64,000 nucleotides of DNA from Bacteroidota bacterium (GTDB taxonomy: Bacteria; Bacteroidota; Ignavibacteria; Ignavibacteriales; Ignavibacteriaceae). The DNA lies in assembly GCA_021813585.1 (NCBI GenBank), contig JAKAJV010000117.1, positions 1 through 64,000 of the forward strand. Reading direction: 5' to 3'. The notes under the pieces are model-generated. The model ran no database searches, was not told where the DNA came from, and saw only the letters and a list, made by a program, of their open reading frames with translations. Shown here piece after piece: positions 1 through 64,000 of this stretch. Positions within the stretch are counted from its first letter, which is position 1; every line of letters starts with the position of its first letter. The position numbers and the translations under genes are program-made.

Positions 1-2
1 TT

Positions 3-893
3 GTCGATCAATACCAGCCTAATAAAATAGTATTTGACGAACTTACTCCGTTCATCGGTTTCAGCAATATCAACTTGCTGCAGGATGTATTTGTACGTAC
101 AACCGAAACCATAGAGGATAATGGAATAACCAGCTTGTTTATTATCGGCGATCCGGTAACTCCGCTGGCTAATTCAATTGTGGATGCGCTGGCTGCTTAT
201 TCAACTGGAATAATTTATCTCCAGAAAAACGAAAATGAAGTCAACAAGTCTCAAGGCGGGGTAATTACCATTACGCCGAATATCGGTCATGCCGAAGGCC
301 AGTTTAAAGCAAATTATTTTATTGAGCCTTACAAGGGAATAACCGTCGATTTCCGCCCGGCAGCAAAGCACGAGCGGTATTCTACTACAACTACTGCCGA
401 CTCCGATCTTAAATACAAATCCCTGGCAGATATAAATGTTCCCGAAGAGAATATTTCTTTTTCAAATTTCTATTCGGTAAACGATTTTTATTTAATCCTT
501 AATAACCAGATCGCATTATATAAGAGCACCGGGCAGGTATTTACAATAATATCTTTCCGGCTAGACCCCGCAGCCGAAAAGCTAGGGCTGCTTACGCTTA
601 ACCAGCTTCAATCATCCGTTAGGCTGTCTACAGATAAAAAAGATAAGATATGCGTAATTAGCAACAAGATAATAGTTCTGGTAACAAAAGATGATCAGAA
701 GAGTGTAAACAATTTAATTTCCAAAATTAAAAGCAACCTGCCAAGCAGCAATGCGGAGTATATAAAGAGCGTTACTCAGTACATCTCCGTTTATTCGGTT
801 AGAGTAGATGAAACAATTCAGAATGCCGATGATATTTTTCAGCAGCTAATGCTAGAGGAACCGAAAGCTCATAATAAACTTGGATTTTATTAA
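3..893 (+). CDS. Partial protein (5' end outside window): KaiC/RecA-like ATPase C-terminal part plus degenerate GGDEF-like domain
   Basis: The frame is open from nt 3 (VDQYQPNKIVFDELTPFIGFSN...), so the listed TTG start at 75 is probably an artefact. KaiC-like pattern VFDELTPF...GITSLFIIGDP...ALAAYSTGIIYLQ...GGVITITPNIGHAE...; C-terminal GGDEF-like fold pattern with ISNKI where GGDEF is expected. Confidence 0.5.
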   Translation, partial: VDQYQPNKIVFDELTPFIGFSNINLLQDVFVRTTETIEDNGITSLFIIGDPVTPLANSIVDALAAYSTGIIYLQKNENEVNKSQGGVITITPNIGHAEGQFKANYFIEPYKGITVDFRPAAKHERYSTTTTADSDLKYKSLADINVPEENISFSNFYSVNDFYLILNNQIALYKSTGQVFTIISFRLDPAAEKLGLLTLNQLQSSVRLSTDKKDKICVISNKIIVLVTKDDQKSVNNLISKIKSNLPSSNAEYIKSVTQYISVYSVRVDETIQNADDIFQQLMLEEPKAHNKLGFY

Positions 894-905
894 TAGAAAG
901 CTCTT

Positions 906-3776
906 ATGAAAAAGTCGATAATAACAGCTACGGTTTTTTTCCTGTTATTTGGATTCATTCAATTCGTCAATGCCCAGTCTATTGCCGAAGCAATGAAGCT
1001 TGAAGCCCAAAGAGAAATGCAGGTAGGCAGATACGGTGAAGCTATAGACCTGCTGAACAAGTACATCTCTGCGCACCCCCAGCAAGCCGATGGTTATAAC
1101 CTGAGAGGCCTTTGTTATGAAAAGCGGCAGCAGTTTGAGTATGCCGTTTACGACTATAGATCGGCTAGAAAGCTTGAACCCAACAACAAAGAAATTAATA
1201 ATAACCTAGAAAGAGCTACCAAGACATGGTATACTTTGCTGTTTAACGATATTGAAGGCTACAAAAGAGAGATTGCAATTAACCCAAACAATCCCGAGAA
1301 TTACCTCTCGATTGGGAAATGCTATAAAAACATGGGGCAGTGGGCGGTTGCAGAACAATGGTACGATAAATATTTAACAATGACTCATGCCTCGCCCGAC
1401 GAGATTATAAGATACTCTGAAATATTGGCGAAGACCGGCCATATTGCAAAGGGCTGGCCGATTCTAAAGAGATATACCGAAGAGTATCCCAATGACCAGA
1501 GGCTGTGGTCCCGCTACGGGTATTTTTCTATGTGGCTCGGTAAAAATAAAATTGCAATCGAAGCTTTTGAGAACTCGCTTGCACTAAAGCCGTTCTTTAA
1601 GGAAGCAATGGACGGTCTGGACGAAGCTAAAGGTAAGGGATATATTTATACGGTTAACGATACTTCGGTAAAGCACTTTAATTACGGAATGCCGCCCGTT
1701 CAAGCACCGTTCGTTTATCCTATCGACAGATATTACGGCATTCTGAAAAGGAACCCGGGCAACGATGAAATACGTTTTAAGCTTGTAAAAGCGTTGTACG
1801 ATGCAAAGAGATACGAGGAGGCTTCCCAGCAGATTCAGATTTTGGAAAGCAACAAATACGATTCCGTGGATGTCTATCAATTTGCATCCCAGCTGGATAC
1901 TACAATGGCTTTAGAATATAGAAAATCAATCGCTGATTACAAGTCGATACTTGCAACTGATTCCACAAATAAGAAAGCGGTGCTTGCAATTGGAGATAGC
2001 TACAGCCGCCTGACAGATTATGATTCGGCTTTAATGGTATACGCTACTTATTTAAACAAATATCCCGACGATCAGGAAGTTCTTTTCGCATATGCCAAAG
2101 CCCAGGCGAACAACCGGGACTTTAACAGAGCGGAAGAAAAGATGACCACACTTCTGCAGATGGATCCTAATAATTTGAAGTACCAGCTATTCAAGGCCCA
2201 GCTGGATGTTTGGCTGGGTAAGAACTTTGATGAGGCGAAAGGCTATTTAAATAACGTCCTTACTCAACAGCCGGATAATATTGCCGCACTTACCGCGCTT
2301 AGCTCTCTAAACATGCAGAAAAATGATTTTATTGCCGCGCAGAAAAACATGGATAAAATAAAATCCATTAATCCGGACAGCCCCGACCTTCATCAATTGC
2401 AGACGGTTTACGAGCTGCAGAAATCTAGATATAAACAGGAACAGGAACTAGCAATACTACAGGACGGAAGACAGCTTTACGGAGAAGGCAAATGCCAGCA
2501 GGCTATTCCAAAGTATGAAGAGTTCATGGCTAAGTCTCAGCCGAACGTACTTATCGAAAAGGAATTTGCCGATGTTAACGTATGCGCGAAAAATTATCAG
2601 AAAGCAATTGATCTTTATACCGACGTTCTGAACCAGGGATATGATTATAACGTTGACCTGGCGAGGGCAGAGGCATATTATTATAACGGCGACTCAGTAA
2701 ATGCACTGAAGGAATTTCAAAGACTGGTAAAAAGCAAGCCGGATAATTTTAACGCCAACTTATATCTAGGCGATTCCTACGTTAGGATGCACGAGTATGA
2801 TAAAGCCAGAGACACTTACGATAATATGGAAAACAATCTGAAGCTAGATTCGGCCCAGACCGCAATGGTTGAACAACGATACAGCTGGATGCCTGTTACG
2901 GGCTTTAGAGGAATTCTGGCTACCTTCCCCAGCTATGTTCTGCTTACTCCTTACGGAACATATTATTCCGATAACCTTGGGATAAAAGATAATGTGCAGG
3001 GCTTAAGAGTAGACCTCGGCGTTACTTCGTTCCTTACCGTAGGTGTAGAAGGATTTAGAACTACTCTTGCCTCGGATGTTGCCAGGGTTAATGCCAATAC
3101 CATTAGATGGGATTTAACATTTAGACTGGCAGAGGCACTGACCTTTGGAGTGAACTTCGGGAATATGTATTTTGATAATGCGTATACGGAATCGGTTGCC
3201 GATGTCTTTGTAAGATCGGAAAAGGCGAATCTCTACTCGGTATCCGCTACTTATTCTAAGCTGGATGCTTCGCAGGTTATTTATTCTCCTTACTTAATAG
3301 GAGTAAGGATGAATGCGGATATGTTTAATATAGGCGGCTTTTATCAATTCAAATCAGGATTAAAGACATCGGCCAGCCTTACTACATTCAGCTTTTCAGA
3401 CGGTAACCAGGGATATAACCTTGATCTAAGGATAGGTAAATATTTTTATCCTGATTTCATCTTAGGTTATGAATATTATAATTCCGGCTTTAAAAGAACT
3501 TCTTTCTTTTACTATTCACCAATTAGCTACAGCAGCCATAATATTTGGGCCGATTGGGATATAGTTAAAGAATCCGATGTAACAGTAACAGTTGGCGGAT
3601 TGATCGGGTTTGTTGCAAACAGCAGCTATATTCTTAGGCAGGCGCACGCACAAGCAACCTACAGAGTATTCGACAGACTTACATTGCAGGGCAGTATTAT
3701 CGGCGGCAGCAGTTTCCAGAACTACGCCGGGTATAGTTCCTTTTGGGTTCGCTTAGCTGCTTACTGGTCGCTTTAA
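906..3776 (+). CDS. TPR-repeat protein with C-terminal outer-membrane beta-barrel (PgaA/YaiO-like exporter)
   Basis: Signal peptide (MKKSIITATVFFLLFGFIQFVNAQ), many TPR motifs, alternating-hydrophobic C-terminal third ending in aromatic residues (AAYWSL). Confidence 0.7.
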   Translation: MKKSIITATVFFLLFGFIQFVNAQSIAEAMKLEAQREMQVGRYGEAIDLLNKYISAHPQQADGYNLRGLCYEKRQQFEYAVYDYRSARKLEPNNKEINNNLERATKTWYTLLFNDIEGYKREIAINPNNPENYLSIGKCYKNMGQWAVAEQWYDKYLTMTHASPDEIIRYSEILAKTGHIAKGWPILKRYTEEYPNDQRLWSRYGYFSMWLGKNKIAIEAFENSLALKPFFKEAMDGLDEAKGKGYIYTVNDTSVKHFNYGMPPVQAPFVYPIDRYYGILKRNPGNDEIRFKLVKALYDAKRYEEASQQIQILESNKYDSVDVYQFASQLDTTMALEYRKSIADYKSILATDSTNKKAVLAIGDSYSRLTDYDSALMVYATYLNKYPDDQEVLFAYAKAQANNRDFNRAEEKMTTLLQMDPNNLKYQLFKAQLDVWLGKNFDEAKGYLNNVLTQQPDNIAALTALSSLNMQKNDFIAAQKNMDKIKSINPDSPDLHQLQTVYELQKSRYKQEQELAILQDGRQLYGEGKCQQAIPKYEEFMAKSQPNVLIEKEFADVNVCAKNYQKAIDLYTDVLNQGYDYNVDLARAEAYYYNGDSVNALKEFQRLVKSKPDNFNANLYLGDSYVRMHEYDKARDTYDNMENNLKLDSAQTAMVEQRYSWMPVTGFRGILATFPSYVLLTPYGTYYSDNLGIKDNVQGLRVDLGVTSFLTVGVEGFRTTLASDVARVNANTIRWDLTFRLAEALTFGVNFGNMYFDNAYTESVADVFVRSEKANLYSVSATYSKLDASQVIYSPYLIGVRMNADMFNIGGFYQFKSGLKTSASLTTFSFSDGNQGYNLDLRIGKYFYPDFILGYEYYNSGFKRTSFFYYSPISYSSHNIWADWDIVKESDVTVTVGGLIGFVANSSYILRQAHAQATYRVFDRLTLQGSIIGGSSFQNYAGYSSFWVRLAAYWSL

Positions 3777-3928
3777 TTTCTATGCCTGGTTTACAATGGT
3801 ACAGGTGAAAAATTTTATCTTGATCTGTTACATTTTGAAAGCAGTAAATATTTTATTCTATTGACTATTATAGTTTTAAAAGTGGCATTATTATTGACAA
3901 TTTCATATAAAAAAAGAATTTAAAGAAT

Positions 3929-5332
3929 ATGGAAATAAATCAGGAAATAAAAAGAGCAACAGTGTTAATTGATAACCGCGAACCTGAACAGGTTGAGGAA
4001 GAAAAAGGCAGAAAATACTTAAGACGTATTTTTATAAGCGGAACCATATCGCTCATATTAATTTTAATAATCGTTTATACTCTGCCTTTAACTGTTTTAA
4101 CTGTAAAAGCATTACTTGAGTATGCAACAATCGTTGCTCTTGTTATCTTTTTGTTTGTCTTACTTTTCCGCTACTTTGCCATCTTAACACTGGCATACCT
4201 TTATATAAACCAGTATACATACACTGCGCCTCCGGGGGGTTACTCACCGTTTGTTTCTATTTTGGTTCCGGTTTATAACGAGGAGAAGGTAGTTACCGAA
4301 TCAATTAAATCTCTGCTCGAATTAAATTATCCCAACTATGAAATTATAATTATAAACGACGGATCGACGGATAAAACGAAACAGGTAGCCGAAACTCTAG
4401 TCGGATATCAGAAAGGTAAATATTCTGACGTTAAGGTTACGCTTTTATCCAAGCCTAACGGAGGTAAAGCAAAAGCTTTGAATGCTGGAATTAGGCTGTC
4501 CAAAGCCGAACTAGTTCTCTGCATGGACGGTGATTCACAGTTGTCTCCGGACTCGGTTAAGCTGGCAGTACGCCACTTCTCAAACAGGGAGATTGGTGCC
4601 GTTGCCGGTAATGTAAAGGTTCTTAACCGCGGCAAGTTATTTACAGATCTTCAGGCGCTTGAATACATTGAGGGTTTAAATATGGCGCGCAGCGCCCAAA
4701 GCTTTGTTCGACTTGTAAACATTATCCCGGGCCCCATCGGGTTCTTCAGGAAGAAAGCTATTGAGGAAGCCGGTTTTTATTCAAGCGATACTTTTGCGGA
4801 AGATGCCGACCTTACTCTTAAAATACTTGCCAACGGCTGGAAAATTTATTACGAGCCTAATTCTATTTCCTTTACCGAGGCGCCTGCTAAACTACAGCAG
4901 CTGTTAAAACAAAGATATAGATGGACGCGCGGAATTATCCAGTCGATTAGAAAGCATAAAAAATTACTTATAAATCCCAGTATAAATTTTGGCGATACAT
5001 TTATTCTTTGGACTATGGCCTACGAAGCGCTGATCTGGCCGGCAATGAACATTATGGCAAACGTGTTCTTCATTATCGCTGCTCTGGCTTTCGGCTTCTC
5101 TACATTAATTTTCTTCTGGTGGGCAGGCCTGGCATTGCTGGACTTAGTTACGGCTCTGTACTGTATTGCGGCTGAAAAAGAAGAGTTCAGGCTGGTGGGT
5201 TATTCAATTATTTATAGAATGTTTTTCATCCTAATTATCGATATATGCAAGGCTATGTCAACTGTAGAGGAATTTCTTGGTATTAGGATGACGTGGGGAA
5301 AATTGGAACGAGTAGGAACAGCAAAAGCATAA
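3929..5332 (+). CDS. Family 2 processive glycosyltransferase (PgaC/BcsA-like), membrane bound
   Basis: SILVPVYNEE, INDGSTD, MDGDS (DxD), EDADLT, KQRYRWTRG (QxxRW) and flanking TM helices. Confidence 0.88.
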   Translation: MEINQEIKRATVLIDNREPEQVEEEKGRKYLRRIFISGTISLILILIIVYTLPLTVLTVKALLEYATIVALVIFLFVLLFRYFAILTLAYLYINQYTYTAPPGGYSPFVSILVPVYNEEKVVTESIKSLLELNYPNYEIIIINDGSTDKTKQVAETLVGYQKGKYSDVKVTLLSKPNGGKAKALNAGIRLSKAELVLCMDGDSQLSPDSVKLAVRHFSNREIGAVAGNVKVLNRGKLFTDLQALEYIEGLNMARSAQSFVRLVNIIPGPIGFFRKKAIEEAGFYSSDTFAEDADLTLKILANGWKIYYEPNSISFTEAPAKLQQLLKQRYRWTRGIIQSIRKHKKLLINPSINFGDTFILWTMAYEALIWPAMNIMANVFFIIAALAFGFSTLIFFWWAGLALLDLVTALYCIAAEKEEFRLVGYSIIYRMFFILIIDICKAMSTVEEFLGIRMTWGKLERVGTAKA

Positions 5333-5366
5333 ATTTTTATTTTAATTATCCTAGAGAGGAACTTGT

Positions 5367-5879
5367 ATGGAACTAATACCTATACTTTCGACAATCATTC
5401 TGGTTGCGACCATAAGCACGTTTATTCTTGCTATCGGTGCCTACGTCTTATATAAAGCCAGGGAAAGGAAGGGACAGGCGGCAGTTGCGCCCCAGCCTGC
5501 CGAAGTTAAGGCTGAACTTGTAACCCCCGCAGCAGCCCCAGCGCAGCGCCCTGCCGAACAGGTTAGAGGTGTGCCTCAGCCTATTTATGTTGAGCCTCAG
5601 CCCGCGCCTTCATATCAGAGGCAGCCAATTATTATTCAGCAGCAGGCGCCGCAGCAGCCAAGGTTTACTCCAAAGCCTCAGCCGTATACTGCATACAGGC
5701 AGCCCTACGGTACTACTGCCCAGCAGCAGAGGCAATATTCCGGCGCAGGCAGGGAATATTCTCAGCAGCGCAGCCCTGAAGAAAGAGGCAGCGTAGACTC
5801 TAAATTTTTAAAATATACTTCCGAAGGCTATGTACCGGCTAAGGAAGAAAAAGATCCAGGAGCATTAAAGTGGCGTTGA
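5367..5879 (+). CDS. Small membrane-anchored Pro/Gln-rich protein
   Basis: N-terminal TM helix then low-complexity P/Q/A-rich region; stop overlaps the next start. Confidence 0.6.
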   Translation: MELIPILSTIILVATISTFILAIGAYVLYKARERKGQAAVAPQPAEVKAELVTPAAAPAQRPAEQVRGVPQPIYVEPQPAPSYQRQPIIIQQQAPQQPRFTPKPQPYTAYRQPYGTTAQQQRQYSGAGREYSQQRSPEERGSVDSKFLKYTSEGYVPAKEEKDPGALKWR

Positions 5880-7768
5880 AACCAAAGAAACGCGGCGGGA
5901 TTAACCAGGGACTTATCATCCTAAGCGGTTTAATCTTCTTAATCGGTGCGGTGCTCATTTATTTGTTTATTCTCCGAGGAGTGTTCGGAAGATTTAACGA
6001 ATCGGAGCTTTTACCCAGCACCGGTGTTATTAAGGACGTTATGTACGGCCCCAAGCCGACTGTAGCGATACTCTATTCCAAGTATACTGAAAATATGCTG
6101 CCGCAGGGAAGTACCTGGTTGAACGATAATATTTCTACATGGAAGAAATTTCTTTCCACTGCACACTATAGATATGACGTTATAGGCGACTCGACAATTG
6201 AGCTGGGGCAGATTTTTAAGTACAAGCTGGTTATTCTTCCCGGTTCAAAATCTTTAAGCGATAAAGAAATTTCCGAATTGAAAAAATTTCTTATAAACGG
6301 CGGAAGTATTTTTGCTACCAGCGGTACGGCTTCTTATTCGGATGACGGCAAGTGGAGAGGCTGGAGCTTTTTATCCGAGGTTTACGGATTAAAGTTTACA
6401 AAAGAAATTTCACGCGATGAATTTACAAAAATACATACCCTTAGAGGCGGCCTGCCTATTACTGCAAATATACCCGCAGGCTTCCCGTTACGCGTTGCTA
6501 CGTGGGACCGGCCAATGTCGGTTGAAGTTTTAGACCCGCGTACTACACAAGCCAGCTTTTGGTATAATTACAGGCTACAAGAAGGACTCTCTAGAGATGA
6601 AATAAAAAAGAGTGCGGGTATTGTTTACGGTAATTACGGCGCAGGCAGATTCGTGTGGATGGGCTTTGAGATAAATTCGGTTATCGGTGTTCAGGAAGAT
6701 TACGTTTACTTCGACAGGCTGTTTTCCAACTGTCTTGACTGGTTGTCTTATAATCCGATCGCATTTGTAAAGGACTGGCCTACCAATTATTCGGCAGCAG
6801 CTGTCTTAGTTCCCACTCTTTCCAAAGACGTACAGAACATTAATAACTTGCTGCCCATTTTAAGGTCTGAAGGCGTTCCGGCTACATTTTTTGTAGACCC
6901 GACCCAAGCAGAATTAAATAAAGGATTGATTCAAACTCTTTCAAAGTACGGAGAGATCGGCTCGATTGAAGACATAGGCTACCTTGCCTCTGTAAACGAC
7001 ACAATTAATAAGCTGAACGATTACAACACTCAATACGAAAAATTAAGTAGCGGAGAGACTACGCTTGAATCAATTACCAACACTCCGGTTACCGGTTGTA
7101 TGCCGTATTACGGATTGTATGATCAGAATACTATTCAAGCTTTAATAAGGTCTCACTACAAATATATATTTACCGACTCTTTAACAGACAGGGCGGTTCC
7201 CAAGGTTCTGGTAAGAGGCGATAGCTTAATTTTATCCCTTACGAAAACCGGCAGGGATGATTACGAAGTAATTAGGGATTTCGGTCTTACCGATCCTAAT
7301 TTCCAGTTCTATACTTACCAGGAAGATATTGACCGCGTGCTGTTTGAAGGCGGAATGTACACGTTCAAATTGCATACCGACTACCAATGCAAGCCGGAAA
7401 ATGTTGGCGTAGTTAAAAAAGTAATTGACGATCTAAAGAAAAAGAATTACTGGATTACCACCGCGTCTTCGCTGGAAAATTGGTGGGCAAGAAGAAACTA
7501 TGTTGAGGTAAGAGTAGCTAAGCGCGGAGATACTAGAATAGCGTTAACGGTTTCTAATCCGGGTACAATGACTGTAAATAATCTTGTGGTTCAAGTTGAT
7601 ATGAATGCACCGGCCCAGGATATTACGATGAGCACCGAAATTATCGGTACCAAAAAAGCTAAATACGAGTACGATAAGCACGCCCGTGTAATTTATATTT
7701 ATATAAACGACCTGGAAGCCGGAGAATCCCGTACTTACTATCTGGATTATTACAAGCCGAGCGTTTAG
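5870..7768 (+). CDS. Membrane-anchored protein with GATase-like region and NodB-like polysaccharide deacetylase fold (apparently degenerate active site)
   Basis: GTG start overlaps the upstream stop; N-terminal TM helix; AAVLVPTLSKDVQNINNLLPILRSEGVPATFFVDP aligns with a NodB fold. Confidence 0.6.
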   Translation: MALKPKKRGGINQGLIILSGLIFLIGAVLIYLFILRGVFGRFNESELLPSTGVIKDVMYGPKPTVAILYSKYTENMLPQGSTWLNDNISTWKKFLSTAHYRYDVIGDSTIELGQIFKYKLVILPGSKSLSDKEISELKKFLINGGSIFATSGTASYSDDGKWRGWSFLSEVYGLKFTKEISRDEFTKIHTLRGGLPITANIPAGFPLRVATWDRPMSVEVLDPRTTQASFWYNYRLQEGLSRDEIKKSAGIVYGNYGAGRFVWMGFEINSVIGVQEDYVYFDRLFSNCLDWLSYNPIAFVKDWPTNYSAAAVLVPTLSKDVQNINNLLPILRSEGVPATFFVDPTQAELNKGLIQTLSKYGEIGSIEDIGYLASVNDTINKLNDYNTQYEKLSSGETTLESITNTPVTGCMPYYGLYDQNTIQALIRSHYKYIFTDSLTDRAVPKVLVRGDSLILSLTKTGRDDYEVIRDFGLTDPNFQFYTYQEDIDRVLFEGGMYTFKLHTDYQCKPENVGVVKKVIDDLKKKNYWITTASSLENWWARRNYVEVRVAKRGDTRIALTVSNPGTMTVNNLVVQVDMNAPAQDITMSTEIIGTKKAKYEYDKHARVIYIYINDLEAGESRTYYLDYYKPSV

Positions 7769-7905
7769 TTTTTTTATTATTAACTATGGGGATACAAGTC
7801 TTAGGAACATCTGCATTTTACTGGAACCATCATATTTAAAATGCAATTGCCAGGCTAAGCAGTGATGGAAGATTTTACCGTACAGACAACTATCGAGGTC
7901 GTTAA

Positions 7906-8904
7906 ATGAGATTCATGATGAAAAATAAAGTTATTTATTTTACGGTTATTGCCGCTGTCTCAGCTATTTATTTGATGGGCTGCACCGACTTGTTCACAAA
8001 TCCTTCAAACACGGGAGGAACGGGCAGCAACATAGCTGTCAGCATTTCCAGCCCGGTTTCTAACGATACCATTGGCTACACGGGAACTACGATAAATTAC
8101 ACCTTGAAGCAGAATATGGGAATTAATTTTATCGAGCTTTATGTAAACGGAGTGATAAATAAATGGAATCCGCCTAACAGCGACGGATCGAAGCCTACCA
8201 TCCCTCTTACTGTGGATTCAAGTCTTATTAATACAAGGATAAGCTACTTCTTAATCTATTACGATAAAGACGGCTATTCGGCCCGCAGCGATACAATGAA
8301 AAATATTTTAATTTCCCAGATTAGGGTTCCGCCTTCTGTTCCATACGGGCTTTCAATTATTCCGTTAACGAGCAGTTCGGTTAACATTTCATGGAAAGAC
8401 TCAATCATCGGCATTGCACCCGGGTTTGAAATATGGAGGAAAGACGGTTATTACGGCGCATACCATAACCAGCTAGTCTCACCGCCGAACACATATAATA
8501 TAAATGACGGGAATCTTTCCGATACAACGGTTTATTATTACAAGATTAGGGCCTTAAACATTAACGGCTATTCCGACTTCAGTAAAGAAGTAAATACTTA
8601 CGGCGACGGCGCAACCCACACAATCGCTCCGCCAACAGGGTTAAAGGCTGTTGCGGTCGCGTCGAACAAAGTTGTTCTTACATGGTACAATCATGTTATA
8701 AATGAGAATTATATAAAAATAGAAAGAAGATATGCTTGGTCTTTATACCAGGGTATTGCAAACATACCTAAAAATTCTACCCAGTATGCCGATAGCGCCG
8801 ACGGCCTTGTGCCTTCAACCGAGTACTGGTATAGAATAAAGGCCTATTCAAGCAGCGATTCATCGTGGTCTAACGAAGTTTACGTAAAGACTCCGGCAAT
8901 GTAA
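7906..8904 (+). CDS. Fibronectin type III-like lipoprotein
   Basis: Lipobox SAIYLMGC; two FnIII-like modules (PPSVPYGLSIIPLTSSSVNISW..., APPTGLKAVAVASNKVVLTW...). Confidence 0.7.
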   Translation: MRFMMKNKVIYFTVIAAVSAIYLMGCTDLFTNPSNTGGTGSNIAVSISSPVSNDTIGYTGTTINYTLKQNMGINFIELYVNGVINKWNPPNSDGSKPTIPLTVDSSLINTRISYFLIYYDKDGYSARSDTMKNILISQIRVPPSVPYGLSIIPLTSSSVNISWKDSIIGIAPGFEIWRKDGYYGAYHNQLVSPPNTYNINDGNLSDTTVYYYKIRALNINGYSDFSKEVNTYGDGATHTIAPPTGLKAVAVASNKVVLTWYNHVINENYIKIERRYAWSLYQGIANIPKNSTQYADSADGLVPSTEYWYRIKAYSSSDSSWSNEVYVKTPAM

Positions 8905-8985
8905 TAGAGTCATTTTATTATAACGGATAAAAAAATTAAGTTTAAAACGTAATTTTGATTTAATAACAAAATTCAATGATCGAAC

Positions 8986-11900
8986 TTGAAATCTAAACAT
9001 AAAATAAATAGTTCCCTTTTCAGTTCGTTAAATGAGAATATTAAAAATCCTTTTTTAGTATTAGACCATAGCGGTGAAATTTTATCCATCAATAAGGAAG
9101 CCGAAACAATATTCCCTTTTAAGCCGGATACCGCCGGCATTTTCGATTTGTTTGATGAAAAATCCGGCTCCAAGCTGAATGATATTATTGAAGAAGTATT
9201 TGTAAGCAACAAACCGATAATAAAAAGCATACATCTAAAGCTGAAAGACGGCAGCGACTTAAGCACACAGGTAATTATAAATTCCTACAAGGAAGAAGAT
9301 GAGTTCTTCATCTTCTGTACCTTCCGCCCGCATGAGCATAAAATTGATTTGAAAGGAATTACAAACTATAAGGTAATATTCGGCAGCGTAAACGATTTAA
9401 TAAATAATAAAGAAATTCCTAAAATACTGGACGATATAAAATCGCTCTATCCTTTTACCTTCATCGGGAAAGAAAGGATTCTGAAGAAAGTAAATAATCT
9501 GGATGACTTATTCTGGATTAAGGATATTAACGGAATTTACATTCTGGTTAACAATAAATTTGCTTCGGGCCTCGGGCTAAAAGCATCTCAAATTGAAGGT
9601 AAGTCTACCGATTCGTTTGTGCCGTCTTACATAATTGAATTTCGTAACGCGGTTGAGAACTACATTAAAAAGTCTATCAACTGCATTGTAATAGAAGGTG
9701 CGCCGATACTCGGGCTTGCAGCCTCGGATGAATATCAAACTATTGAAATCCCGTTGGTAGATGCGGACAATAACGTAATAGCTATAATAGGCATTGGGCA
9801 AAAAGCAGACAAGCAGGCGCAAAAGACAAAGGAAGAAGACCTGTTTGATTTTTCATTTAATATATTAGTCAATTTTCCCAAGGCAGTTGCCTTTGTAGAC
9901 GGGCAAGGAATTATCAAGCAATCTAGCAGGGAATTTTGTAAATTATTTTCGGATGAATTTTCCGATTTAAGAAATTTTTATTATACTAAAGTCGTTCCTA
10001 TAAAATTATATGAAAAAATCCGGCAGTTTTTGGATTCCCCCGATGAGAAGGAGACATTTGAATTAAGCATTCAGTCGGGCGCAAAGAATAACCAGGACAA
10101 GATTATTACCCTGTCGAAAATATTCGGGAAAGAAAATACTGAAGCAGGGTTTTCGATAATAATTGAAGACAGCCTGTTGGAAGAGAACTTAGAACAATTA
10201 ATTTTAAATAGAGGAAGAATGTTTGAAATTCTTATAGAAAACAATCCCGAGCCTATATTCATCTACGATACCGAGAACCTTAGGTTTATAGAGGTTAACG
10301 AGGCAGCGCTATCCTTGTACGGTTATAGGAAAGATGAATTTTTACAAATGGATCTTACCGACCTTTATACCCCCGAGGATATTCAAACCCTCCTTGATTC
10401 ATCGAATGCCTCTGCCCGCGAAGGGAAATTCTCCGGTCCGTTTAAGCATAAGAAAAAAGACGGCTCTTATGTCTTCGTTGAAATCAGCAAGATCAATTTC
10501 AAGTTTAACGAGAAGGACGCACACTTTAATATTATAAGGGATGTTACCGAAAAGCTTGAGAACGATAAGAAGAACCAGCTGTTTAAATCAGCTTTCGATA
10601 ATACGGGCGAACTTTTATTTATTACCGACAGCACCGGTTTTATTACCTACATCAATATGCCCGTAAAAAACATACTGGGATTTTCGAAAGCCGATCTTGA
10701 AAATACGTTGTTCAGCGCGCTGGTAAAAAGCGAAGACAGGGGTACAATAAATTCATCGGTATTTCAATCTCATTTAAAAGAACCGGTTACTATAGCTACA
10801 GAAATAAAGAAACAGGACGGGGAGTATATTGAGTGCGAACTGACTGCATCTCCTGTTCTTAATTACAAACAGGAAGTAGAAACGTTTTGCATAATAGGGA
10901 AAGTTAAGGTTAAAGAAAGTGTTGAGAAAGAAGAAATAATTAAGGAGGTAATTAAGGAAGTGATTGTTGAAAAGCCTTCTACTGCCACAGGTAAACCTTC
11001 TGAGCCTGTTGATCTGAATTTATTGTCCAGTCTTTTCCATGAACTGTTAACCCCGATAAATGTGATTCTTGGCTTTGTACAGGAACTTACCGAAGGAATT
11101 GAAAACCCGACTTCCGAACAGAAAGAAGCAACGGAAATTATTAACCAGAACCGCGACAGGCTGTTGAACACTATGAATTCTGTCGTAGAATATGCCAACA
11201 TTCAAAAAAATGAAATTGAACTGAAGCCAAGGGAAGTAGGTATAACTGAAATTATAGATAAACTGCACAACGATTTTAGAGAGATAGCAGGCACCGACGA
11301 TTTTGAGTTCGCTTACGGGAAAATATCTTCGTCCCTGCGCTTTGAGACCGATAAGGCAAGATTCCAGAACTTGATGTATCAGCTTGTTAAAATTGTAACG
11401 CGGTTAAACAAAGGAAAGAAAATTTACTTTTCGGCCTACCAGATGAGTGAAGACGAATTTATTATTTCCGTTAAAGATAATTATTCTTCGGTCTCATCTT
11501 ATCTGTTTGAATACTTAAAGAGCATTTTTCAAAATTTGGATGAGGAGGTTTCGGGTGAATTCGGCGTCCCCAAGCTTACACTCCGGCTGGCCAAGTCTTT
11601 AATCAAGCTGCTTAACGGCCGGTTCGAGATATTGGATCAAAGAATAGACAAGGCAGATTACGGCTTTGTATTCCCATTAGCTTTTCATCGTAGAGAAGAA
11701 ATTATAGAAGAAGCAAAGGAGAGCCTCCGGGAAGAAGTCTTAGAGCCTGCTGACGAGGAAACAGACGAGTTGTCTGAAATTCCTCCGGTTGAAGAAAAAA
11801 TTGCCGAAGAACCTCAGCCTGAAGAAGAAAAAGAAATAGAGCTGCCTTTAGAAGAGGAAATTGAGCCTGAAAAGATTATCATTGATTTAAGCAGGGAAAA

Positions 11901-12315
11901 ACATAAAACAGTTGAAAGAACAGTGCGCAAGCTGGATATCAATAAACTAAGCTGCCTGTATATCGAGGATCAGGTAGATTCGCAGATTTTATTCAAAGTT
12001 CAAATGAAAGAACTAAAGGATATAAAATTTGCCGTAAGCTTTGAAGAAGCACTGCCTCTGCTCGATAGCTGCCACTTCGATTTTATAGTAATGGATATAA
12101 ACCTCCAGGGTGAATACAACGGCCTGGATGCGCTAAAAATCATCCATAGGATGCCTGGCTATGAAAAGATGCCGATAATTGCAGTTACAGCTTATGTACT
12201 GCCGGGAGATAAAGAAAAGTTTATTGCTACAGGCTTCCACGATTTTATTTCGAAGCCCATCTTCAAAGAGAAAATGATTGATTCGCTGGAAAAAATATTT
12301 TTAAGTACTATTTAG
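8986..12315 (+). CDS. Multi-PAS hybrid sensor histidine kinase-like protein with C-terminal receiver domain
   Basis: PAS motifs (FIEVNEAALSLYGYRKDEFLQMDLTDLYTPED), HisKA FHELLTPINVILGF, receiver YIEDQ/MDINL/VTAY/SKPI; TTG start. Confidence 0.85.
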   Translation: MKSKHKINSSLFSSLNENIKNPFLVLDHSGEILSINKEAETIFPFKPDTAGIFDLFDEKSGSKLNDIIEEVFVSNKPIIKSIHLKLKDGSDLSTQVIINSYKEEDEFFIFCTFRPHEHKIDLKGITNYKVIFGSVNDLINNKEIPKILDDIKSLYPFTFIGKERILKKVNNLDDLFWIKDINGIYILVNNKFASGLGLKASQIEGKSTDSFVPSYIIEFRNAVENYIKKSINCIVIEGAPILGLAASDEYQTIEIPLVDADNNVIAIIGIGQKADKQAQKTKEEDLFDFSFNILVNFPKAVAFVDGQGIIKQSSREFCKLFSDEFSDLRNFYYTKVVPIKLYEKIRQFLDSPDEKETFELSIQSGAKNNQDKIITLSKIFGKENTEAGFSIIIEDSLLEENLEQLILNRGRMFEILIENNPEPIFIYDTENLRFIEVNEAALSLYGYRKDEFLQMDLTDLYTPEDIQTLLDSSNASAREGKFSGPFKHKKKDGSYVFVEISKINFKFNEKDAHFNIIRDVTEKLENDKKNQLFKSAFDNTGELLFITDSTGFITYINMPVKNILGFSKADLENTLFSALVKSEDRGTINSSVFQSHLKEPVTIATEIKKQDGEYIECELTASPVLNYKQEVETFCIIGKVKVKESVEKEEIIKEVIKEVIVEKPSTATGKPSEPVDLNLLSSLFHELLTPINVILGFVQELTEGIENPTSEQKEATEIINQNRDRLLNTMNSVVEYANIQKNEIELKPREVGITEIIDKLHNDFREIAGTDDFEFAYGKISSSLRFETDKARFQNLMYQLVKIVTRLNKGKKIYFSAYQMSEDEFIISVKDNYSSVSSYLFEYLKSIFQNLDEEVSGEFGVPKLTLRLAKSLIKLLNGRFEILDQRIDKADYGFVFPLAFHRREEIIEEAKESLREEVLEPADEETDELSEIPPVEEKIAEEPQPEEEKEIELPLEEEIEPEKIIIDLSREKHKTVERTVRKLDINKLSCLYIEDQVDSQILFKVQMKELKDIKFAVSFEEALPLLDSCHFDFIVMDINLQGEYNGLDALKIIHRMPGYEKMPIIAVTAYVLPGDKEKFIATGFHDFISKPIFKEKMIDSLEKIFLSTI

Positions 12316-12495
12316 CACTTCCAGCTATTTCAAGCTTTGAAGCTTCATTAAAAATTGACCTCTCCGGTTTTAATCAAGAAGTTTGAGATGTTATAAAAAA
12401 CGGGTGGCTCCTTCGAAGAAATACATAATAAACTTCAAGAATATCTTACCGTAATAAAAAAGGTTGAAGCTATATTAATTAAAGAAGAATGAAAA

Positions 12496-12526
12496 TATTC
12501 CATTACACCATTACTTCACATTCCTT
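12496..12526. repeat. Degenerate single-arm copy of the 8-bp-periodic repeat (ATTCCATTACACCATTACTTCACATTCC)
   Basis: Same octamer grammar as the copies at 13835-13982 and 21187-21270. Confidence 0.45.
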
Positions 12527-12574
12527 AACGGAATTTCCGTAATTATAAATAGCCCAAATAATTTTTTATAACCC

Positions 12575-12602
12575 TGTAACTTTTATTCTGCTCACCTGTC
12601 TA
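12575..12602 (+). promoter_or_regulatory. Putative ECF-type promoter TGTAACTT-N16-TCTA
   Basis: ECF-like -35 (AAC core) and -10 (TCTA) with 16-nt spacing, directly upstream of an ECF sigma gene. Confidence 0.6.
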
Positions 12603-12615
12603 TTTAGATAAACGA

Positions 12616-13119
12616 ATGAATAAAATTATTCTGCAAAATAAAAAAGAAAATATTTCGCTCTCCGGACTTTACGAAAAGTATTCGGAAGATATTTTCAAGT
12701 ACTCATTCAGTATATTGAAGGATATGGAAGAGGCGAAGGATGCAGTGCAGGAAGTTTTTGTAAGGTATGCCAAAAGCGAGGATTCATTTAGAAATGATTG
12801 CAGCTATAAGTCGTGGCTTTTAATTATTACTCGCAATTACTGCTTTAACAGAATAAAAAATAAAAATTATAACAGCGAAGATATTGACGGTGATGATTTT
12901 AACGAAAGCTATAGCCCTGACTATGATATGCAGATTTCATTAAAAGAAGCACTTATGAAATTGCCGGAAGAATATAACGAGCTAATTTATTTGAAAGAGT
13001 ATGAAGGTTTCTCTTACAAAGAGATTGCAGAGATTACTAAGCTGAGTCCGGAAAATGTTAAGATAAAATTGTTCCGTGCACGGCAGGAACTTAGAAAAAT
13101 TTTGAAAGGTGATAATTAA
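12616..13119 (+). CDS. ECF-family RNA polymerase sigma factor
   Basis: Region 2 (YSFSILKDMEEAKDAVQEVFVRY...SYKSWLLIITRNYCFNRIK) and region 4 (LPEEYNELIYLKEYEGFSYKEIAEITKLSPENVKIKLFRARQELRKIL). Confidence 0.93.
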   Translation: MNKIILQNKKENISLSGLYEKYSEDIFKYSFSILKDMEEAKDAVQEVFVRYAKSEDSFRNDCSYKSWLLIITRNYCFNRIKNKNYNSEDIDGDDFNESYSPDYDMQISLKEALMKLPEEYNELIYLKEYEGFSYKEIAEITKLSPENVKIKLFRARQELRKILKGDN

Positions 13120-13120
13120 G

Positions 13121-13765
13121 ATGAAGCATTATGAATTGGAGATAAGTCAGTTTGCGGATAACGAATTGCCTGCCGGCGAGCAGAAGGAGCTTTTTGCTCA
13201 TCTGATTGATTGCGAAGAATGCAGAGGCACGCTGTCGGATTTTATGGGAATGAAAAAAGAAGCAAGGGCATTTTATGAAAATATAGATGTTGAATTAAAC
13301 CCGGCAATTGCTCTGCCTGCTAATGCTGAGCGGGGAAAAGAAAAGAAGGTTTACAAGCCGCTCTTTTATTTTGCCGCCGCCGCATCAATCGTACTGGGAT
13401 TATTGTTTCTGTTAAAGCAATCAGATATAAATCGGCTTGAATCAAGATACGACTCGCTTAAGGCAAAATATAATGAAGTGGTTTTTGCAGGAGAGAACCT
13501 CCCGCAAAAAGAATATATACATGAAGCTGCAAAAAAGGAAAACTCATTGAATGTAAAAAAGGGAATGCATGAGAGCAAGCCCACAGCTTTAAAAAATTAT
13601 CATAGTGTTAAGCAGAATAAAAAGAATACCGGGAAAGTTTCTGCTGTTAACTTAGCAGTGGTTCAAAAAAATGAAAGCCAGTATCAATTGCAAAAGTCCC
13701 GGCAAATACAGGTAGTTCAGGTAACAAAGAACGATTTTCTTACACCTCAAATTATAGGCAATTAA
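13121..13765 (+). CDS. Anti-sigma factor with zinc-finger-like N-terminus
   Basis: HLIDCEEC (HxxxCxxC) and single TM helix (LFYFAAAASIVLGLLFLL); ATG at 13121 follows the sigma stop. Confidence 0.8.
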   Translation: MKHYELEISQFADNELPAGEQKELFAHLIDCEECRGTLSDFMGMKKEARAFYENIDVELNPAIALPANAERGKEKKVYKPLFYFAAAASIVLGLLFLLKQSDINRLESRYDSLKAKYNEVVFAGENLPQKEYIHEAAKKENSLNVKKGMHESKPTALKNYHSVKQNKKNTGKVSAVNLAVVQKNESQYQLQKSRQIQVVQVTKNDFLTPQIIGN

Positions 13766-13834
13766 GTGAAGGTATTATCGAAGCAAAATATGCGCCCGCT
13801 GAAAAGTTGGAGTACCCGCCTGCCGGACGGGCAG

Positions 13835-13982
13835 GATGGAGTGATGGAATGTTGGAGTAATGGAGTGATGGAATGTTGGAGTAATGGAGTATTGGAGTAT
13901 TGGAATACCAGCCTGCAGGATGGGCATGATGAAGAAATTGAGTCGACATGTTACTCCATTACTCCACTACTCCATTACTCCT
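13835..13982. repeat. Inverted repeat of 8-bp-periodic units (GGAGTRAT/GGAATGTT; reverse arm ATTACTCC)
   Basis: Forward arm 13835-13909, reverse-complement arm 13950-13982, read directly. Confidence 0.85.
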
Positions 13983-13987
13983 TAAAA

Positions 13988-15250
13988 TTGCTTTTACGCA
14001 AAGTAAACTATTTCGTTTTTATTATCTTAATTTCTTGCAGTGCAGCGTACGCGCAATTTGATAATTACAGTCTGGATTTTAAAGCAGTTATAAAGTCAAA
14101 CGACGGAGTGCAGAAGCTTATTCTGTTTAACCGCGAAAATACTGATGATGTAATTGAAGGATACTTCCTTATAACACGAGGCAATCACAACATAGAAGGA
14201 CAAATTCAAAAAGGCGGATTTAATTTTCTAGACCCCAAAGTATTTGAATTAGGATTGGCAAGCCTTAAGCGTACCTGGGTTAAAAATAATTTTCCAATAA
14301 AAGATATTGAAACGATGACGAACGGCGTTGACGTTGAGAAAGCATATTCGTTTGAAATAACACCGGAAGTGTTGAATATCCAAAGCGACACTTTAAGCTT
14401 TTATATAAGGGGAGTCTTTTACAATCTTATAAAACAGAACGACAAGCACAGCGAATTCAATTTGAACTACGACGTAAATCTTAGCTATAAACTTTTTAAG
14501 ATTCCATTTAATCAATCTGTTCCGATGGATTTTGTTAATGAACAGTTACAAGATTACAACTGTTCTATTACGTTTACAAAGATTAAAAAGTCTGAAGAAT
14601 TTTTATCAATCAGCAGCAACCAGCCTTTGTTTAACGGGATTAAGCAGTCGGCATCGGAATCTTCCTTGCCGCCAAATGTCCGGTTTAAAATAAGTGCGGA
14701 GTATTTGAGGACAAGTGCAGACAAGAAACTCTATAGCATCGGTTTTTCACCTACAGATTATTTATTAAGAGTTCAGCAGCATCCGCTTATACCAATTGAT
14801 GCATTGGTAGATAAGCAATTTAATAACATAGCCAGTCTTCCAGTTGATGCTTACCATGCCGAACTGACTTTCCCTTTTAAGCTTTACAATAAAGAAAAGG
14901 CTGAGCTTTATAAAAATTATAAAACCGAAAAAGAAATATTCAGATCGAAGTATAATATTGTGGTAGTACCGATTGCTTTAAATGCAGACACACTTACCGC
15001 GGATGTATTTTTAACCTATTCCAAGATATCTTTGAATGATAACATCCCTAGATGGACACCGGTAAAGAAGCGTTTAAAATTAATCCAGGGTTCCCATATT
15101 GCAATTGAACTCCCAAAAGAAAATTGGAGTGCAAACTTTACCCGGGAAGGCGAAAAGTACGCAATATACGGTTACTCTGATTTCGAGAGCTACGTTAATG
15201 AATATTTATTTATTTCATTCAATTCACTTCAACAAATAAATAGGGAATAA
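13988..15250 (+). CDS. Secreted protein of unknown function
   Basis: Signal peptide LLLRKVNYFVFIILISCSAAYAQ; the listed N-terminus from 13766 reads through the repeat, so a TTG at 13988 is one possible true start. Confidence 0.6.
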   Translation: MLLRKVNYFVFIILISCSAAYAQFDNYSLDFKAVIKSNDGVQKLILFNRENTDDVIEGYFLITRGNHNIEGQIQKGGFNFLDPKVFELGLASLKRTWVKNNFPIKDIETMTNGVDVEKAYSFEITPEVLNIQSDTLSFYIRGVFYNLIKQNDKHSEFNLNYDVNLSYKLFKIPFNQSVPMDFVNEQLQDYNCSITFTKIKKSEEFLSISSNQPLFNGIKQSASESSLPPNVRFKISAEYLRTSADKKLYSIGFSPTDYLLRVQQHPLIPIDALVDKQFNNIASLPVDAYHAELTFPFKLYNKEKAELYKNYKTEKEIFRSKYNIVVVPIALNADTLTADVFLTYSKISLNDNIPRWTPVKKRLKLIQGSHIAIELPKENWSANFTREGEKYAIYGYSDFESYVNEYLFISFNSLQQINRE

Positions 15251-15252
15251 AA

Positions 15253-15798
15253 ATGAAAAAGTTATTAGTAATAATTCTCCTTGCTGCAGCAGTTATTTAT
15301 GCGCAGGAAAATAGTAAGGGAAATGTCAGCCTGATTTTTAACGGCGAAAAAATAGATTTGCCTATAAACTCAGTGTCCGTTACAAAAGGGAATCACATTA
15401 TAGTTCGTATAACTGCTGACTACCAGGATAGTACAAAAAAGCAGGATGTCCAAATTGATATAGGATTAAAAGAACTTTCCCAAAATAATCCGGAACTTTT
15501 AGAAGGAACAAGCTTTAACATTTCTACGCAAAATAGCATTGAATCTACCGGGAAAGATTTATCTATTAACTTCGGAGAATCGAGCAAAGAAGCAGCTTAT
15601 TATAAAAGCTACAAAAAGGGTGAGCAAATAATCTGGGAGGTTAACTCGGTTTCTATGAGAGTGAATGTAACCCAAATTGATTTTACAAACGGCAATTTAA
15701 TATTGAACGGTGAATTCAGCGGCACTTTCAGGTCTACATTAGCAAAAGATAAAGAAATTTCCGAAATAAAAAACGGCAAGTTTAAAATCATAATTTGA
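15253..15798 (+). CDS. Secreted protein of unknown function (paralog A)
   Basis: Signal peptide; shares FNGEKIDLP...SGTFRSTLA...EIKNGKFKIII with the next ORF. Confidence 0.7.
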   Translation: MKKLLVIILLAAAVIYAQENSKGNVSLIFNGEKIDLPINSVSVTKGNHIIVRITADYQDSTKKQDVQIDIGLKELSQNNPELLEGTSFNISTQNSIESTGKDLSINFGESSKEAAYYKSYKKGEQIIWEVNSVSMRVNVTQIDFTNGNLILNGEFSGTFRSTLAKDKEISEIKNGKFKIII

Positions 15799-15822
15799 TA
15801 TAAAAACAGATAGGCTATTAAA

Positions 15823-16386
15823 ATGAAAAAGACTTTGGTAATTTTTTTTCTTGCTGTATCTATTCTTTATGCACAGAGTGATAAAGGAAAGATAAGCTTT
15901 ACATTTAACGGTGAAAAAATAGATTTGCCGGTTACAAGCGTTCTAATTCAATATGAAAATAATATATTGGTAAGTGCACGGGGGGAGTATAACGACAGTA
16001 CCGTTCAGCAAATAATTGCTATTGAAATGGGATTTAAAAAATTATCCCCCGAAAAAAGCGCACGGTCTTTCCCTATAAAGATAGATATCAATCTGAGAAA
16101 CAATGTAAATAAAACAAGAAAATCTTTATCCGTGCAATACGATGAAAACGGACTTAGCAGCGGAGATAAAAAATTTGAAGCGGCGCATTACAGTGTCTTT
16201 AATAACGGAGAGAGAATTAGCTGGGATATAAATACTCTTCACATGACCTTTGATGTATTGAGCGTAGTTTATACCGGAAGAGAATTAAAAATAACAGGCA
16301 GCTTCAGCGGCACATTCAGCTCTACCCTGGCGCCTAAGGAACAATTTGCGGAAATAAAAGACGGCAAGTTTGAAATAATAATTTAA
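15823..16386 (+). CDS. Secreted protein of unknown function (paralog B)
   Basis: Signal peptide; tandem paralog of 15253..15798. Confidence 0.7.
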   Translation: MKKTLVIFFLAVSILYAQSDKGKISFTFNGEKIDLPVTSVLIQYENNILVSARGEYNDSTVQQIIAIEMGFKKLSPEKSARSFPIKIDINLRNNVNKTRKSLSVQYDENGLSSGDKKFEAAHYSVFNNGERISWDINTLHMTFDVLSVVYTGRELKITGSFSGTFSSTLAPKEQFAEIKDGKFEIII

Positions 16387-16402
16387 TCTATCTCTGTAAT
16401 TT

Positions 16403-18103
16403 TTATCCTAAGTTAGCCACGATCAACCCGAGCGCAAAAATTGCGATAACAAACAAGGATGCCCAGGCAAATCCCACTACGTCCTGTCTGTATCTTTTAA
16501 AAGTAAACTTTCTATGGAGCGACAGCATATCCACAAGAAGCAGGCTGTGCCCGTTCTCTTCAAGGGATTCACTGCTGTCGGTTGATGCCGGAACAGACTC
16601 ACCTTTAAAGACAATATCAATTCCTTTTTCGGCAAGCTTGTATTCTTCTCCCACCGGCGTATGAAGCAGAGCGTAAAACCGATTTAAGTTTTCTTCCGGC
16701 TCGCTCTTTGTCAACAGACTAACGACAATCATTGTTATAAAACCCACCGGCAGATAAAGAGCAATTTGGTAAGCTGTAGTCCAGCCGAAGCCGAATGAAA
16801 AATAATTACCGGAAATTAATGTACTTGCGGCTGTAGCTATCAGCGTTGCCCAAAGTCCGTAGCGGTTAGCCCTCCTCCACATAAGCGCAGCCCAAAAGCC
16901 GATCCCGAAGAATGCGGTAAAATGCCAGACGATTACCAGACCGTCTATTACACTCGGAATTATTAAAGCTATTGCTACTCCGCCGGAAATTAATATTATC
17001 GATGACAGCCGGGCGATCTTAAGCTCCTGCTTAACGCCGGAATTTTTATCAAAATATTTTCTGTAAAAATTTCTGGTAATTATTGCCGAGCCGCCAACCA
17101 TGTAATTATGAAGCACTGCAAATATAGCAGCTATCATTGCAGCTACCATTAATCCGAGCAGCCCTTGAGGCAGCAAATTCGCAGCCATTATTCCGAATAC
17201 GTCTTCTCTGTTACTGCTGGTTAATCCCGGGTAAAGCGCCGCCGCTAGCACACCCACAAAAGCCCATCCTAATGTTGCAATCCTCTTTGTGAATGTTCCG
17301 TAAGTCCAGCCCGTCCTGCAGCTCTTTTCCGATTTGCCAGCGCCGCCCAGCGCCATGTGGTGCGGCTGAACTACGATCCCTACCAGACCGTTCAGCACAA
17401 CCATGAATATGAAAAACAGCGTTGCTTCCTTAGGTGCTACAAAGCTGAACATGTACGACGGCAAATGCGCCTTGATTGCTGCTAATCCTCCTCCGGCGTG
17501 CAATGCAAAAGGAATAAGCAGGAAGGAAAGTATCAGTATAAAAAATCCCTGCACCAAATTTACGATAAGAGCAGAAGCCAGACCGCCTATTACACTGTAA
17601 GCTAGAAAAAATATCATCACGCAAATTATTATCGTTGCAGATGAAACTGCGCCGTGCGTTACCGCTTCAATTGCGGTTCCGGTCCCCTTTAAAATTAAAC
17701 CCGTATCCATGATAAAATATAAAAGAGCCATTAACGAATACGCAACTCCGTGCTTGGAGCCGTAACGCTCTTCAAAAAAATCTCCGGTGGTAACATAGCG
17801 GACTCTCCTGTAAACAGGTCCTAAAAGCCAGAAGAAGGGCGTTATAAATAAGTACATCCATTGGTACCATATTCCGCCGAGACCTATTTCATAAGAAGCG
17901 CCGGCAACTCCGATTGCCTGATCGGTATGCGTAGCTCCGCCGAAGCCGTTTGCTACCATCATTATCCGGCTGCCTTTTCTGCCGCCCATAAAATAATCGC
18001 CGGAGGTTTTTACTTTGTTTTTTGAGCGCCAGCCCAAATAAAAAATTACAGCCAAGTAAACGGCTATTACACTAAAATCTATCTCTGAAAATCCTAAAAT
18101 CAT
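16403..18103 (-). CDS. Sodium:solute symporter (SSS family)
   Basis: Multi-TM; YFMGGRKGS...NGFGGATHTDQAIGVAGASYEIGLGGIWYQW; TTGDFFEERYG. Confidence 0.87.
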   Translation of the reverse strand: MILGFSEIDFSVIAVYLAVIFYLGWRSKNKVKTSGDYFMGGRKGSRIMMVANGFGGATHTDQAIGVAGASYEIGLGGIWYQWMYLFITPFFWLLGPVYRRVRYVTTGDFFEERYGSKHGVAYSLMALLYFIMDTGLILKGTGTAIEAVTHGAVSSATIIICVMIFFLAYSVIGGLASALIVNLVQGFFILILSFLLIPFALHAGGGLAAIKAHLPSYMFSFVAPKEATLFFIFMVVLNGLVGIVVQPHHMALGGAGKSEKSCRTGWTYGTFTKRIATLGWAFVGVLAAALYPGLTSSNREDVFGIMAANLLPQGLLGLMVAAMIAAIFAVLHNYMVGGSAIITRNFYRKYFDKNSGVKQELKIARLSSIILISGGVAIALIIPSVIDGLVIVWHFTAFFGIGFWAALMWRRANRYGLWATLIATAASTLISGNYFSFGFGWTTAYQIALYLPVGFITMIVVSLLTKSEPEENLNRFYALLHTPVGEEYKLAEKGIDIVFKGESVPASTDSSESLEENGHSLLLVDMLSLHRKFTFKRYRQDVVGFAWASLFVIAIFALGLIVANLG

Positions 18104-18127
18104 ATTTGCTCTCGTTAGGTATTTGAA

Positions 18128-19918
18128 TTATTTGGTTTCCGGAATATTTTTCGACCACAACTCTTTCAGCCTGAATGCTGCAAGCTTGGGCTGTCTTTCC
18201 CTAGTAAAAATTCCTTTTAGGTTCAACACTACCCTCCTAAAATTCTGAGGCGTTCTAAAGTCTGCAAAGTTCCAAAGCTGCTCGCCGATTGTGTAATGCT
18301 TTGATCTAATTATGCCGATATACATTTCAATAAGCTTAGCCTGATACTCTTCGGTAAACATCTGAACGGAAGTTGAATGAAGCCCGGACAGCGTATCGGC
18401 TCCAAACTCAGTAAACATAACCGGCTTTCTATATCGATTAAAAATTTCGTCCATCTCGCTGCCGAGGACTTTGGCTGCGTATTCAAGGTTACCCGGATAC
18501 TCATACCAGCCGTAATAACGGTTAAGCGAGATAACATCGCAAAACTCTAGTACCGGATCGTTAATTCCTGCACGCGTACAATTCGGCACTGTAAGCGGCC
18601 GGGATGAATCATGGCTTCGCGCAAAGCTGAAAATCTCTTTCCAGTATTCCTTGCCGGAACCGTTGTAATAGCCTTCATCACCTACCAGGTTGGGCTCATT
18701 ACCAAGAGCCCACATAATTAGAGAAGGATGATTGTAGTCCCGCTCTATTAATCTCTTTACGAATTCTTTGTGGTTCTGCATAGTCGCTCCGTTTGCAAAA
18801 CGTAGATCAAGACTTACCGCCGGAACCTCATCAATAACCAGAATACCTTTCTTATCTGCGTAAAACATTATCTCTTCCGGGTAAGGATAATGAGACGTTC
18901 TGAACGAGTTAGCATTTATCCATTTCATCAATTCAAAATCTTTTATCATTAAGGGAAGGAACATCCCTTTGCCGATTGCCGGGAAGTCCTCATGCTTTCC
19001 GAAGCCTTTCAGATAAACACTCTTGTTATTTAAAAGCAGCCGGCCGTTCTCTATCTTTATTTCGCGGATTCCGATAGGAAGCGTGTATTCATCAAGTATC
19101 TGATCGCTCTGAATCAAATGAATCCTAAGAGTGTATAAGAAAGGATTTTCCGGCGACCAGAATTCGCAGCTGCTTATTTCTATATAGCAGACCGAGCGAT
19201 TATCCTTTACTCCTGCCTGCCGGGTTATATGCTGCTTGTGATTACTTAATGAAAAAACAACGGATGCACCCGAACTGCCGAATGTTTCTACAAAAATTTC
19301 CGCCGAGCCTTTTTCGTGTGATAATACTTTTGTATTTATTTTTATTTTGCTTATATGGTTAACCGGCAGAGCGACTAATTGTACTGGCCTGTGTATACCG
19401 CCGAACGGCGAAAAGTCGAATCTGGCAGGCGGATTAGTCTCTTCACGCAGCCTGTTATCCTCCGAATACTGCGCGGATGTAATGCCCTGCGGAAGAGATT
19501 CGCTGCTAAGCTCGTTGTCCACAAGTATAATAATTTCAGACTCAACACCCAAAGGAATTAATCCCGTAATCTCAAATTCGAAAGGAAGGAAACCCAGCTT
19601 GTTTTCGCCGAGGTACTTTCCGTTTATCCAAACTTTAGACTGATAGTCGGCCGAACCGATTCTTATAAAAATTCTTTTCGAATGATATTCTTCCGGTATG
19701 AAAACTTTTTTTGAATACCAGGCCGCACCGACATAATGCAGCAGCCCGGCTTCTTCTAACTGCTCGTTCCAGCTCCCCGGTACCGCAATATCCAGGCTCG
19801 AATCAAATCCTTTGTACCATTTTTCTTTTTCGCCTGCTTTGCCGGGATCAATTTTAAATTTCCAGATGCCGGATAAATCAATTATGCTTCTATATTTATT
19901 TTGAATTGGGTATAACAT
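18128..19918 (-). CDS. GH2 beta-glucuronidase (UidA-like)
   Basis: MLYPIQNKYRSIIDLSGIWKFKIDP..., GFGKHEDFPAIGKGM, WALGNEPN, MFTEFGADT; the ATG at 19918 is more plausible than the listed 19999. Confidence 0.85.
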   Translation of the reverse strand: MLYPIQNKYRSIIDLSGIWKFKIDPGKAGEKEKWYKGFDSSLDIAVPGSWNEQLEEAGLLHYVGAAWYSKKVFIPEEYHSKRIFIRIGSADYQSKVWINGKYLGENKLGFLPFEFEITGLIPLGVESEIIILVDNELSSESLPQGITSAQYSEDNRLREETNPPARFDFSPFGGIHRPVQLVALPVNHISKIKINTKVLSHEKGSAEIFVETFGSSGASVVFSLSNHKQHITRQAGVKDNRSVCYIEISSCEFWSPENPFLYTLRIHLIQSDQILDEYTLPIGIREIKIENGRLLLNNKSVYLKGFGKHEDFPAIGKGMFLPLMIKDFELMKWINANSFRTSHYPYPEEIMFYADKKGILVIDEVPAVSLDLRFANGATMQNHKEFVKRLIERDYNHPSLIMWALGNEPNLVGDEGYYNGSGKEYWKEIFSFARSHDSSRPLTVPNCTRAGINDPVLEFCDVISLNRYYGWYEYPGNLEYAAKVLGSEMDEIFNRYRKPVMFTEFGADTLSGLHSTSVQMFTEEYQAKLIEMYIGIIRSKHYTIGEQLWNFADFRTPQNFRRVVLNLKGIFTRERQPKLAAFRLKELWSKNIPETK

Positions 19919-19943
19919 TTTTTTCCGTATTTTTTCTAAAACT

Positions 19944-21104
19944 TTAAATTGCCAAAGAGCTTGTAATGGCCGGGTTAGAGGCCGCTTTTTTCTTCGCACC
20001 GCATGAGTCGCGGATTATCAGCGAAGGCTTCAGTATTGTCCTGTTGCCGATGTCGCTCCCGTTAATCCTCTTCTGGATAATCTCCACAGCCTTTCTGCCT
20101 ATCTTATCTGCAGGCTGGTGAATAGTTGTAAGCGGGACGGAAGAATAGCGTGCTATCTGAATATCGTCGAAGCCTACAATCGCTACGTCGTCAGGTATTC
20201 TAATGCCTTCTTCAACAGCGGCCTGCTCAAAGCCTAAGGCGGTCAGGTCGCTGTAAATAAAAAGCGCGCCAGGCTTTTTTGCAAGGCTCTTAAATTCTTT
20301 ACCGAACTTGTAGCCGAGCTTGAACCTATCGGATATAGCTTCGTGAGGCTCTTTGTTAAGAAAATAAATCAGCTTCGAATCGTAGGGAATATCATGCTCG
20401 GTTAAAGCCCTGTAGTAGCCGTTCTTCCTTACTTCACTTAAAAGGTTTTCCTTTTCAACATGCAGATAGCCGATCGAATTATATCCGAGCTTGATTAAAT
20501 GTTCCGTAGCAATGTAACCCCCGGCTTCCTGGTCGGAGCCGATATACCAGTAATCGGGATCGTGAATGTACGAGACCATAATGTATGGGAAATTCTCATC
20601 GTGGATTTTTTGAATGTAATCGCTTGCTGTATATTTTAAAGATAATGATGCAATAATTAAACCGTCTACGCCCATCTCCCGGAAGTGGTTTATCTGGCTT
20701 TCTTCCTTCTCAATCTTGTTAGCTGAGCTTGATAACAGCAAGTTGTAACCAAGCTCGTAAGCTCTTTCTTCAACACTCTGCACAATCATTGCAAAGAATG
20801 GATGACTTAAATCCTGCAGGACAAGACCGATTGATTTGTGCCTCGAAAAATCCAATTTATTGATCCGCTTCTCCGCAACATAAGTGCCCATGCCTACTCT
20901 TGTGAACAATATACCTTCCTTTACCAGGTTTGACAGAGCTTTTTTTACGGTAATGGAACTTACCGAGTAGTCTTTTATCAAATCATTTTGAGAGCCCACC
21001 GAACTGCCCGGTAATAATACGCCGTCTTCTATCTTCTTCTTGATGTCTAGTTCGATCTGCTCATATAATGGCGTCCGGTCGTTAAGATTTATACCTGATG
21101 GCAT
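19944..21104 (-). CDS. Transcriptional regulator, GntR DNA-binding domain fused to LacI-type sensor domain (AraR-like architecture)
   Basis: PLYEQIELDIKKKIEDGVLLPGSSVGSQNDLIKDYSVSSITVKKALSNLVKEGILFTRVGMGTYV then IGLVLQDLSHPFFAMIVQSVEERAYELGYNLL...IVGFDDIQIARYSSVPLTTIHQP. Confidence 0.88.
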   Translation of the reverse strand: MPSGINLNDRTPLYEQIELDIKKKIEDGVLLPGSSVGSQNDLIKDYSVSSITVKKALSNLVKEGILFTRVGMGTYVAEKRINKLDFSRHKSIGLVLQDLSHPFFAMIVQSVEERAYELGYNLLLSSSANKIEKEESQINHFREMGVDGLIIASLSLKYTASDYIQKIHDENFPYIMVSYIHDPDYWYIGSDQEAGGYIATEHLIKLGYNSIGYLHVEKENLLSEVRKNGYYRALTEHDIPYDSKLIYFLNKEPHEAISDRFKLGYKFGKEFKSLAKKPGALFIYSDLTALGFEQAAVEEGIRIPDDVAIVGFDDIQIARYSSVPLTTIHQPADKIGRKAVEIIQKRINGSDIGNRTILKPSLIIRDSCGAKKKAASNPAITSSLAI

Positions 21105-21186
21105 GCTTTCCTCATGAATATTTTTTCAATTAAAAATTATTAATCAATACTATCACAACACAAGTTACCATATTAATTATATCTTT

Positions 21187-21270
21187 TGGAATGATGGAGT
21201 ATTGGAGTGATGAAATCTTGATTTTAACTCAATATTCCATTACTCCATCATTTCATCACTCCATTTCCCA
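21187..21270. repeat. Second inverted copy of the 8-bp-periodic repeat
   Basis: GGAATGATGGAGTATTGGAGTGATGAAAT ... AATATTCCATTACTCCATCATTTCATCACTCCATTT. Confidence 0.8.
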
Positions 21271-21313
21271 CTTTGCTAAAAAACAGTCTAATGCATTTTA
21301 ACTTCATTGCCAT

Positions 21314-21352
21314 ATTGCCGTCAGTTAAACTGACGGCAATAGAACTTTTTTT
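21314..21352 (+). terminator. Stem-loop ATTGCCGTCAGTT-A-AACTGACGGCAAT followed by a T-tract on the + strand
   Basis: Near-perfect 27-nt palindrome followed by agaacTTTTTTTTT. Confidence 0.6.
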
Positions 21353-21403
21353 TGCCACATAATAAATGTCCCCTTCCCTTTGGGAATGGGCAGGGGATGG
21401 GCC

Positions 21404-24400
21404 TTACTTCAGCAGCAGCATCTTCTTGGAAATTACACTGCTTCCTGAAATCATTCTGTAAATATATGTGCCGCTCGCTAGTCTGCTAGCATCAAAGCTG
21501 ATTGAATGCGAGCCCATTTCCATCTTCTCATTAACCAATGCAACAACCTTCTCACCAAGCATATTATACACGGTTATGTTAACGAGACCGCTATTTGGTA
21601 TCTCGAATTCAATAGTTGTTACAGGATTAAATGGATTAGGATAATTACCGAGCTTATAGCTTAACACAACATTGTTCTTAACTTCTACAATAGCGGAATA
21701 CTTATAAGTCCCGTCAATGTCGTTCTGTTTTAGTCTGTATTGGAAATTACCATTGAGAGCTTCCTTATCTAGAAAAGAATATTGTTTCAAAGCTGTCGAG
21801 TTTCCGCTCCCTTTTACCGAGCCTATCTTTATCCAGTCCTGACGGGGCGTAGTCCCGACCTGCCGGGACGAAGCCCGTTCGATGTCCCAGCCGAGATTAT
21901 TAAGTTCGGAAGCCGTAGTCCACTTAAGTTCTACGCCTTTCTCGCTTGCCAGACCTGTAAACGAACTAAGTTCAACAGGCAGAGGATTGGATACATCGCT
22001 GACAGTCCATTTTGAAAACGAAGTAACACCGTTAGCCGTAATTGTTCTAATCCCACCCGCACCCGATGCATCTGTACCTGTCATACTTGTAAACGGTGCC
22101 CAGTTAACGCCGTCAGACTTCCAGACAACCGCTTTCGTCATAGCCAGCCCGTTATCGTCACCGGAGTCCCAGGTAAATGTAAGATTTCTTCCGGATGCAG
22201 GAGCCGATGCCGACTGAGAAATTGTCCACGATCTTTTGATGCTCATGTTATTCCCTACCTTAACCATGCCGTTGTTACCGGCAATGCGGGTAACTGTTAC
22301 GTCTCCCAGGTTATCAGTCCCGGAATTAAGACCGATCCCTAATCCTCCGATATTCGGATTAGCGCCTGTACCGACTGTTTGAGTTGTTGTTGCGGTACCT
22401 AGAATATATTTGCCCGCGGATTCAACAACGGATGCGCCGGAAGCAATAGTAGCTGTACCGGCTGCAGTAACCATTTTTGATAATGTATCTGCAAAAGTAT
22501 TTGTGAATGAAAGATTGTTTACGGTATCCGGCAGAAGTAGACCCGTAGCCTGAGCGGTTTTGCTGTTGAATTCATAGTTCGCACTTGAACTTAAGTTTGC
22601 TATGTTACTAGTAGTAGCAAAAGTAAAGCTTCCATCTAAACCTCTAGGATTTCCGCATTTAATCGTAGCTCCGGGAAGTAAAGAAAATGTACCCGGCGAG
22701 CTACCTGATAATGTAACAACGGTTGTATCGTCAAGATAGACAGTTGAATTGTTGAGAACTACAAATCTCAAGTTATCCATTGTAGAAAGACCGGTCGGCT
22801 TAGTAAATTTTTGAACTCCGCTACCGCAGAAAATTACCGAATCGGCGTAACTAGGACTTGAATGACCGCGGAAAGCATTGGAGCCGGAACTAAGAATAGT
22901 TACATTACCAAAAACTTTTAATACATTTGTTACACCGCTGCCGTTCAAATACAAAACACCCTTAGATGTTATATTGCCATGAACAGTTAAGCCTTGATTA
23001 GCTTGACCTGAACCTGTTCCCATCGACATGCCAGCCGTACTATCGATTATAAGATTTCCCATTAAATTAACAGGCATAAAAGTTCCAGCCTTGGTAAACA
23101 GCGCAACATAATTATTTCCAGCGCCAGTAGGATCATTAGTGTTATGTATCGTTAAATCTCCGTTTATAGTTGCACCATCAATACCCAGTCTAACTGCACC
23201 GGGACATGCAGGGAAATCTACTTTAACATTGTAAAAAGTTTGATTACCGTTGCCGTATCCTTTTGTATTGGTTGTAGTAGCTGTAAAAAGACACATAGAA
23301 CCTGTATTCCACGTTGCAAAAGGAATAGCGCCGGAAGTATTGTGTTGATAGGTTCCGTTCACAACAGCAGTATCCATGCAGGTAAGACCGGCAGTATTAA
23401 TTAATGTTCCGTCTACCTGCAGCACTCCATTAATTTTTTCAGCCGTTTTAACTGTATCAATTGAGCTGTTGCCGATAGTAAGATTATTTATTGTTGCAGG
23501 AAGCTGCGAGCCAAAGTATTGTAAACCAGTTCCGACGTAGCTATAGTTCGCAGCAGTGTCAAACGTAGCAGTTGTTGTTTGGACCGGACCTAAAACAGGA
23601 TCCAAGCCGGATGGCGAGCCGACTTTAATATCGGCACTGTCGCTTAATGCAAAAGAACCTGTCCCAGTAACTTTTGAATCCGGATTTGAAAAATCAGCAG
23701 TGCCTTCGGATAAAATATTAAGTGCGCCGCCTGCCGCTACATTTATCGCAGCTATAGCTCCATTGCTTAAATACGGAGCTACTTTTCCTGCTGTATTAAC
23801 AGTGCCTGCGGAGCCAATATTTAACGTACAAGATTTACCCGCAGCGCTTACAAGATTCATGTTGCTATGCGAAGACATATTCAATGTACCATTAACATTT
23901 ATAGTCATATTAGTATTTCCGAGAGTACTTGAAGATGAACTAGTATTAAAATAACTATAAGGGACAAAGTTAAGCGTAACACCAGGGTTTATGATAATTG
24001 TAAAGCTGGTTACCGATGCCGAATTATCAGCATAAATACCCGCACCGCCTGTACCGGACGTACCGGAATAGTTTATATTTGCATTAGCAGCAAACACAAA
24101 TTCTAGATCGCCGGCAGCGCTTGAGTTTGGTCTTAGCCTTGCGATGTTTACAGTGCCGGTTCCGCCTAATGTTATCGTTCCGGTGTATTTATCTTCAATT
24201 GAAAGAGCATCCGTAGGACCGTTTCCGAACGAGCCGTCTACCCAGATAGTACTTCCGTTTACTTTTAGATAAACTATGCTGCTGGTAGGCAGAGTGTTTT
24301 TCGATTGTAATACTGCGCCGGATTGAATGATAAGGTTCTTACAATTCTGGCTTGAAACGTCATAGGTAACGGTAGTACCCGAGAGAATAAAAACAGTTTT

Positions 24401-24604
24401 GCTTGAAGAAGGCGTGCTGGTAGTTGTACTGTCGAAAGCACTATTGGAACTGTATAACTTCCACGTAGAGGCACTACTCCAGTTACCGGAAGCAACCGAT
24501 CCGTAGTCTCCAATTGCGGGCACCGGCTGTGCATTCATTTTTGCTGCAGCTAAAAGAGCCAGTATAAAAACTAAAGATATTCCGTTAGATAGAAATCTTT
24601 TCAT
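21404..24604 (-). CDS. Large secreted beta-structure protein with T9SS C-terminal sorting domain
   Basis: Signal peptide; repetitive G/S/T/N-rich beta repeats; YKLGNYPNPFNPVTTIEFEIP...GTYIYRMISGSSVISKKMLLLK. Confidence 0.8.
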   Translation of the reverse strand: MKRFLSNGISLVFILALLAAAKMNAQPVPAIGDYGSVASGNWSSASTWKLYSSNSAFDSTTTSTPSSSKTVFILSGTTVTYDVSSQNCKNLIIQSGAVLQSKNTLPTSSIVYLKVNGSTIWVDGSFGNGPTDALSIEDKYTGTITLGGTGTVNIARLRPNSSAAGDLEFVFAANANINYSGTSGTGGAGIYADNSASVTSFTIIINPGVTLNFVPYSYFNTSSSSSTLGNTNMTINVNGTLNMSSHSNMNLVSAAGKSCTLNIGSAGTVNTAGKVAPYLSNGAIAAINVAAGGALNILSEGTADFSNPDSKVTGTGSFALSDSADIKVGSPSGLDPVLGPVQTTTATFDTAANYSYVGTGLQYFGSQLPATINNLTIGNSSIDTVKTAEKINGVLQVDGTLINTAGLTCMDTAVVNGTYQHNTSGAIPFATWNTGSMCLFTATTTNTKGYGNGNQTFYNVKVDFPACPGAVRLGIDGATINGDLTIHNTNDPTGAGNNYVALFTKAGTFMPVNLMGNLIIDSTAGMSMGTGSGQANQGLTVHGNITSKGVLYLNGSGVTNVLKVFGNVTILSSGSNAFRGHSSPSYADSVIFCGSGVQKFTKPTGLSTMDNLRFVVLNNSTVYLDDTTVVTLSGSSPGTFSLLPGATIKCGNPRGLDGSFTFATTSNIANLSSSANYEFNSKTAQATGLLLPDTVNNLSFTNTFADTLSKMVTAAGTATIASGASVVESAGKYILGTATTTQTVGTGANPNIGGLGIGLNSGTDNLGDVTVTRIAGNNGMVKVGNNMSIKRSWTISQSASAPASGRNLTFTWDSGDDNGLAMTKAVVWKSDGVNWAPFTSMTGTDASGAGGIRTITANGVTSFSKWTVSDVSNPLPVELSSFTGLASEKGVELKWTTASELNNLGWDIERASSRQVGTTPRQDWIKIGSVKGSGNSTALKQYSFLDKEALNGNFQYRLKQNDIDGTYKYSAIVEVKNNVVLSYKLGNYPNPFNPVTTIEFEIPNSGLVNITVYNMLGEKVVALVNEKMEMGSHSISFDASRLASGTYIYRMISGSSVISKKMLLLK

Positions 24605-24663
24605 TTGTTCCTCCTATTTTTTTGTTTTTTACGTGCGAACATAAATTTTATTTATTGTGGCCT

Positions 24664-26205
24664 TTATTTTAGAAGTGTCATCTTTTTTATGACGGAAAAA
24701 TCTTCCGCGCTTAGCTTATAGAAATAAATTCCGCTGGTTACTTTTTGCCCGGCTTCATTTGTTCCGTTCCACCTTACCGTATGCAAGCCGGAAGACTCGT
24801 TACCGTTTACTAGAGCCTTAACAACCTGCCCGAGTGAATTGTAGACAACCAAACTAACTTCCGATTGATATGGAACGGTATATTGAATTATTGTCTCCGG
24901 GTTGAAAGGATTGGGATAATTTTGCATCAAAGTAAAATCTAAAGGTCTGTTCATCATTTCTTTAATACCGACTGTAGTTGTATCTACCCAGACCAGGGAG
25001 CCGAGCGGCTTGCTGTTTGTTCCGGCTGTAAAAGACTTTGTATCTTTTGAATATCCGAAGTCAAAATCGCCTTGAACACGTATTCCGACTGCAGTAGTAC
25101 TGGATGATAATAACGGATCGTTCCAGTATGCTGTAACCAAACTAGCTACCGACGGAGGAGGAGATGTAAACGCTACAAGCTCGGAAATATTTGTTGTAGT
25201 GTCGAACCCCGAAGAATCAATCATCGCTTTCAATTGAGAATTAAAATTATCAAGGGCAACAACCGTATCCGGATACAGGCTGCTGCACGCCGGGTCTAAA
25301 GCAAAATTGTTATTGTGGACTTCGACCGACTGTTTTTTCCCATCATAGACGGATGAAGATAGAGGCTGGATTGAAATTATTGTCCCCGTTCCCGACTTAG
25401 CATGACCGATAAATCCCGAATTAATAACCAAGTTATTTGTAAAAACAAGTCTAGGGCATTCACCAAAGTCCATCAAATTAATTCCAATATTCAAAAATGT
25501 ATTATGATCTACAAATGCATAATTCAAAGTCCCGCCTCCGTCTCTAAGACACCTGGAGCTTATATTGTAAAAGGTGCAGTTCTGAATGTATAAAGTATCC
25601 ATGTCCACGCCTCTGTCATCAACTCCTCTTCCGTTGGCATAATCCGAAGCATTGCTCCTGATGGTTGTATTTATGAGATATATTTTGCTGTCTTTGTTAT
25701 CGGTTCTTATTGCAGACTGACCGGAATTTTCCAGGAAACAATCATAAAGGTAAATTCGTATGCTGTCTGCCTGGTCTCTAATAATTTGGCTAAGGTATGC
25801 GCCGCCCTCATCCTTTGCGGTTACATATATTCCTTTTAATGTAAGATTGGACTTCAACCTGAAAGCGATGTCGGAAACGCCGCCGGAGCCTAAGCCGGGA
25901 ATTAATTGCGGCCTGGCACCCTGGCCGTCTGCCGCTACAATTGTAAGGGGCATAGAATTTCTGATTGAACCGTTCAACAGATAGATGGCACCGCTGCCTC
26001 TTTGAAGCCTGAAGATTGCATTGGGATTTGTGTTGTTGTTAATCGCATCGTTTAATGTTGAAAATCCCGGAACTACATCTATATATACTTGAGAAAAACT
26101 TTCTTGTCCGGCAAGAAGCAGCGAGAGAACAAACATTAGCGGAATTACTAAACTGTAGTAACGCTTCTTCATATTAACTACCTCAATTGTTGTTTTAATT
26201 GTCAT
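24664..26205 (-). CDS. Right-handed parallel beta-helix protein with T9SS sorting domain
   Basis: LTLKGIYVTAKDEGGAYL...LYDCFLENSGQSAIRTDNKDSKIYLINTTIRSN...LYIQNCTFYNISSRCLRD...; LMQNYPNPFNPETIIQYTVP. Confidence 0.8.
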   Translation of the reverse strand: MTIKTTIEVVNMKKRYYSLVIPLMFVLSLLLAGQESFSQVYIDVVPGFSTLNDAINNNTNPNAIFRLQRGSGAIYLLNGSIRNSMPLTIVAADGQGARPQLIPGLGSGGVSDIAFRLKSNLTLKGIYVTAKDEGGAYLSQIIRDQADSIRIYLYDCFLENSGQSAIRTDNKDSKIYLINTTIRSNASDYANGRGVDDRGVDMDTLYIQNCTFYNISSRCLRDGGGTLNYAFVDHNTFLNIGINLMDFGECPRLVFTNNLVINSGFIGHAKSGTGTIISIQPLSSSVYDGKKQSVEVHNNNFALDPACSSLYPDTVVALDNFNSQLKAMIDSSGFDTTTNISELVAFTSPPPSVASLVTAYWNDPLLSSSTTAVGIRVQGDFDFGYSKDTKSFTAGTNSKPLGSLVWVDTTTVGIKEMMNRPLDFTLMQNYPNPFNPETIIQYTVPYQSEVSLVVYNSLGQVVKALVNGNESSGLHTVRWNGTNEAGQKVTSGIYFYKLSAEDFSVIKKMTLLK

Positions 26206-26223
26206 TCGTTTTAAAAAATATTT

Positions 26224-29100
26224 TTAAAATTTGTATTTAATTCCCAGGTCTGCAGTCCATCCGTAAAATTCTTCGTTAGTAGGAAATCTTTCCGTGCCCA
26301 AATAAGATTTATCCGGCACATTGGTAAGATTATTTACATCTAAATAAATACTAATCCTGTCGTAAACTTTCTGCTGCACAGCCAGGTCCCATCTTAATTG
26401 CTGATTGGAATAACCGTCAAGTTCGGGTCTCGCTCCAATAAGTGAAAGGCTTTTTCCCTGGATTACAAGAGATAGTCTTCCAGAGAACCCGCCCTTTTCA
26501 TATCCGACAGCCAAGTTACCAACATAATCGGCCTGGTCCGGCATACTGCCTTCTCTTACGGTATCAATAATAGTTGGAGAGAAGGGAGGCAAAGGACTGC
26601 GTGGTCCGATTGCAAAATAAGGATAATAAGTTTTTGACTTCATTAAGGACAGGTTAGCCGAAAAAATAATTCCGTCTAACGGGGTGGGAAGCAAAGCCAT
26701 ATTTGCCTGCAAATCAATTTCAACACCGTAAACAGTAGATGGAGACTCTGCGTTTACCGGCTGAGTAAGCATAAAGCCGTTGTAAGTTCCGCCGTCTTGA
26801 ATTCTAGATTGTCTTAGATAGTCAACATCCCATAGTTTTTTATAAAATCCGCCGATGCTGAATAACCCGTATTGGTTGAACATCGAGAAGTACAAATCGT
26901 AATTCCAGGCCTTTGTATGCTTCAGCTCGGGATTGCCTTTGTTGATAGTGTTTCCCAGGTAATCAATTTGTTCCCACGGAACAAGGTTAAAATAATCCGG
27001 TCTGGAAAGTGTCTTGGTAACAGCTGCCCTAATGTTAAACCATTCGGTTAATTTATATTTCATTTGAATCATGGGCAGAATATCATAGTATGATCTATCG
27101 CCTACTGTATCTTTGGCACCGGCTAAATCCGGGGTTGATTCTTCGCCTGAGACCGGAGTGCCGGTAATACTTTTATAATCGCTGTACGTCCTCTCAAAAC
27201 GTACACCGGGTATAAACAATAATTGCGGCGTGTAGGAAATTTCTGCCATTATATACGCTGCCGAAATATTCTCGGATGCGTTATAGTTTTGAAGCGCGAT
27301 CTGCGGATTATAAACATAAAGCGGCTTGCCCGATTGTAATTTTGCATACTGCATATTGTTTAGAAAATCGTTCATCAACTGGCGGTCTAGGCTGGCGCCG
27401 AAATCATATTCGCCGTTTAAAAATTCTCCTACCTGGTTATCAGGAGCTAAAAAGTTGCCCATTAAGATTTTTTTGCCCGGAGTGAGAGCAAATGTTCTGT
27501 AGAAAGCGTTGCGATTTTTGGAAGACATCAATCCGATGGAATCAATATTGAATGATGAAGTCCAGTATTGGTTATTATCCCTGTTCCTTTTATTCCACCT
27601 AAGCTTTCCTCCAAATTTGATATAACCGGCGATGTCATCGTTTAACGCAAAATTAATTTTTGTGTTTAACTGTGCGGTAATATTATGATCCAGCACTCTG
27701 TAACTATTAATGTCGCTTTCCTTAAAGGTTGTATTGTTTAAATCATTCTTTACCCCTAAAGGAATTAGCTGGGGACCCTGGTCGACAATTATATCGTTTT
27801 TAAGTGAGGACAATTCCTGAAAGATGTTATTAAATTCCTGCGGAGTGTTTTGGTCCGATTCCGAATAAGAACCTGCCCAATCAATTTGAACAAAGCCTAT
27901 ATTATGGTTGCCTTGAACACCGGTAGTCAGCAGTTGAAGATCGATGTTGCTTGAACGGATTTCGTACTGTGTTCTGCCGTTTGCTATCTGGTATCGTTTT
28001 CTTCTTCTTAACTGGTCTCTACCGGTTTTAGACCAGAACCCGTTAAGAAAAATATTACCGTTTCCGAGGTCATAGTCGGCGGCTAGGCTGGCGCCGTATC
28101 TATCTCTTAATTCTTTAATGTCTACAAGGTTTAAGTTATCTACCTTTATTAAGGCGCCGGCAGCAGTTTGGCTGGCAAACGAATATGCAACATTCTGATC
28201 GTCTGAACCTCTATTTGCACGCTGAATATTTGCTGTAGCTATTATTCCCACCGAATTATTTAAAAACCTGTTGCTTATACTTAACGAGCCGCGATAATTT
28301 CCGTAATAATTTTCATGCGAGTTGTAGCCTTTTTGAAACTTCAAATCTGTATGGAAATCATCCGGCGCTTTTTTAACGGTGAAATTAATTGAACCGCCTA
28401 CGGCGTCGGCATCTTTGTCGGCAGTTAATGATTTGTAGACTTCGATACCTGCCAGCATGTCAGATGATATTGAGCTAAGGTCCACCGATCTGTCTTCTGC
28501 ATCGGTCGACGGAATTTTTTCTCCGTTGATCGTTATGTTGTTATATTTGGGAGCCAATCCCCTTACGACAACTTTCAGCCCTTCTCCGGCATCTCTTTCC
28601 AGAGATATACCGGGCAGTCTAGCCAAAGACTCGGCAGCATTCTGATCGGGTAGCTCTTGAATCTTGTCTTTGGAAACAATGTTTACGATGGAGTTTGAAT
28701 TCAACTGTTGATTTATTGCTGCCTGCTGGCCTTGGAGTTGTGCGGTTATAACTACTTCGCTACCCTGAATTACACCCGGCTTTAATTTAACATCTGCATA
28801 GGTTACTTTATTTTGTTCCACTCTTACCAAGGCGCTGTCAGTCCGATATCCCACATATCGAAAAATAATTACAACGTTACCGGGTGAAATATTAGATAAG
28901 TGATATTTTCCGTCCATATCCGAATTAGTTCCTATGGATGTACCCGCAACCAAGATATTTGTTCCCCATAAAGGAGTACCATCAGTGGCATCGGAGACTA
29001 TGCCGCTGACACTTCCATTTTGAGCAAAAAGGTTTTGGAACCCTGCTAAAAAAAATAAAATAATTAAACCAAGTAACCAGTTTCTTAGAAACGACCCCAT
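26224..29100 (-). CDS. TonB-dependent receptor with N-terminal carboxypeptidase-regulatory-like domain
   Basis: GSVSGIVSDATDGTPLWGTNILVAG...; plug IQELPDQNAAESLARLPGISLERDAGEGLKVVVRGLAPKYNNITING; C-terminal barrel. Confidence 0.9.
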   Translation of the reverse strand: MGSFLRNWLLGLIILFFLAGFQNLFAQNGSVSGIVSDATDGTPLWGTNILVAGTSIGTNSDMDGKYHLSNISPGNVVIIFRYVGYRTDSALVRVEQNKVTYADVKLKPGVIQGSEVVITAQLQGQQAAINQQLNSNSIVNIVSKDKIQELPDQNAAESLARLPGISLERDAGEGLKVVVRGLAPKYNNITINGEKIPSTDAEDRSVDLSSISSDMLAGIEVYKSLTADKDADAVGGSINFTVKKAPDDFHTDLKFQKGYNSHENYYGNYRGSLSISNRFLNNSVGIIATANIQRANRGSDDQNVAYSFASQTAAGALIKVDNLNLVDIKELRDRYGASLAADYDLGNGNIFLNGFWSKTGRDQLRRRKRYQIANGRTQYEIRSSNIDLQLLTTGVQGNHNIGFVQIDWAGSYSESDQNTPQEFNNIFQELSSLKNDIIVDQGPQLIPLGVKNDLNNTTFKESDINSYRVLDHNITAQLNTKINFALNDDIAGYIKFGGKLRWNKRNRDNNQYWTSSFNIDSIGLMSSKNRNAFYRTFALTPGKKILMGNFLAPDNQVGEFLNGEYDFGASLDRQLMNDFLNNMQYAKLQSGKPLYVYNPQIALQNYNASENISAAYIMAEISYTPQLLFIPGVRFERTYSDYKSITGTPVSGEESTPDLAGAKDTVGDRSYYDILPMIQMKYKLTEWFNIRAAVTKTLSRPDYFNLVPWEQIDYLGNTINKGNPELKHTKAWNYDLYFSMFNQYGLFSIGGFYKKLWDVDYLRQSRIQDGGTYNGFMLTQPVNAESPSTVYGVEIDLQANMALLPTPLDGIIFSANLSLMKSKTYYPYFAIGPRSPLPPFSPTIIDTVREGSMPDQADYVGNLAVGYEKGGFSGRLSLVIQGKSLSLIGARPELDGYSNQQLRWDLAVQQKVYDRISIYLDVNNLTNVPDKSYLGTERFPTNEEFYGWTADLGIKYKF

Positions 29101-29323
29101 TTAACTCTCCTTTAAAAACTAGAAAATTGATAAATTTCAGATATACTTAGTATACCAGGTAAGCCAACTTAAATATTTTGGAATATTTTGTCAAGTTAAA
29201 TTTAAAAGTTTCATTAAAAATATAATTTCTGCTACTATAATTTGGGGAATAATTATGCTTTTAATCCGCCTTCTCCCAGAAACTTTCGGGATTCGGCGGA
29301 CGAGAAGGTTGGGTATAATTCCC

Positions 29324-29339
29324 CCGTCGCTTGCGACGG
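29324..29339. repeat. Perfect palindrome CCGTCGC-TT-GCGACGG
   Basis: Read directly. Confidence 0.8.
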
Positions 29340-29410
29340 AAAAGGGTTCGAGGCTTGCCCTGAGGTTCATACCATTGATTTTATCGCATCATTTCCGGCA
29401 TGTTCATTTT

Positions 29411-29554
29411 ATTGCTTCGGAGAAAAAGCTGGAATTTAATTTAAGCATCAATCCATCTAATACTGTTGCTGAGGGTGACGGATACAGCATTCACAAAATA
29501 TCTTTATACTTAATGAACAATGCTATAGAATTTACAAAAAGGTATCGGAACAGA
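29411..29554 (+). pseudogene. Relic of a histidine kinase ATPase (HATPase_c) N-box region
   Basis: SEKKLEFNLSINPSNTVAEGDGYSIHKISLYLMNNAIEFTKRYRNRIY resembles the 'GD..SIHQIL.NLLNNAIKFT' pattern; no complete kinase around it. Confidence 0.5.
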
Positions 29555-29764
29555 ATTTACCGTTACCTTTTTAAGATGAAATTATATAACAGTTTTTTAT
29601 CTGATGACGGAGTTCCAAAGAGTAGAGATAAAGAAGGGCGAAGAAGTTACGGGAAATAATTTGTTCGGAAATTTTCATTGCTAACTTTGGACGTTCTAGA
29701 CGGATAAACCTTGCCTTCCGGAGTAAAATATTCCAAGCCACAGTGGTTAAATAAAAATATTTTC

Positions 29765-29811
29765 TTGCCTTTTAAAAAATAATTTTATATTATTGAAACG
29801 GTTCAATTAAT
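29765..29811 (+). promoter_or_regulatory. Sigma70-like promoter (TTGCCT-N17-TATTAT) overlapped by LacI-type operator TTGAAACGGTTCAA
   Basis: 24-nt block 29788-29811 identical to 52787-52810. Confidence 0.75.
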
Positions 29812-30160
29812 ATCTAACCTTTTTAATGAATATTAAACTTTTATTGCGTTCTTTATTTTATAGATTGTTGACCGGGCATTTTACTTATGCGAATCGTTGG
29901 TTTATTTTACAATAAAACATAAATATTGCTAATAGTGTTTATCACCTGCTAATTGCATAAAATTATTTTCGCAAAAATTGTAAAAGCTTATTTTGCTCAA
30001 AATGTATTATATAAATAGATATTTGTAATTCGAATACCGTTAGCTGTCACTTAAGTGTTGTGGTTAAAGAATAGTAAGCCGTAGCGTAAAAATTAATAAT
30101 ATCTAATCATTAAGGATGAATAAATTCCTTAAGAATAAATAATATTTCCGAGGAGGAAAA

Positions 30161-33100
30161 ATGACCTTTGGTTTTTACCTTTCCAGAAGCAAAATAGCTT
30201 CAGCACTTATTTTATTCCTTTTAATAATTTTTCAATCCTCTGCTTTTGCTCAGTCCGGTTCAATAGTCGGCCGTGTCTACGATAAAGAATCGAAAAGCGA
30301 TTTGATAGGCGCAAATATAATAGTTAAGAACACTAGCTTCGGTGCAGCTTCAGACCTGGACGGCAGATACCTGATTAGAAATATTCCTGCCGGCAGGCAT
30401 ACACTGGTCATCTCTTATATTGGTTATAACACTATTTCTAAAGTTATTACCATAACCGCAAATAAAACCTTGGAAGAGAACTTCTATTTGCAAGCCAAAG
30501 CAATTGAAGGCAAGACTATTACAATCACTGCTCAGGCGCAAGGTCAGGTTTCAGCAATACAGCAGCAGCTGGCGTCTAATAAAATTGCAAACATCGTATC
30601 CGAGGCAAAAATTCAGGAACTGCCCGACTTTAATGCCGCGCAGGCTTTAAGCCGGTTGCCCGGTATTTCAACAACTCAAAGCTCGGGCGAAGCTAATAAG
30701 ATTGTTGTAAGAGGATTAGCACCGCAGTATAATGAAGTTGCTATTGGCGGAATAACACTCGCCTCTACAGGCAGCTCTCAAATCGGTATCGCTTCGCAGG
30801 GAGGCACTACCGGGTCCATCAGTAACGATAGGAGCGTTGATCTTTCTATGGTTACACCCTACATGATAAAAACGATAGAAGTATACAAAGCATTAACTCC
30901 GGATATGAATGCCGACGCTATCGGAGGATACGTCAATATGGAATTGAGAGAAGCTCCCTCCGGCATTCGAGGCGATATGCTCTGGCAGTCGGGCTACACA
31001 GCAAAAAGCGGTACTTACGGAAACTACAGAGCAATTGCTTCCGGCAGCGATAGGTTCTTTGATGATCAGCTTGGCGTATATGCATTGCTTAATATTGAAT
31101 CCTATGATCGTAATTCGGATAATATGAATGCGTCATACTATATTCACGGCGTTTATCCGGGTGCAAACGGATACAGACCGGTGGATGTAAATACGGTTAC
31201 TCTTCAGCGGCATATCGAAACCAGGAAGAGATACGGGGGTAACTTGATTCTGGACTACCGCCTGCCTTCCGGTTCTATCAAGCTTATTAACATGTTCAGC
31301 CGCTTGAATTCCCAATACAATAATTATCAAACTTTGCTAAATTATCTTACAGGTGATGTAAACTTTAATTATGGAGAAGGAAACAGTAATGTAGACCTCA
31401 TGGTTAACTCTTTAGATATTACAAACGACTTCGGATTCATGTCTGTGGATATAAAAGCGGCAAATAATTATTCAAGAAATTTCCTGCCTTACTCGCCGGC
31501 TTTTTCGTTTACTCAAACCGGAGGCGTCGGCAAATCTATGGATAACGTAACACCGGACAACTTACTCTATTTGATTAAGTACAGCGGCGCCTCGAATACT
31601 TTTTTAACCAACATATCTTTATTCAGCTCAGACTATAAAGAAAACGATCAAACCTATAAAGGCGATTTTAAAGCGCCCTTTAATCTCGGTACAATTTTAT
31701 CCGGCTTCCTTAAGTTCGGCGGTGAGTTCAGATATAATTTACACAACAACACTCAAAACACTCCTTATGCAGGTTTAAGAGGCGGTTCCGCTATTGCCAA
31801 TGCAATGATAACGGGAATTAGAAACCGGTATCCCTGGATTAAATATGATTCCGCTGCCGCCGAATTCCCGGCAAGTAATTTTACCAATACAGATCACGAT
31901 CTTAACGCAAGTTTCCTCGGCGATAAATTCGGCAGCTTGCTTTGGGTTACCGATCCAAGTCTGCTGACGGATATTACTAATTACATCCGCTCTACTCCTG
32001 CCTTTAATGCGGATAGTGCGACTGCTATAAATCCCGGTGGCTGGTTTGACGGATATTTCCAAAAATATCCGAACACCTATAAATATGTCGAGCGATATTA
32101 TGGTTCATACGTTATGTCGGAAATAAATTACAACGACTTAATGGTAGTAGGCGGTATACGGTACGAAAAAGATAACGGCCTTTACCAAGCTTATAATTTG
32201 GTAGACGGACGTGATATTAAATCTCAAAGATATTACATGGTTACTTCATATCCTCAAAATGAATTTTGGCTGCCTATGGTTCAGGCAAGATATACCATAA
32301 CCAGCTGGTTCGACGTGCGGTATGCTTACACCCAAACTCTCGCCCGGCCCGACTACCATCAGCTGTCGCCCCACTATTATATGGATTACAGCCGGAACAA
32401 CGTTTGGGCAGGCAATCCTACCCTTATACCTGCACATGCATATAACCATGATCTAATACTTACTTTTCACAGCAACGATATCGGGCTTTTAACCATAGGC
32501 GGTTTTTATAAGACTGTAAAAAACTTTACATATTCTACCCAATACACTTTGAATAAAAGCGCGCCCGCCGGACTTGATTCCGTCGGATCATTTAATATAG
32601 GCGGCGTCTCGCCGAATCCCGGTGCTGCAACCTTATATACGTATATCAACAGTCCCTACCTTGCTTATGTAAAAGGAATTGAATTTGATTTCCAGACCAG
32701 GCTCTGGTATTTGCCTGTTCCGTTTGACGGGATTGTACTGGGACTAAATTATACTCATATTTCTTCGTCGGCTACATACCCCTGGAGAGATAATAGATCG
32801 GATTATTCTAAACGGCCGCCGGTAACTCAAGTCTTTGACAGCACCCGCTCCGGCCGGTTGATTTTTCAGCCGAACGACATTATGAATGCTTACTTTGGTT
32901 ATGACTATAAAGGCTTCTCAATCCGTCTATCCTTCTTGTTCCAAGGAAACTCTGTTAGTTATGTCGGAAATTTTCCTGAACAAGATGGTTTTTCCAGAGA
33001 TTATTTCCGCATCGATGCATCGGCCAGGCAAACGCTGCCCTGGACCGGCTTTGAAGTTTATTTAGATGTAAACAATCTTAATAACGTAAACAATATTTCC

Positions 33101-33181
33101 GCGCAGCAGTCAATAGGAGGTTTTACAAACGAACAGAACTATGGACTGACTGCTGACATTGGAATTAGATATAGATTATAA
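30161..33181 (+). CDS. TonB-dependent receptor with carboxypeptidase-regulatory-like domain (paralog of 26224..29100)
   Basis: GSIVGRVYDKESKSDLIGANIIVKN...; IQELPDFNAAQALSRLPGISTTQSSGEANKIVVRGLAPQYNEV; strong SD gaggagg upstream of ATG. Confidence 0.9.
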   Translation: MTFGFYLSRSKIASALILFLLIIFQSSAFAQSGSIVGRVYDKESKSDLIGANIIVKNTSFGAASDLDGRYLIRNIPAGRHTLVISYIGYNTISKVITITANKTLEENFYLQAKAIEGKTITITAQAQGQVSAIQQQLASNKIANIVSEAKIQELPDFNAAQALSRLPGISTTQSSGEANKIVVRGLAPQYNEVAIGGITLASTGSSQIGIASQGGTTGSISNDRSVDLSMVTPYMIKTIEVYKALTPDMNADAIGGYVNMELREAPSGIRGDMLWQSGYTAKSGTYGNYRAIASGSDRFFDDQLGVYALLNIESYDRNSDNMNASYYIHGVYPGANGYRPVDVNTVTLQRHIETRKRYGGNLILDYRLPSGSIKLINMFSRLNSQYNNYQTLLNYLTGDVNFNYGEGNSNVDLMVNSLDITNDFGFMSVDIKAANNYSRNFLPYSPAFSFTQTGGVGKSMDNVTPDNLLYLIKYSGASNTFLTNISLFSSDYKENDQTYKGDFKAPFNLGTILSGFLKFGGEFRYNLHNNTQNTPYAGLRGGSAIANAMITGIRNRYPWIKYDSAAAEFPASNFTNTDHDLNASFLGDKFGSLLWVTDPSLLTDITNYIRSTPAFNADSATAINPGGWFDGYFQKYPNTYKYVERYYGSYVMSEINYNDLMVVGGIRYEKDNGLYQAYNLVDGRDIKSQRYYMVTSYPQNEFWLPMVQARYTITSWFDVRYAYTQTLARPDYHQLSPHYYMDYSRNNVWAGNPTLIPAHAYNHDLILTFHSNDIGLLTIGGFYKTVKNFTYSTQYTLNKSAPAGLDSVGSFNIGGVSPNPGAATLYTYINSPYLAYVKGIEFDFQTRLWYLPVPFDGIVLGLNYTHISSSATYPWRDNRSDYSKRPPVTQVFDSTRSGRLIFQPNDIMNAYFGYDYKGFSIRLSFLFQGNSVSYVGNFPEQDGFSRDYFRIDASARQTLPWTGFEVYLDVNNLNNVNNISAQQSIGGFTNEQNYGLTADIGIRYRL

Positions 33182-33270
33182 AATGATTGGAGTGGCCGAC
33201 TATTTAATTACTTGACGAGCAAATTAGTTTAATTATAAAAATGAATGAACTAACGTAGGAGATACATAGC

Positions 33271-35031
33271 ATGAAATACTTTTTAACAGTAATATTAATG
33301 GCAGCATTTTTTACTGCTTCGGTGTTCGCGCAGAAGGATACTGTAAACGTACCGGATACCTATGCTTCCGGCGGAACTGAAGGAACCCTGAACAATGCTG
33401 TAACAGCAGCCATAAATGCGGGTAAGCTTTCCAATACTGTTTTCAAATTATCGCCTTACGGTCTTTATATTTTGAGCGGAAGTATTGTAACGCCTTCCGG
33501 TACAACACTGGAAATTGTTGCCGATCCTCCTGGAAATACACAAGCTTCGGCTCCGCCAATGATAGCGTGGACACCCAGCAGCGCACCGAATAAGGCATAC
33601 AACTTTGATATTGGCGGCAATGTAATAATGAAGAATGTTTGGCTGTTTTACGGCAGTACAAACGGTACACAATCCGGCTCTAGCCTGCGCGTAGGCGATA
33701 GTGCCGGTACAGGCGGGCATGCAGAATTCGATAATGTAATTTTTGATTATTCCAGCTGTCCTGCAAACGCTTCCGGTGCGGTGGAAATATACTCCCTCCA
33801 TTTTGTCGGGAAATTCAATAACTGCTATTTTAAGAACTGTATAGACACACATCTTAGGTATTACGGCAGAGCTCTTTCATTCCGCTTCTCTAGCACGGGC
33901 CTGCATGCGGATAGCGTTTGGTTTGAGAACTGCACTTTTGCAAACATGGGATATGTATATATGCAAGAGGGCAATGAGTACGGGGATAACGTTTACTTCA
34001 ACCATTGTACTTTCCTTAACGTAGTTATGTTTACTCTGGAATCGACATGGTGGTGGAAGATGAACGTTACAAATTCTCTTTTTATAGATACCTTTATGTT
34101 CGGCTCAATCCCTGCTCAGGATACAGCCGGGAGCTTTGGCGGTACTATAGCAATTGACAGCGTGGCTAATTTTCCGTTTACGGTGCCGTTTACAGAACTG
34201 GACCGCAGGATTCTCTTTGCCAACAACGCCTATTTTATTGAACCTTGGCTTGTTGATTGGATGAAGAACAATCCTTACAGTAAGAATTTGCATAAGAATA
34301 GGCAGGACGATGAAATTCCCGTACCGCAGCCAATGCTAAGTGCGGGGACGCTTAGGTTCCTAGATACAACCAACGTAGACGGAAGTAAGATGTTCCCTTA
34401 CATGAATAAAGCCAATCTATACGACGGAGCGGATCCCCGTTTCGTTCTGGAGCCGACAAATATAGACTCTCTGGAACAGTTTATGTTCCATAAATGGTCG
34501 GACAATGCAAATGTTAATTGGGCCTGGCAGCCGGACAGCGATGCTGCCCAAATTTGGCCCATGCATGAAAATTTATCTTATGCTAACGATACTTTAAAGA
34601 CCGCAGGAATGGGCGGCTATCCGTTGGGTGATTTGTATCATTGGTGGCCTGCGCAGTATACACAATGGGCGGCTCAGCAAACTGCCGAACACAACAGAAT
34701 ATATTCCTGGCTTAATAATGGTAAGGATCCGTTAACCGGTATTGCTGAGTTAAAAAATAATGTACCGTCGGAATTTTCACTTAGCCAGAACTATCCTAAC
34801 CCGTTCAACCCAACTACTAACATCAATTTTACTATTCCCAAGAGCGGCTTCGTTTCCCTTAAAATCTTTAATGCTCTCGGGCAGCAAGTTGCTACTTTGT
34901 TCAGCGGCTTCCAGAAAGCCGGTTCATATAAAGTTGACTTCAATGCATCTGCACTGGCAAGCGGTATTTATTTCTATAGACTGCAATCCGGCAGCAACTC
35001 CGTTACTAAGAAATTGGTTCTTATGAAGTAA
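33271..35031 (+). CDS. Right-handed beta-helix/pectate-lyase-like protein with T9SS sorting domain
   Basis: VNVPDTYASGGTEGTLNNAVTAAINAG...VIMKNVWLFYGSTNG...VWFENCTFANMG...VYFNHCTFLNV; LSQNYPNPFNPTTNINFTIP. Confidence 0.8.
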   Translation: MKYFLTVILMAAFFTASVFAQKDTVNVPDTYASGGTEGTLNNAVTAAINAGKLSNTVFKLSPYGLYILSGSIVTPSGTTLEIVADPPGNTQASAPPMIAWTPSSAPNKAYNFDIGGNVIMKNVWLFYGSTNGTQSGSSLRVGDSAGTGGHAEFDNVIFDYSSCPANASGAVEIYSLHFVGKFNNCYFKNCIDTHLRYYGRALSFRFSSTGLHADSVWFENCTFANMGYVYMQEGNEYGDNVYFNHCTFLNVVMFTLESTWWWKMNVTNSLFIDTFMFGSIPAQDTAGSFGGTIAIDSVANFPFTVPFTELDRRILFANNAYFIEPWLVDWMKNNPYSKNLHKNRQDDEIPVPQPMLSAGTLRFLDTTNVDGSKMFPYMNKANLYDGADPRFVLEPTNIDSLEQFMFHKWSDNANVNWAWQPDSDAAQIWPMHENLSYANDTLKTAGMGGYPLGDLYHWWPAQYTQWAAQQTAEHNRIYSWLNNGKDPLTGIAELKNNVPSEFSLSQNYPNPFNPTTNINFTIPKSGFVSLKIFNALGQQVATLFSGFQKAGSYKVDFNASALASGIYFYRLQSGSNSVTKKLVLMK

Positions 35032-35138
35032 TAAAATTCTAACCTCCAAGGTTAATGTACTTTAAATGGTGCGCTAACCTTGAAGGTTTTCATGTAAAAA
35101 TTAAATTAAATTATTTTCAACTCAGACTAGGAGGCAAT

Positions 35139-38100
35139 ATGAAAAGAATTACAGATCCGATTCTTTTTAGTTTGTTCTTTTTCTTTACTTGGATAAATTT
35201 ACTCCATGCACAGAATCTCAAACAGGATTTTGAAGGCTATAATATCGGAGATTCTTTGTCTACCATTGGCTGGAGTGCATCCGATATCCAAGCAAAGATT
35301 GCCGCTGATCCGGTTACAAGCGGGAATAAGGTTCTGAAAAATACAGTTCACAATTATAATGCGGCTCCCGTTATCAAGTTTGTTCTGCCTGCCGGTAAAA
35401 CCCTGGCAGATTATAAATCCTTTTCTTTTAAAGGCTATTTTGCCCAAGGAGATGTAGGCTATAAGAGCATTGTAGTTGAAGCTTACCAAACAAAGCCAAC
35501 TGCTCAGTTTGGTAATAATGCAAATGCTAAAATAGGCACATGGGCCCGTAACCAAATGGGTTCCACCGGCTGGGAAAATATCACTGTCGATATTACAAAT
35601 AGTTCCGGCTTTAAAGATACCGTGTATCTTGCCTTTGGAATAAATTGTGCCGGTACAGGGAATGTAGGCGGTACAGGTGTTACTACAATCTGGTATGCCG
35701 ATAGCATAACACTTGTAGCTAAGCCAGCAGTAGTAACAGACACAACCCTGGTTTCCCAATGGGGCATTGCATCTTACCATGGCAGCGGATTTCATCTGAA
35801 AGTAAGTACTGCAGGAGACAGTGCAAACCTATATGGCACTAACCTTAGCGGTTGGGAAAGTGTACGTGGCGCTTTTTCCAGTCCCATTGTTGGCAATACC
35901 GGTGCAAACGGGGCTATTGTTGTTTCCGGTAAAATTACTTTTGTAGGTGAAGGCCCGGATACGTGGAGCGCCCTAAGGTATGGAGTTTATAATAATTTGG
36001 TTCCGGGAACTCTTCAATATGCAGGAACCGATTCGGTAATCTGGGCAGGGATGGGCAACAACTCCTATGGCTATTCGTTTATGCCTCAGAGCGGCGTAAC
36101 CTATGTCGGTAATATTCCAAGTGGTTTCAATGCATCGCAGGGCATAGCACTAAACGGAAGCTGGCTAAGCTCATACGCGGGTGTTGGCTTTGGCGGGCTA
36201 ATTCAGCAGGCTCCTGCTCGGGCTGTTATGGATGCAGGGACATATGATTTTGCATTTTCGTTTCATCAGCTTTCCGATGGCACCAAGAGAGTTAATTTCT
36301 ATTTGATCAAAGAAGGAACTCCCACAACTTACTGGTATGGCGGCAGCTATATCCTTCAAGATACTGCCTCGATGATGAGAACAGATACGTTGAATGCCGT
36401 TTGCTTTGGAGTTGAAAAGCTTCCGAACATGACAAGCATGATTGTATCTAACGTACATGTTTCTTTAGGCGCCGATATTACCGTACCGGTAGCTCCCTTC
36501 CAGGCATTCTATGTTGATCAATGGGGCTCATTCGGCGGTAGAACCGGCGGCTGGCATTTTGTTGTAGACCCGGATACGCTTATCGGTAATGCAGGTGTTG
36601 CAGGCAGTAAGGTTCCTACCGGCAGCTGGGCAACAATCCGGGGGGGCTTTACTTACCCTGTTACCGCAACTCTATCGAAAGCACTAATTGTTACGGGGTC
36701 TATTACATTCACCGGCTCAGGCCCTATAACCTGGAGCGGTCTGCGTTATGGCCTCTTTAGAAACGATAGTGCCGGTACGGTAAAATATGCTTTAACCGAT
36801 TCATCGCAATGGACCGGCAAAGACGGCTTCTCATATGGCTATATGTTTACTCCTCATAGCGGAACGAACGATCAAACAAGCTGGGGTGTGGGAGGAGTAT
36901 CAACTCAAGGAGTATGCAACGGAGGTACCTGGCTGTCTACTTACGGCGCTACTTTCCCGTTGGGTCAGCCGGTAGATCAAGCGCCTGCGCGGGCAAATTT
37001 TGATGCGGGCACTTATGACTTTATGATTTCAGTGCAGCCCCAGGCAGACGGCAGTAATCAAGTATCTGCATACATGGTTAAGGAAGGCAATCCGGTTACA
37101 TACTGGTACGGCGGCACATTTAAAGATACATCGCATGTATCGGCAACGTTTAACGGAATAGTGTTTGGGTTGGATCCGAACTACGATCAAACCAACAGCC
37201 CGATAAGCGCAATGACGCTGACAAATGTTAAAGTGGATTTAGGAACGCCTCCGCCGATTCCGCCGGCGCCGTTCCAGGCATTTTATGTAGATCAATGGGG
37301 AATGGTAGGCAACAGAACAGGCGGCTGGCATTTTGTTGTAGACCCGGATACGCTTATCGGTAATGCAGGTATTGCCGGCAGTAAGGTTCCTACCGGCAAC
37401 TGGGCTACAATCCGCGGCGGATTTTCAGTGCCTGTTACGGCTACACAATCAAAGGCAATAATTGTAACCGGGTCTATAGAATTTGTAGGCTCAGGCCCCG
37501 TAACCTGGAGCGGACTGCGTTATGGATTGTTCAGGCATGACAGTGTAGGAACAGTACAGTATGCAAAAACGGACTCAGCCCGCTGGGGAACAATAAGCTC
37601 AGGTGCATTTACATGGGGTAAGGAAAATTACGCATACGGCTACATGTTTACACCTCATAGCGGAACGAACGATCAAACAAGCTGGGGTGTGGGAGGAGTA
37701 TCGACTCAAGGAGTATGCAACGGAGGTACCTGGCTGTCTACTTACGGCGCTACTTTCCCGTTGGGTCAGCCGGTAGATCAAGCGCCTGCACGGGCAAATT
37801 TTGATGCGGGGAAATACGACTTTATGATTGCTGTTCAGCCGATGGCAGACGGCAGTAATCAAGTATCTGCATACATGGTTAAGGAAGGCAATCCGGTTAC
37901 ATACTGGTACGGCGGCACATTTAAAGATACATCGCATGTAAGTACGACATTTAACGGAATAGTGTTTGGATTGGATCCGAACTACGATCAAACCAACAGC
38001 CCGATAAGCGCAATGACGCTGACAAATGTAAAAGTAGATTTAGGAACGCCTCCGCCAATTCCGCCGGCGCCTTGGGAGAATTATTATATAAGCGATTGGG

Positions 38101-39125
38101 GATTTTACCAGGGCCAGATGGGTGGCTGGCTGTTTACTCCCGATATTGTAGGTAATGCTTCGATGTCGGGCACAAATCCAAACACAGGCTGGGCAATGCT
38201 GCGCGGAGGTTTTGCAAGTGCTACCTCACCTCGCAACGGCGTAGATTCGGCTCTTGTAATTAACGGAGATCTTGAGCTTGACGGCGGCGGCTTCCAAAGC
38301 GCCGGAAGCTTAAGGTTCGGCTTGTTCTACAACGATAACCCGGGTAAGGTAAAAGTAATTTCGGATACGATTAGCGGAGTCGTTTACGATTCAACACAGT
38401 GGACAGGCTCTAACGCGCATGAATCCGGATACCTGTTTATACCGACGAGCGGCTCTAATAATCCTATAAACTGGGGCTCTACACCTGGAATTTGGGGAAG
38501 CGTATTAAACGGAGCTTGGGACAGCACCAACACAGGTTACGTTCTTGGGAGTAATCTTCAGACTCCGGCTAATGCAGCAGGAACAGCTGGTATGTACAGC
38601 TTTAGTATATCGGTTGCACCTGCGGGAAGTGGCACACAGATAATAGCCTATCAGCTTAAAAAGTCGGATAACAGCTATATGATTCAAGGTATCGCAACAG
38701 ATAGCCACAGTCCGCTGCCGACTACCAAGTTCAATGGTATAGTCTTTGGGCTTGGCACCGGCAATACGACTACTGCGTTGAAGCTGACAAATGTTCAGGT
38801 TACTTTAGGCAAGCCGCTTGTTATTACCGGTATAGAGCAGAATGGTGACGGCTTAATACCTACCAGGTATGAGCTGAGCCAGAACTATCCGAATCCTTTT
38901 AACCCGTCAACAACGATAAATTTTGCTTTACCTAAGAGCGGTAGTGTAACATTAAAAGTATATGATATTTTGGGTAGATTGGTAACAACGCTAATAAGCA
39001 GTGATATGAAAGCAGGTTACCATAATATTAACTTTAATGCAACAAATCTGGCTTCTGGCGTTTATTTCTACGAGCTGAAAGCAGGAGACTTTGTAAGCGT
39101 TAAAAAATTAATGCTGCTCAAATAG
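35139..39125 (+). CDS. Secreted protein with an N-terminal carbohydrate-binding-like domain, four tandem ~260-aa repeats and a T9SS sorting domain
   Basis: SD aggaggc at 35129-35135 and ATG at 35139; repeats at about 35740-36490, 36498-37260, 37272-38060 and 38070-38820; LSQNYPNPFNPSTTINFALP. Confidence 0.8.
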   Translation: MKRITDPILFSLFFFFTWINLLHAQNLKQDFEGYNIGDSLSTIGWSASDIQAKIAADPVTSGNKVLKNTVHNYNAAPVIKFVLPAGKTLADYKSFSFKGYFAQGDVGYKSIVVEAYQTKPTAQFGNNANAKIGTWARNQMGSTGWENITVDITNSSGFKDTVYLAFGINCAGTGNVGGTGVTTIWYADSITLVAKPAVVTDTTLVSQWGIASYHGSGFHLKVSTAGDSANLYGTNLSGWESVRGAFSSPIVGNTGANGAIVVSGKITFVGEGPDTWSALRYGVYNNLVPGTLQYAGTDSVIWAGMGNNSYGYSFMPQSGVTYVGNIPSGFNASQGIALNGSWLSSYAGVGFGGLIQQAPARAVMDAGTYDFAFSFHQLSDGTKRVNFYLIKEGTPTTYWYGGSYILQDTASMMRTDTLNAVCFGVEKLPNMTSMIVSNVHVSLGADITVPVAPFQAFYVDQWGSFGGRTGGWHFVVDPDTLIGNAGVAGSKVPTGSWATIRGGFTYPVTATLSKALIVTGSITFTGSGPITWSGLRYGLFRNDSAGTVKYALTDSSQWTGKDGFSYGYMFTPHSGTNDQTSWGVGGVSTQGVCNGGTWLSTYGATFPLGQPVDQAPARANFDAGTYDFMISVQPQADGSNQVSAYMVKEGNPVTYWYGGTFKDTSHVSATFNGIVFGLDPNYDQTNSPISAMTLTNVKVDLGTPPPIPPAPFQAFYVDQWGMVGNRTGGWHFVVDPDTLIGNAGIAGSKVPTGNWATIRGGFSVPVTATQSKAIIVTGSIEFVGSGPVTWSGLRYGLFRHDSVGTVQYAKTDSARWGTISSGAFTWGKENYAYGYMFTPHSGTNDQTSWGVGGVSTQGVCNGGTWLSTYGATFPLGQPVDQAPARANFDAGKYDFMIAVQPMADGSNQVSAYMVKEGNPVTYWYGGTFKDTSHVSTTFNGIVFGLDPNYDQTNSPISAMTLTNVKVDLGTPPPIPPAPWENYYISDWGFYQGQMGGWLFTPDIVGNASMSGTNPNTGWAMLRGGFASATSPRNGVDSALVINGDLELDGGGFQSAGSLRFGLFYNDNPGKVKVISDTISGVVYDSTQWTGSNAHESGYLFIPTSGSNNPINWGSTPGIWGSVLNGAWDSTNTGYVLGSNLQTPANAAGTAGMYSFSISVAPAGSGTQIIAYQLKKSDNSYMIQGIATDSHSPLPTTKFNGIVFGLGTGNTTTALKLTNVQVTLGKPLVITGIEQNGDGLIPTRYELSQNYPNPFNPSTTINFALPKSGSVTLKVYDILGRLVTTLISSDMKAGYHNINFNATNLASGVYFYELKAGDFVSVKKLMLLK

Positions 39126-39147
39126 TTAGTTGTTCTTTTAAGAATTT

Positions 39148-39201
39148 AAAACAGCCCCTAAATAACCTGGTTTTACCAGGCTAAATTGGGGCTGTTTTTT
39201 T
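39148..39201 (+). terminator. Rho-independent terminator AAAACAGCCCC...GGGGCTGTTTTTTT with nested CCTGGT/ACCAGG hairpin
   Basis: Perfect outer inverted repeat followed by T-run, just after the stop at 39125. Confidence 0.88.
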
Positions 39202-39243
39202 AACTAGTTTTTATTGAGCCAATTTTTATTTATTATTCAAAAA

Positions 39244-41115
39244 ATGATAAGAATAAATTTTAGATTTCCCGTCATCTTAACGGCAGTGCTATTGCTGATT
39301 ACTCATTTAGTAACTGCTCAAACATTCGCAATTAAAGGCAGAGTGTCAACATCAGCATCGCCGGTAAGATATGCCGGTGTAACCTTTCTTGATAACAGCG
39401 ATACAACATTAAAGTTCGGTTGTCTCACCGATTCTTCCGGGAACTATGCACTTAATTTAATAACTGCGGTTCAGCCTCAAAGCCAGCTGCCTACAAAATT
39501 TAAATTGGATCAGAATTATCCCAACCCGTTTTCATCCTCCACTACAATACCATATAAACTTGTAAATCGATCTACTGTTCGGGTAACCATATACGATATT
39601 CTCGGAAGAGTAGTTAGAAAATTTTCCGTAGGCTCTCAAGCAGCAGGCATCCACAGCATACTTTGGGATGGTAAAAATACATTTGGAGAAACCGCAGCAG
39701 GCGGAGTCTATTTTTACCGTCTTCAAGCAGGAGGCGAAGACCAAGTTAAGAAAATGGTTTTTGATCAAGGGGTAAAATATATTAGCGGTCCTTCAACACA
39801 ATCGTTTACCTTCCGGACTTTGAATGCCGCGACTCCAAATAAATTAATTCAATCAGGAATTTATACTGTTCAGATAGTTAATAACGACAGCACATCTCCG
39901 GCTGTAATTCCGCAGCAGGTTGATAACGTAGTAATTCAGAGTGATACTACTTTGAATTTTGAAGTAAACAGTACTAACCGGGTTACCGTTTATTTGGACA
40001 GCACACAACAGATAATAAGAGGTTTCGGCGCTGCAAACATACTGCCCTGGCGGCCGGATATGACCACCGCCGAAGTGAATACCGCATTTGGAAACGGACC
40101 TGGGCAGCTCGGGTTTACAATACTTCGCTTAAGGATTCCTTATACCGGCAATACGAGTGATTTTAACGCTAATATCCGAACGGCTAAATTAGCAGAATCG
40201 CTCGGTGCGATTGTGTTTGCTACGCCGTGGACTCCTCCGCCTTCAATGAAGAGCAATAATAATATTGTAGGCGGCTCGCTTAATGATGCATCTTATGCGG
40301 CGTATGCAGCCTATTTAAAATCGTTCGCCGATTATATGGCAAGCAACGGGGCTCCTTTGTATGCAGTGTCTATTCAAAACGAGCCGGATGCTAATGTAAA
40401 CTACGAATCGTGCTATTGGAATGCAGACCAGTTCCTTAGCTTCTGCAAGAATAACGCAGCGTCCATCGGCACAAGAATAATGATGCCCGAATCTCAAAAT
40501 TTCGTTCACGCATTATCTGATCCCACTCTCGAAGATTCTGCTGCAGCTTCACATGTTTCAATTATAGCAGGGCACATTTACGGCGGCGGGCTTGTACCGT
40601 ATCCGCTGGCTGCTGCAAAAGGTAAAGACCTTTGGATGACTGAACACCTTGATCTGGATACTACCTGGACAGGCAGCTTTGGTACGGGCATGGAGATAAA
40701 CAATTGTTTGAATGCCGGCATGAACGCGTACGTGTGGTGGTATATTGTAAGATTTTACGGACCGATTGGCGAGAACGGAAATGTTACCAAGCGCGGTTAT
40801 GTTATGGCACAGTATTCAAAGTTCGTTCGCCCGGGCTATTATAAAATTAAATGCAGCCCCACGCCGCAAAGATATGTTTACCTTACTTCGTATAAAGATC
40901 CGTCGTCATCAAAAGTAGTAATAGTAGCTTTAAATACCGGTTCATCTCCGGTTTATCAAACCTTTTCAATTGAAAACGGAGCCGTGACTTCTTTTACTCC
41001 TTACACTACATCGGCAAGCAAGAACTGTGAAGAAGGAAATAGCATTACTGCGGCCGGCGGAAGCTTTACAGCCGTTCTGCAGCCGTCTAGTATAACAACT
41101 TTCGTCTCAAATTAA
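39244..41115 (+). CDS. GH30 (subfamily 8-like) glucuronoxylanase with N-terminal regulatory-like and internal T9SS-sorting-like domains
   Basis: GFGAANILPWRPDM..., ATPWTPPPSMKSNN, VSIQNEPDANVNYESCYW, LWMTEHLD, VWWYIVRFYGPIGENGNVTKRGYVMAQYSKFVRPGYYKI. Confidence 0.87.
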   Translation: MIRINFRFPVILTAVLLLITHLVTAQTFAIKGRVSTSASPVRYAGVTFLDNSDTTLKFGCLTDSSGNYALNLITAVQPQSQLPTKFKLDQNYPNPFSSSTTIPYKLVNRSTVRVTIYDILGRVVRKFSVGSQAAGIHSILWDGKNTFGETAAGGVYFYRLQAGGEDQVKKMVFDQGVKYISGPSTQSFTFRTLNAATPNKLIQSGIYTVQIVNNDSTSPAVIPQQVDNVVIQSDTTLNFEVNSTNRVTVYLDSTQQIIRGFGAANILPWRPDMTTAEVNTAFGNGPGQLGFTILRLRIPYTGNTSDFNANIRTAKLAESLGAIVFATPWTPPPSMKSNNNIVGGSLNDASYAAYAAYLKSFADYMASNGAPLYAVSIQNEPDANVNYESCYWNADQFLSFCKNNAASIGTRIMMPESQNFVHALSDPTLEDSAAASHVSIIAGHIYGGGLVPYPLAAAKGKDLWMTEHLDLDTTWTGSFGTGMEINNCLNAGMNAYVWWYIVRFYGPIGENGNVTKRGYVMAQYSKFVRPGYYKIKCSPTPQRYVYLTSYKDPSSSKVVIVALNTGSSPVYQTFSIENGAVTSFTPYTTSASKNCEEGNSITAAGGSFTAVLQPSSITTFVSN

Positions 41116-41145
41116 AGTTTAAATTATCTAATTTCGGATAGCAAG

Positions 41146-41286
41146 ATGAGTAAGCTTAATGCAAGCAGGAATGAAGACGCGCTCGAAATAAATGTTCCGG
41201 CAAAAGCTCCAGATTCGATTAACTGCGTTGTTGTCCTTGATATTAAAGGAAAGCCCGATGTATACAATGCACCGGATACGGACTGA
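41146..41286 (+). pseudogene. C-terminal relic resembling GH29 alpha-L-fucosidase
   Basis: MSKLNASRNEDALEINVPAKAPDSINCVVVLDIKGKPDVYNAPDTD*: 'PAKAPDxIxxVVVLxIKGKPxV' resembles GH29 C-termini; no catalytic domain upstream. Confidence 0.45.
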
Positions 41287-41433
41287 AGCTTATATACAGC
41301 GGCAAGGGCATTCCGAAACAGGAAATCCCGGCCCCGCTTCTGTATTCCGGGGAAAAAATTTAACCGGGAGGAAGATGATAAATAATTCCGTCCCGGATTA
41401 TTGGCTTTAACATCAACTATCGTAATAAATCTT

Positions 41434-43119
41434 ATGTTTCAATTGAATCAATATAAATCGAAGTCGGGTGCCGTAAGAATTTTTCTTCTGCTTGTCCTTT
41501 CATCATTTTGCCTTAACGCTCAAACAAAAGTCTCTCCGGGTGAGAATGATATTCCTCATCTTAAAAGGCAGGGAACTGCAATGCAGCTCATCGTAAAAGG
41601 CAAGCCCTTCCTTATGCTTGCAGGCGAGACGGGCAATTCGAGCGCTTCCGATCTGAATTACATGGATGCAATTTGGCCTAAGATTGTTAAAATGCATTTA
41701 AATACTCTGGTGGTGCCCGTGTACTGGGAGCTTATCGAACCGAAAGAGGGGGAGTTTAATTTTACTCTGGTAGACGGCATAATAACCGCGGCGAGGCAAA
41801 ATAATATTAAGCTGGTATTTCTTTGGTTCGGCACGTGGAAGAACAGCATGTCGTGTTACGCTCCGCTATGGATAAAGACGGATGAGAAGAGATTTCCGAG
41901 AGCGCGGGAAAGAAACGGAAGAGCCGAAGAGATACTTACTGCATTCAGCAAAACAAACCGCAATGCAGATGCGCGCGCTTTTTCAGCGTTGATGAAACAC
42001 GTTCGTGAATTTGATGGACAAGATCAGACAGTTGTAATGGTTCAAGTGGAAAATGAAATAGGGATGATTCCCGATGCCAGGGATTATTGTAAAAGCGCAG
42101 ACGAAGCATTCAACAACGCAGTGCCGGAGGAATTTATTAATTACCTGAAAGAAAATAAAGACAGGCTGAATCCTCATCTTTACGATATGTGGAAGACAAA
42201 CGGATTTAAGACAAAGGGCAATTGGGAAGAAATCTTTGGCAAGAGCATAGCTGCCGACGAAATTTTTATGGCATGGAATTTTGCCAGGTACACAAACTAT
42301 GTGGCCGAAGCAGGCAAGAAAGAATATCCTTTGCCGATGTATGTTAATGCGGCGCTTATTCGTCCGGGCTACAAACCGGGGCAGTATCCTAGCGGCGGTC
42401 CTTTGCCTCATCTTATGGATGTTTGGAAAGCAGCGGCTCCTGCGATCAATTTCCTTGCGCCCGATGTTTATTTCCAAAACTTTGCCGAATGGGTTTCAAA
42501 ATATGACGTCCCGGCCGGAAAGCCGGGACAAATGTTCAACCAGTTTTTTATACCGGAAGTAGGGAATAATCAAAGTGTGGTTAATGCTTATTATGCCTTT
42601 GCACAGCATAATATAATGGGCTATAGTCCGTTCTCAATTGAATCTCTGCCAGATCCGGCAGACAACCAGGTATCAAAAGGATATGATGTGCTGGCGCAGC
42701 TAACTCCGCTTATCCTTTCCAATCAGGGCAAAGGCACGATGGCAGGGGTAATGCTGGACAGTGCAAGTCAAACTTCAAAAATAAAACTAGGAGATTACGT
42801 ATTCATTGTCCATCACGAATACAGCTGGCCGTACGCGCCTAAAGCCGAAGGTGTAAATCCAAGATACGGAGGAATGATAATTATGGTATCGCCGGATGAG
42901 TTTTTCGTTGCCGGAAGAGGAATGGTCATAACATTCGAGACGGCTTCAAATGACGGTTCAGTTGCCGGAATAGGAAGTATTGATGAAGGCAAATTTGTCG
43001 ACGGCAAATGGGTCCCCGGGCTTAGGATGAACGGCGACCAGAGCCATCAAGGCAGGCACCTGGATTTGCCGGGAAATACTTTCAGCATCCAGAAAATAAG
43101 GTTGTATAGGTACAAGTGA
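41434..43119 (+). CDS. GH35-like/DUF5597-type beta-galactosidase-family protein
   Basis: WPKIVKMHLNTLVVPVYWELIEPKEGEFNFTLVDGIITAARQNNIKLVFLWFGTWKN; VQVENEIG; FFIPEVGN; ATG at 41434 before signal peptide. Confidence 0.8.
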   Translation: MFQLNQYKSKSGAVRIFLLLVLSSFCLNAQTKVSPGENDIPHLKRQGTAMQLIVKGKPFLMLAGETGNSSASDLNYMDAIWPKIVKMHLNTLVVPVYWELIEPKEGEFNFTLVDGIITAARQNNIKLVFLWFGTWKNSMSCYAPLWIKTDEKRFPRARERNGRAEEILTAFSKTNRNADARAFSALMKHVREFDGQDQTVVMVQVENEIGMIPDARDYCKSADEAFNNAVPEEFINYLKENKDRLNPHLYDMWKTNGFKTKGNWEEIFGKSIAADEIFMAWNFARYTNYVAEAGKKEYPLPMYVNAALIRPGYKPGQYPSGGPLPHLMDVWKAAAPAINFLAPDVYFQNFAEWVSKYDVPAGKPGQMFNQFFIPEVGNNQSVVNAYYAFAQHNIMGYSPFSIESLPDPADNQVSKGYDVLAQLTPLILSNQGKGTMAGVMLDSASQTSKIKLGDYVFIVHHEYSWPYAPKAEGVNPRYGGMIIMVSPDEFFVAGRGMVITFETASNDGSVAGIGSIDEGKFVDGKWVPGLRMNGDQSHQGRHLDLPGNTFSIQKIRLYRYK

Positions 43120-43122
43120 ATA

Positions 43123-45273
43123 ATGTATTCATGGAAGTACATATTGATCGCCGTAACTATCCTGGCAATTAAAGCCGCGGGCCAGAGTAACCCGTACTCA
43201 AACGGCTGGAAGCAATTAGATGATTATTATAATATTCGGGATACAATAACCGAGGCAAGAAAAACATGGATGGCTGATAACGGAAACGGCACATTCACCA
43301 ATCCGATTTTTTACGATGAGTTTTCCGATCCCGATATAATCCGCGTGGGTAACGATTATTTTTTAACCGGCACCACAATGCATGCAATGCCCGGCTTGCC
43401 TGTGCTGCATTCAAAAGATCTTGTTAACTGGGAATTTCTTGGCTACGCATGCAATAAACTTGATCTGGGCCCTGAGTTCAGGTTAGAAAACGGAAAAGAT
43501 ATTTACGGGCAGGGAATTTGGGCGCCCTGTCTCCGCTTTAACAACGGCAAGTTTTATATATTCTCAAATGTCAACAAGAAAAAAACTCAATTGTTTACCG
43601 CTAATAATCCCGCCGGGCCATGGGGACATTCACATATGAAAGTTTCGCTTCACGATCTATCGGTTCTTTTTGATGACGACGGTAAGGTTTACGTAGTTTG
43701 GGGATATGACGAAATAAAAATGGCTGAGTTAAATAATGACCTGACGGATATTAGGCCCGGAACGGAGAAGACAATAATTCCTAAAGGAAGCGGAGCCGGC
43801 GAGGGAAGCCACTTTTATAAAATTAACGGCAAGTATTACATTGTTATGGCAAACTGGGATCCCGTTTGTTACCAGGTTTGTGCAAGGGCAGATAAGCCTT
43901 ATGGCCCTTATAAACTAAGACTGATGTGCACGGAGAATTTCGGACTTGGTACCGGCTGGAGATTAGCTTACGCGGGCAAAGAAGGGCAATTTGATTTGGT
44001 TCCTCCGCGCAAAAACTTTGTCGGCTGCGTTACTCTTCATCAAGGCGGCATAGTGCAAACCCAGACCGGAGAGTGGTGGGGATTTTCGATGATGGACCAC
44101 AACTCGATAGGCCGTCTGTTTTGCTTATCGCCCGTTACCTGGAAAGAAGGCTGGCCGTTTACGGGATTGCCCGGCAACCTTACCAGAGCGCCTCTAACAT
44201 GGGTTAAACCAAATACCGGTTTTACTTCCAAGCCGGAAGCTCCGTATAACCGCAGCGATAATTTTTCAGGTGCAAGGCTAAAGCCGGTCTGGCAGTGGAA
44301 CCATGTTCCGTCTGATAAAAATTGGTCGTTAACCGAGCGCAAGGGATATTTGTGCCTGCGGTCTTTGCCTGCAGAAAATTTTTGGCATGCTAGGAATTCG
44401 CTTACCCAGCGGGCAATAGGGCCCGAATCTTTTGCGACAACCGAACTGGACGCCGAAGGATTGACTGAAGGCGATATTGCCGGTCTCGCCCTCTTAAATT
44501 ATCCCTATGCCTGGATAGGTATTGTTCAAAACAGCGGAAGCTTTGAAGTTCAACAATTTGATGACAGGACAAACAAGCTTGAGAGAAAAAAAATTAATAC
44601 GCCGCAAGTCTGGCTGCGGGTTCATTGTAATTTCGATGATGAATTTGCATGGTTCAGCTACAGCACCGATGGAAAAAAGTTTCTGCCGCTCGGAGAAAAA
44701 TTTATAATGGTGTTCCAGTTAAAAACATTTCAGGGGGTGCGGTTTGCATTATTCAATTTTAATGTGAAAGGAATTGAAGGCGGAACAGCAGCGTTTAATG
44801 ATTTCGTGGTTTATGAACCGCGTCCCTTCGGCCTGACAAAACCTATTCCGTACGGACAGACGATAACATTTACAAATCTTGCCGACAGCTCAGTGCTGGT
44901 AAACTGGAAAGATTTTCTTAGACCGGTTCCGTTGAACAGTCAGTTGGCAAAAGGCGCCGCTTCTCATTTTAAAGTTATTGATAAAGGCAGAGGACGAGTC
45001 GCCCTTCAATCGGAAACCGACGGCGGTTTTGTTTCGGTAATTGATAAGGGAAGAATGAGCGAAGTGAGGATAGGAAAAAATGAAGGGCGTAAAGCTTCAA
45101 CGTTTCAATGGGAAGATATGCAGCGCGGCGATCTAATGCTGATGTCGTTGAAAACGCATCGTTACCTTTTTGCGGATCCTCATGCGGGAAGCCTCTGCTC
45201 TGCCGGTTCACCCGGTACAAGACCTGATAGAAGGGACGGCTCTTGCTTTGTGTGGACGGAGTCGATCAAATAG
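43123..45273 (+). CDS. GH43 family glycosidase (beta-xylosidase/arabinofuranosidase-like) with C-terminal beta-sandwich domain
   Basis: TNPIFYDEFSDPDIIRVGNDYFLTGTTMHAMPGLPVLHSKDLVNWEFLGYA; GAGEGSHFYKINGKYYI. Confidence 0.87.
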   Translation: MYSWKYILIAVTILAIKAAGQSNPYSNGWKQLDDYYNIRDTITEARKTWMADNGNGTFTNPIFYDEFSDPDIIRVGNDYFLTGTTMHAMPGLPVLHSKDLVNWEFLGYACNKLDLGPEFRLENGKDIYGQGIWAPCLRFNNGKFYIFSNVNKKKTQLFTANNPAGPWGHSHMKVSLHDLSVLFDDDGKVYVVWGYDEIKMAELNNDLTDIRPGTEKTIIPKGSGAGEGSHFYKINGKYYIVMANWDPVCYQVCARADKPYGPYKLRLMCTENFGLGTGWRLAYAGKEGQFDLVPPRKNFVGCVTLHQGGIVQTQTGEWWGFSMMDHNSIGRLFCLSPVTWKEGWPFTGLPGNLTRAPLTWVKPNTGFTSKPEAPYNRSDNFSGARLKPVWQWNHVPSDKNWSLTERKGYLCLRSLPAENFWHARNSLTQRAIGPESFATTELDAEGLTEGDIAGLALLNYPYAWIGIVQNSGSFEVQQFDDRTNKLERKKINTPQVWLRVHCNFDDEFAWFSYSTDGKKFLPLGEKFIMVFQLKTFQGVRFALFNFNVKGIEGGTAAFNDFVVYEPRPFGLTKPIPYGQTITFTNLADSSVLVNWKDFLRPVPLNSQLAKGAASHFKVIDKGRGRVALQSETDGGFVSVIDKGRMSEVRIGKNEGRKASTFQWEDMQRGDLMLMSLKTHRYLFADPHAGSLCSAGSPGTRPDRRDGSCFVWTESIK

Positions 45274-45308
45274 TTTTTTAATTACTAAAGGATTATTTAC
45301 GAGGAAAT

Positions 45309-47585
45309 ATGTTAAGAAAAATTTTATTGTTATCCGGTATGTTGATATTTGGCGGGCAGGGGCTTGCTCAGTCGGTATCCTTTAAAACTTATATGAATCC
45401 TGTAATTCCCGGCGATCACCCTGATTGTACTTTAACAAAGGTAGGGAATGACTTTTACACAACCGGCTCTTCGTTCAATCCCACTCCTGTCATTTATCAT
45501 TCAACAGATCTGGTTCATTGGCAAGCCGTTGCACAGCCTGTAAGCGCTGCCTGGGCAAATTACGGCGATTCGCCCTCGGGCGGATGCTGGGGCGGACAGG
45601 TAGTTTATTACAATAACAAATGGTGGGATTTTTTCTCCCGCTCAAATCAAATGTACTTTGTTACGGCCGACAGTGTAAAGGGACCCTGGACGCTGCCGAC
45701 TCTGATGAAGTGTCCTTTGAGCGTGCCCGGATTAGGTTATGATAATTCCATCTTTATCGATGATGACGGTAGCTGGTATCTGCTGGTTAAAAACGGTCAG
45801 GTAAACAACTGGATATTGCAATTGGGAAGCGACGGCCAGCCGGGCGGTAGAATTTTAAACCTATGCTGGATAAATCCTGCGCCGTCGTATCCTTACAGCT
45901 GGGCTGAGGGGCCGGTTATGTGGAAACACAACGGTAATTATTATTATTCCTTTGCAAGGAATGTTGCCGGCGGCCAGTATGTTTTTAGAAGCCATACTTT
46001 AACCGACAGCGCATCTGCATGGGAGAATCTCGGAAATTTCTTTAACGTTAACGACCGTCAAGCATCATCAGCATTGTTTAAGAATCCTAACCATAACTCT
46101 GCTGCAGTAATTATTAACGACAGCACCAGCTGGGTTATTCATCCGTTATGGCGCAGCGCAAATAATAATGAATGGTACGGCCAGGGACGACAGGGCTTGC
46201 TGAATGAAGTTTATTACGATACGAGCGGTAAGCCTACTGCTGATTATCCTGTTAATGTTCCGAAAGCTGCGCCAAATTTGTCAAGCAGCGGAATTCCGTG
46301 GATGGTGCCACATTCCGATTTCTTTGCTTCTGATAAATTAAATCCCGAATGGTCGTTTTTAGGCTATACTCCTGCTAGTACATATTCGCTTACTAAACGC
46401 CCGGGATGGCTCTGGTTATCCGACAAGAGAAAGCCGAATACAATAATTAAGAATGACGGCGAACATAATTACTCCCTTATTACCCGTGTAGATTTTAATC
46501 CGCAGGTTCCGAATGACCAGGCGGGGCTGTGGATATTCAACGGGCTGGAGACGATTTATTTTAAATTATTCAGTACAATCGATACAGCATCCGGCAAAAA
46601 AGAAATAGTATTTTCTTCCAACAGATATAAATATTCAAGTGAGAATACAGCCGGCGATACCGTATGGCTTAAACTAGTTCGTGTAAATCATATGCTTACC
46701 GGATACTGGAGCGCCGACGGCTTTAACTGGACCGAAGTCGGCAGCATTGATGCAACCGAATTGGACGGCCTGCAGCCGAACTACAATGCATGGACAGGCA
46801 ACCGGCAGGGATTGTTTGTTCAAAACAGCTCAGCATATTTCAATTTTTATATTTACCGGGATGCTTATACTCCGATCTTAGCCGAATGCCCGGCCAATCA
46901 ATACGGTACTGCCAGAACAGTACTGAGCGGCGGGACTACAGTTCTGGATAACATATACAACAATTGCTGGGCGCTGTATGCAGGTGTTGAATTTGGCAAT
47001 GCGATATATCAAAAGGCTTGCGATTCCATAAGCGTTGTTGCCTCCTGCGCTTCCGGCGGCGGTAATGTTGAGGTGTATATCGATTCTATTGATGCTAGTA
47101 CAAAAATTGCGGAGTGCAATGTTACTAATACAGGTTCCTGGACTAACTTCAAAACATTTTCAGTTAAATTATCTTCACCCGTTTCCGGCAGCCACGATGT
47201 TTATTTAAAATTTACCGGGGCAGGAACAGATAAATTATTCATGCTTCAATCATTTTATTTTACGGGAAGCAAAACTGCAACCGGCATTAACGAAAAAAAT
47301 TTTAAAGGCTATAATTCACCGCGGAAGTATCAACTTGAACAGAATTACCCGAATCCGTTTAATCCTACAACCAAAATAAAATATTCACTGCCGCACGGCG
47401 GTTATATTTCTTTAAAGGTATATAATGTTCTCGGCCAAGAAGAGGCAACTATAATCGACGGCTTTCAGCGCGCCGGAAGCTTTACGGCAACATTTAACGG
47501 TAAAAACCTGGCAAGCGGAATTTATTTATATCAATTATGCGCGGGAAATTTTACCGATACAAAAAAGCTGGTTCTGCTAAAATGA
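45309..47585 (+). CDS. GH43 glycosidase with CBM6-like region and T9SS sorting domain
   Basis: NPVIPGDHPDCTLTKVGNDFYTTGSSFNPTPVIYHSTDLVHWQ; WAEGPVMWKHNGNYYYSFA; LEQNYPNPFNPTTKIKYSLP. Confidence 0.87.
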   Translation: MLRKILLLSGMLIFGGQGLAQSVSFKTYMNPVIPGDHPDCTLTKVGNDFYTTGSSFNPTPVIYHSTDLVHWQAVAQPVSAAWANYGDSPSGGCWGGQVVYYNNKWWDFFSRSNQMYFVTADSVKGPWTLPTLMKCPLSVPGLGYDNSIFIDDDGSWYLLVKNGQVNNWILQLGSDGQPGGRILNLCWINPAPSYPYSWAEGPVMWKHNGNYYYSFARNVAGGQYVFRSHTLTDSASAWENLGNFFNVNDRQASSALFKNPNHNSAAVIINDSTSWVIHPLWRSANNNEWYGQGRQGLLNEVYYDTSGKPTADYPVNVPKAAPNLSSSGIPWMVPHSDFFASDKLNPEWSFLGYTPASTYSLTKRPGWLWLSDKRKPNTIIKNDGEHNYSLITRVDFNPQVPNDQAGLWIFNGLETIYFKLFSTIDTASGKKEIVFSSNRYKYSSENTAGDTVWLKLVRVNHMLTGYWSADGFNWTEVGSIDATELDGLQPNYNAWTGNRQGLFVQNSSAYFNFYIYRDAYTPILAECPANQYGTARTVLSGGTTVLDNIYNNCWALYAGVEFGNAIYQKACDSISVVASCASGGGNVEVYIDSIDASTKIAECNVTNTGSWTNFKTFSVKLSSPVSGSHDVYLKFTGAGTDKLFMLQSFYFTGSKTATGINEKNFKGYNSPRKYQLEQNYPNPFNPTTKIKYSLPHGGYISLKVYNVLGQEEATIIDGFQRAGSFTATFNGKNLASGIYLYQLCAGNFTDTKKLVLLK

Positions 47586-47706
47586 AGCTGCGTATCTTTA
47601 GCAATCGCAGCTTAAATTTCCGGGAGGTTGTTTAAGCCGTCTAGTAATTTCAAATTGAATGAAATGAAAAGCATATTTAGAAAATATTATTACAGGAAAA
47701 TTTGTT

Positions 47707-49701
47707 ATGAACTTAAAGCCAACTCGACTTGTTATTATCATTTTTCTCTTTATTACATTCCCGGTCTACTGTCAAGTTAAGCTTCCAAAGCTTGTAAGCG
47801 ACGGCATGGTGCTGCAGCGCGGCGTTAATATTAAGATATGGGGATGGGCAGGCAAGGATGAAAAAGTATCGGTGCATTTCACCAATTCAACTTACAATAC
47901 TGTTGCAAACAACAAGGGCGATTGGAGTATCACGCTGCCGAAGATGGAAGCCGGCGGTCCGTATGAAATGAAAATTGAGGCAAGCAATTCAATTACGGTT
48001 CATGATATAATGATTGGCGATGTGTGGGTTTGTTCCGGTCAATCCAATATGGAATTGTGGATGAAGAGAGTGAGCTGGAATTATCCCGGGGAGATTGCCC
48101 GGTCTGAAAATAAATATATCAGGCAGTTTAAAGTCCCGGACAGCTATAATTTTAACAGCCCTCAGGAAGATATGAGACCGGGAGACCTGCCTGCCGGGCA
48201 GGGCAGCTGGAAGATTGCAAGTCCTGAAAATACACCCGACTTTTCCGCAGCGGCTTATTTCTTCGGAAAATACCTTTATGAAAAATTTAAGGTGCCGGTT
48301 GGACTAATTAATTCAAGCCTCGGCGGCTCGCCTATCGAGTCATGGATAAGCGCCGGTGCATTAAAAAAATTTCCTAAATATTATAATGAAGCTGAAATGT
48401 TCAGGGATAGTTCTTTAATAAAAAAAATTGAAGCGGCAGATAATGCAAGAATAAATGCCTGGTACACAGAATTATGGAAAGTGGACGAGGGAAATAAAGA
48501 TAAGCAGCAGATGTGGTACGACCCATCGCTTAACACTTCCGGTTGGGACTCCATGAAAGTTCCGGGTTACTGGGCAAATGAAACCAAGCTTGGCTGGGTG
48601 AATGGAGTAGTTTGGTTCAGAAAGAAAGTCGACATACCTTCTACGATGGCTGGCAAGCAGGCAAAATTAATTTTAGGTAGAATTGTTGATGCTGATTCAG
48701 CATACGTTAATGGAGTATTTGTCGGAACAATCGGCTATCAGTATCCCCCTAGCAGGTTTGATATTCCCGCAGGTTTATTAAAGGCAGGAGACAATATCAT
48801 AACCGTCCGTGTTATCAGTAATGAAGGCAGAGGCGGCTTTGTGCCGGATAAGCTTTATGCGGTTGTAGCCAACGGTGATACAGTTAATATCTTGGGAGAA
48901 TGGAAATTCCGTCTCGGTGCAATAATGCCGCCGCTGGCAGGACAAACCTTTATAAGATGGAAGCCGCTGGGGTTGTACAATGCGATGGTAGCACCGCTGC
49001 TTAATTATCGAATCAAAGGAGTAATCTGGTACCAGGGAGAATCCAATGCCGACAGACCTAAAGACTACCATAAACTTTTTGTAACGCTTATTAAGGACTG
49101 GAGAGAAAAGTGGGAGGAAGGAAATTTCCCGTTCTTGTTCGTTCAGCTTCCAAATTTTATGGAAGCAAAGAGCGAGCCCTCCGAAAGCAACTGGGCGCTG
49201 CTTAGGGAGGCTCAGTTGAAAACTTTATCTGTTCCGAACACTGGTATGGCTGTTACTTACGATATCGGAGAATGGAACGATATTCATCCACTCGATAAAA
49301 AAGATGTAGGTTACAGGCTCTTTCTTGCAGCAGAAAAATTAGCATACGGCAATAACAATGTAGTCTATTCAGGACCGGTTTATAAATCAGTGAAGATTGC
49401 CCAAAGGACTCCTTATGGAGAAGGCAGTAAAATAATTTTATCTTTTACACATGTTGGTGGCGGTTTAATAGCCAAAGGCGGAAGTAAGCTTAATTACTTT
49501 GCAATTTGCGGAGCTGATAAAAAGTTTGTCTGGGCAAATGCAAAGATAGAAGGAAGCAAAGTTGTAGTATGGAACGACGAGGTTCCGAAGCCGGTAGCGG
49601 TGCGCTACGCGTGGGCAGATAATCCTGAAGGCGCAAACTTATATAACAAAGAAGGCTTGCCTGCTTCTCCGTTTAGAACCGACGATTGGATGACTAAATG
49701 A
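47707..49701 (+). CDS. Sialate O-acetylesterase-like (SASA) esterase, possibly acetylxylan esterase
   Basis: VSDGMVLQRG, GDVWVCSGQSNMELWM, GLINSSLGGSPIESWIS, GVIWYQGESNADRPKDY. Confidence 0.85.
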   Translation: MNLKPTRLVIIIFLFITFPVYCQVKLPKLVSDGMVLQRGVNIKIWGWAGKDEKVSVHFTNSTYNTVANNKGDWSITLPKMEAGGPYEMKIEASNSITVHDIMIGDVWVCSGQSNMELWMKRVSWNYPGEIARSENKYIRQFKVPDSYNFNSPQEDMRPGDLPAGQGSWKIASPENTPDFSAAAYFFGKYLYEKFKVPVGLINSSLGGSPIESWISAGALKKFPKYYNEAEMFRDSSLIKKIEAADNARINAWYTELWKVDEGNKDKQQMWYDPSLNTSGWDSMKVPGYWANETKLGWVNGVVWFRKKVDIPSTMAGKQAKLILGRIVDADSAYVNGVFVGTIGYQYPPSRFDIPAGLLKAGDNIITVRVISNEGRGGFVPDKLYAVVANGDTVNILGEWKFRLGAIMPPLAGQTFIRWKPLGLYNAMVAPLLNYRIKGVIWYQGESNADRPKDYHKLFVTLIKDWREKWEEGNFPFLFVQLPNFMEAKSEPSESNWALLREAQLKTLSVPNTGMAVTYDIGEWNDIHPLDKKDVGYRLFLAAEKLAYGNNNVVYSGPVYKSVKIAQRTPYGEGSKIILSFTHVGGGLIAKGGSKLNYFAICGADKKFVWANAKIEGSKVVVWNDEVPKPVAVRYAWADNPEGANLYNKEGLPASPFRTDDWMTK

Positions 49702-49766
49702 GAGAATGAAAATATTTTCAAAGTTTATTTAGATCAAATTGTATAATTGAAATTAAGGGTACTAAT

Positions 49767-51371
49767 ATGTTGATTAAATATTTGCCGACAAATTTTCCGG
49801 TAGGGAATAAATCCCGTCCAAGAAACGGAATATTTTTCAGAGCGAAGAAGCTATCAGTTTGTTTTTTGTTTATAATGGTTTTCGTATTTGTTCAATCGCA
49901 AATCTATTCCCAGCCGTTGGCTTTAGGCAAGAAGAAATTTGTAGGCAATGTTATTCACGATGGCAATAACATCCGCTCCGACTTTTTGAAATATTGGAAC
50001 CAGGTTACGCCGGAAAATGCAGGTAAATGGGGGAGTGTTGAGTACACGCAGGGCTCCTACGGCTTTACTCAACTAGACAATATTTACAAGTACGCTCTTT
50101 CACACAATTTCCCGTTCAAGTTTCATAATCTAATCTGGGGGCAGCAGCAGCCGGGTTTTTTAACCGGTCTTGATTCTGCGCAGCAATACCAGGAAATTGT
50201 TAAATGGATAGACACAACCGGGCAGAGATATCCTCAGTCTGCTTTTTGCGATGTGGTTAACGAACCCGTCCACAATCCGCCTTCTTATAAAGATGCGCTG
50301 GGCGGCAACGGTGCTACCGGCTGGGATTGGGTTATAAAGGCTTTTGAGCTTGCGAGGAAGTATTGGTCTCCGAACACCAAATTGCTTATTAACGAATACA
50401 GTGTAATAAACGATGCATCCGCTAACGGCGAGTATCTTCAGATAATTAATTTATTGAAGGATAGAGGATTGATTGACGGTATTGGTGTGCAGTGCCACTA
50501 CTTTGAAGTAGACGGCGGAGTTCCCGTAGCTACTCTTAAAAGAAATCTGGACAAACTTACCGCCACAGGGCTTCCTGTTTATATTTCGGAATTTGATATA
50601 AACCAGCAGGACGATAACGTGCAGCTTCAAAGATACCAATCGATCTTTCCCATGCTTTATGAGGAGCCGGGCGTAGAGGGAATTACATTGTGGGGATATA
50701 CTCAATACGAAACATGGAGGCCGTATACGTACTTGGTTACCGATAGGCTGGCACAGCGGCCGGCGTTGCAGTGGCTTCGTACGTATCTAGCGGAGTATTT
50801 ATCGGCAGAATTAATTTCCCCGGTTGGCTCTGCCTCCGAGCCGCGCAATCCTATTTTAGTCTGGCATACTTCAACTTCGGCCACAATGTATAACGTACAG
50901 GTTGCAGCCGATAGTAATTTTTCATCTGCTCTAATAGATTCATCTGTTGCAGATACGCTTTTGCAGTTAGATACTTTGGCTGCCAACACAAAATTTTACT
51001 GGCGTGTTATGGCTATGAATGCCGGTGATTCGGGCGGCTATTCAACTGCTGCCAGCTTTACTACCGGGGATAAAATAACAGGTGTAAAAGAAGCTTCAAC
51101 TGTTACTGCCGGGTTTTTGCTTATGCAGAATTTCCCGAATCCGTTTAACCCGTCGACTGTAATTCGATATAGTATTCCCAGGCGTAGTTTCGTTACATTA
51201 ATAATTTATAATTCACTCGGCCAAAAAGTTACAACGCTGGTTAACAAGGAACAAAATGCCGGCGCATACGCAGTTACTTTTGACGCTTCCAAGCTGACCA
51301 GCGGCGTATATTTCTATAGCTTGCTTGCGAATAATTTTTTTATAACTAAAAAGCTAGTTCTGTTAAAATGA
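49767..51371 (+). CDS. GH10 endo-xylanase with FnIII-like region and T9SS sorting domain
   Basis: YWNQVTPENAGKWGSVE, FKFHNLIWGQQQP, CDVVNEPVH, VYISEFDINQQD, ITLWGYTQYETWRP; LMQNFPNPFNPSTVIRYSIP. Confidence 0.93.
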   Translation: MLIKYLPTNFPVGNKSRPRNGIFFRAKKLSVCFLFIMVFVFVQSQIYSQPLALGKKKFVGNVIHDGNNIRSDFLKYWNQVTPENAGKWGSVEYTQGSYGFTQLDNIYKYALSHNFPFKFHNLIWGQQQPGFLTGLDSAQQYQEIVKWIDTTGQRYPQSAFCDVVNEPVHNPPSYKDALGGNGATGWDWVIKAFELARKYWSPNTKLLINEYSVINDASANGEYLQIINLLKDRGLIDGIGVQCHYFEVDGGVPVATLKRNLDKLTATGLPVYISEFDINQQDDNVQLQRYQSIFPMLYEEPGVEGITLWGYTQYETWRPYTYLVTDRLAQRPALQWLRTYLAEYLSAELISPVGSASEPRNPILVWHTSTSATMYNVQVAADSNFSSALIDSSVADTLLQLDTLAANTKFYWRVMAMNAGDSGGYSTAASFTTGDKITGVKEASTVTAGFLLMQNFPNPFNPSTVIRYSIPRRSFVTLIIYNSLGQKVTTLVNKEQNAGAYAVTFDASKLTSGVYFYSLLANNFFITKKLVLLK

Positions 51372-51485
51372 AAACGAATAATTTTTGAGGAATATAGAAT
51401 AAATATTTATAATTAAAATAATTTTTATGGTAACTTAACCGTTGTTTTTAAGATTATCTAATTATATTTTTGCAGGTAATTTAAA

Positions 51486-51526
51486 TTAAACCGTTTTAAT
51501 AAAAGGCATTTTTTTCAAAAAATGCC
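51486..51526 (+). promoter_or_regulatory. Operator-like TTAAACCGTTTTAA followed by hairpin GGCATTTTTT-TC-AAAAAATGCC abutting the SD of the lacI-type gene
   Basis: Read directly; the hairpin (51505-51526) ends at the base before GGAG (51527-51530). Confidence 0.55.
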
Positions 51527-51536
51527 GGAGAAATGA

Positions 51537-52580
51537 ATGAAAAAAATTACTATTGAAGAGGTTGCAAAGAAAGCAGGGGTATCAAAGGGAACGATTTCAG
51601 CGGTTATAAATGCTAAGAATTCCGTTAAGCCTCAAACAAGAGAAAAAATATTATCGGTTATGAAGGAGTTGAACTTCCGTCCGAAGGGAGTGGCGAGAAA
51701 TTTAAAGAACGGCAGCCAGGATAAAAGCATCGGAATAATTATTAAAGACCTCAATTATCCTTTCTATACTGCAATTGCCTCGGGCGCAAGAGAATATGCA
51801 AAGAGCAAAGGCTTTTCCGTAATCGTTACAAGCTCGGAGAACGATCATGAATATGAAAAAAAGTTATCTCACCTTTTTGCTACCAAGGATATAAAGGGTA
51901 CCATAATAGCTCCTATTGTTGCTGGCACTGTCGAGATCGAACACCTCTTCAGATTAAAGATGATAAATTATCCTTTCGTCCTTTTAGAGGATGTGAAGGG
52001 AATTCAGGCAAATGTTGTAGCCATCGATAATCTGAAGGCAATTAAGAAAGCAGTTAAGTACCTTATAGACAGCGGGCACACCAAGATAGTACATTTTGCG
52101 GGACCTGCATATTCATCCCATACTCAGGAGAGAATTGAAGGATTCCGTCATGCCTTCAGTGAGAGCCCTCTTGTTTTTCATAAAGATATGATTGTACATG
52201 TCGGATCAATATATGAAGAGAGTTATAAGAAGACTCTAGAATATTTTAAGAATAAGAACAGGAAAGACTATCCTACTGCCATAGTTTGTTTCAACGATAT
52301 GCAGGCGCTGGCAGTAATGACTGCGCTTAAAGAATTAAACATAAACATTCCGGAAGACATTTCAATCGTAGGCAACGACGATATTTACTATGCTAAGATT
52401 TATCCTGTGCCTCTAACAACAATTAAAGCTCCGCAGCATGAAATAGGGCGGAAGGCAGCCGAAATATTGATAAGGAATATAGAAGCCTCCAAGCTGCTGC
52501 CGGTTGAGCGCGTAGTTCTTGAGACGGAATTTGTAGTCAGGGATTCGACAAGAATTTTAAATCATAGTAAAAAACAGTAG
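51537..52580 (+). CDS. LacI-family transcriptional regulator
   Basis: ITIEEVAKKAGVSKGTISAVINAKNSVKPQTREKILSVMKELNFRP; IVGNDDIYYAKIYPVPLTTIKAPQHEIGRKAAEIL. Confidence 0.93.
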   Translation: MKKITIEEVAKKAGVSKGTISAVINAKNSVKPQTREKILSVMKELNFRPKGVARNLKNGSQDKSIGIIIKDLNYPFYTAIASGAREYAKSKGFSVIVTSSENDHEYEKKLSHLFATKDIKGTIIAPIVAGTVEIEHLFRLKMINYPFVLLEDVKGIQANVVAIDNLKAIKKAVKYLIDSGHTKIVHFAGPAYSSHTQERIEGFRHAFSESPLVFHKDMIVHVGSIYEESYKKTLEYFKNKNRKDYPTAIVCFNDMQALAVMTALKELNINIPEDISIVGNDDIYYAKIYPVPLTTIKAPQHEIGRKAAEILIRNIEASKLLPVERVVLETEFVVRDSTRILNHSKKQ

Positions 52581-52763
52581 GCCCAATTTTTTCCCTTCCG
52601 GAATAAGAAATTGTTTTTATAATCACTCCGTCGAACTAATTTTTTTTATCATAAGACCGCGTGTCTGCTCTCCTTAAAAATCCGAGCCTTACACTCATAT
52701 CCGGAAGTTAAAATAAGTGTACTGCCGCCGTTAATAAAATGTTGTTTCCGGATCAAATATTTA

Positions 52764-52810
52764 TTGACATTTATATCAATAATCATTATTATTGAAACGG
52801 TTCAATTAAT
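52764..52810 (+). promoter_or_regulatory. Sigma70-like promoter TTGACA-N17-TATTAT overlapped by LacI-type operator TTGAAACGGTTCAA, upstream of xylA
   Basis: Read directly; 24 nt identical to 29788-29811. Confidence 0.8.
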
Positions 52811-52883
52811 TTTGAACGGTTGTAAATTCTCCGTTCCGGTCTCGAATTATTAAACGCTAAATAAAGCTGAACAAAGGAAGTGC

Positions 52884-54203
52884 ATGGCGAATAAATACTT
52901 TCCCGAAGTAAAAGAACCAATCCCATATGAAGGTAAAGATTCAAAAAATCCTCTAGCCTTTAAATATTATAATAAGGACCAAGTTGTCGGCGGACAAACG
53001 ATGAGCAGCCGCCTTAGGTTTGCCGTGGCCTACTGGCACACATTCATGAACTTCGGGTCGGATGTTTTCGGTTTGCCTAGCTTTAACCGCTTGTGGCGGA
53101 AAAGCAGCGATCCAATTACCCGGGCCAAAGATACAATGGAGGCTGCCTTTGAATTTTTTCAAAAGTTAGGCGTTGAATATTATTGTTTCCACGACCGGGA
53201 CATTTCACCGGCGGGTGAAAGTTATACGGAGACAAAGGAAAATCTTGAAACGATGGTAGGCTTTGCAAAAGAACTGCAGTCCGATACCGGAATTAAGCTG
53301 CTTTGGGGCACTGCAAACTTATTCGGCGATCCGATTTATTCGCAGGGCGCTGCAACAAGCCCCAACGCCCACGTAATGGCTAATGCAGCGGCTCAAGTTA
53401 AAAATGCAATTGAGGCTACTTATGAGCTCGGCGGAGAAAACTACGTTTTTTGGGGCGGCCGCGAAGGATATGATACACTCCTGAATACAGATATAAGAAG
53501 AGAACAGGAACAGATGGCCCGCTTCCTAAATATGGCGGTGGACTATAAACAGAAAATAAATTTTAAGGGTCAATTCCTAATAGAGCCCAAGCCTTGCGAG
53601 CCAACCAAGCACCAGTACGATTCGGACGCAGCTACTACACTTTATTTTCTAAAGGAATTCGACCTAATCGATCATTTTAAACTGAATATTGAAGCCAACC
53701 ACGCAACACTTGCCGGAAGTTCGTTTGAACATGAGCTTGCAGTTGCTTCCGCTGCCGGGAAGCTTGGCAGTGTTGATGCCAACAGGGGCGATTACCTGCT
53801 CGGATGGGATACCGATCAATTCCCTACCGATGTGTACAGCACTACCTTAGCTATGCTGATAATTCTTAATCAAGGCGGATTGGGAAGCGGCGGACTGAAC
53901 TTTGACGCTAAAGTAAGACGAAGCTCTACCGATCCTGTCGACCTTTTCTATGCGCATATCGGCGGGATGGATGCGTTCGCGCGCGGATTATTAATTGCCG
54001 ACAAAATAATTGAAGATAAAATTTTAAGCGAACTGGTAAATGAAAGATACAGCAGCTTCAATTCCGGCATCGGCAAAAAAATTATGTCCAAACAGGTAGG
54101 CTTGGAGGACCTTGAAATGTGGATTAGAGGAGAAGATAAGCCTGTTCTTAAAAGCGGACGGCAGGAGTTACTAGAGAATATTTTAAACTCATATATTTTT
54201 TAA
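52884..54203 (+). CDS. xylA: Xylose isomerase
   Basis: YYCFHDRDISP, GTANLFGDPIYSQGAATSPN, VFWGGREGYDTLLNTD, FLIEPKPCEPTKHQYD, NIEANHATLAGSSFEHEL, LLGWDTDQFPTD. Confidence 0.96.
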   Translation: MANKYFPEVKEPIPYEGKDSKNPLAFKYYNKDQVVGGQTMSSRLRFAVAYWHTFMNFGSDVFGLPSFNRLWRKSSDPITRAKDTMEAAFEFFQKLGVEYYCFHDRDISPAGESYTETKENLETMVGFAKELQSDTGIKLLWGTANLFGDPIYSQGAATSPNAHVMANAAAQVKNAIEATYELGGENYVFWGGREGYDTLLNTDIRREQEQMARFLNMAVDYKQKINFKGQFLIEPKPCEPTKHQYDSDAATTLYFLKEFDLIDHFKLNIEANHATLAGSSFEHELAVASAAGKLGSVDANRGDYLLGWDTDQFPTDVYSTTLAMLIILNQGGLGSGGLNFDAKVRRSSTDPVDLFYAHIGGMDAFARGLLIADKIIEDKILSELVNERYSSFNSGIGKKIMSKQVGLEDLEMWIRGEDKPVLKSGRQELLENILNSYIF

Positions 54204-54227
54204 GACTATTTTTTATGGTAATTCAAA

Positions 54228-56552
54228 ATGAATGAAAAAATGTTTCGGTATGAAGAATCATCAATTCAGGAAGATTTATCCGATTATAAAGATCCAAAAT
54301 TACCAATAGAAAAGAGAGTTGCCGGCCTAATAAACAGGATGACGGCTGAAGAGAAAGTTGCTCAAATGCTTTGTATATGGGGGCAAAAAAAGACGATGCT
54401 CTTTGACGAGGCTGGGAATATAAACCTTGAGCAGCTTGGCCTTTATCTTCCATACGGAATCGGCCAGATAGGGAGGCTAAGCGACACAAACGACGGGTTA
54501 AATGCGCTGGAAATGGCTCATCTGGCAAACTCGATCCAAAAATATTTTGTAGAAGAGACCCGGCTGGGCATACCGGTATTCTTTCATGAAGAATGCCTCC
54601 ACGGGCTGGTGGCCAAAGATGCAACCAGCTATCCGCAGCCTATAGGTTTGGCATCTACATTTAATCCGGAACTTATCGAGGAAATATTTTCGGCAATCGC
54701 CTCCGAGGCAAGATGCAGAGGCGTGCACCAGGCGCTTACTCCAGTGCTGGATGTTGCCCGCGACCCCCGGTGGGGACGCGTTGAAGAAACTTTCGGCGAA
54801 GACCCGTATTTAATTTCCCGTATGGGAATAGCGGCTGTAAAAGGCCTGCAGGGAAACGGCAGCTTTGAAGATAAAAATAAAATTCTGGCTACATTAAAAC
54901 ATTTTGCCGCTCACGGGCAGCCGGAGTCGGGCACTAACTGCGCGCCGGCAAACTTTTCTGAGCGCTTATTAAGAGATACTTATCTCTTCACTTTTAAAGA
55001 GGTGATAAAAAAAGGCAACGCCAAAAGCGTAATGGCTTCATACAATGAAATTGACGGAGTGCCCTCTCATGCCAATGAATGGCTGTTAAAAGATATATTA
55101 AGAGACGAATGGGGATTTAAAGGTTTTGTTGTTTCCGATTATTATGCCATAACCGAGCTTAACCGGAAAGAAGATACGATCAGTCATTCGCTTGCAAAGG
55201 ATAAAAGCGAAGCTGCTTTACTCTCAGCAAAAGCCGGTGTGAATATTGAGCTGCCGGATATGGATTGTTACCCGGAATTGCTGAACCTTGTTCAAAGCGG
55301 AAGGCTGGAGGAATCGGTGCTGGATGAGCTGGTTTCTTCTATGTTGTATTATAAATTTAAGCTGGGCTTGTTTGATGACCCTTATATATTGCCGGACTCG
55401 GAACAGAATGAATTGAGGATTCAAAAGAACAGGCAGATTGCGCTTAAGGCTGCACTAGAGACGATAACTTTATTGAAGAATGAAAAAAATATACTTCCGC
55501 TTAAGCTTAAGAAAGGAAGTACCCTTGCAGTAATAGGGCCGAATGCCGACCGGCGCTTGCTGGGCGGATACAGCGGCCAACCGAAATATTATACTTCCGT
55601 TCTTCAGGGTATAAAAGATAAAGTGGGCATGGATATAAATGTTCTTTACAGCGAGGGCTGTAAGATTACAGTTAACGGCGCGTGGGAAGAAGATTCGGTT
55701 GTTTTGCCCGATCCTAAGGATGACCGCATATCAATACGTAAAGCGGTTTCAACTGCTAAAAAAGCCGATGCGGTGATCCTTGTTCTGGGAGAAAATGAGC
55801 AGATATCTAGGGAGGCGTGGAGTAAAATTCATCTGGGCGACAGAGCCAGCCTGGAATTGTTCGGTATGCAGAACGAGCTTGCTAAAGCAATATTGAAAAC
55901 CGGCAAGCCTGTTGTTACTTTGCTGTTTAACGGTAGACCCAACTCCTTTAATTTTATTAACGAAAACGTACCGGCAATTTTAGAGTGCTGGTACCTAGGG
56001 CAGGAGACAGGCCGCGCGGTTGCCGAAGTATTATTCGGAAGCTACAATCCGGGCGGAAAGCTTCCAATTTCAATTCCAAGGTCTGTCGGGCATATTCCGT
56101 GTTATTATAATTATAAGCCGTCGGCACGGCGCGGTTATCTGTTTGACGATATCTCACCTCTCTATCCGTTCGGTTACGGATTAAGCTATACTAAATTCAG
56201 CTTCCAAAATTTAAGACTCGAGAAATCTTCTATAAGAATCGGCGAATCAGTTAATGTGTTGGTTGATGTTAAAAATACCGGAAGGAGAATCGGGACGGAA
56301 GTTGTTCAAATGTATATAAGAGATATGATAAGTTCCGTTACGAGACCTGTAAAGGAGTTGAAGGGATTTAAAAAAATTCAATTGAGGCCTGGCGAGACCG
56401 CCACGGTAAAATTGGTCGTTATGCCGGAACATCTTGCCTTTACAAATATAAGCAAAGAATTTACCATTGAGCCAGGCGAATTTGAAATTAAAGTCGGCAG
56501 CTCATCTAGCGATGAAGATTTAGCAAGCATAATGCTGTCGGTAATGGAATGA
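54228..56552 (+). CDS. GH3 beta-glycosidase (probable beta-xylosidase/beta-glucosidase)
   Basis: ALTPVLDVARDPRWGRVEETFGEDPYL, LKHFAAHGQPESGTNCAPANFSER, GFVVSDYYAI, C-terminal FnIII-like domain. Confidence 0.92.
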   Translation: MNEKMFRYEESSIQEDLSDYKDPKLPIEKRVAGLINRMTAEEKVAQMLCIWGQKKTMLFDEAGNINLEQLGLYLPYGIGQIGRLSDTNDGLNALEMAHLANSIQKYFVEETRLGIPVFFHEECLHGLVAKDATSYPQPIGLASTFNPELIEEIFSAIASEARCRGVHQALTPVLDVARDPRWGRVEETFGEDPYLISRMGIAAVKGLQGNGSFEDKNKILATLKHFAAHGQPESGTNCAPANFSERLLRDTYLFTFKEVIKKGNAKSVMASYNEIDGVPSHANEWLLKDILRDEWGFKGFVVSDYYAITELNRKEDTISHSLAKDKSEAALLSAKAGVNIELPDMDCYPELLNLVQSGRLEESVLDELVSSMLYYKFKLGLFDDPYILPDSEQNELRIQKNRQIALKAALETITLLKNEKNILPLKLKKGSTLAVIGPNADRRLLGGYSGQPKYYTSVLQGIKDKVGMDINVLYSEGCKITVNGAWEEDSVVLPDPKDDRISIRKAVSTAKKADAVILVLGENEQISREAWSKIHLGDRASLELFGMQNELAKAILKTGKPVVTLLFNGRPNSFNFINENVPAILECWYLGQETGRAVAEVLFGSYNPGGKLPISIPRSVGHIPCYYNYKPSARRGYLFDDISPLYPFGYGLSYTKFSFQNLRLEKSSIRIGESVNVLVDVKNTGRRIGTEVVQMYIRDMISSVTRPVKELKGFKKIQLRPGETATVKLVVMPEHLAFTNISKEFTIEPGEFEIKVGSSSSDEDLASIMLSVME

Positions 56553-56766
56553 ATTATTTTAAATTTTTATTCGTTCAATTAAAATATTAATATTACCCCG
56601 GGATTATTCCCGAAAGCTGATTAGGAATTGAGAGCGTAATAATACCGAGAAAGAGATTCTGACAGTTGCAAAGCGACGGTGAATAAGTGAAATATTTTTG
56701 TGCGTGTTTTATTGCAAAAATCTTGAAGTTACGGTCTAATAACTTTTAAAACACATGGAGTAATTT

Positions 56767-58185
56767 GTGCAAGACACAGCAGAAAAACTGTCCGTCAAAG
56801 AAAAAATCGGTTTCAGTTTGGGCGATTGCGCGTCGAACCTTTTTTTTCAAACCTTCATTCTTTTCCTGTTAATCTTTTATACCGATGTGTTCGGCCTTCC
56901 GGCGGCAGCCGTAGGAACAATGTTCCTTATAACACGTATTTGGGATGCTTTCTTCGATCCGGTAATTGGCATTATTTCCGATCGGACTCAAACACGTTGG
57001 GGCAAGTTTCGCCCGTTCCTTTTGTGGTTTGCTCTGCCTTTTGCAATAATCGGCATATTAACGTTTACAACTCCCGGCTTTGATAATACGGGTAAATTAA
57101 TCTATGCTTACATTACTTACTCGTTTATGATGATGATTTATTCTGCGATCAATGTTCCTTATTCCGCACTGATGGGAGTGCTTACTTCAAATTCCGAACA
57201 GCGTGTTATACTTTCTTCTTACCGGTTTGTAGCTGCTTTCTCAGGTGGCTTTATCGTTCAAGGTGCTACTTTATATCTAGTTAGTTTTTTAGGGCATGGA
57301 AACCTGCAAGTTGGATGGAAGCTAGCTATGGCAACAATAGCAGGACTTGCCTTTGTTCTTTTCATGGTAACATTTTTAACTACAAAGGAAAGAGTAAGCC
57401 CGCCCAAGGAACAAAAGACGCAGGTTAAATTAGATTTAAAAGACCTGATTACAAATAAACCCTGGCTGCTAATAGCCGGTGCAACTATCTTCCAGTTGAT
57501 CTATATTGTTATGCGCAGCTCTTCCATAGCCTATTATTTCAAATACTATATCGGCGATCAACAGTGGAACCTTTTCGGCCATGTCTTTAATATGACGTTC
57601 GACGACTTCACTTCCTCGTTTTTGATGTCCGGGACAATTGCCACCGTTATCGGCGCAATTCTTACAAAATGGTTTTCCGGAATTTTTGACAAGAAGATTA
57701 CATACCTAAGCTTTCTGATATCAAGCGCTGTTTTGTGCAGTATATTCTATTTTCTTACTCCTCAAAATATTACCGTAATTTATATTTTAAACTTAATGGT
57801 TTCTTTTTTCTTCGGTCCGGTTTCTACGCTTCAATGGGCTATGTATACCGATGCAGCAGATTATTCGGAATGGAAAAACAACCGCCGTGCAACCGGGCTG
57901 GTTATGGCGGCGTCGCTTTTTGCTTTAAAGCTAGGTCTGTCGCTGGGTGGTGCTTTCGTCGGGTGGATTCTAGCTTACCACGGATATATTGCCAACCAAG
58001 CTCAATCGCCCGACTCTATGCGCGGGATAATTTTACTGATGAGCTTTTATCCGGCCATATTCGGGGTTGCCGGCGGCCTGCTTATGCTGTTCTATCCTTT
58101 AACAAACAAAATGATGATAAAGATTGAAGAGGATTTAACCGCAAGACGCAAATCGAGCAAAGTCGATCTTGTTAGTGCATCATAA
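56767..58185 (+). CDS. GPH-family (MFS) glycoside/xyloside:cation symporter
   Basis: GDCASNLFFQTFILFLLIFYTDVFGL, DAFFDPVIGIISDRTQTRWGKFRPFLLW, YTDAADYSEWKNNRRATGLVMAAS. Confidence 0.9.
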   Translation: MQDTAEKLSVKEKIGFSLGDCASNLFFQTFILFLLIFYTDVFGLPAAAVGTMFLITRIWDAFFDPVIGIISDRTQTRWGKFRPFLLWFALPFAIIGILTFTTPGFDNTGKLIYAYITYSFMMMIYSAINVPYSALMGVLTSNSEQRVILSSYRFVAAFSGGFIVQGATLYLVSFLGHGNLQVGWKLAMATIAGLAFVLFMVTFLTTKERVSPPKEQKTQVKLDLKDLITNKPWLLIAGATIFQLIYIVMRSSSIAYYFKYYIGDQQWNLFGHVFNMTFDDFTSSFLMSGTIATVIGAILTKWFSGIFDKKITYLSFLISSAVLCSIFYFLTPQNITVIYILNLMVSFFFGPVSTLQWAMYTDAADYSEWKNNRRATGLVMAASLFALKLGLSLGGAFVGWILAYHGYIANQAQSPDSMRGIILLMSFYPAIFGVAGGLLMLFYPLTNKMMIKIEEDLTARRKSSKVDLVSAS

Positions 58186-58199
58186 AAATTATTTTGTCT

Positions 58200-59453
58200 A
58201 TGGAAAGGAAAATTTTTTTTTTCATATTAATATTTCCAGCCATCGTTTGTGCAGGGAATAAAACTTCACCCGGTACTTCTGCTTCCGGGAAATACCCCAA
58301 CCTGTTTGTAGAGCTGCTGCATAAAAGCCGGCCGCAGGTCATGTCTAAAATCGACAGCGCATTCAGCCAATTATTTTACGGCGACGATAAAACTCAGAGG
58401 GTATTCTATCCCGCCGGTTCGGATATGGGTTACATAGAGGATATCAACAACCTGGATGTCCGCACCGAGGGTATGTCCTACGGTATGATGATAGCGGTTC
58501 AGTTGAACAAAAAGGAACTGTTCGACAGGCTTTGGAAATGGGCAAAGACCTACATGCAGTTCCAAAGCGGGCAGCATAAAGATTTTTTTGCATGGCACTG
58601 CAATACCGACGGGACAGTACTTGATTCAAGCTCCGCATCCGACGGCGAGCAGTGGTTCGTTATGTCTTTATTTTTCGCCGATGCAAGGTGGGGGAACGGC
58701 GGCGGTATTTTTAATTATAAAACCGAAGCTCTAAAAATCCTGGATGCAATGCTGTCCAAATCCGATTCTTCGGACAGCGGGGAAGTAGTTACCAATATGT
58801 TCAACAAAAATTACAGGCTGGTAGTTTTTGTTCCCAACGGAAAGGCCGACGGCTTTACCGATCCGTCGTACGTGCTGCCTCACTATTACGAGCTTTGGGC
58901 AAGATGGGCAGATAAGAATAATAACTTCTGGTGCGAGGCAGCTCGGGCAGGAAGAAAATTTTTAAAAGCTGCTGCCGATACCATTACAGGTTTAACTCCG
59001 GACTATTGCAGATTTGACGGTAAGCCTTTAAAGTGGCTGGCTGGGGGTCATAACAATTTTCAGTACGATGCATGGCGCGTTGCGATGAATGCAGCAGTTG
59101 ATTATCAATGGTTCGGAAAAGATAAGTGGGAAGTTACCGAATGCAGCAAGCTTCAGGATTTTTTTTACTCCCAGGGCTTAAGCAGCTACGGCAACATTTT
59201 TACTTTAGACGGTAAAAAATTATCAAGCAGCCACAGCGCAGGCCTTGTTGCAATGAACGCTGTTGCCTCCCTGGCTTCCGACTTTAAGAATAAAAAAGAT
59301 TTTGTCGAGGAATTATGGAATGCCCCTGTACCGGAAGGTAGATACAGGTATTACGACGGAATGCTTTATATGCTGGCTATGCTGCAGGTGAGCGGCAATT
59401 TTAGGATTTATGATCCTCCGGGAAACCATGTTACCAAATGTACGAACGATTAA
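58200..59453 (+). CDS. GH8 glycosidase, probable reducing-end xylose-releasing exo-oligoxylanase
   Basis: DVRTEGMSYGMMIAVQLNKKELFDRLWKWAKTYM, FFAWHCNTDGTVLDSSSASDGEQWFVMSLFFADARWG. Confidence 0.87.
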   Translation: MERKIFFFILIFPAIVCAGNKTSPGTSASGKYPNLFVELLHKSRPQVMSKIDSAFSQLFYGDDKTQRVFYPAGSDMGYIEDINNLDVRTEGMSYGMMIAVQLNKKELFDRLWKWAKTYMQFQSGQHKDFFAWHCNTDGTVLDSSSASDGEQWFVMSLFFADARWGNGGGIFNYKTEALKILDAMLSKSDSSDSGEVVTNMFNKNYRLVVFVPNGKADGFTDPSYVLPHYYELWARWADKNNNFWCEAARAGRKFLKAAADTITGLTPDYCRFDGKPLKWLAGGHNNFQYDAWRVAMNAAVDYQWFGKDKWEVTECSKLQDFFYSQGLSSYGNIFTLDGKKLSSSHSAGLVAMNAVASLASDFKNKKDFVEELWNAPVPEGRYRYYDGMLYMLAMLQVSGNFRIYDPPGNHVTKCTND

Positions 59454-59473
59454 AACAATGAGCGGGTATTAGG

Positions 59474-62461
59474 ATGAATTTAACCGGCGGCAGAAATTTT
59501 ATCAGAAAGAAATTAGTAAAGCAAAATTGTGTACAGCATAGACTTGCTGTTATGTTTTCGGCAGTTATTTTATCGTTATTAACCGGCTTGGTACCAATCT
59601 TCGCGCAAAATGTAGATTCATATATAGGCTTTAATAAAGAGAATGGCTGCTTCGCAATTTCAGCCGGCGGTAAATCAACTCCGTTATATATCGGCAAGGA
59701 AGACTATCCGGGAGTTATCCGCGCGCTGGGCGACCTTCAAAACGATATTGGTAATGTAACTAATACAAAGCCCGCGCTGTCAATCGGCGCTGTCCCCGAA
59801 TCGGATTATTTGATTATTGCAGGTACGCTTGGTAAAAGCCACGTTGTAGATAAACTGGTTAAGGAAAAAAAAATAGACGTCGATGGAGTTGCAGGCCAAT
59901 GGGAAGCGACGGCAATTCAAATTGTCGATAATCCTTTGCCGGGTGTAAAGCGCGCATTAGTCATAGCGGGCAGCGATAAGCGCGGAACGATATACGGGAT
60001 TTACGATATCTCGAAAAATATTGGCGTTTCACCCTGGTATTGGTGGGCAGACGTGCCTGCAAAAAAACATTCAGCTCTTTATGTAACGCCGGGTAATCAT
60101 AAGCTTGGTCCGCCGGCCGTTAAATACAGGGGCTTTTTCATAAATGATGAAGCGCCCTCGTTAACCGGATGGGCTTATAAAAAATACGGCGGGCTCAATC
60201 ATCATTTTTATGAAAGGGTATTTGAGCTATTGCTAAGGTTAAAGGCAAATTATTTATGGCCAGCAATGTGGGACAATAATTTTGACGACGACGATCCGCT
60301 GAACCAGAAGCTTGCCGATGAGTACGGGATAGTAATGGGTACTTCGCACCACGAGCCGATGATGCGCTCTTGGAAAGAATGGCCTAAGTACGGACACGGC
60401 GATTGGAATTACCAGACCAACGACAGCACGCTTAGAGAATACTGGCGGCAAGGCATTAAGAGGATGAATAATTATGAAAGCATAATAACCCTGGGTATGC
60501 GCGGCAACGGCGACGAGGCGATGAGCCAGACTGCAAATATCGGCTTGCTGGAAAGAATAATTTCCGATCAAAGAAAAATTATTGGCGAGGTTACAGGCAA
60601 GGATGTAACTACAATTCCGCAGGTTTGGGCGCTCTATAAAGAAGTTCAGGATTACTACGACAAAGGAATGCGCGTACCGGATGATGTTACCCTGCTGTTA
60701 TGCGACGACAATTGGGGGAACCTGCGCAAGCTTCCTAACCTGCCTGCCGGTAAGCATGGACCGGATGCCAGGCCCCGCAAAGGCGGCTACGGAATTTATT
60801 ACCACTTCGACTTTGTAGGCGGCCCGAGAAATTATAAGTGGCTTAACACTAACCAGATTGAAAGGACCTGGGAACAAATGCATCTTGCCTACAAGTACGG
60901 CGTTAAGCAGATATGGATAGTAAATGTTGGCGATATTAAACCGATGGAATTCCCGATCAGCTTCTTTATGGATTATGCGTGGAACCCGGATAAAATAACT
61001 GCGCAGGATTTGCCTAAATATTATCAACAATGGGCGGCGCAGCAGTTCGGCAAAAAGTACTCAAAGCAGATAGCCAATATTTTAAGCATGTATACAAAGT
61101 ATAATGCAAGACGGAAGCCGGAGCTTCTTTCACCGGATACATATAGTTTAACTCATTACCACGAAGCGGAAACCGTGGTAGGCAGCTACAATAAGATTGC
61201 CGCAGAGGCTGAAAAGATTAATTCTGATCTTCCTAAGGAATACAAGGCCGCTTTCTATCAGCTTGTTCTTTATCCGGTTCTAGCCTGTGCAAATTTAAAT
61301 GATCTGTACGTAACAGCCGGACTAAATAACTTGTATGCGTTGCAGGGACGCGCTGCAACGGATAGCCTAGCTCTAGAAGTTAAAAAGCTTTTTCAAAAAG
61401 ATGCCGGGCTTTCCCATTACTATAATAAAGTTATGGCAGGCGGCAAATGGGACCACATGATGGACCAGACGCATATCGGCTATACAAGCTGGCAGCAGCC
61501 CGATTCGAACATAATGCCTGCAGTAAAAGAAATTACTCTTCCCGATTCATCATTAATGGGAGTTGCAATTGAAGGCACGGCCGAATGGCTGCCGGAAGAC
61601 GGCACAGGATTAACGCTGCCGGAATTTGATCCGTTCAACCGCCAATCATATTACATTGATATTTTTAACCGGGGCAGAATTCCTTTTAATTGCTCTATTA
61701 AAGCCGGAGATAAATGGATAAAGATCAGTTCACAATCAGCCGAAATTAATTTGCAGAAAAGAATATGGATAAGCGTTGATTGGCGTGCTGCGCCTGAAGG
61801 TGAGCATACCGTACCGATTACCATTACCGGCCCGAATAAAAGCAAGTTATTAGTATATGCAAAGGTTTTTAATCCCTCATCGCCTAAAAGGGATAATGTG
61901 AACGGATTTATTGAAAGCAACGGTTACGTTTCTATTGAAGCCGATAACTACACTAAAGCAGTCGGCTCGGCTTTAATCCATTGGCAGATAATTCCTAACC
62001 TGGGCAGAACAAATTCTTCAGTTACTCCGTTCCCGGTAACATCGGCGGCTCAAACTCCAGGCGGCAGCAGTCCCCATCTTGAATACAAGATTTATTTCTT
62101 TGGCAAAGGCGATGTTAAGGTAAGCGCATATTTTTCTCCGACTCTTAAATTTCATAACACCGATCTTCATTATGCAATTTCGTTTGATGACGGGAAACCT
62201 GTAGTAGTGAATATGACTCCGGATTCGAACTATGCTGATTTAAACCAGGACAGTCTGTGGAACCAATGGGTTGCCGGTAATATAAACATTGAAACAACAA
62301 CACTGAGCGTTAAGAATACCGGCGAGCATATTCTGAAGTACTGGATGATAGATCCCGGCATCGATCTTCAAAAGATAGTTATCGACGCAGGAGGCCTTAA
62401 GCAAAGCTACTTAGGTCCGCCTGAAAGCTTTTATAGAAATATTAATAAAGGACATAATTAA
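59474..62461 (+). CDS. GH115 alpha-(4-O-methyl)-glucuronidase
   Basis: KRGTIYGIYDISKNIGVSPWYWWADVP, RGFFINDEAPSLTGWA, LKANYLWPAMWDNNF, IVMGTSHHEPMMR, TLGMRGNGDEAM, IWIVNVGDIKPMEFPISFFMDYAWNP. Confidence 0.93.
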   Translation: MNLTGGRNFIRKKLVKQNCVQHRLAVMFSAVILSLLTGLVPIFAQNVDSYIGFNKENGCFAISAGGKSTPLYIGKEDYPGVIRALGDLQNDIGNVTNTKPALSIGAVPESDYLIIAGTLGKSHVVDKLVKEKKIDVDGVAGQWEATAIQIVDNPLPGVKRALVIAGSDKRGTIYGIYDISKNIGVSPWYWWADVPAKKHSALYVTPGNHKLGPPAVKYRGFFINDEAPSLTGWAYKKYGGLNHHFYERVFELLLRLKANYLWPAMWDNNFDDDDPLNQKLADEYGIVMGTSHHEPMMRSWKEWPKYGHGDWNYQTNDSTLREYWRQGIKRMNNYESIITLGMRGNGDEAMSQTANIGLLERIISDQRKIIGEVTGKDVTTIPQVWALYKEVQDYYDKGMRVPDDVTLLLCDDNWGNLRKLPNLPAGKHGPDARPRKGGYGIYYHFDFVGGPRNYKWLNTNQIERTWEQMHLAYKYGVKQIWIVNVGDIKPMEFPISFFMDYAWNPDKITAQDLPKYYQQWAAQQFGKKYSKQIANILSMYTKYNARRKPELLSPDTYSLTHYHEAETVVGSYNKIAAEAEKINSDLPKEYKAAFYQLVLYPVLACANLNDLYVTAGLNNLYALQGRAATDSLALEVKKLFQKDAGLSHYYNKVMAGGKWDHMMDQTHIGYTSWQQPDSNIMPAVKEITLPDSSLMGVAIEGTAEWLPEDGTGLTLPEFDPFNRQSYYIDIFNRGRIPFNCSIKAGDKWIKISSQSAEINLQKRIWISVDWRAAPEGEHTVPITITGPNKSKLLVYAKVFNPSSPKRDNVNGFIESNGYVSIEADNYTKAVGSALIHWQIIPNLGRTNSSVTPFPVTSAAQTPGGSSPHLEYKIYFFGKGDVKVSAYFSPTLKFHNTDLHYAISFDDGKPVVVNMTPDSNYADLNQDSLWNQWVAGNINIETTTLSVKNTGEHILKYWMIDPGIDLQKIVIDAGGLKQSYLGPPESFYRNINKGHN

Positions 62462-62485
62462 AAATTGGTAACGGAAAAAAATTTT

Positions 62486-62600
62486 GGTCAAGTATTTTTG
62501 TTATTCAAAATACGGTTTGCTGGAAACGGAGAGTAATAGATGAGTAGATTTTTTACTCCTTTTTTATCTCTTATTTTTTTACTCTCCGTTTCGCTTGACC
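62486..62600. repeat. Nested inverted repeats: GGTCAAG/CTTGACC outside, perfect 14-bp GAAACGGAGAGTAA/TTACTCTCCGTTTC inside
   Basis: Arms at 62486-62492 and 62594-62600; 62523-62536 and 62579-62592. Confidence 0.8.
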
Positions 62601-62699
62601 TTGCATGCTGCAACATTGCTTGGTATGCCGTCGCAAAATATTTAATATTTTGATTGGATTAACCACAAAGGGAAGAACGAAGCGTATAGATTTTTTTTA

Positions 62700-63686
62700 A
62701 TGAAGGACAAGGGCATGAATAAGTATAATTTTATTTCATCGTGCATAAGAAAAATTTTAGCGATATTAATTTTATTGCTATCCTTTTTGATGGTGAATTC
62801 ATCTTACTGCCAGATGGCCAAAAGCAAATTTGTAGGGAATATAATCGGAAGCTATATACCGAAGAATTTTACCGAATACTGGAACCAGGTTACTCCGGAG
62901 AACGCAGGCAAATGGGGAAATGTTGAGATAAAGGAAAACGTATTTGTCTGGGATACTCTGGACGCCATATATCGCTTCGCTTTGAAAAACAAACTTCCGT
63001 TTAAGTTCCATAATCTTGTCTGGGGCAAGCAGCAGCCGGTATGGATTAAGCATCTTGCCGATGCGCAGCAGAAGCAGCAGGTTAAGCAGTGGATAAGGCT
63101 TTGCGGCGAGCGGTATCCCAAGTCGTCTTTTGTAGATGTTGTTAATGAGCCGATACGGACAGAAGCGGACACCGCGTACCCGCCTTACTATAAGGCAATT
63201 GGCGGAAGGGGGCAGACCGGCTGGGACTGGGTTATCTGGTCGTTTGAACAGGCTAGAAAATATTTCCCCCGTTCGAAACTTATTTTAAATGAATACAATA
63301 TCCTGAGCGGAAGAAGGCCTATCGATACGCTGATCTACATAGTTAATCTTTTAAAGGCAAGAAAATTAATTGACGGGATAGGAATACAAGGGCACTTTTT
63401 AGAAGAAACAGATTCCGCCGACATACATAAAAGACTTGATAAACTGGCAGGACTCGGACTGCCTATTTACATTTCGGAATACGATGTGAATATTGCCGAC
63501 GATGCGAAGCAGCTGGCGATTTATAAAGAACAATTCCCGCTCTTTTGGAAGTGCAATGCTGTTAAAGGCATAACTCTTTGGGGATATATTCAAAATATAA
63601 TTTGGAGGAAAGACGCTTACTTGGTTCGTACAGACGGCACCGAACGGCCTGCCTTAAAATGGTTGAAGCAATATTTAAAAAAATAA
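62700..63686 (+). CDS. GH10 endo-xylanase, signal peptide, no T9SS sorting domain
   Basis: KFVGNIIGSYIPKNFTEYWNQVTPENAGKWGNVE, FKFHNLVWGKQQP, VDVVNEPIR, IYISEYDVNIADD, ITLWGYIQ. Confidence 0.93.
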   Translation: MKDKGMNKYNFISSCIRKILAILILLLSFLMVNSSYCQMAKSKFVGNIIGSYIPKNFTEYWNQVTPENAGKWGNVEIKENVFVWDTLDAIYRFALKNKLPFKFHNLVWGKQQPVWIKHLADAQQKQQVKQWIRLCGERYPKSSFVDVVNEPIRTEADTAYPPYYKAIGGRGQTGWDWVIWSFEQARKYFPRSKLILNEYNILSGRRPIDTLIYIVNLLKARKLIDGIGIQGHFLEETDSADIHKRLDKLAGLGLPIYISEYDVNIADDAKQLAIYKEQFPLFWKCNAVKGITLWGYIQNIIWRKDAYLVRTDGTERPALKWLKQYLKK

Positions 63687-63687
63687 T

Positions 63688-64000
63688 ATGAATGACGCAT
63701 CGGAAAAAATTGGCGTTTGCATAGAGCGCGGCAAGGTAAATAAATCCTCGCCTTACCCCGGCGATATGGCGGGGCAGGACGGGGCGGATGAATTGACTGT
63801 ATCCGCTCTTGAATGGGGAGTTACCCCGGATAAAATTTTAAGCGCCTGCAACATCGGCATGCAGAGGATAGGAGAGAAGTTCGGCCGGAACGAAGTGTTT
63901 GTACCCGAACTTTTAATGTCTGCCAAAGCGATGAATGCTGTAATGACGCATTTAAAGCCTTTCTTCCAGTCGGGCAATGTTAAAGCAAAAGGAAAATTTG
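63688..64000 (+). CDS. Corrinoid (B12)-binding methyltransferase protein, N-terminal helical domain; truncated by window end
   Basis: ATG one nt after the GH10 stop, open to the window end; SALEWGVTPDKILSACNIGMQRIGEKFGRNEVFVPELLMSAKAMNAVMTHLKPFF matches the MtaC/MtbC-type B12-binding-2 domain pattern. Absent from the supplied ORF track. Confidence 0.87.
   Translation, partial: MNDASEKIGVCIERGKVNKSSPYPGDMAGQDGADELTVSALEWGVTPDKILSACNIGMQRIGEKFGRNEVFVPELLMSAKAMNAVMTHLKPFFQSGNVKAKGKF

Follow-up and report, generated by a model that had tools for sequence, protein, structure and literature searches.

TonB-dependent receptors paired with type IX-secreted beta-helix proteins, a candidate SusD-free glycan importer in Ignavibacteriaceae

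The SusCD pair is regarded as the defining signature of glycan loci in Bacteroidota, and predictors of polysaccharide utilization loci (PULs) search for it. How, then, could glycans be taken up at a locus that encodes two TonB-dependent receptors and is devoid of SusD? Such a locus was analysed in a Bacteroidota bacterium of the family Ignavibacteriaceae (assembly GCA_021813585.1; genome of 4.54 Mb, 99.95% complete), within positions 1–64,000 of contig JAKAJV010000117.1, hereafter referred to as the window. The two arms of the locus are divergently arranged, and in both of them the receptor is followed by a beta-helix protein carrying a type IX secretion system (T9SS) signal and then by a large T9SS protein (Table 1). 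The six core ORFs are present where a preliminary description had placed them, the sole discrepancy being the start of the large right-arm ORF (BIG_R), for which the mechanical start is at 35055 and position 35139 is an internal ATG directly preceding the signal peptide. The right-arm beta-helix protein (BH_R) is the immediate partner of its receptor, the gap between the two genes being 89 bp. A scan of the region separating the arms for sigma-70-like promoters returned 7 sites against 5.9 expected, an excess that is not significant. Recent inverted duplication of one arm could be ruled out, as the identity between the arms is only 33% for the receptors and 21% for the beta-helix proteins.

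The C-terminal T9SS sorting domain was found in all four non-receptor proteins of the two arms (TIGR04183, 40–50 bits; cut-off 23) and the genome itself encodes a T9SS (SprA/Sov at C132, 1,045 bits summed). The four proteins are therefore predicted to be type IX secretion cargo.

Table 1. Predicted features of the two arms and of their surroundings (positions in the window).
Feature	Position	Strand	Remarks
SSF sodium:solute symporter, left arm	16403..18103	-	
GH2 beta-glucuronidase	18128..19999	-	NF007538, 584 bits (cut-off 544)
GntR-HTH / LacI-sensor regulator, left arm	19944..21104	-	
BIG_L, left-arm large T9SS protein	21404..24604	-	G8 domain near N-terminus, beta-rich repeats
BH_L, left-arm beta-helix protein	24664..26205	-	T9SS sorting domain; 18 bp past receptor
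Left-arm TonB-dependent receptor	26224..29100	-	TIGR01782 above cut-off
Divergent intergenic region separating the arms	29101..30160	.	
Right-arm TonB-dependent receptor (TIGR01782-like)	30161..33181	+	CarboxypepD_reg_2, Plug, barrel
BH_R, right-arm beta-helix protein	33271..35031	+	Sec signal, right-handed beta-helix, C-terminal GDLxW segment, T9SS type A sorting domain
BIG_R, right-arm large T9SS protein	35139..39125	+	N-terminal jelly-roll-like region, four tandem ~250-aa lectin-like repeats, T9SS domain
BIG_R lectin-like repeat 1	35751..36512	+	
BIG_R lectin-like repeat 2	36513..37286	+	Modelled from 36495, pLDDT 89.5
BIG_R lectin-like repeat 3	37287..38087	+	
BIG_R lectin-like repeat 4	38088..38843	+	
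GH30 with internal T9SS-like domain	39214..41115	+	
GH35/GH42-like glycosidase with DUF5597	41401..43119	+	
GH43 with GH43_C2	43123..45273	+	
GH43-CBM6 with T9SS domain	45309..47585	+	
SASA-type carbohydrate esterase	47707..49701	+	
GH10 endoxylanase with T9SS domain	49767..51371	+	
LacI-family regulator	51537..52580	+	
Xylose isomerase-like TIM barrel	52884..54203	+	
GH3	54228..56552	+	
MFS_2 sugar transporter	56767..58185	+	
GH8	58194..59453	+	
GH115 alpha-glucuronidase	59474..62461	+	
Second GH10	62700..63686	+	

Domains were assigned with Pfam and NCBIfam profiles, the NCBIfam cut-offs being 310 bits for TIGR01782 and 368 bits for TIGR04056. Both receptors contain CarboxypepD_reg_2 and Plug domains. 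In each of them the TIGR01782 match spans the whole barrel, with 375 bits for the left receptor and 282 bits for the right one, the latter match being full-length yet below the cut-off. The SusC/RagA profile TIGR04056 covers only residues ~31–187 (57–67 bits) and is thus restricted to the N-terminal domain, which rules out SusC/RagA identity. By these profile matches the left receptor is assigned to the TonB-Xanth-Caul type rather than to SusC, and the right one probably so. In Xanthomonas and Caulobacter, receptors of this type import plant sugars without SusD.

Searches with three SusD families (PF07980, PF12771 and PF14322) yielded zero matches in the window and in the whole genome; in the control set each of the profiles recovers Bacteroides. 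A SusD gene just outside the window, or hidden elsewhere in the genome, is thereby excluded, the contig ending at 70,317. The proposal of SusD-independent uptake made in the preliminary description thus stands as far as the absence of SusD is concerned, but this absence is expected for the receptor type and hence is no surprise by itself; the notable element is the beta-helix partner, more than the missing SusD. The lineage as a whole does not lack SusD, which is present in 36 of the 146 genomes of the same order, as well as in Melioribacter roseus (PMC3534657). Since one of the relatives carries a SusD alongside at least eight beta-helix pairs, and SusD occurs in these 36 genomes, the receptor/beta-helix pair is not a simple substitute for SusCD across this lineage.

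By gene content (TonB-dependent receptor, regulator, inner-membrane permease and carbohydrate-active enzymes, with no SusD) the locus corresponds to the proteobacterial CUT loci (PMC1790865), with which it shares receptors resembling TIGR01782, sugar regulators, inner-membrane permeases and plant-glycan enzymes, xylan loci included. However, neither T9SS nor a beta-helix partner has been described for Xanthomonas or Caulobacter.

In order to remove the ascertainment bias of a search driven by the beta-helix protein, receptors of the clade were picked by TIGR01782 score alone, blind to their neighbours. The beta-helix gene directly follows the receptor in 48 of the 49 evaluable cases, the sole exception being a tandem receptor with the beta-helix gene after the second copy. 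Among genes of these loci other than TonB-dependent receptors, only 1 of 765 has such a beta-helix protein next to it downstream, and the adjacency therefore exceeds chance. Conservation of synteny in relatives, a point on which the preliminary description had left itself open to refutation, thus goes far beyond what that description could know. Among the named genomes, a set overlapping the 49, the beta-helix gene is next to the receptor in 66 of 76 cases and at most two genes away in 72. In the genome studied here all four receptors of the clade have a beta-helix neighbour (0/15 for the other receptors). In the 20 loci selected phylum-wide by the beta-helix profile, the receptor adjoins; the pair is spread across Bacteroidota and is also found in Calditrichota, KSB1 and Marinimicrobia.

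Divergence of the receptors parallels that of the beta-helix proteins (Mantel r = 0.918, 90 pairs). Shared species history as the source of this correlation was controlled for by exchanging partners only within genomes: r was 0.918 for within-genome paralogs (121 pairs), against a mean of 0.33 and a maximum of 0.78 in 2,000 partner swaps. Receptor and beta-helix protein evolve as one unit, and paralogous pairs of one genome retain their partner specificity. It is accordingly very improbable that the two genes are merely inherited in one operon, with the receptor acting alone and the beta-helix protein being an independent surface adhesin. The CUT receptors of Xanthomonas do function with neither SusD nor a T9SS partner (PMC1790865), and TIGR01782 receptors with higher scores occur without a beta-helix neighbour at L133–L135 and L139; yet the beta-helix gene adjoins the receptor in essentially all clade members while the downstream genes change completely, and the partner specificity of paralogs argues in the same direction.

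The AlphaFold2 model of BH_R is a beta-helix (pLDDT 86.6, pTM 0.89), for which Foldseek returned PL6 alginate lyases as the best structural neighbours; TM-scores to known folds were moderate (0.42–0.48). Right-handed beta-helices are frequent among polysaccharide-active enzymes, so that the partner might act enzymatically at the cell surface, as a lyase, epimerase or hydrolase, trimming the glycan ahead of its import and producing the ligand of the receptor, which would account for the pairing. In profile alignment, however, the family matches residues 428–689 of 7dmk, that is, the accessory C-terminal domain of PL6, with the catalytic domain unmatched. This accessory domain is reported to assist in holding the substrate in place, although that of BcAlyPL6 shows weak lyase activity in its own right (PMC8618178). 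The catalytic N-terminal beta-helix of PL6 has a conserved Lys/Arg and the motifs NG(G/A)E, KS and R(H/S)G (PMC6627919). The present proteins have no such N-terminal part; within the domain no Lys/Arg is conserved, no basic residue reaching 70% of the 90 sequences, and identity with PL6 lyases such as BcAlyPL6 and AlyGC is rejected despite the common fold and profile homology. Furthermore, the xylan backbone contains no uronic acid and could therefore not be cut by a PL6-type lyase. The pairs adjoin differing enzyme sets (GH18, GH94, GH2, GH31, GH53, GH88, MFS), and a single family serving chitin-, galactan-, xylan- and glucuronide-type loci better suits a binder than one chemistry. We thus consider the enzymatic role unlikely. 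DUF4957 and DUF5123 proteins share the beta-helix fold, and some relatives match them (6/44 for DUF4957, best 3e-7; 4/44, weakly, for DUF5123, best 0.018), the beta-helix proteins of the window having no match at E<=0.1. The conserved C-terminal GDLxW segment sets the present proteins apart from PL6, DUF4957 and DUF5123 alike. In phmmer searches of the PDB with single window proteins, the matches were confined to T9SS tails and CarboxypepD domains or were due to chance.

The model of the second repeat of BIG_R retrieved legume lectins (Foldseek, E 2e-6); the likeness came from the fold, no sequence homologue of BIG_R being found in Pfam or the PDB. Repeats of this type were seen only next to right-arm-type pairs. 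Its four tandem lectin-like beta-sandwiches and predicted surface export recall SusE and surface glycan-binding proteins (SGBPs), from which BIG_R differs in being delivered by T9SS rather than as a lipoprotein. The right-arm gene set is that of a xylan locus (two GH10, two GH43, GH115, GH8, GH30, GH3 and a xylose isomerase-like protein), and we assign it, from gene content, to glucuronoarabinoxylan. Of the two arms for which xylan uptake had been proposed, only the right one can clearly be assigned to xylan; the left one is accompanied by a beta-glucuronidase and an SSF symporter.

A related arrangement exists in a cultured organism. The order LacI, GH43-CBM6, GH10, TonB-dependent receptor, T9SS protein at L243 is, gene by gene, that of Rmar_1067–1081 of Rhodothermus marinus, where the receptor Rmar_1070 and the hypothetical protein Rmar_1071, predicted to be extracellular and cell-attached, are predicted to be co-transcribed with the xylanase Xyn10A (PMC6987092). 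Rmar_1070/Rmar_1071 are very probably a receptor/beta-helix pair, although Rmar_1071 was left 'hypothetical' and its pairing passed without comment. The same xylan locus also carries a SusCD pair, Rmar_1077/1078 (PMC6987092), a coexistence that counts against the two-part importer proposed below. No described receptor/beta-helix pair was found in the open-licence literature, which omits most subscription papers.

The T9SS-exported partner may be released and not anchored close to the receptor. It could in that case carry glycan in soluble form or on vesicles and meet the receptor only transiently, as a glycanophore comparable to the haem carriers HmuY/HusA; T9SS export and a lipobox in 0 of 90 beta-helix proteins are consistent with this, and strict co-evolution with the receptor is equally expected of a carrier. 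Proteins with type A sorting domains generally end up attached to the cell surface, however, and the cell attachment predicted for Rmar_1071 points the same way, which makes a carrier a rather remote prospect.

We consider it probable that the receptor and the T9SS-delivered beta-helix protein form a SusCD-like two-part glycan importer. The genes, their near-obligate adjacency and co-evolution, the fold and the absence of SusD are established, and from here we infer glycan binding and complex formation: the beta-helix protein would be positioned at the outer face of the receptor, bind a specific oligosaccharide and deliver it into the barrel, where import is driven by TonB, thus doing for the receptor what SusD does for SusC. 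That the T9SS partner would capture glycan, as suggested in the preliminary description, is consistent with its fold, with the lack of lyase residues, with the enzyme context and with the co-evolution. The large T9SS protein, with four lectin-like domains in BIG_R, would contribute polymer capture, like surface glycan-binding proteins in SusCD loci. In the right arm, surface xylanases would cleave glucuronoarabinoxylan and the pair would import the fragments, their breakdown and use being completed by GH115, GH43, GH3, GH30, the xylose isomerase and the MFS permease. The left-arm pair would import a beta-glucuronide-containing glycan, which GH2 would cut and the SSF symporter would transport inward.

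Like SusC/SusD, the system comprises a TonB receptor and an adjacent surface partner, with a single pair in each glycan locus and many paralogous pairs per genome, each partner evolving with its own receptor, and with carbohydrate-active enzymes and a regulator nearby. A surface partner linked to and co-evolving with the receptor is thus found here too, with the beta-helix protein in the partner's place. In contrast, the receptor is not SusC, the genome is without SusD, and the partner is a T9SS-exported beta-helix protein with a type I signal, whereas SusD is an alpha-helical TPR-like lipoprotein.

The case is evenly balanced that these pairs constitute a second class of glycan importer of the outer membrane, obligately two-component and free of SusD, with a beta-helix in place of SusD and type IX secretion in place of lipoprotein export, widespread in Bacteroidota and the neighbouring Calditrichota, KSB1 and Marinimicrobia and missed so far, even where xylan loci were characterised, under the label 'hypothetical protein'. 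If such a class exists, many polysaccharide loci are now missed or labelled 'incomplete', and the set of receptors credited with a surface partner would change in Ignavibacteria, Calditrichota, KSB1, Balneolota and Rhodothermota. How TonB receptors could work with partners of two unrelated folds would become a testable question, and type IX secretion would gain a direct role in nutrient import. R. marinus, a thermophile that is available in culture and whose xylanase from this operon has been characterised, is a ready test bed.

The six open reading frames and the gene order of both arms are as the preliminary description gave them. The NCBIfam model TIGR01782 (TonB-Xanth-Caul) covers almost the full length of both receptors, scoring 375 bits for the left and 282 bits for the right against a cut-off of 310 bits. 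Both receptors contain a CarboxypepD_reg_2 domain and a Plug, and the SusC model TIGR04056 aligns to their N-terminal domain alone. Type A T9SS sorting domains (Pfam/NCBIfam) are present in all four non-receptor proteins, and the genome encodes SprA/Sov.

Coordinates of the features discussed
Feature	Location	Strand	Remarks
Left receptor	26224-29100	-
Left beta-helix protein	24664-26205	-
Left large T9SS protein	21404-24604	-
Right receptor	30161-33181	+
Right beta-helix protein	33271-35031	+
Right large T9SS protein	35139-39125	+
GH30 protein	39214-41115		T9SS/FlgD_ig-like domain at residues 102-182
Two neighbouring paralogous secreted proteins, upstream of the locus	15253-16386		~185 aa; NGEKIDLPI/V motif
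Receptor module elsewhere in the same genome	L077:3543-10885		TonB receptor, ~1,000-1,200-aa protein, ~335-356-aa protein

The sorting-type domain of the GH30 protein is flanked by a CarboxypepD-like stretch and the catalytic domain instead of lying at the C-terminus; such an internal position would be unusual. Relatives at two other loci (L094, L098) have similar tail-profile scores.

In order to find out how regularly receptor and beta-helix genes are paired, 59 relatives were searched with TIGR01782, the neighbourhoods of the top-scoring receptors were fetched irrespective of what adjoined them, and their ORFs were scored by profiles built from the window proteins, those above 980 bits being taken as window-type (clade) receptors. 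The arrangement noted in the preliminary description recurs in these relatives: a gene for a T9SS beta-helix protein homologous to those of both arms lies directly 3', on the same strand, in 48 of the 49 evaluable clade receptors (50 in total). The one receptor without it heads a tandem of two, and the partner follows the second. Over all pairs the gap has a median of 110 bp (range 18–284). As background, a beta-helix protein came next after 1 of 765 non-receptor genes of the same loci; within the genome studied here, 4/4 clade receptors have the partner versus 0/15 other scored receptors. A scan of named genomes, whose sample overlaps the former so that the counts are not additive, found the partner next in 66 of 76 evaluable receptors and within two genes in 72. 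It spans Ignavibacteria, Melioribacteraceae, Kryptoniota, Calditrichota, KSB1, Marinimicrobia, Balneolaceae, the cultured Gracilimonas mengyeensis, Rhodothermia, Saprospiraceae and Salinivirgaceae.

At L140/L142 two tandem clade receptors precede a single beta-helix gene, the first receptor bearing an N-terminal STN-like extension and following a FecR-like gene; one of the two may be a signal transducer.

The association was also approached from the other side, with a profile (A1) of 44 beta-helix domains stripped of their T9SS tails. It matched in 75 of 396 genomes sampled phylum-wide, weaker matches included; some of the latter are ~260-residue stretches inside ~800-aa proteins which, judging from length and the profile match to PL6, are probably PL6 lyases. 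A clade receptor adjoins the beta-helix gene in 20 loci drawn from strong matches; at L235 a mechanical ORF call falls in an overlapping frame, the match itself being immediately 3' of the receptor. A distant clade (L239, L240, L242) shows the reverse arrangement: beta-helix gene, small CarboxypepD-like protein, receptor. The middle gene there encodes a separate 225–247-aa protein resembling the receptor's N-terminal domain, and at L241 a similar small protein is placed behind the beta-helix gene.

Receptor and beta-helix distance matrices for 90 pairs correlate with r = 0.918 (0.79 when limited to receptor distances >0.5). With species history removed, by keeping only the 121 comparisons among paralogs of one genome, r was 0.918; 2,000 shuffles that swapped partners within genomes averaged 0.33 and never exceeded 0.78. 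Therefore, each receptor keeps its own beta-helix protein.

The AlphaFold2 model of the right-arm beta-helix domain (pLDDT 86.6, pTM 0.89) has its best PDB fold match in the PL6 alginate lyase BcAlyPL6 (E 1.5e-5, query TM 0.43). The main rival reading is that the beta-helix protein is an enzyme. In profile searches the family aligns to BcAlyPL6 residues 428–689, the C-terminal beta-helix domain (E 2.6e-16), which helps to fix the substrate and has weak activity only, substrate affinity residing mainly in the N-terminal domain (reviewed in PMC8618178). Across the 90 beta-helix sequences, no basic residue of the domain reaches 70% conservation; an asparagine ladder, D214 and H245 are conserved, as is a C-terminal segment around Y437 and G453-D454-L-x-x-W458. 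DUF4957 was matched by 6 of 44 relatives and DUF5123, weakly, by 4; a lipobox-like motif was found in none of the 90 proteins. The simplest reading is that the protein is a putative binder exported by type IX secretion.

The right large protein contains four ~250-residue repeats with no sequence relative in Pfam or PDB. The repeat model (pLDDT 89.5) resembles legume lectins and related concanavalin-like domains (E from 2.3e-6, TM about 0.4–0.48), and the repeat was seen only beside right-arm-type pairs, including phylum-wide loci L227–L230. The left large protein contains a G8 domain.

The right pair is followed by genes for GH30, a GH35/42-like enzyme, GH43, GH43-CBM6, a SASA esterase, GH10, LacI, a xylose isomerase-like protein, GH3, an MFS permease, GH8, GH115 and a second GH10, which makes the right arm a glucuronoarabinoxylan locus. 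Relatives of the right pair at L101, L104, L110 and L111 adjoin LacI, xylose isomerase, GH3 and MFS genes. The left pair adjoins a GntR/LacI regulator, a GH2 above the beta-glucuronidase cut-off and an SSF symporter, and the left-arm set of five genes recurs in L118 and L119. Elsewhere the pair is followed by, among others, GH18, GH94, GH2, GH31, GH53, GH88 and sugar permeases. Since CAZyme and permease genes differ from locus to locus, the pair is probably a general core for import, with one pair for each glycan.

One such locus (L243, genome G155) comprises LacI, GH43 and GH10 each with a T9SS domain, receptor (881 bits), T9SS beta-helix protein (294 bits), a protein, a T9SS protein and GH10. 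This is the printed order of Rhodothermus marinus Rmar_1067–1074 (PMC6987092), suggesting that G155 is a Rhodothermus. In the passages of that paper compared here, receptor Rmar_1070 and hypothetical Rmar_1071 are predicted to share a transcript with Xyn10A, Rmar_1071 has a T9SS domain and is predicted to be extracellular and cell-attached, a SusCD pair follows, and the pairing of Rmar_1070 with Rmar_1071 draws no remark.

The absence of SusD noted in the preliminary description extends to the whole genome (99.95% complete), where three Pfam families, each of which detects Bacteroides in the control set, found none. In Xanthomonas and Caulobacter, where CUT loci were defined, receptors take up plant sugars and SusD is missing (PMC1790865). 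We take these CUT receptors to be TIGR01782 members, from the model name and general knowledge, so that a lack of SusD is expected for this receptor type. The lineage as such does not exclude SusD: 36 of 146 genomes of the same order carry it, three belonging to the same genus, and a SusCDE operon is present in Melioribacter roseus (PMC3534657). SusCD and beta-helix pairs coexist, one genome (G056) holding one SusD and at least eight pairs.

Modules similar to that at L077 occur in the same genome at L073, L081, L082, L084, L087, L088, L089 and L093, often near T9SS cargo. In the one scanned, the longer protein had no Pfam or NCBIfam match and the shorter belongs to the PorV/PorQ family; the module may link a receptor to type IX secretion. 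In a related receptor subfamily (330–370 bits; L187, L188, L190, L191, L192), other T9SS proteins come next. The ones read (L191, L189) begin 'SNTTWTSNNVYMLDG' or similar and adjoin housekeeping genes rather than CAZymes, possibly representing a second, non-glycan receptor/T9SS pair.

TonB-dependent glycan uptake loci are of a known kind, and TonB import, SusD-free receptors and T9SS enzymes are already known. The new element, relative to the open-licence PMC papers compared, lies in recognising receptor and T9SS beta-helix protein as a near-obligate, co-evolving unit, whose linkage suggests that the pair may act by a SusD-like mechanism of glycan binding and complex formation.

Follow-up and report, generated by a model that had tools for sequence, protein, structure and literature searches.

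A cassette of corrinoid-protein and methyltransferase genes, directly downstream of a set of xylan-degradation genes in an Ignavibacteria genome, probably encodes the corrinoid-dependent O-demethylation of free 4-O-methyl-D-glucuronate (MeGlcA) derived from glucuronoxylan. We place the probability of this reading at roughly 0.78. It is built on observed gene content, gene order, conservation, co-occurrence and metal-site residues; the substrate, the direction of the reaction, the methyl acceptor and the reactivation chemistry are inferred, in the absence of biochemical or expression data. A sequence-only reading of the window (the 64,000-base stretch of DNA analyzed here) had proposed that xylan breakdown may be coupled to corrinoid-dependent capture of the 4-O-methylglucuronate methyl group, and phyletic co-occurrence and conserved clustering now support this proposal, on genomic grounds alone. 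The xylans of hardwoods and grasses carry 4-O-methylglucuronate as a major side chain, and to our knowledge no enzyme that removes the methyl group of this sugar has been characterized. If our reading is correct, the cassette would fill a missing step of hemicellulose catabolism, widen the scope of corrinoid O-demethylation beyond aryl ethers to include a sugar ether, identify a one-carbon source for plant-litter and sediment bacteria, and make the fate of the MeGlcA methyl group directly testable.

The cassette and its genomic setting

The window comprises bases 1-64000 of contig C74 (genome G000; 70,317 bases), such that contig and window coordinates are identical and a further 6.3 kb of DNA lies beyond the window end. 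The stop codon of the GH10 gene (TAA, 63684-63686) is separated by a single base from an ATG frame that begins at 63688 and leaves the window at 64000. The sequence-only reading had recognized a B12-binding_2 domain in this frame, and the contig bears this out: the gene, COR, is complete (63688-64353) and encodes a protein of 221 aa. The B12-binding_2 domain (residues 31-90, E 6e-13) is joined by the full B12-binding domain that was to be looked for past position 64000 (residues 102-207, E 9e-27). COR also contains the cobalamin motif DLHDIGKN, a match to the DxHDIG pattern that served as our criterion for a small corrinoid protein. Its phmmer relatives with solved structures include the trimethylamine and monomethylamine corrinoid proteins, the uncharacterized 4jgi, and MetH. 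Orthologues that are 66-76% identical to COR are found in many genomes with the gene order kept, indicating that COR is not a chance frame. An N-terminal stretch, VNKSSPYP..M.GQ.G, is common to COR and its close relatives and absent in two other aligned corrinoid proteins.

Upstream of COR, most of the xylan neighbors named in the sequence-only reading stood up to profile searches, with strong matches for GH115 and GH10 and additional support for GH8 and GH43 (Table 1). The exception was the GH30-type TIM barrel, which was matched only weakly, in a long ORF at 39214-41115. This ORF has a TTG start and joins a secretion-tail region to the weak GH30 match; its true start probably lies downstream of the listed one. 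Promoter matches were no more numerous than in shuffled sequence (15 versus a mean of 15.6), and we do not argue operon limits from promoters.

Table 1 Features of the xylan locus and the adjoining corrinoid cassette, in contig coordinates.
Feature	Coordinates	Strand	Support
GH43 enzyme of the xylan locus	43123-45273	+	Pfam Glyco_hydro_43 E 9e-43, GH43_C2
GH8 enzyme, xylan chain cleavage	58194-59453	+	Pfam Glyco_hydro_8 E 1e-31
GH115 alpha-glucuronidase, expected to free (4-O-methyl-)glucuronate from xylan	59474-62461	+	Pfam Glyco_hydro_115 E 5e-156, GH115_C
GH10 xylanase, stop one base 5' of COR	62700-63686	+	Pfam GH10 E 7.5e-60, sequence
COR, corrinoid protein	63688-64000 in the window (first 313 of 666 bases); gene end 64353	+	B12-binding_2 and B12-binding, DLHDIGKN
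ACT, MetH-type reactivation-domain protein	64476-65228	+	Pfam Met_synt_B12 E 1e-13
MTB, URO-D-superfamily methyltransferase	65419-66447	+	Pfam URO-D E 2e-34, H239-N-D241
URO-D2, truncated second URO-D protein (74-aa remnant)	66484-66708 (L005:4484-4708)	+	Comparison with relatives
MFS carrier, hexuronate-type transporter	66698-68002	+	Pfam MFS_1 E 1e-67
UxuA, mannonate dehydratase	68015-69235	-	Above curated NCBIfam cut-off
SDR D-mannonate oxidoreductase	69335-70177	-	Above curated NCBIfam cut-off

Past the window end, the URO-D-like methyltransferase anticipated by the sequence-only reading is present (MTB), and none of the cassette genes there points to an unrelated role of the kind that would have refuted the proposal. 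The anticipated activase is likewise represented, by a gene for a reactivation protein of the MetH type (ACT) instead of a RACo-type activase; the window's genome contains no RACo_C_ter match. ACT has an RYSPGY motif, which we take to resemble the AdoMet-binding loop of MetH, and a C-terminal CxxCx5C. No Pterin_bind methylcorrinoid:H4folate methyltransferase (MT2) was found in the 6.3 kb past the window. Between ACT and MTB lies a MITE-like repeat of ~150 bp with inverted ends of ~16 bp (L005:3246-3398); it occurs again, inverted, at the contig end (L005:8191-8317; 75-nt arms, 97% complementary).

Two genes set this cassette apart from those of its relatives. Relatives such as L020 have a full-length URO-D2; in L023 it is matched only in three separate pieces, and here it is a remnant. 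Its His-x-Cys site suggests a putative thiol methyltransferase. The cassette also has no homocysteine methyltransferase gene, and no convincing remnant of one is present in the interval between COR and ACT (64354-64475). The nearest copy is on contig C54 and is 45-47% identical to the cassette members of close relatives. With one gene missing and another truncated, the cassette may be less capable than its counterparts; these defects, and the repeat between ACT and MTB, count against our reading. The genome has four matches to S-methyl_trans, the homocysteine methyltransferase family, including a full MetH-like ORF on contig C83. C54 carries a second corrinoid cassette (L006:7177-9903) that encodes a URO-D methyltransferase with the S-type site HTC, a corrinoid protein, and a homocysteine S-methyltransferase. 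Glucuronate isomerase, UxaC, is encoded on contig C13, in a stretch with KduI-, KduD-, and KDPG-aldolase-like frames that were recognized by reading only.

We used two criteria for a URO-D-type O-demethylase MT1, one based on fold and one on the metal site. The first, a superfamily match together with a methyltransferase-type fold, is fulfilled by MTB. Its AlphaFold model is confident (pLDDT 94) and had its highest TM-scores with the methylcobalamin:CoM methyltransferase structures 4ay7 and 4ay8 (0.80-0.82); URO-D decarboxylases scored 0.71-0.79, although several rank first by E-value. Against the HemE model, MTB reached 59 bits (cut-off 303). The second criterion is that the Cys ligand or ligands are replaced by Asp/Glu or non-ligands, and MTB satisfies it: H239, N240, and D241 do not vary across an alignment of 29 sequences. 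In S-type URO-D paralogues, among them that of C54, the site reads His-x-Cys, and the Cys that is their third ligand aligns to a Gly of the MTB CGGG motif. S-methyltransferases of the URO-D superfamily use His-Cys-Cys, while O-methyltransferases exchange one or both Cys for carboxylates or non-ligands (PMC10418091). The predicted His-x-Asp site of MTB, with Gly at the third-ligand position, fits the rule for O-methyltransferases.

Association with alpha-glucuronidases and conservation of the cassette

We surveyed 199 genomes, all from one class, for MTB and xylan-degrading enzymes, with the MTB threshold (E 1e-60) fixed ahead of the glucuronidase searches. MTB was found in 22 genomes, GH115 in 19, GH67 in 17, and GH10 in 33. 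Every genome with GH115 also had MTB (19/19), as did 20 of the 21 with GH115 or GH67. Overall, 20 genomes from 14 genera had both MTB and a glucuronidase, 2 had MTB only, 1 had a glucuronidase only, and 176 had neither (Fisher p 3e-24). This value treats genomes as independent; when the genomes were approximately grouped by genus, it remained at 1e-15. Of the 33 genomes with GH10, 20 had both, 1 had only a glucuronidase, none had only MTB, and 12 had neither, indicating that MTB follows the release of (methyl)glucuronate and not xylan breakdown in general. The exceptions were G085 and G219 (MTB without a detected glucuronidase), G057 (GH67 without MTB), and G043, which has COR without MTB; there, the gene that comes after the one for the corrinoid protein encodes a YdjC-like protein and not a methyltransferase. 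In a sample of 298 genomes from the phylum, MTB was present in class members only. Glucuronidases were not counted in this sample, and it is hence silent on Bacteroidia that have one.

Searching species genomes with MTB as the query yielded 194 relatives, and 80 loci were kept. The order COR, homocysteine methyltransferase (HCY), ACT, MTB recurs in Ignavibacteria and a few further groups next to GH115, GH10, or GH8, is often followed by URO-D2, MFS, UxuA, and SDR, and is conserved in several MAGs. The homocysteine methyltransferases found in this order retain the cysteines, in NC and GGCC, that are expected of a zinc site. A ~16 kb stretch from Fibrobacterota (L042) contains TRAP DctM, UxaC, COR, HCY, ACT, MTB, GH67, 6-phosphogluconate dehydrogenase, SDR, and PfkB, some of them separated by other genes. 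Of the 62 MTB loci that span 12 kb or more, 23 had a glucuronidase, 28 had a corrinoid protein, and 39 had at least one of the two. Many MTB relatives at 55-64% identity, mostly from Verrucomicrobiota and Planctomycetota, had neither in the DNA fetched, some of it on short contigs, and the substrate may not be uniform across the MTB family. The MTB tree has many weakly supported forks. In the Verrucomicrobiota loci L070, L078, L084, and L092, MTB relatives adjoin a porin-like gene and, in three of these, a tryptophan-synthase-beta-like gene, as recognized by reading only, without a glucuronidase. The loci L087, L096, and L097, from MAGs of Alphaproteobacteria and from Rhizomicrobium electricum DSM 21034, combine MTB with a corrinoid protein, RACo, and a gene resembling Hcy methyltransferases; R. 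electricum DSM 21034, as a named strain, could serve as a test organism.

Within the survey, seven genomes of the class harbor a second MTB lineage that is ~34% identical to the first. Its loci, which vary in completeness, have a corrinoid protein of their own along with an HCY-like protein, MTHFR with DUF5981, Pterin_bind, an ACT-like protein, and RACo. GH67, GH10, and GH115 are likewise present in L103 and L104, and in two loci the cassette lies directly beside GH67 and GH115. The HCY-like protein is without the GGCC motif in L103-L108 and keeps it in L113; those of L103-L108 may not be homocysteine methyltransferases. That two lineages this distant are both tied to glucuronidases is hard to explain by chance neighborhood.

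These distributions bear on the possibility that the substrates of the cassette are methoxylated aromatic compounds (xylan-attached ferulate or lignin fragments), as for the acetogen O-demethylases, and that its location reflects the common origin of xylan and these compounds in the plant cell wall. The known URO-D-type ether demethylases MtvB, OdmB, VdmB, and MtoB indeed use aryl methyl ethers (PMC13222342, PMC8630106), and reading alone picked out esterase-like genes in a few related loci. However, none of the 12 GH10 genomes without a glucuronidase has MTB, and MTB adjoins GH67 or GH115 in several phyla. Furthermore, the neighbors scanned are hexuronate genes (UxaC, UxuA, SDR, PfkB, and transporters), among which no aromatic catabolism gene was recognized. 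We therefore regard an aromatic substrate as improbable.

Proposed route and fate of the methyl group

In the route that we propose for MeGlcA, GH10, GH8, and GH43 would cut xylan, GH115 (GH67 in relatives) would free MeGlcA, and a hexuronate-type carrier would bring it into the cell. MTB would then move the 4-O-methyl group to the Co(I) of COR, yielding glucuronate and CH3-Co(III)-COR. Glucuronate could be processed by UxaC (from contig C13), the SDR D-mannonate oxidoreductase, UxuA, and KDPG aldolase. COR would most likely hand its methyl group to homocysteine, via the S-methyltransferase found in the cassettes of relatives; in the genome studied here a stand-in from elsewhere, such as the C54 copy or MetH, would be needed. 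COR that becomes oxidized to Co(II) would be reactivated by the MetH-like ACT. A 4-O-methyl group should chemically block C3-C4 retro-aldol cleavage at KDPG aldolase, and demethylation should therefore be needed somewhere before this enzyme and would unblock the hexuronate pathway.

The genomic evidence all fits any methylated uronate-derived intermediate. The cassette could thus act on another O-methyl sugar that travels with glucuronoxylan, on MeGlcA still attached to xylo-oligosaccharides, or on 4-O-methyl-mannonate after oxidation. Nevertheless, the O-methyl sugar set free by GH115 and GH67 is 4-O-methylglucuronate, which makes the free acid the simplest substrate. We give these variants only a slim chance.

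Our assignment of homocysteine as the methyl acceptor is inferred from gene content in relatives and is weaker than the case for demethylation; for the divergent lineage, gene content leads us to infer H4folate. By a rough estimate, the methyl supply from xylan is ~tenfold above the need for methionine. Homocysteine alone therefore looks too small a sink, and the excess methyl would need another fate. We tentatively suggest, at a little less than even odds, that the cassette is a split and re-targeted methionine synthase in which MeGlcA replaces methyl-folate as the donor and a xylan methyl ether ends up in methionine, and that the divergent lineage sends the methyl group to folate, such that there are two separate, undescribed routes of sugar-ether demethylation.

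The correspondence of COR, ACT, and the relatives' Hcy methyltransferase to modules of MetH could also mean that the cassette is a methionine-synthase-like module, or one for sulfur/selenium methyl salvage akin to the widespread type 1 mlp clusters (PMC10418091), and a mere neighbor of the xylan genes. This is very unlikely: MTB does not have the His-Cys-Cys site of S-methyltransferases, the genome already has its full MetH-like ORF, and chance proximity would leave both the near one-to-one co-occurrence with glucuronidases and the two separate cassettes unexplained. Least tenable is the capture of methanol from methyl esters of glucuronate or pectin; methanol was also the alternative offered by the sequence-only reading. 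Corrinoid methanol systems exist (MtaBC) and COR weakly matches MtaC models, but methanol activation uses a separate MtaB family, no model of which (Pfam, NCBIfam) was matched by the cluster proteins, and the metal site of MTB, an MT1 of the O-ether-type URO-D class, has the pattern of URO-D O-methyltransferases.

Relation to known corrinoid systems

Corrinoid O-demethylases with a URO-D methyltransferase have been described previously (PMC8630106, PMC13222342). These enzymes and the modules of MetH account for the parts of the cassette; their combination, the presumed sugar-ether substrate, and the tie to alpha-glucuronidases were not found in the literature searched, which consisted mainly of titles and abstracts and mostly did not cover subscription journals. 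Within the same limits, we found no literature link between 4-O-methylglucuronate and corrinoid chemistry. One co-mention of alpha-glucuronidase and corrinoids proved to be no link; the report states that Dictyoglomus turgidum makes no corrinoids.

Type 1 mlp clusters (PMC10418091) likewise combine one or more URO-D methyltransferases with a corrinoid protein and have no H4folate methyltransferase. However, mlp enzymes have a His-Cys-Cys S/Se site, a Ram/RACE activase, and selenium/sulfur traits, whereas the cassette has His-x-Asp, MetH-type activation, and an alpha-glucuronidase; no Ram/RACE activase was found among the cluster proteins. Chloromethane dehalogenation by CdmBCA (PMC13222342) similarly relies on a URO-D MT1 and a corrinoid protein, and CdmB (9rui, E 2e-5) is one of the relatives of known structure matched by the MTB profile. 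It differs in its haloalkane substrate, its H4folate MT2, and an MT1 that is only distantly similar to MTB.

The aryl O-demethylases (MtvABC of Moorella thermoacetica, OdmABCD/Vdm of Acetobacterium and Desulfitobacterium, and MtoABCD of Methermicoccus) resemble the cassette in their URO-D MT1, their small B12-binding_2/B12-binding corrinoid protein, and their dedicated reactivation protein, as well as in a nearby MFS transporter and an MT1 metal site that is not His-Cys-Cys. By contrast, the cassette has an aliphatic sugar-acid ether as its presumed substrate and sits among xylan and hexuronate genes. In addition, the window's contig end has no Pterin_bind (H4folate) MT2 and the genome no RACo; instead, the cassette has a MetH-like activation protein and, in relatives, a homocysteine methyltransferase. 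MetH itself has corrinoid, activation, and, when relatives are considered, homocysteine modules that match cassette proteins. In the cassette these modules are separate proteins, the pterin module is absent, and a URO-D methyltransferase stands in place of the methyl-folate module.
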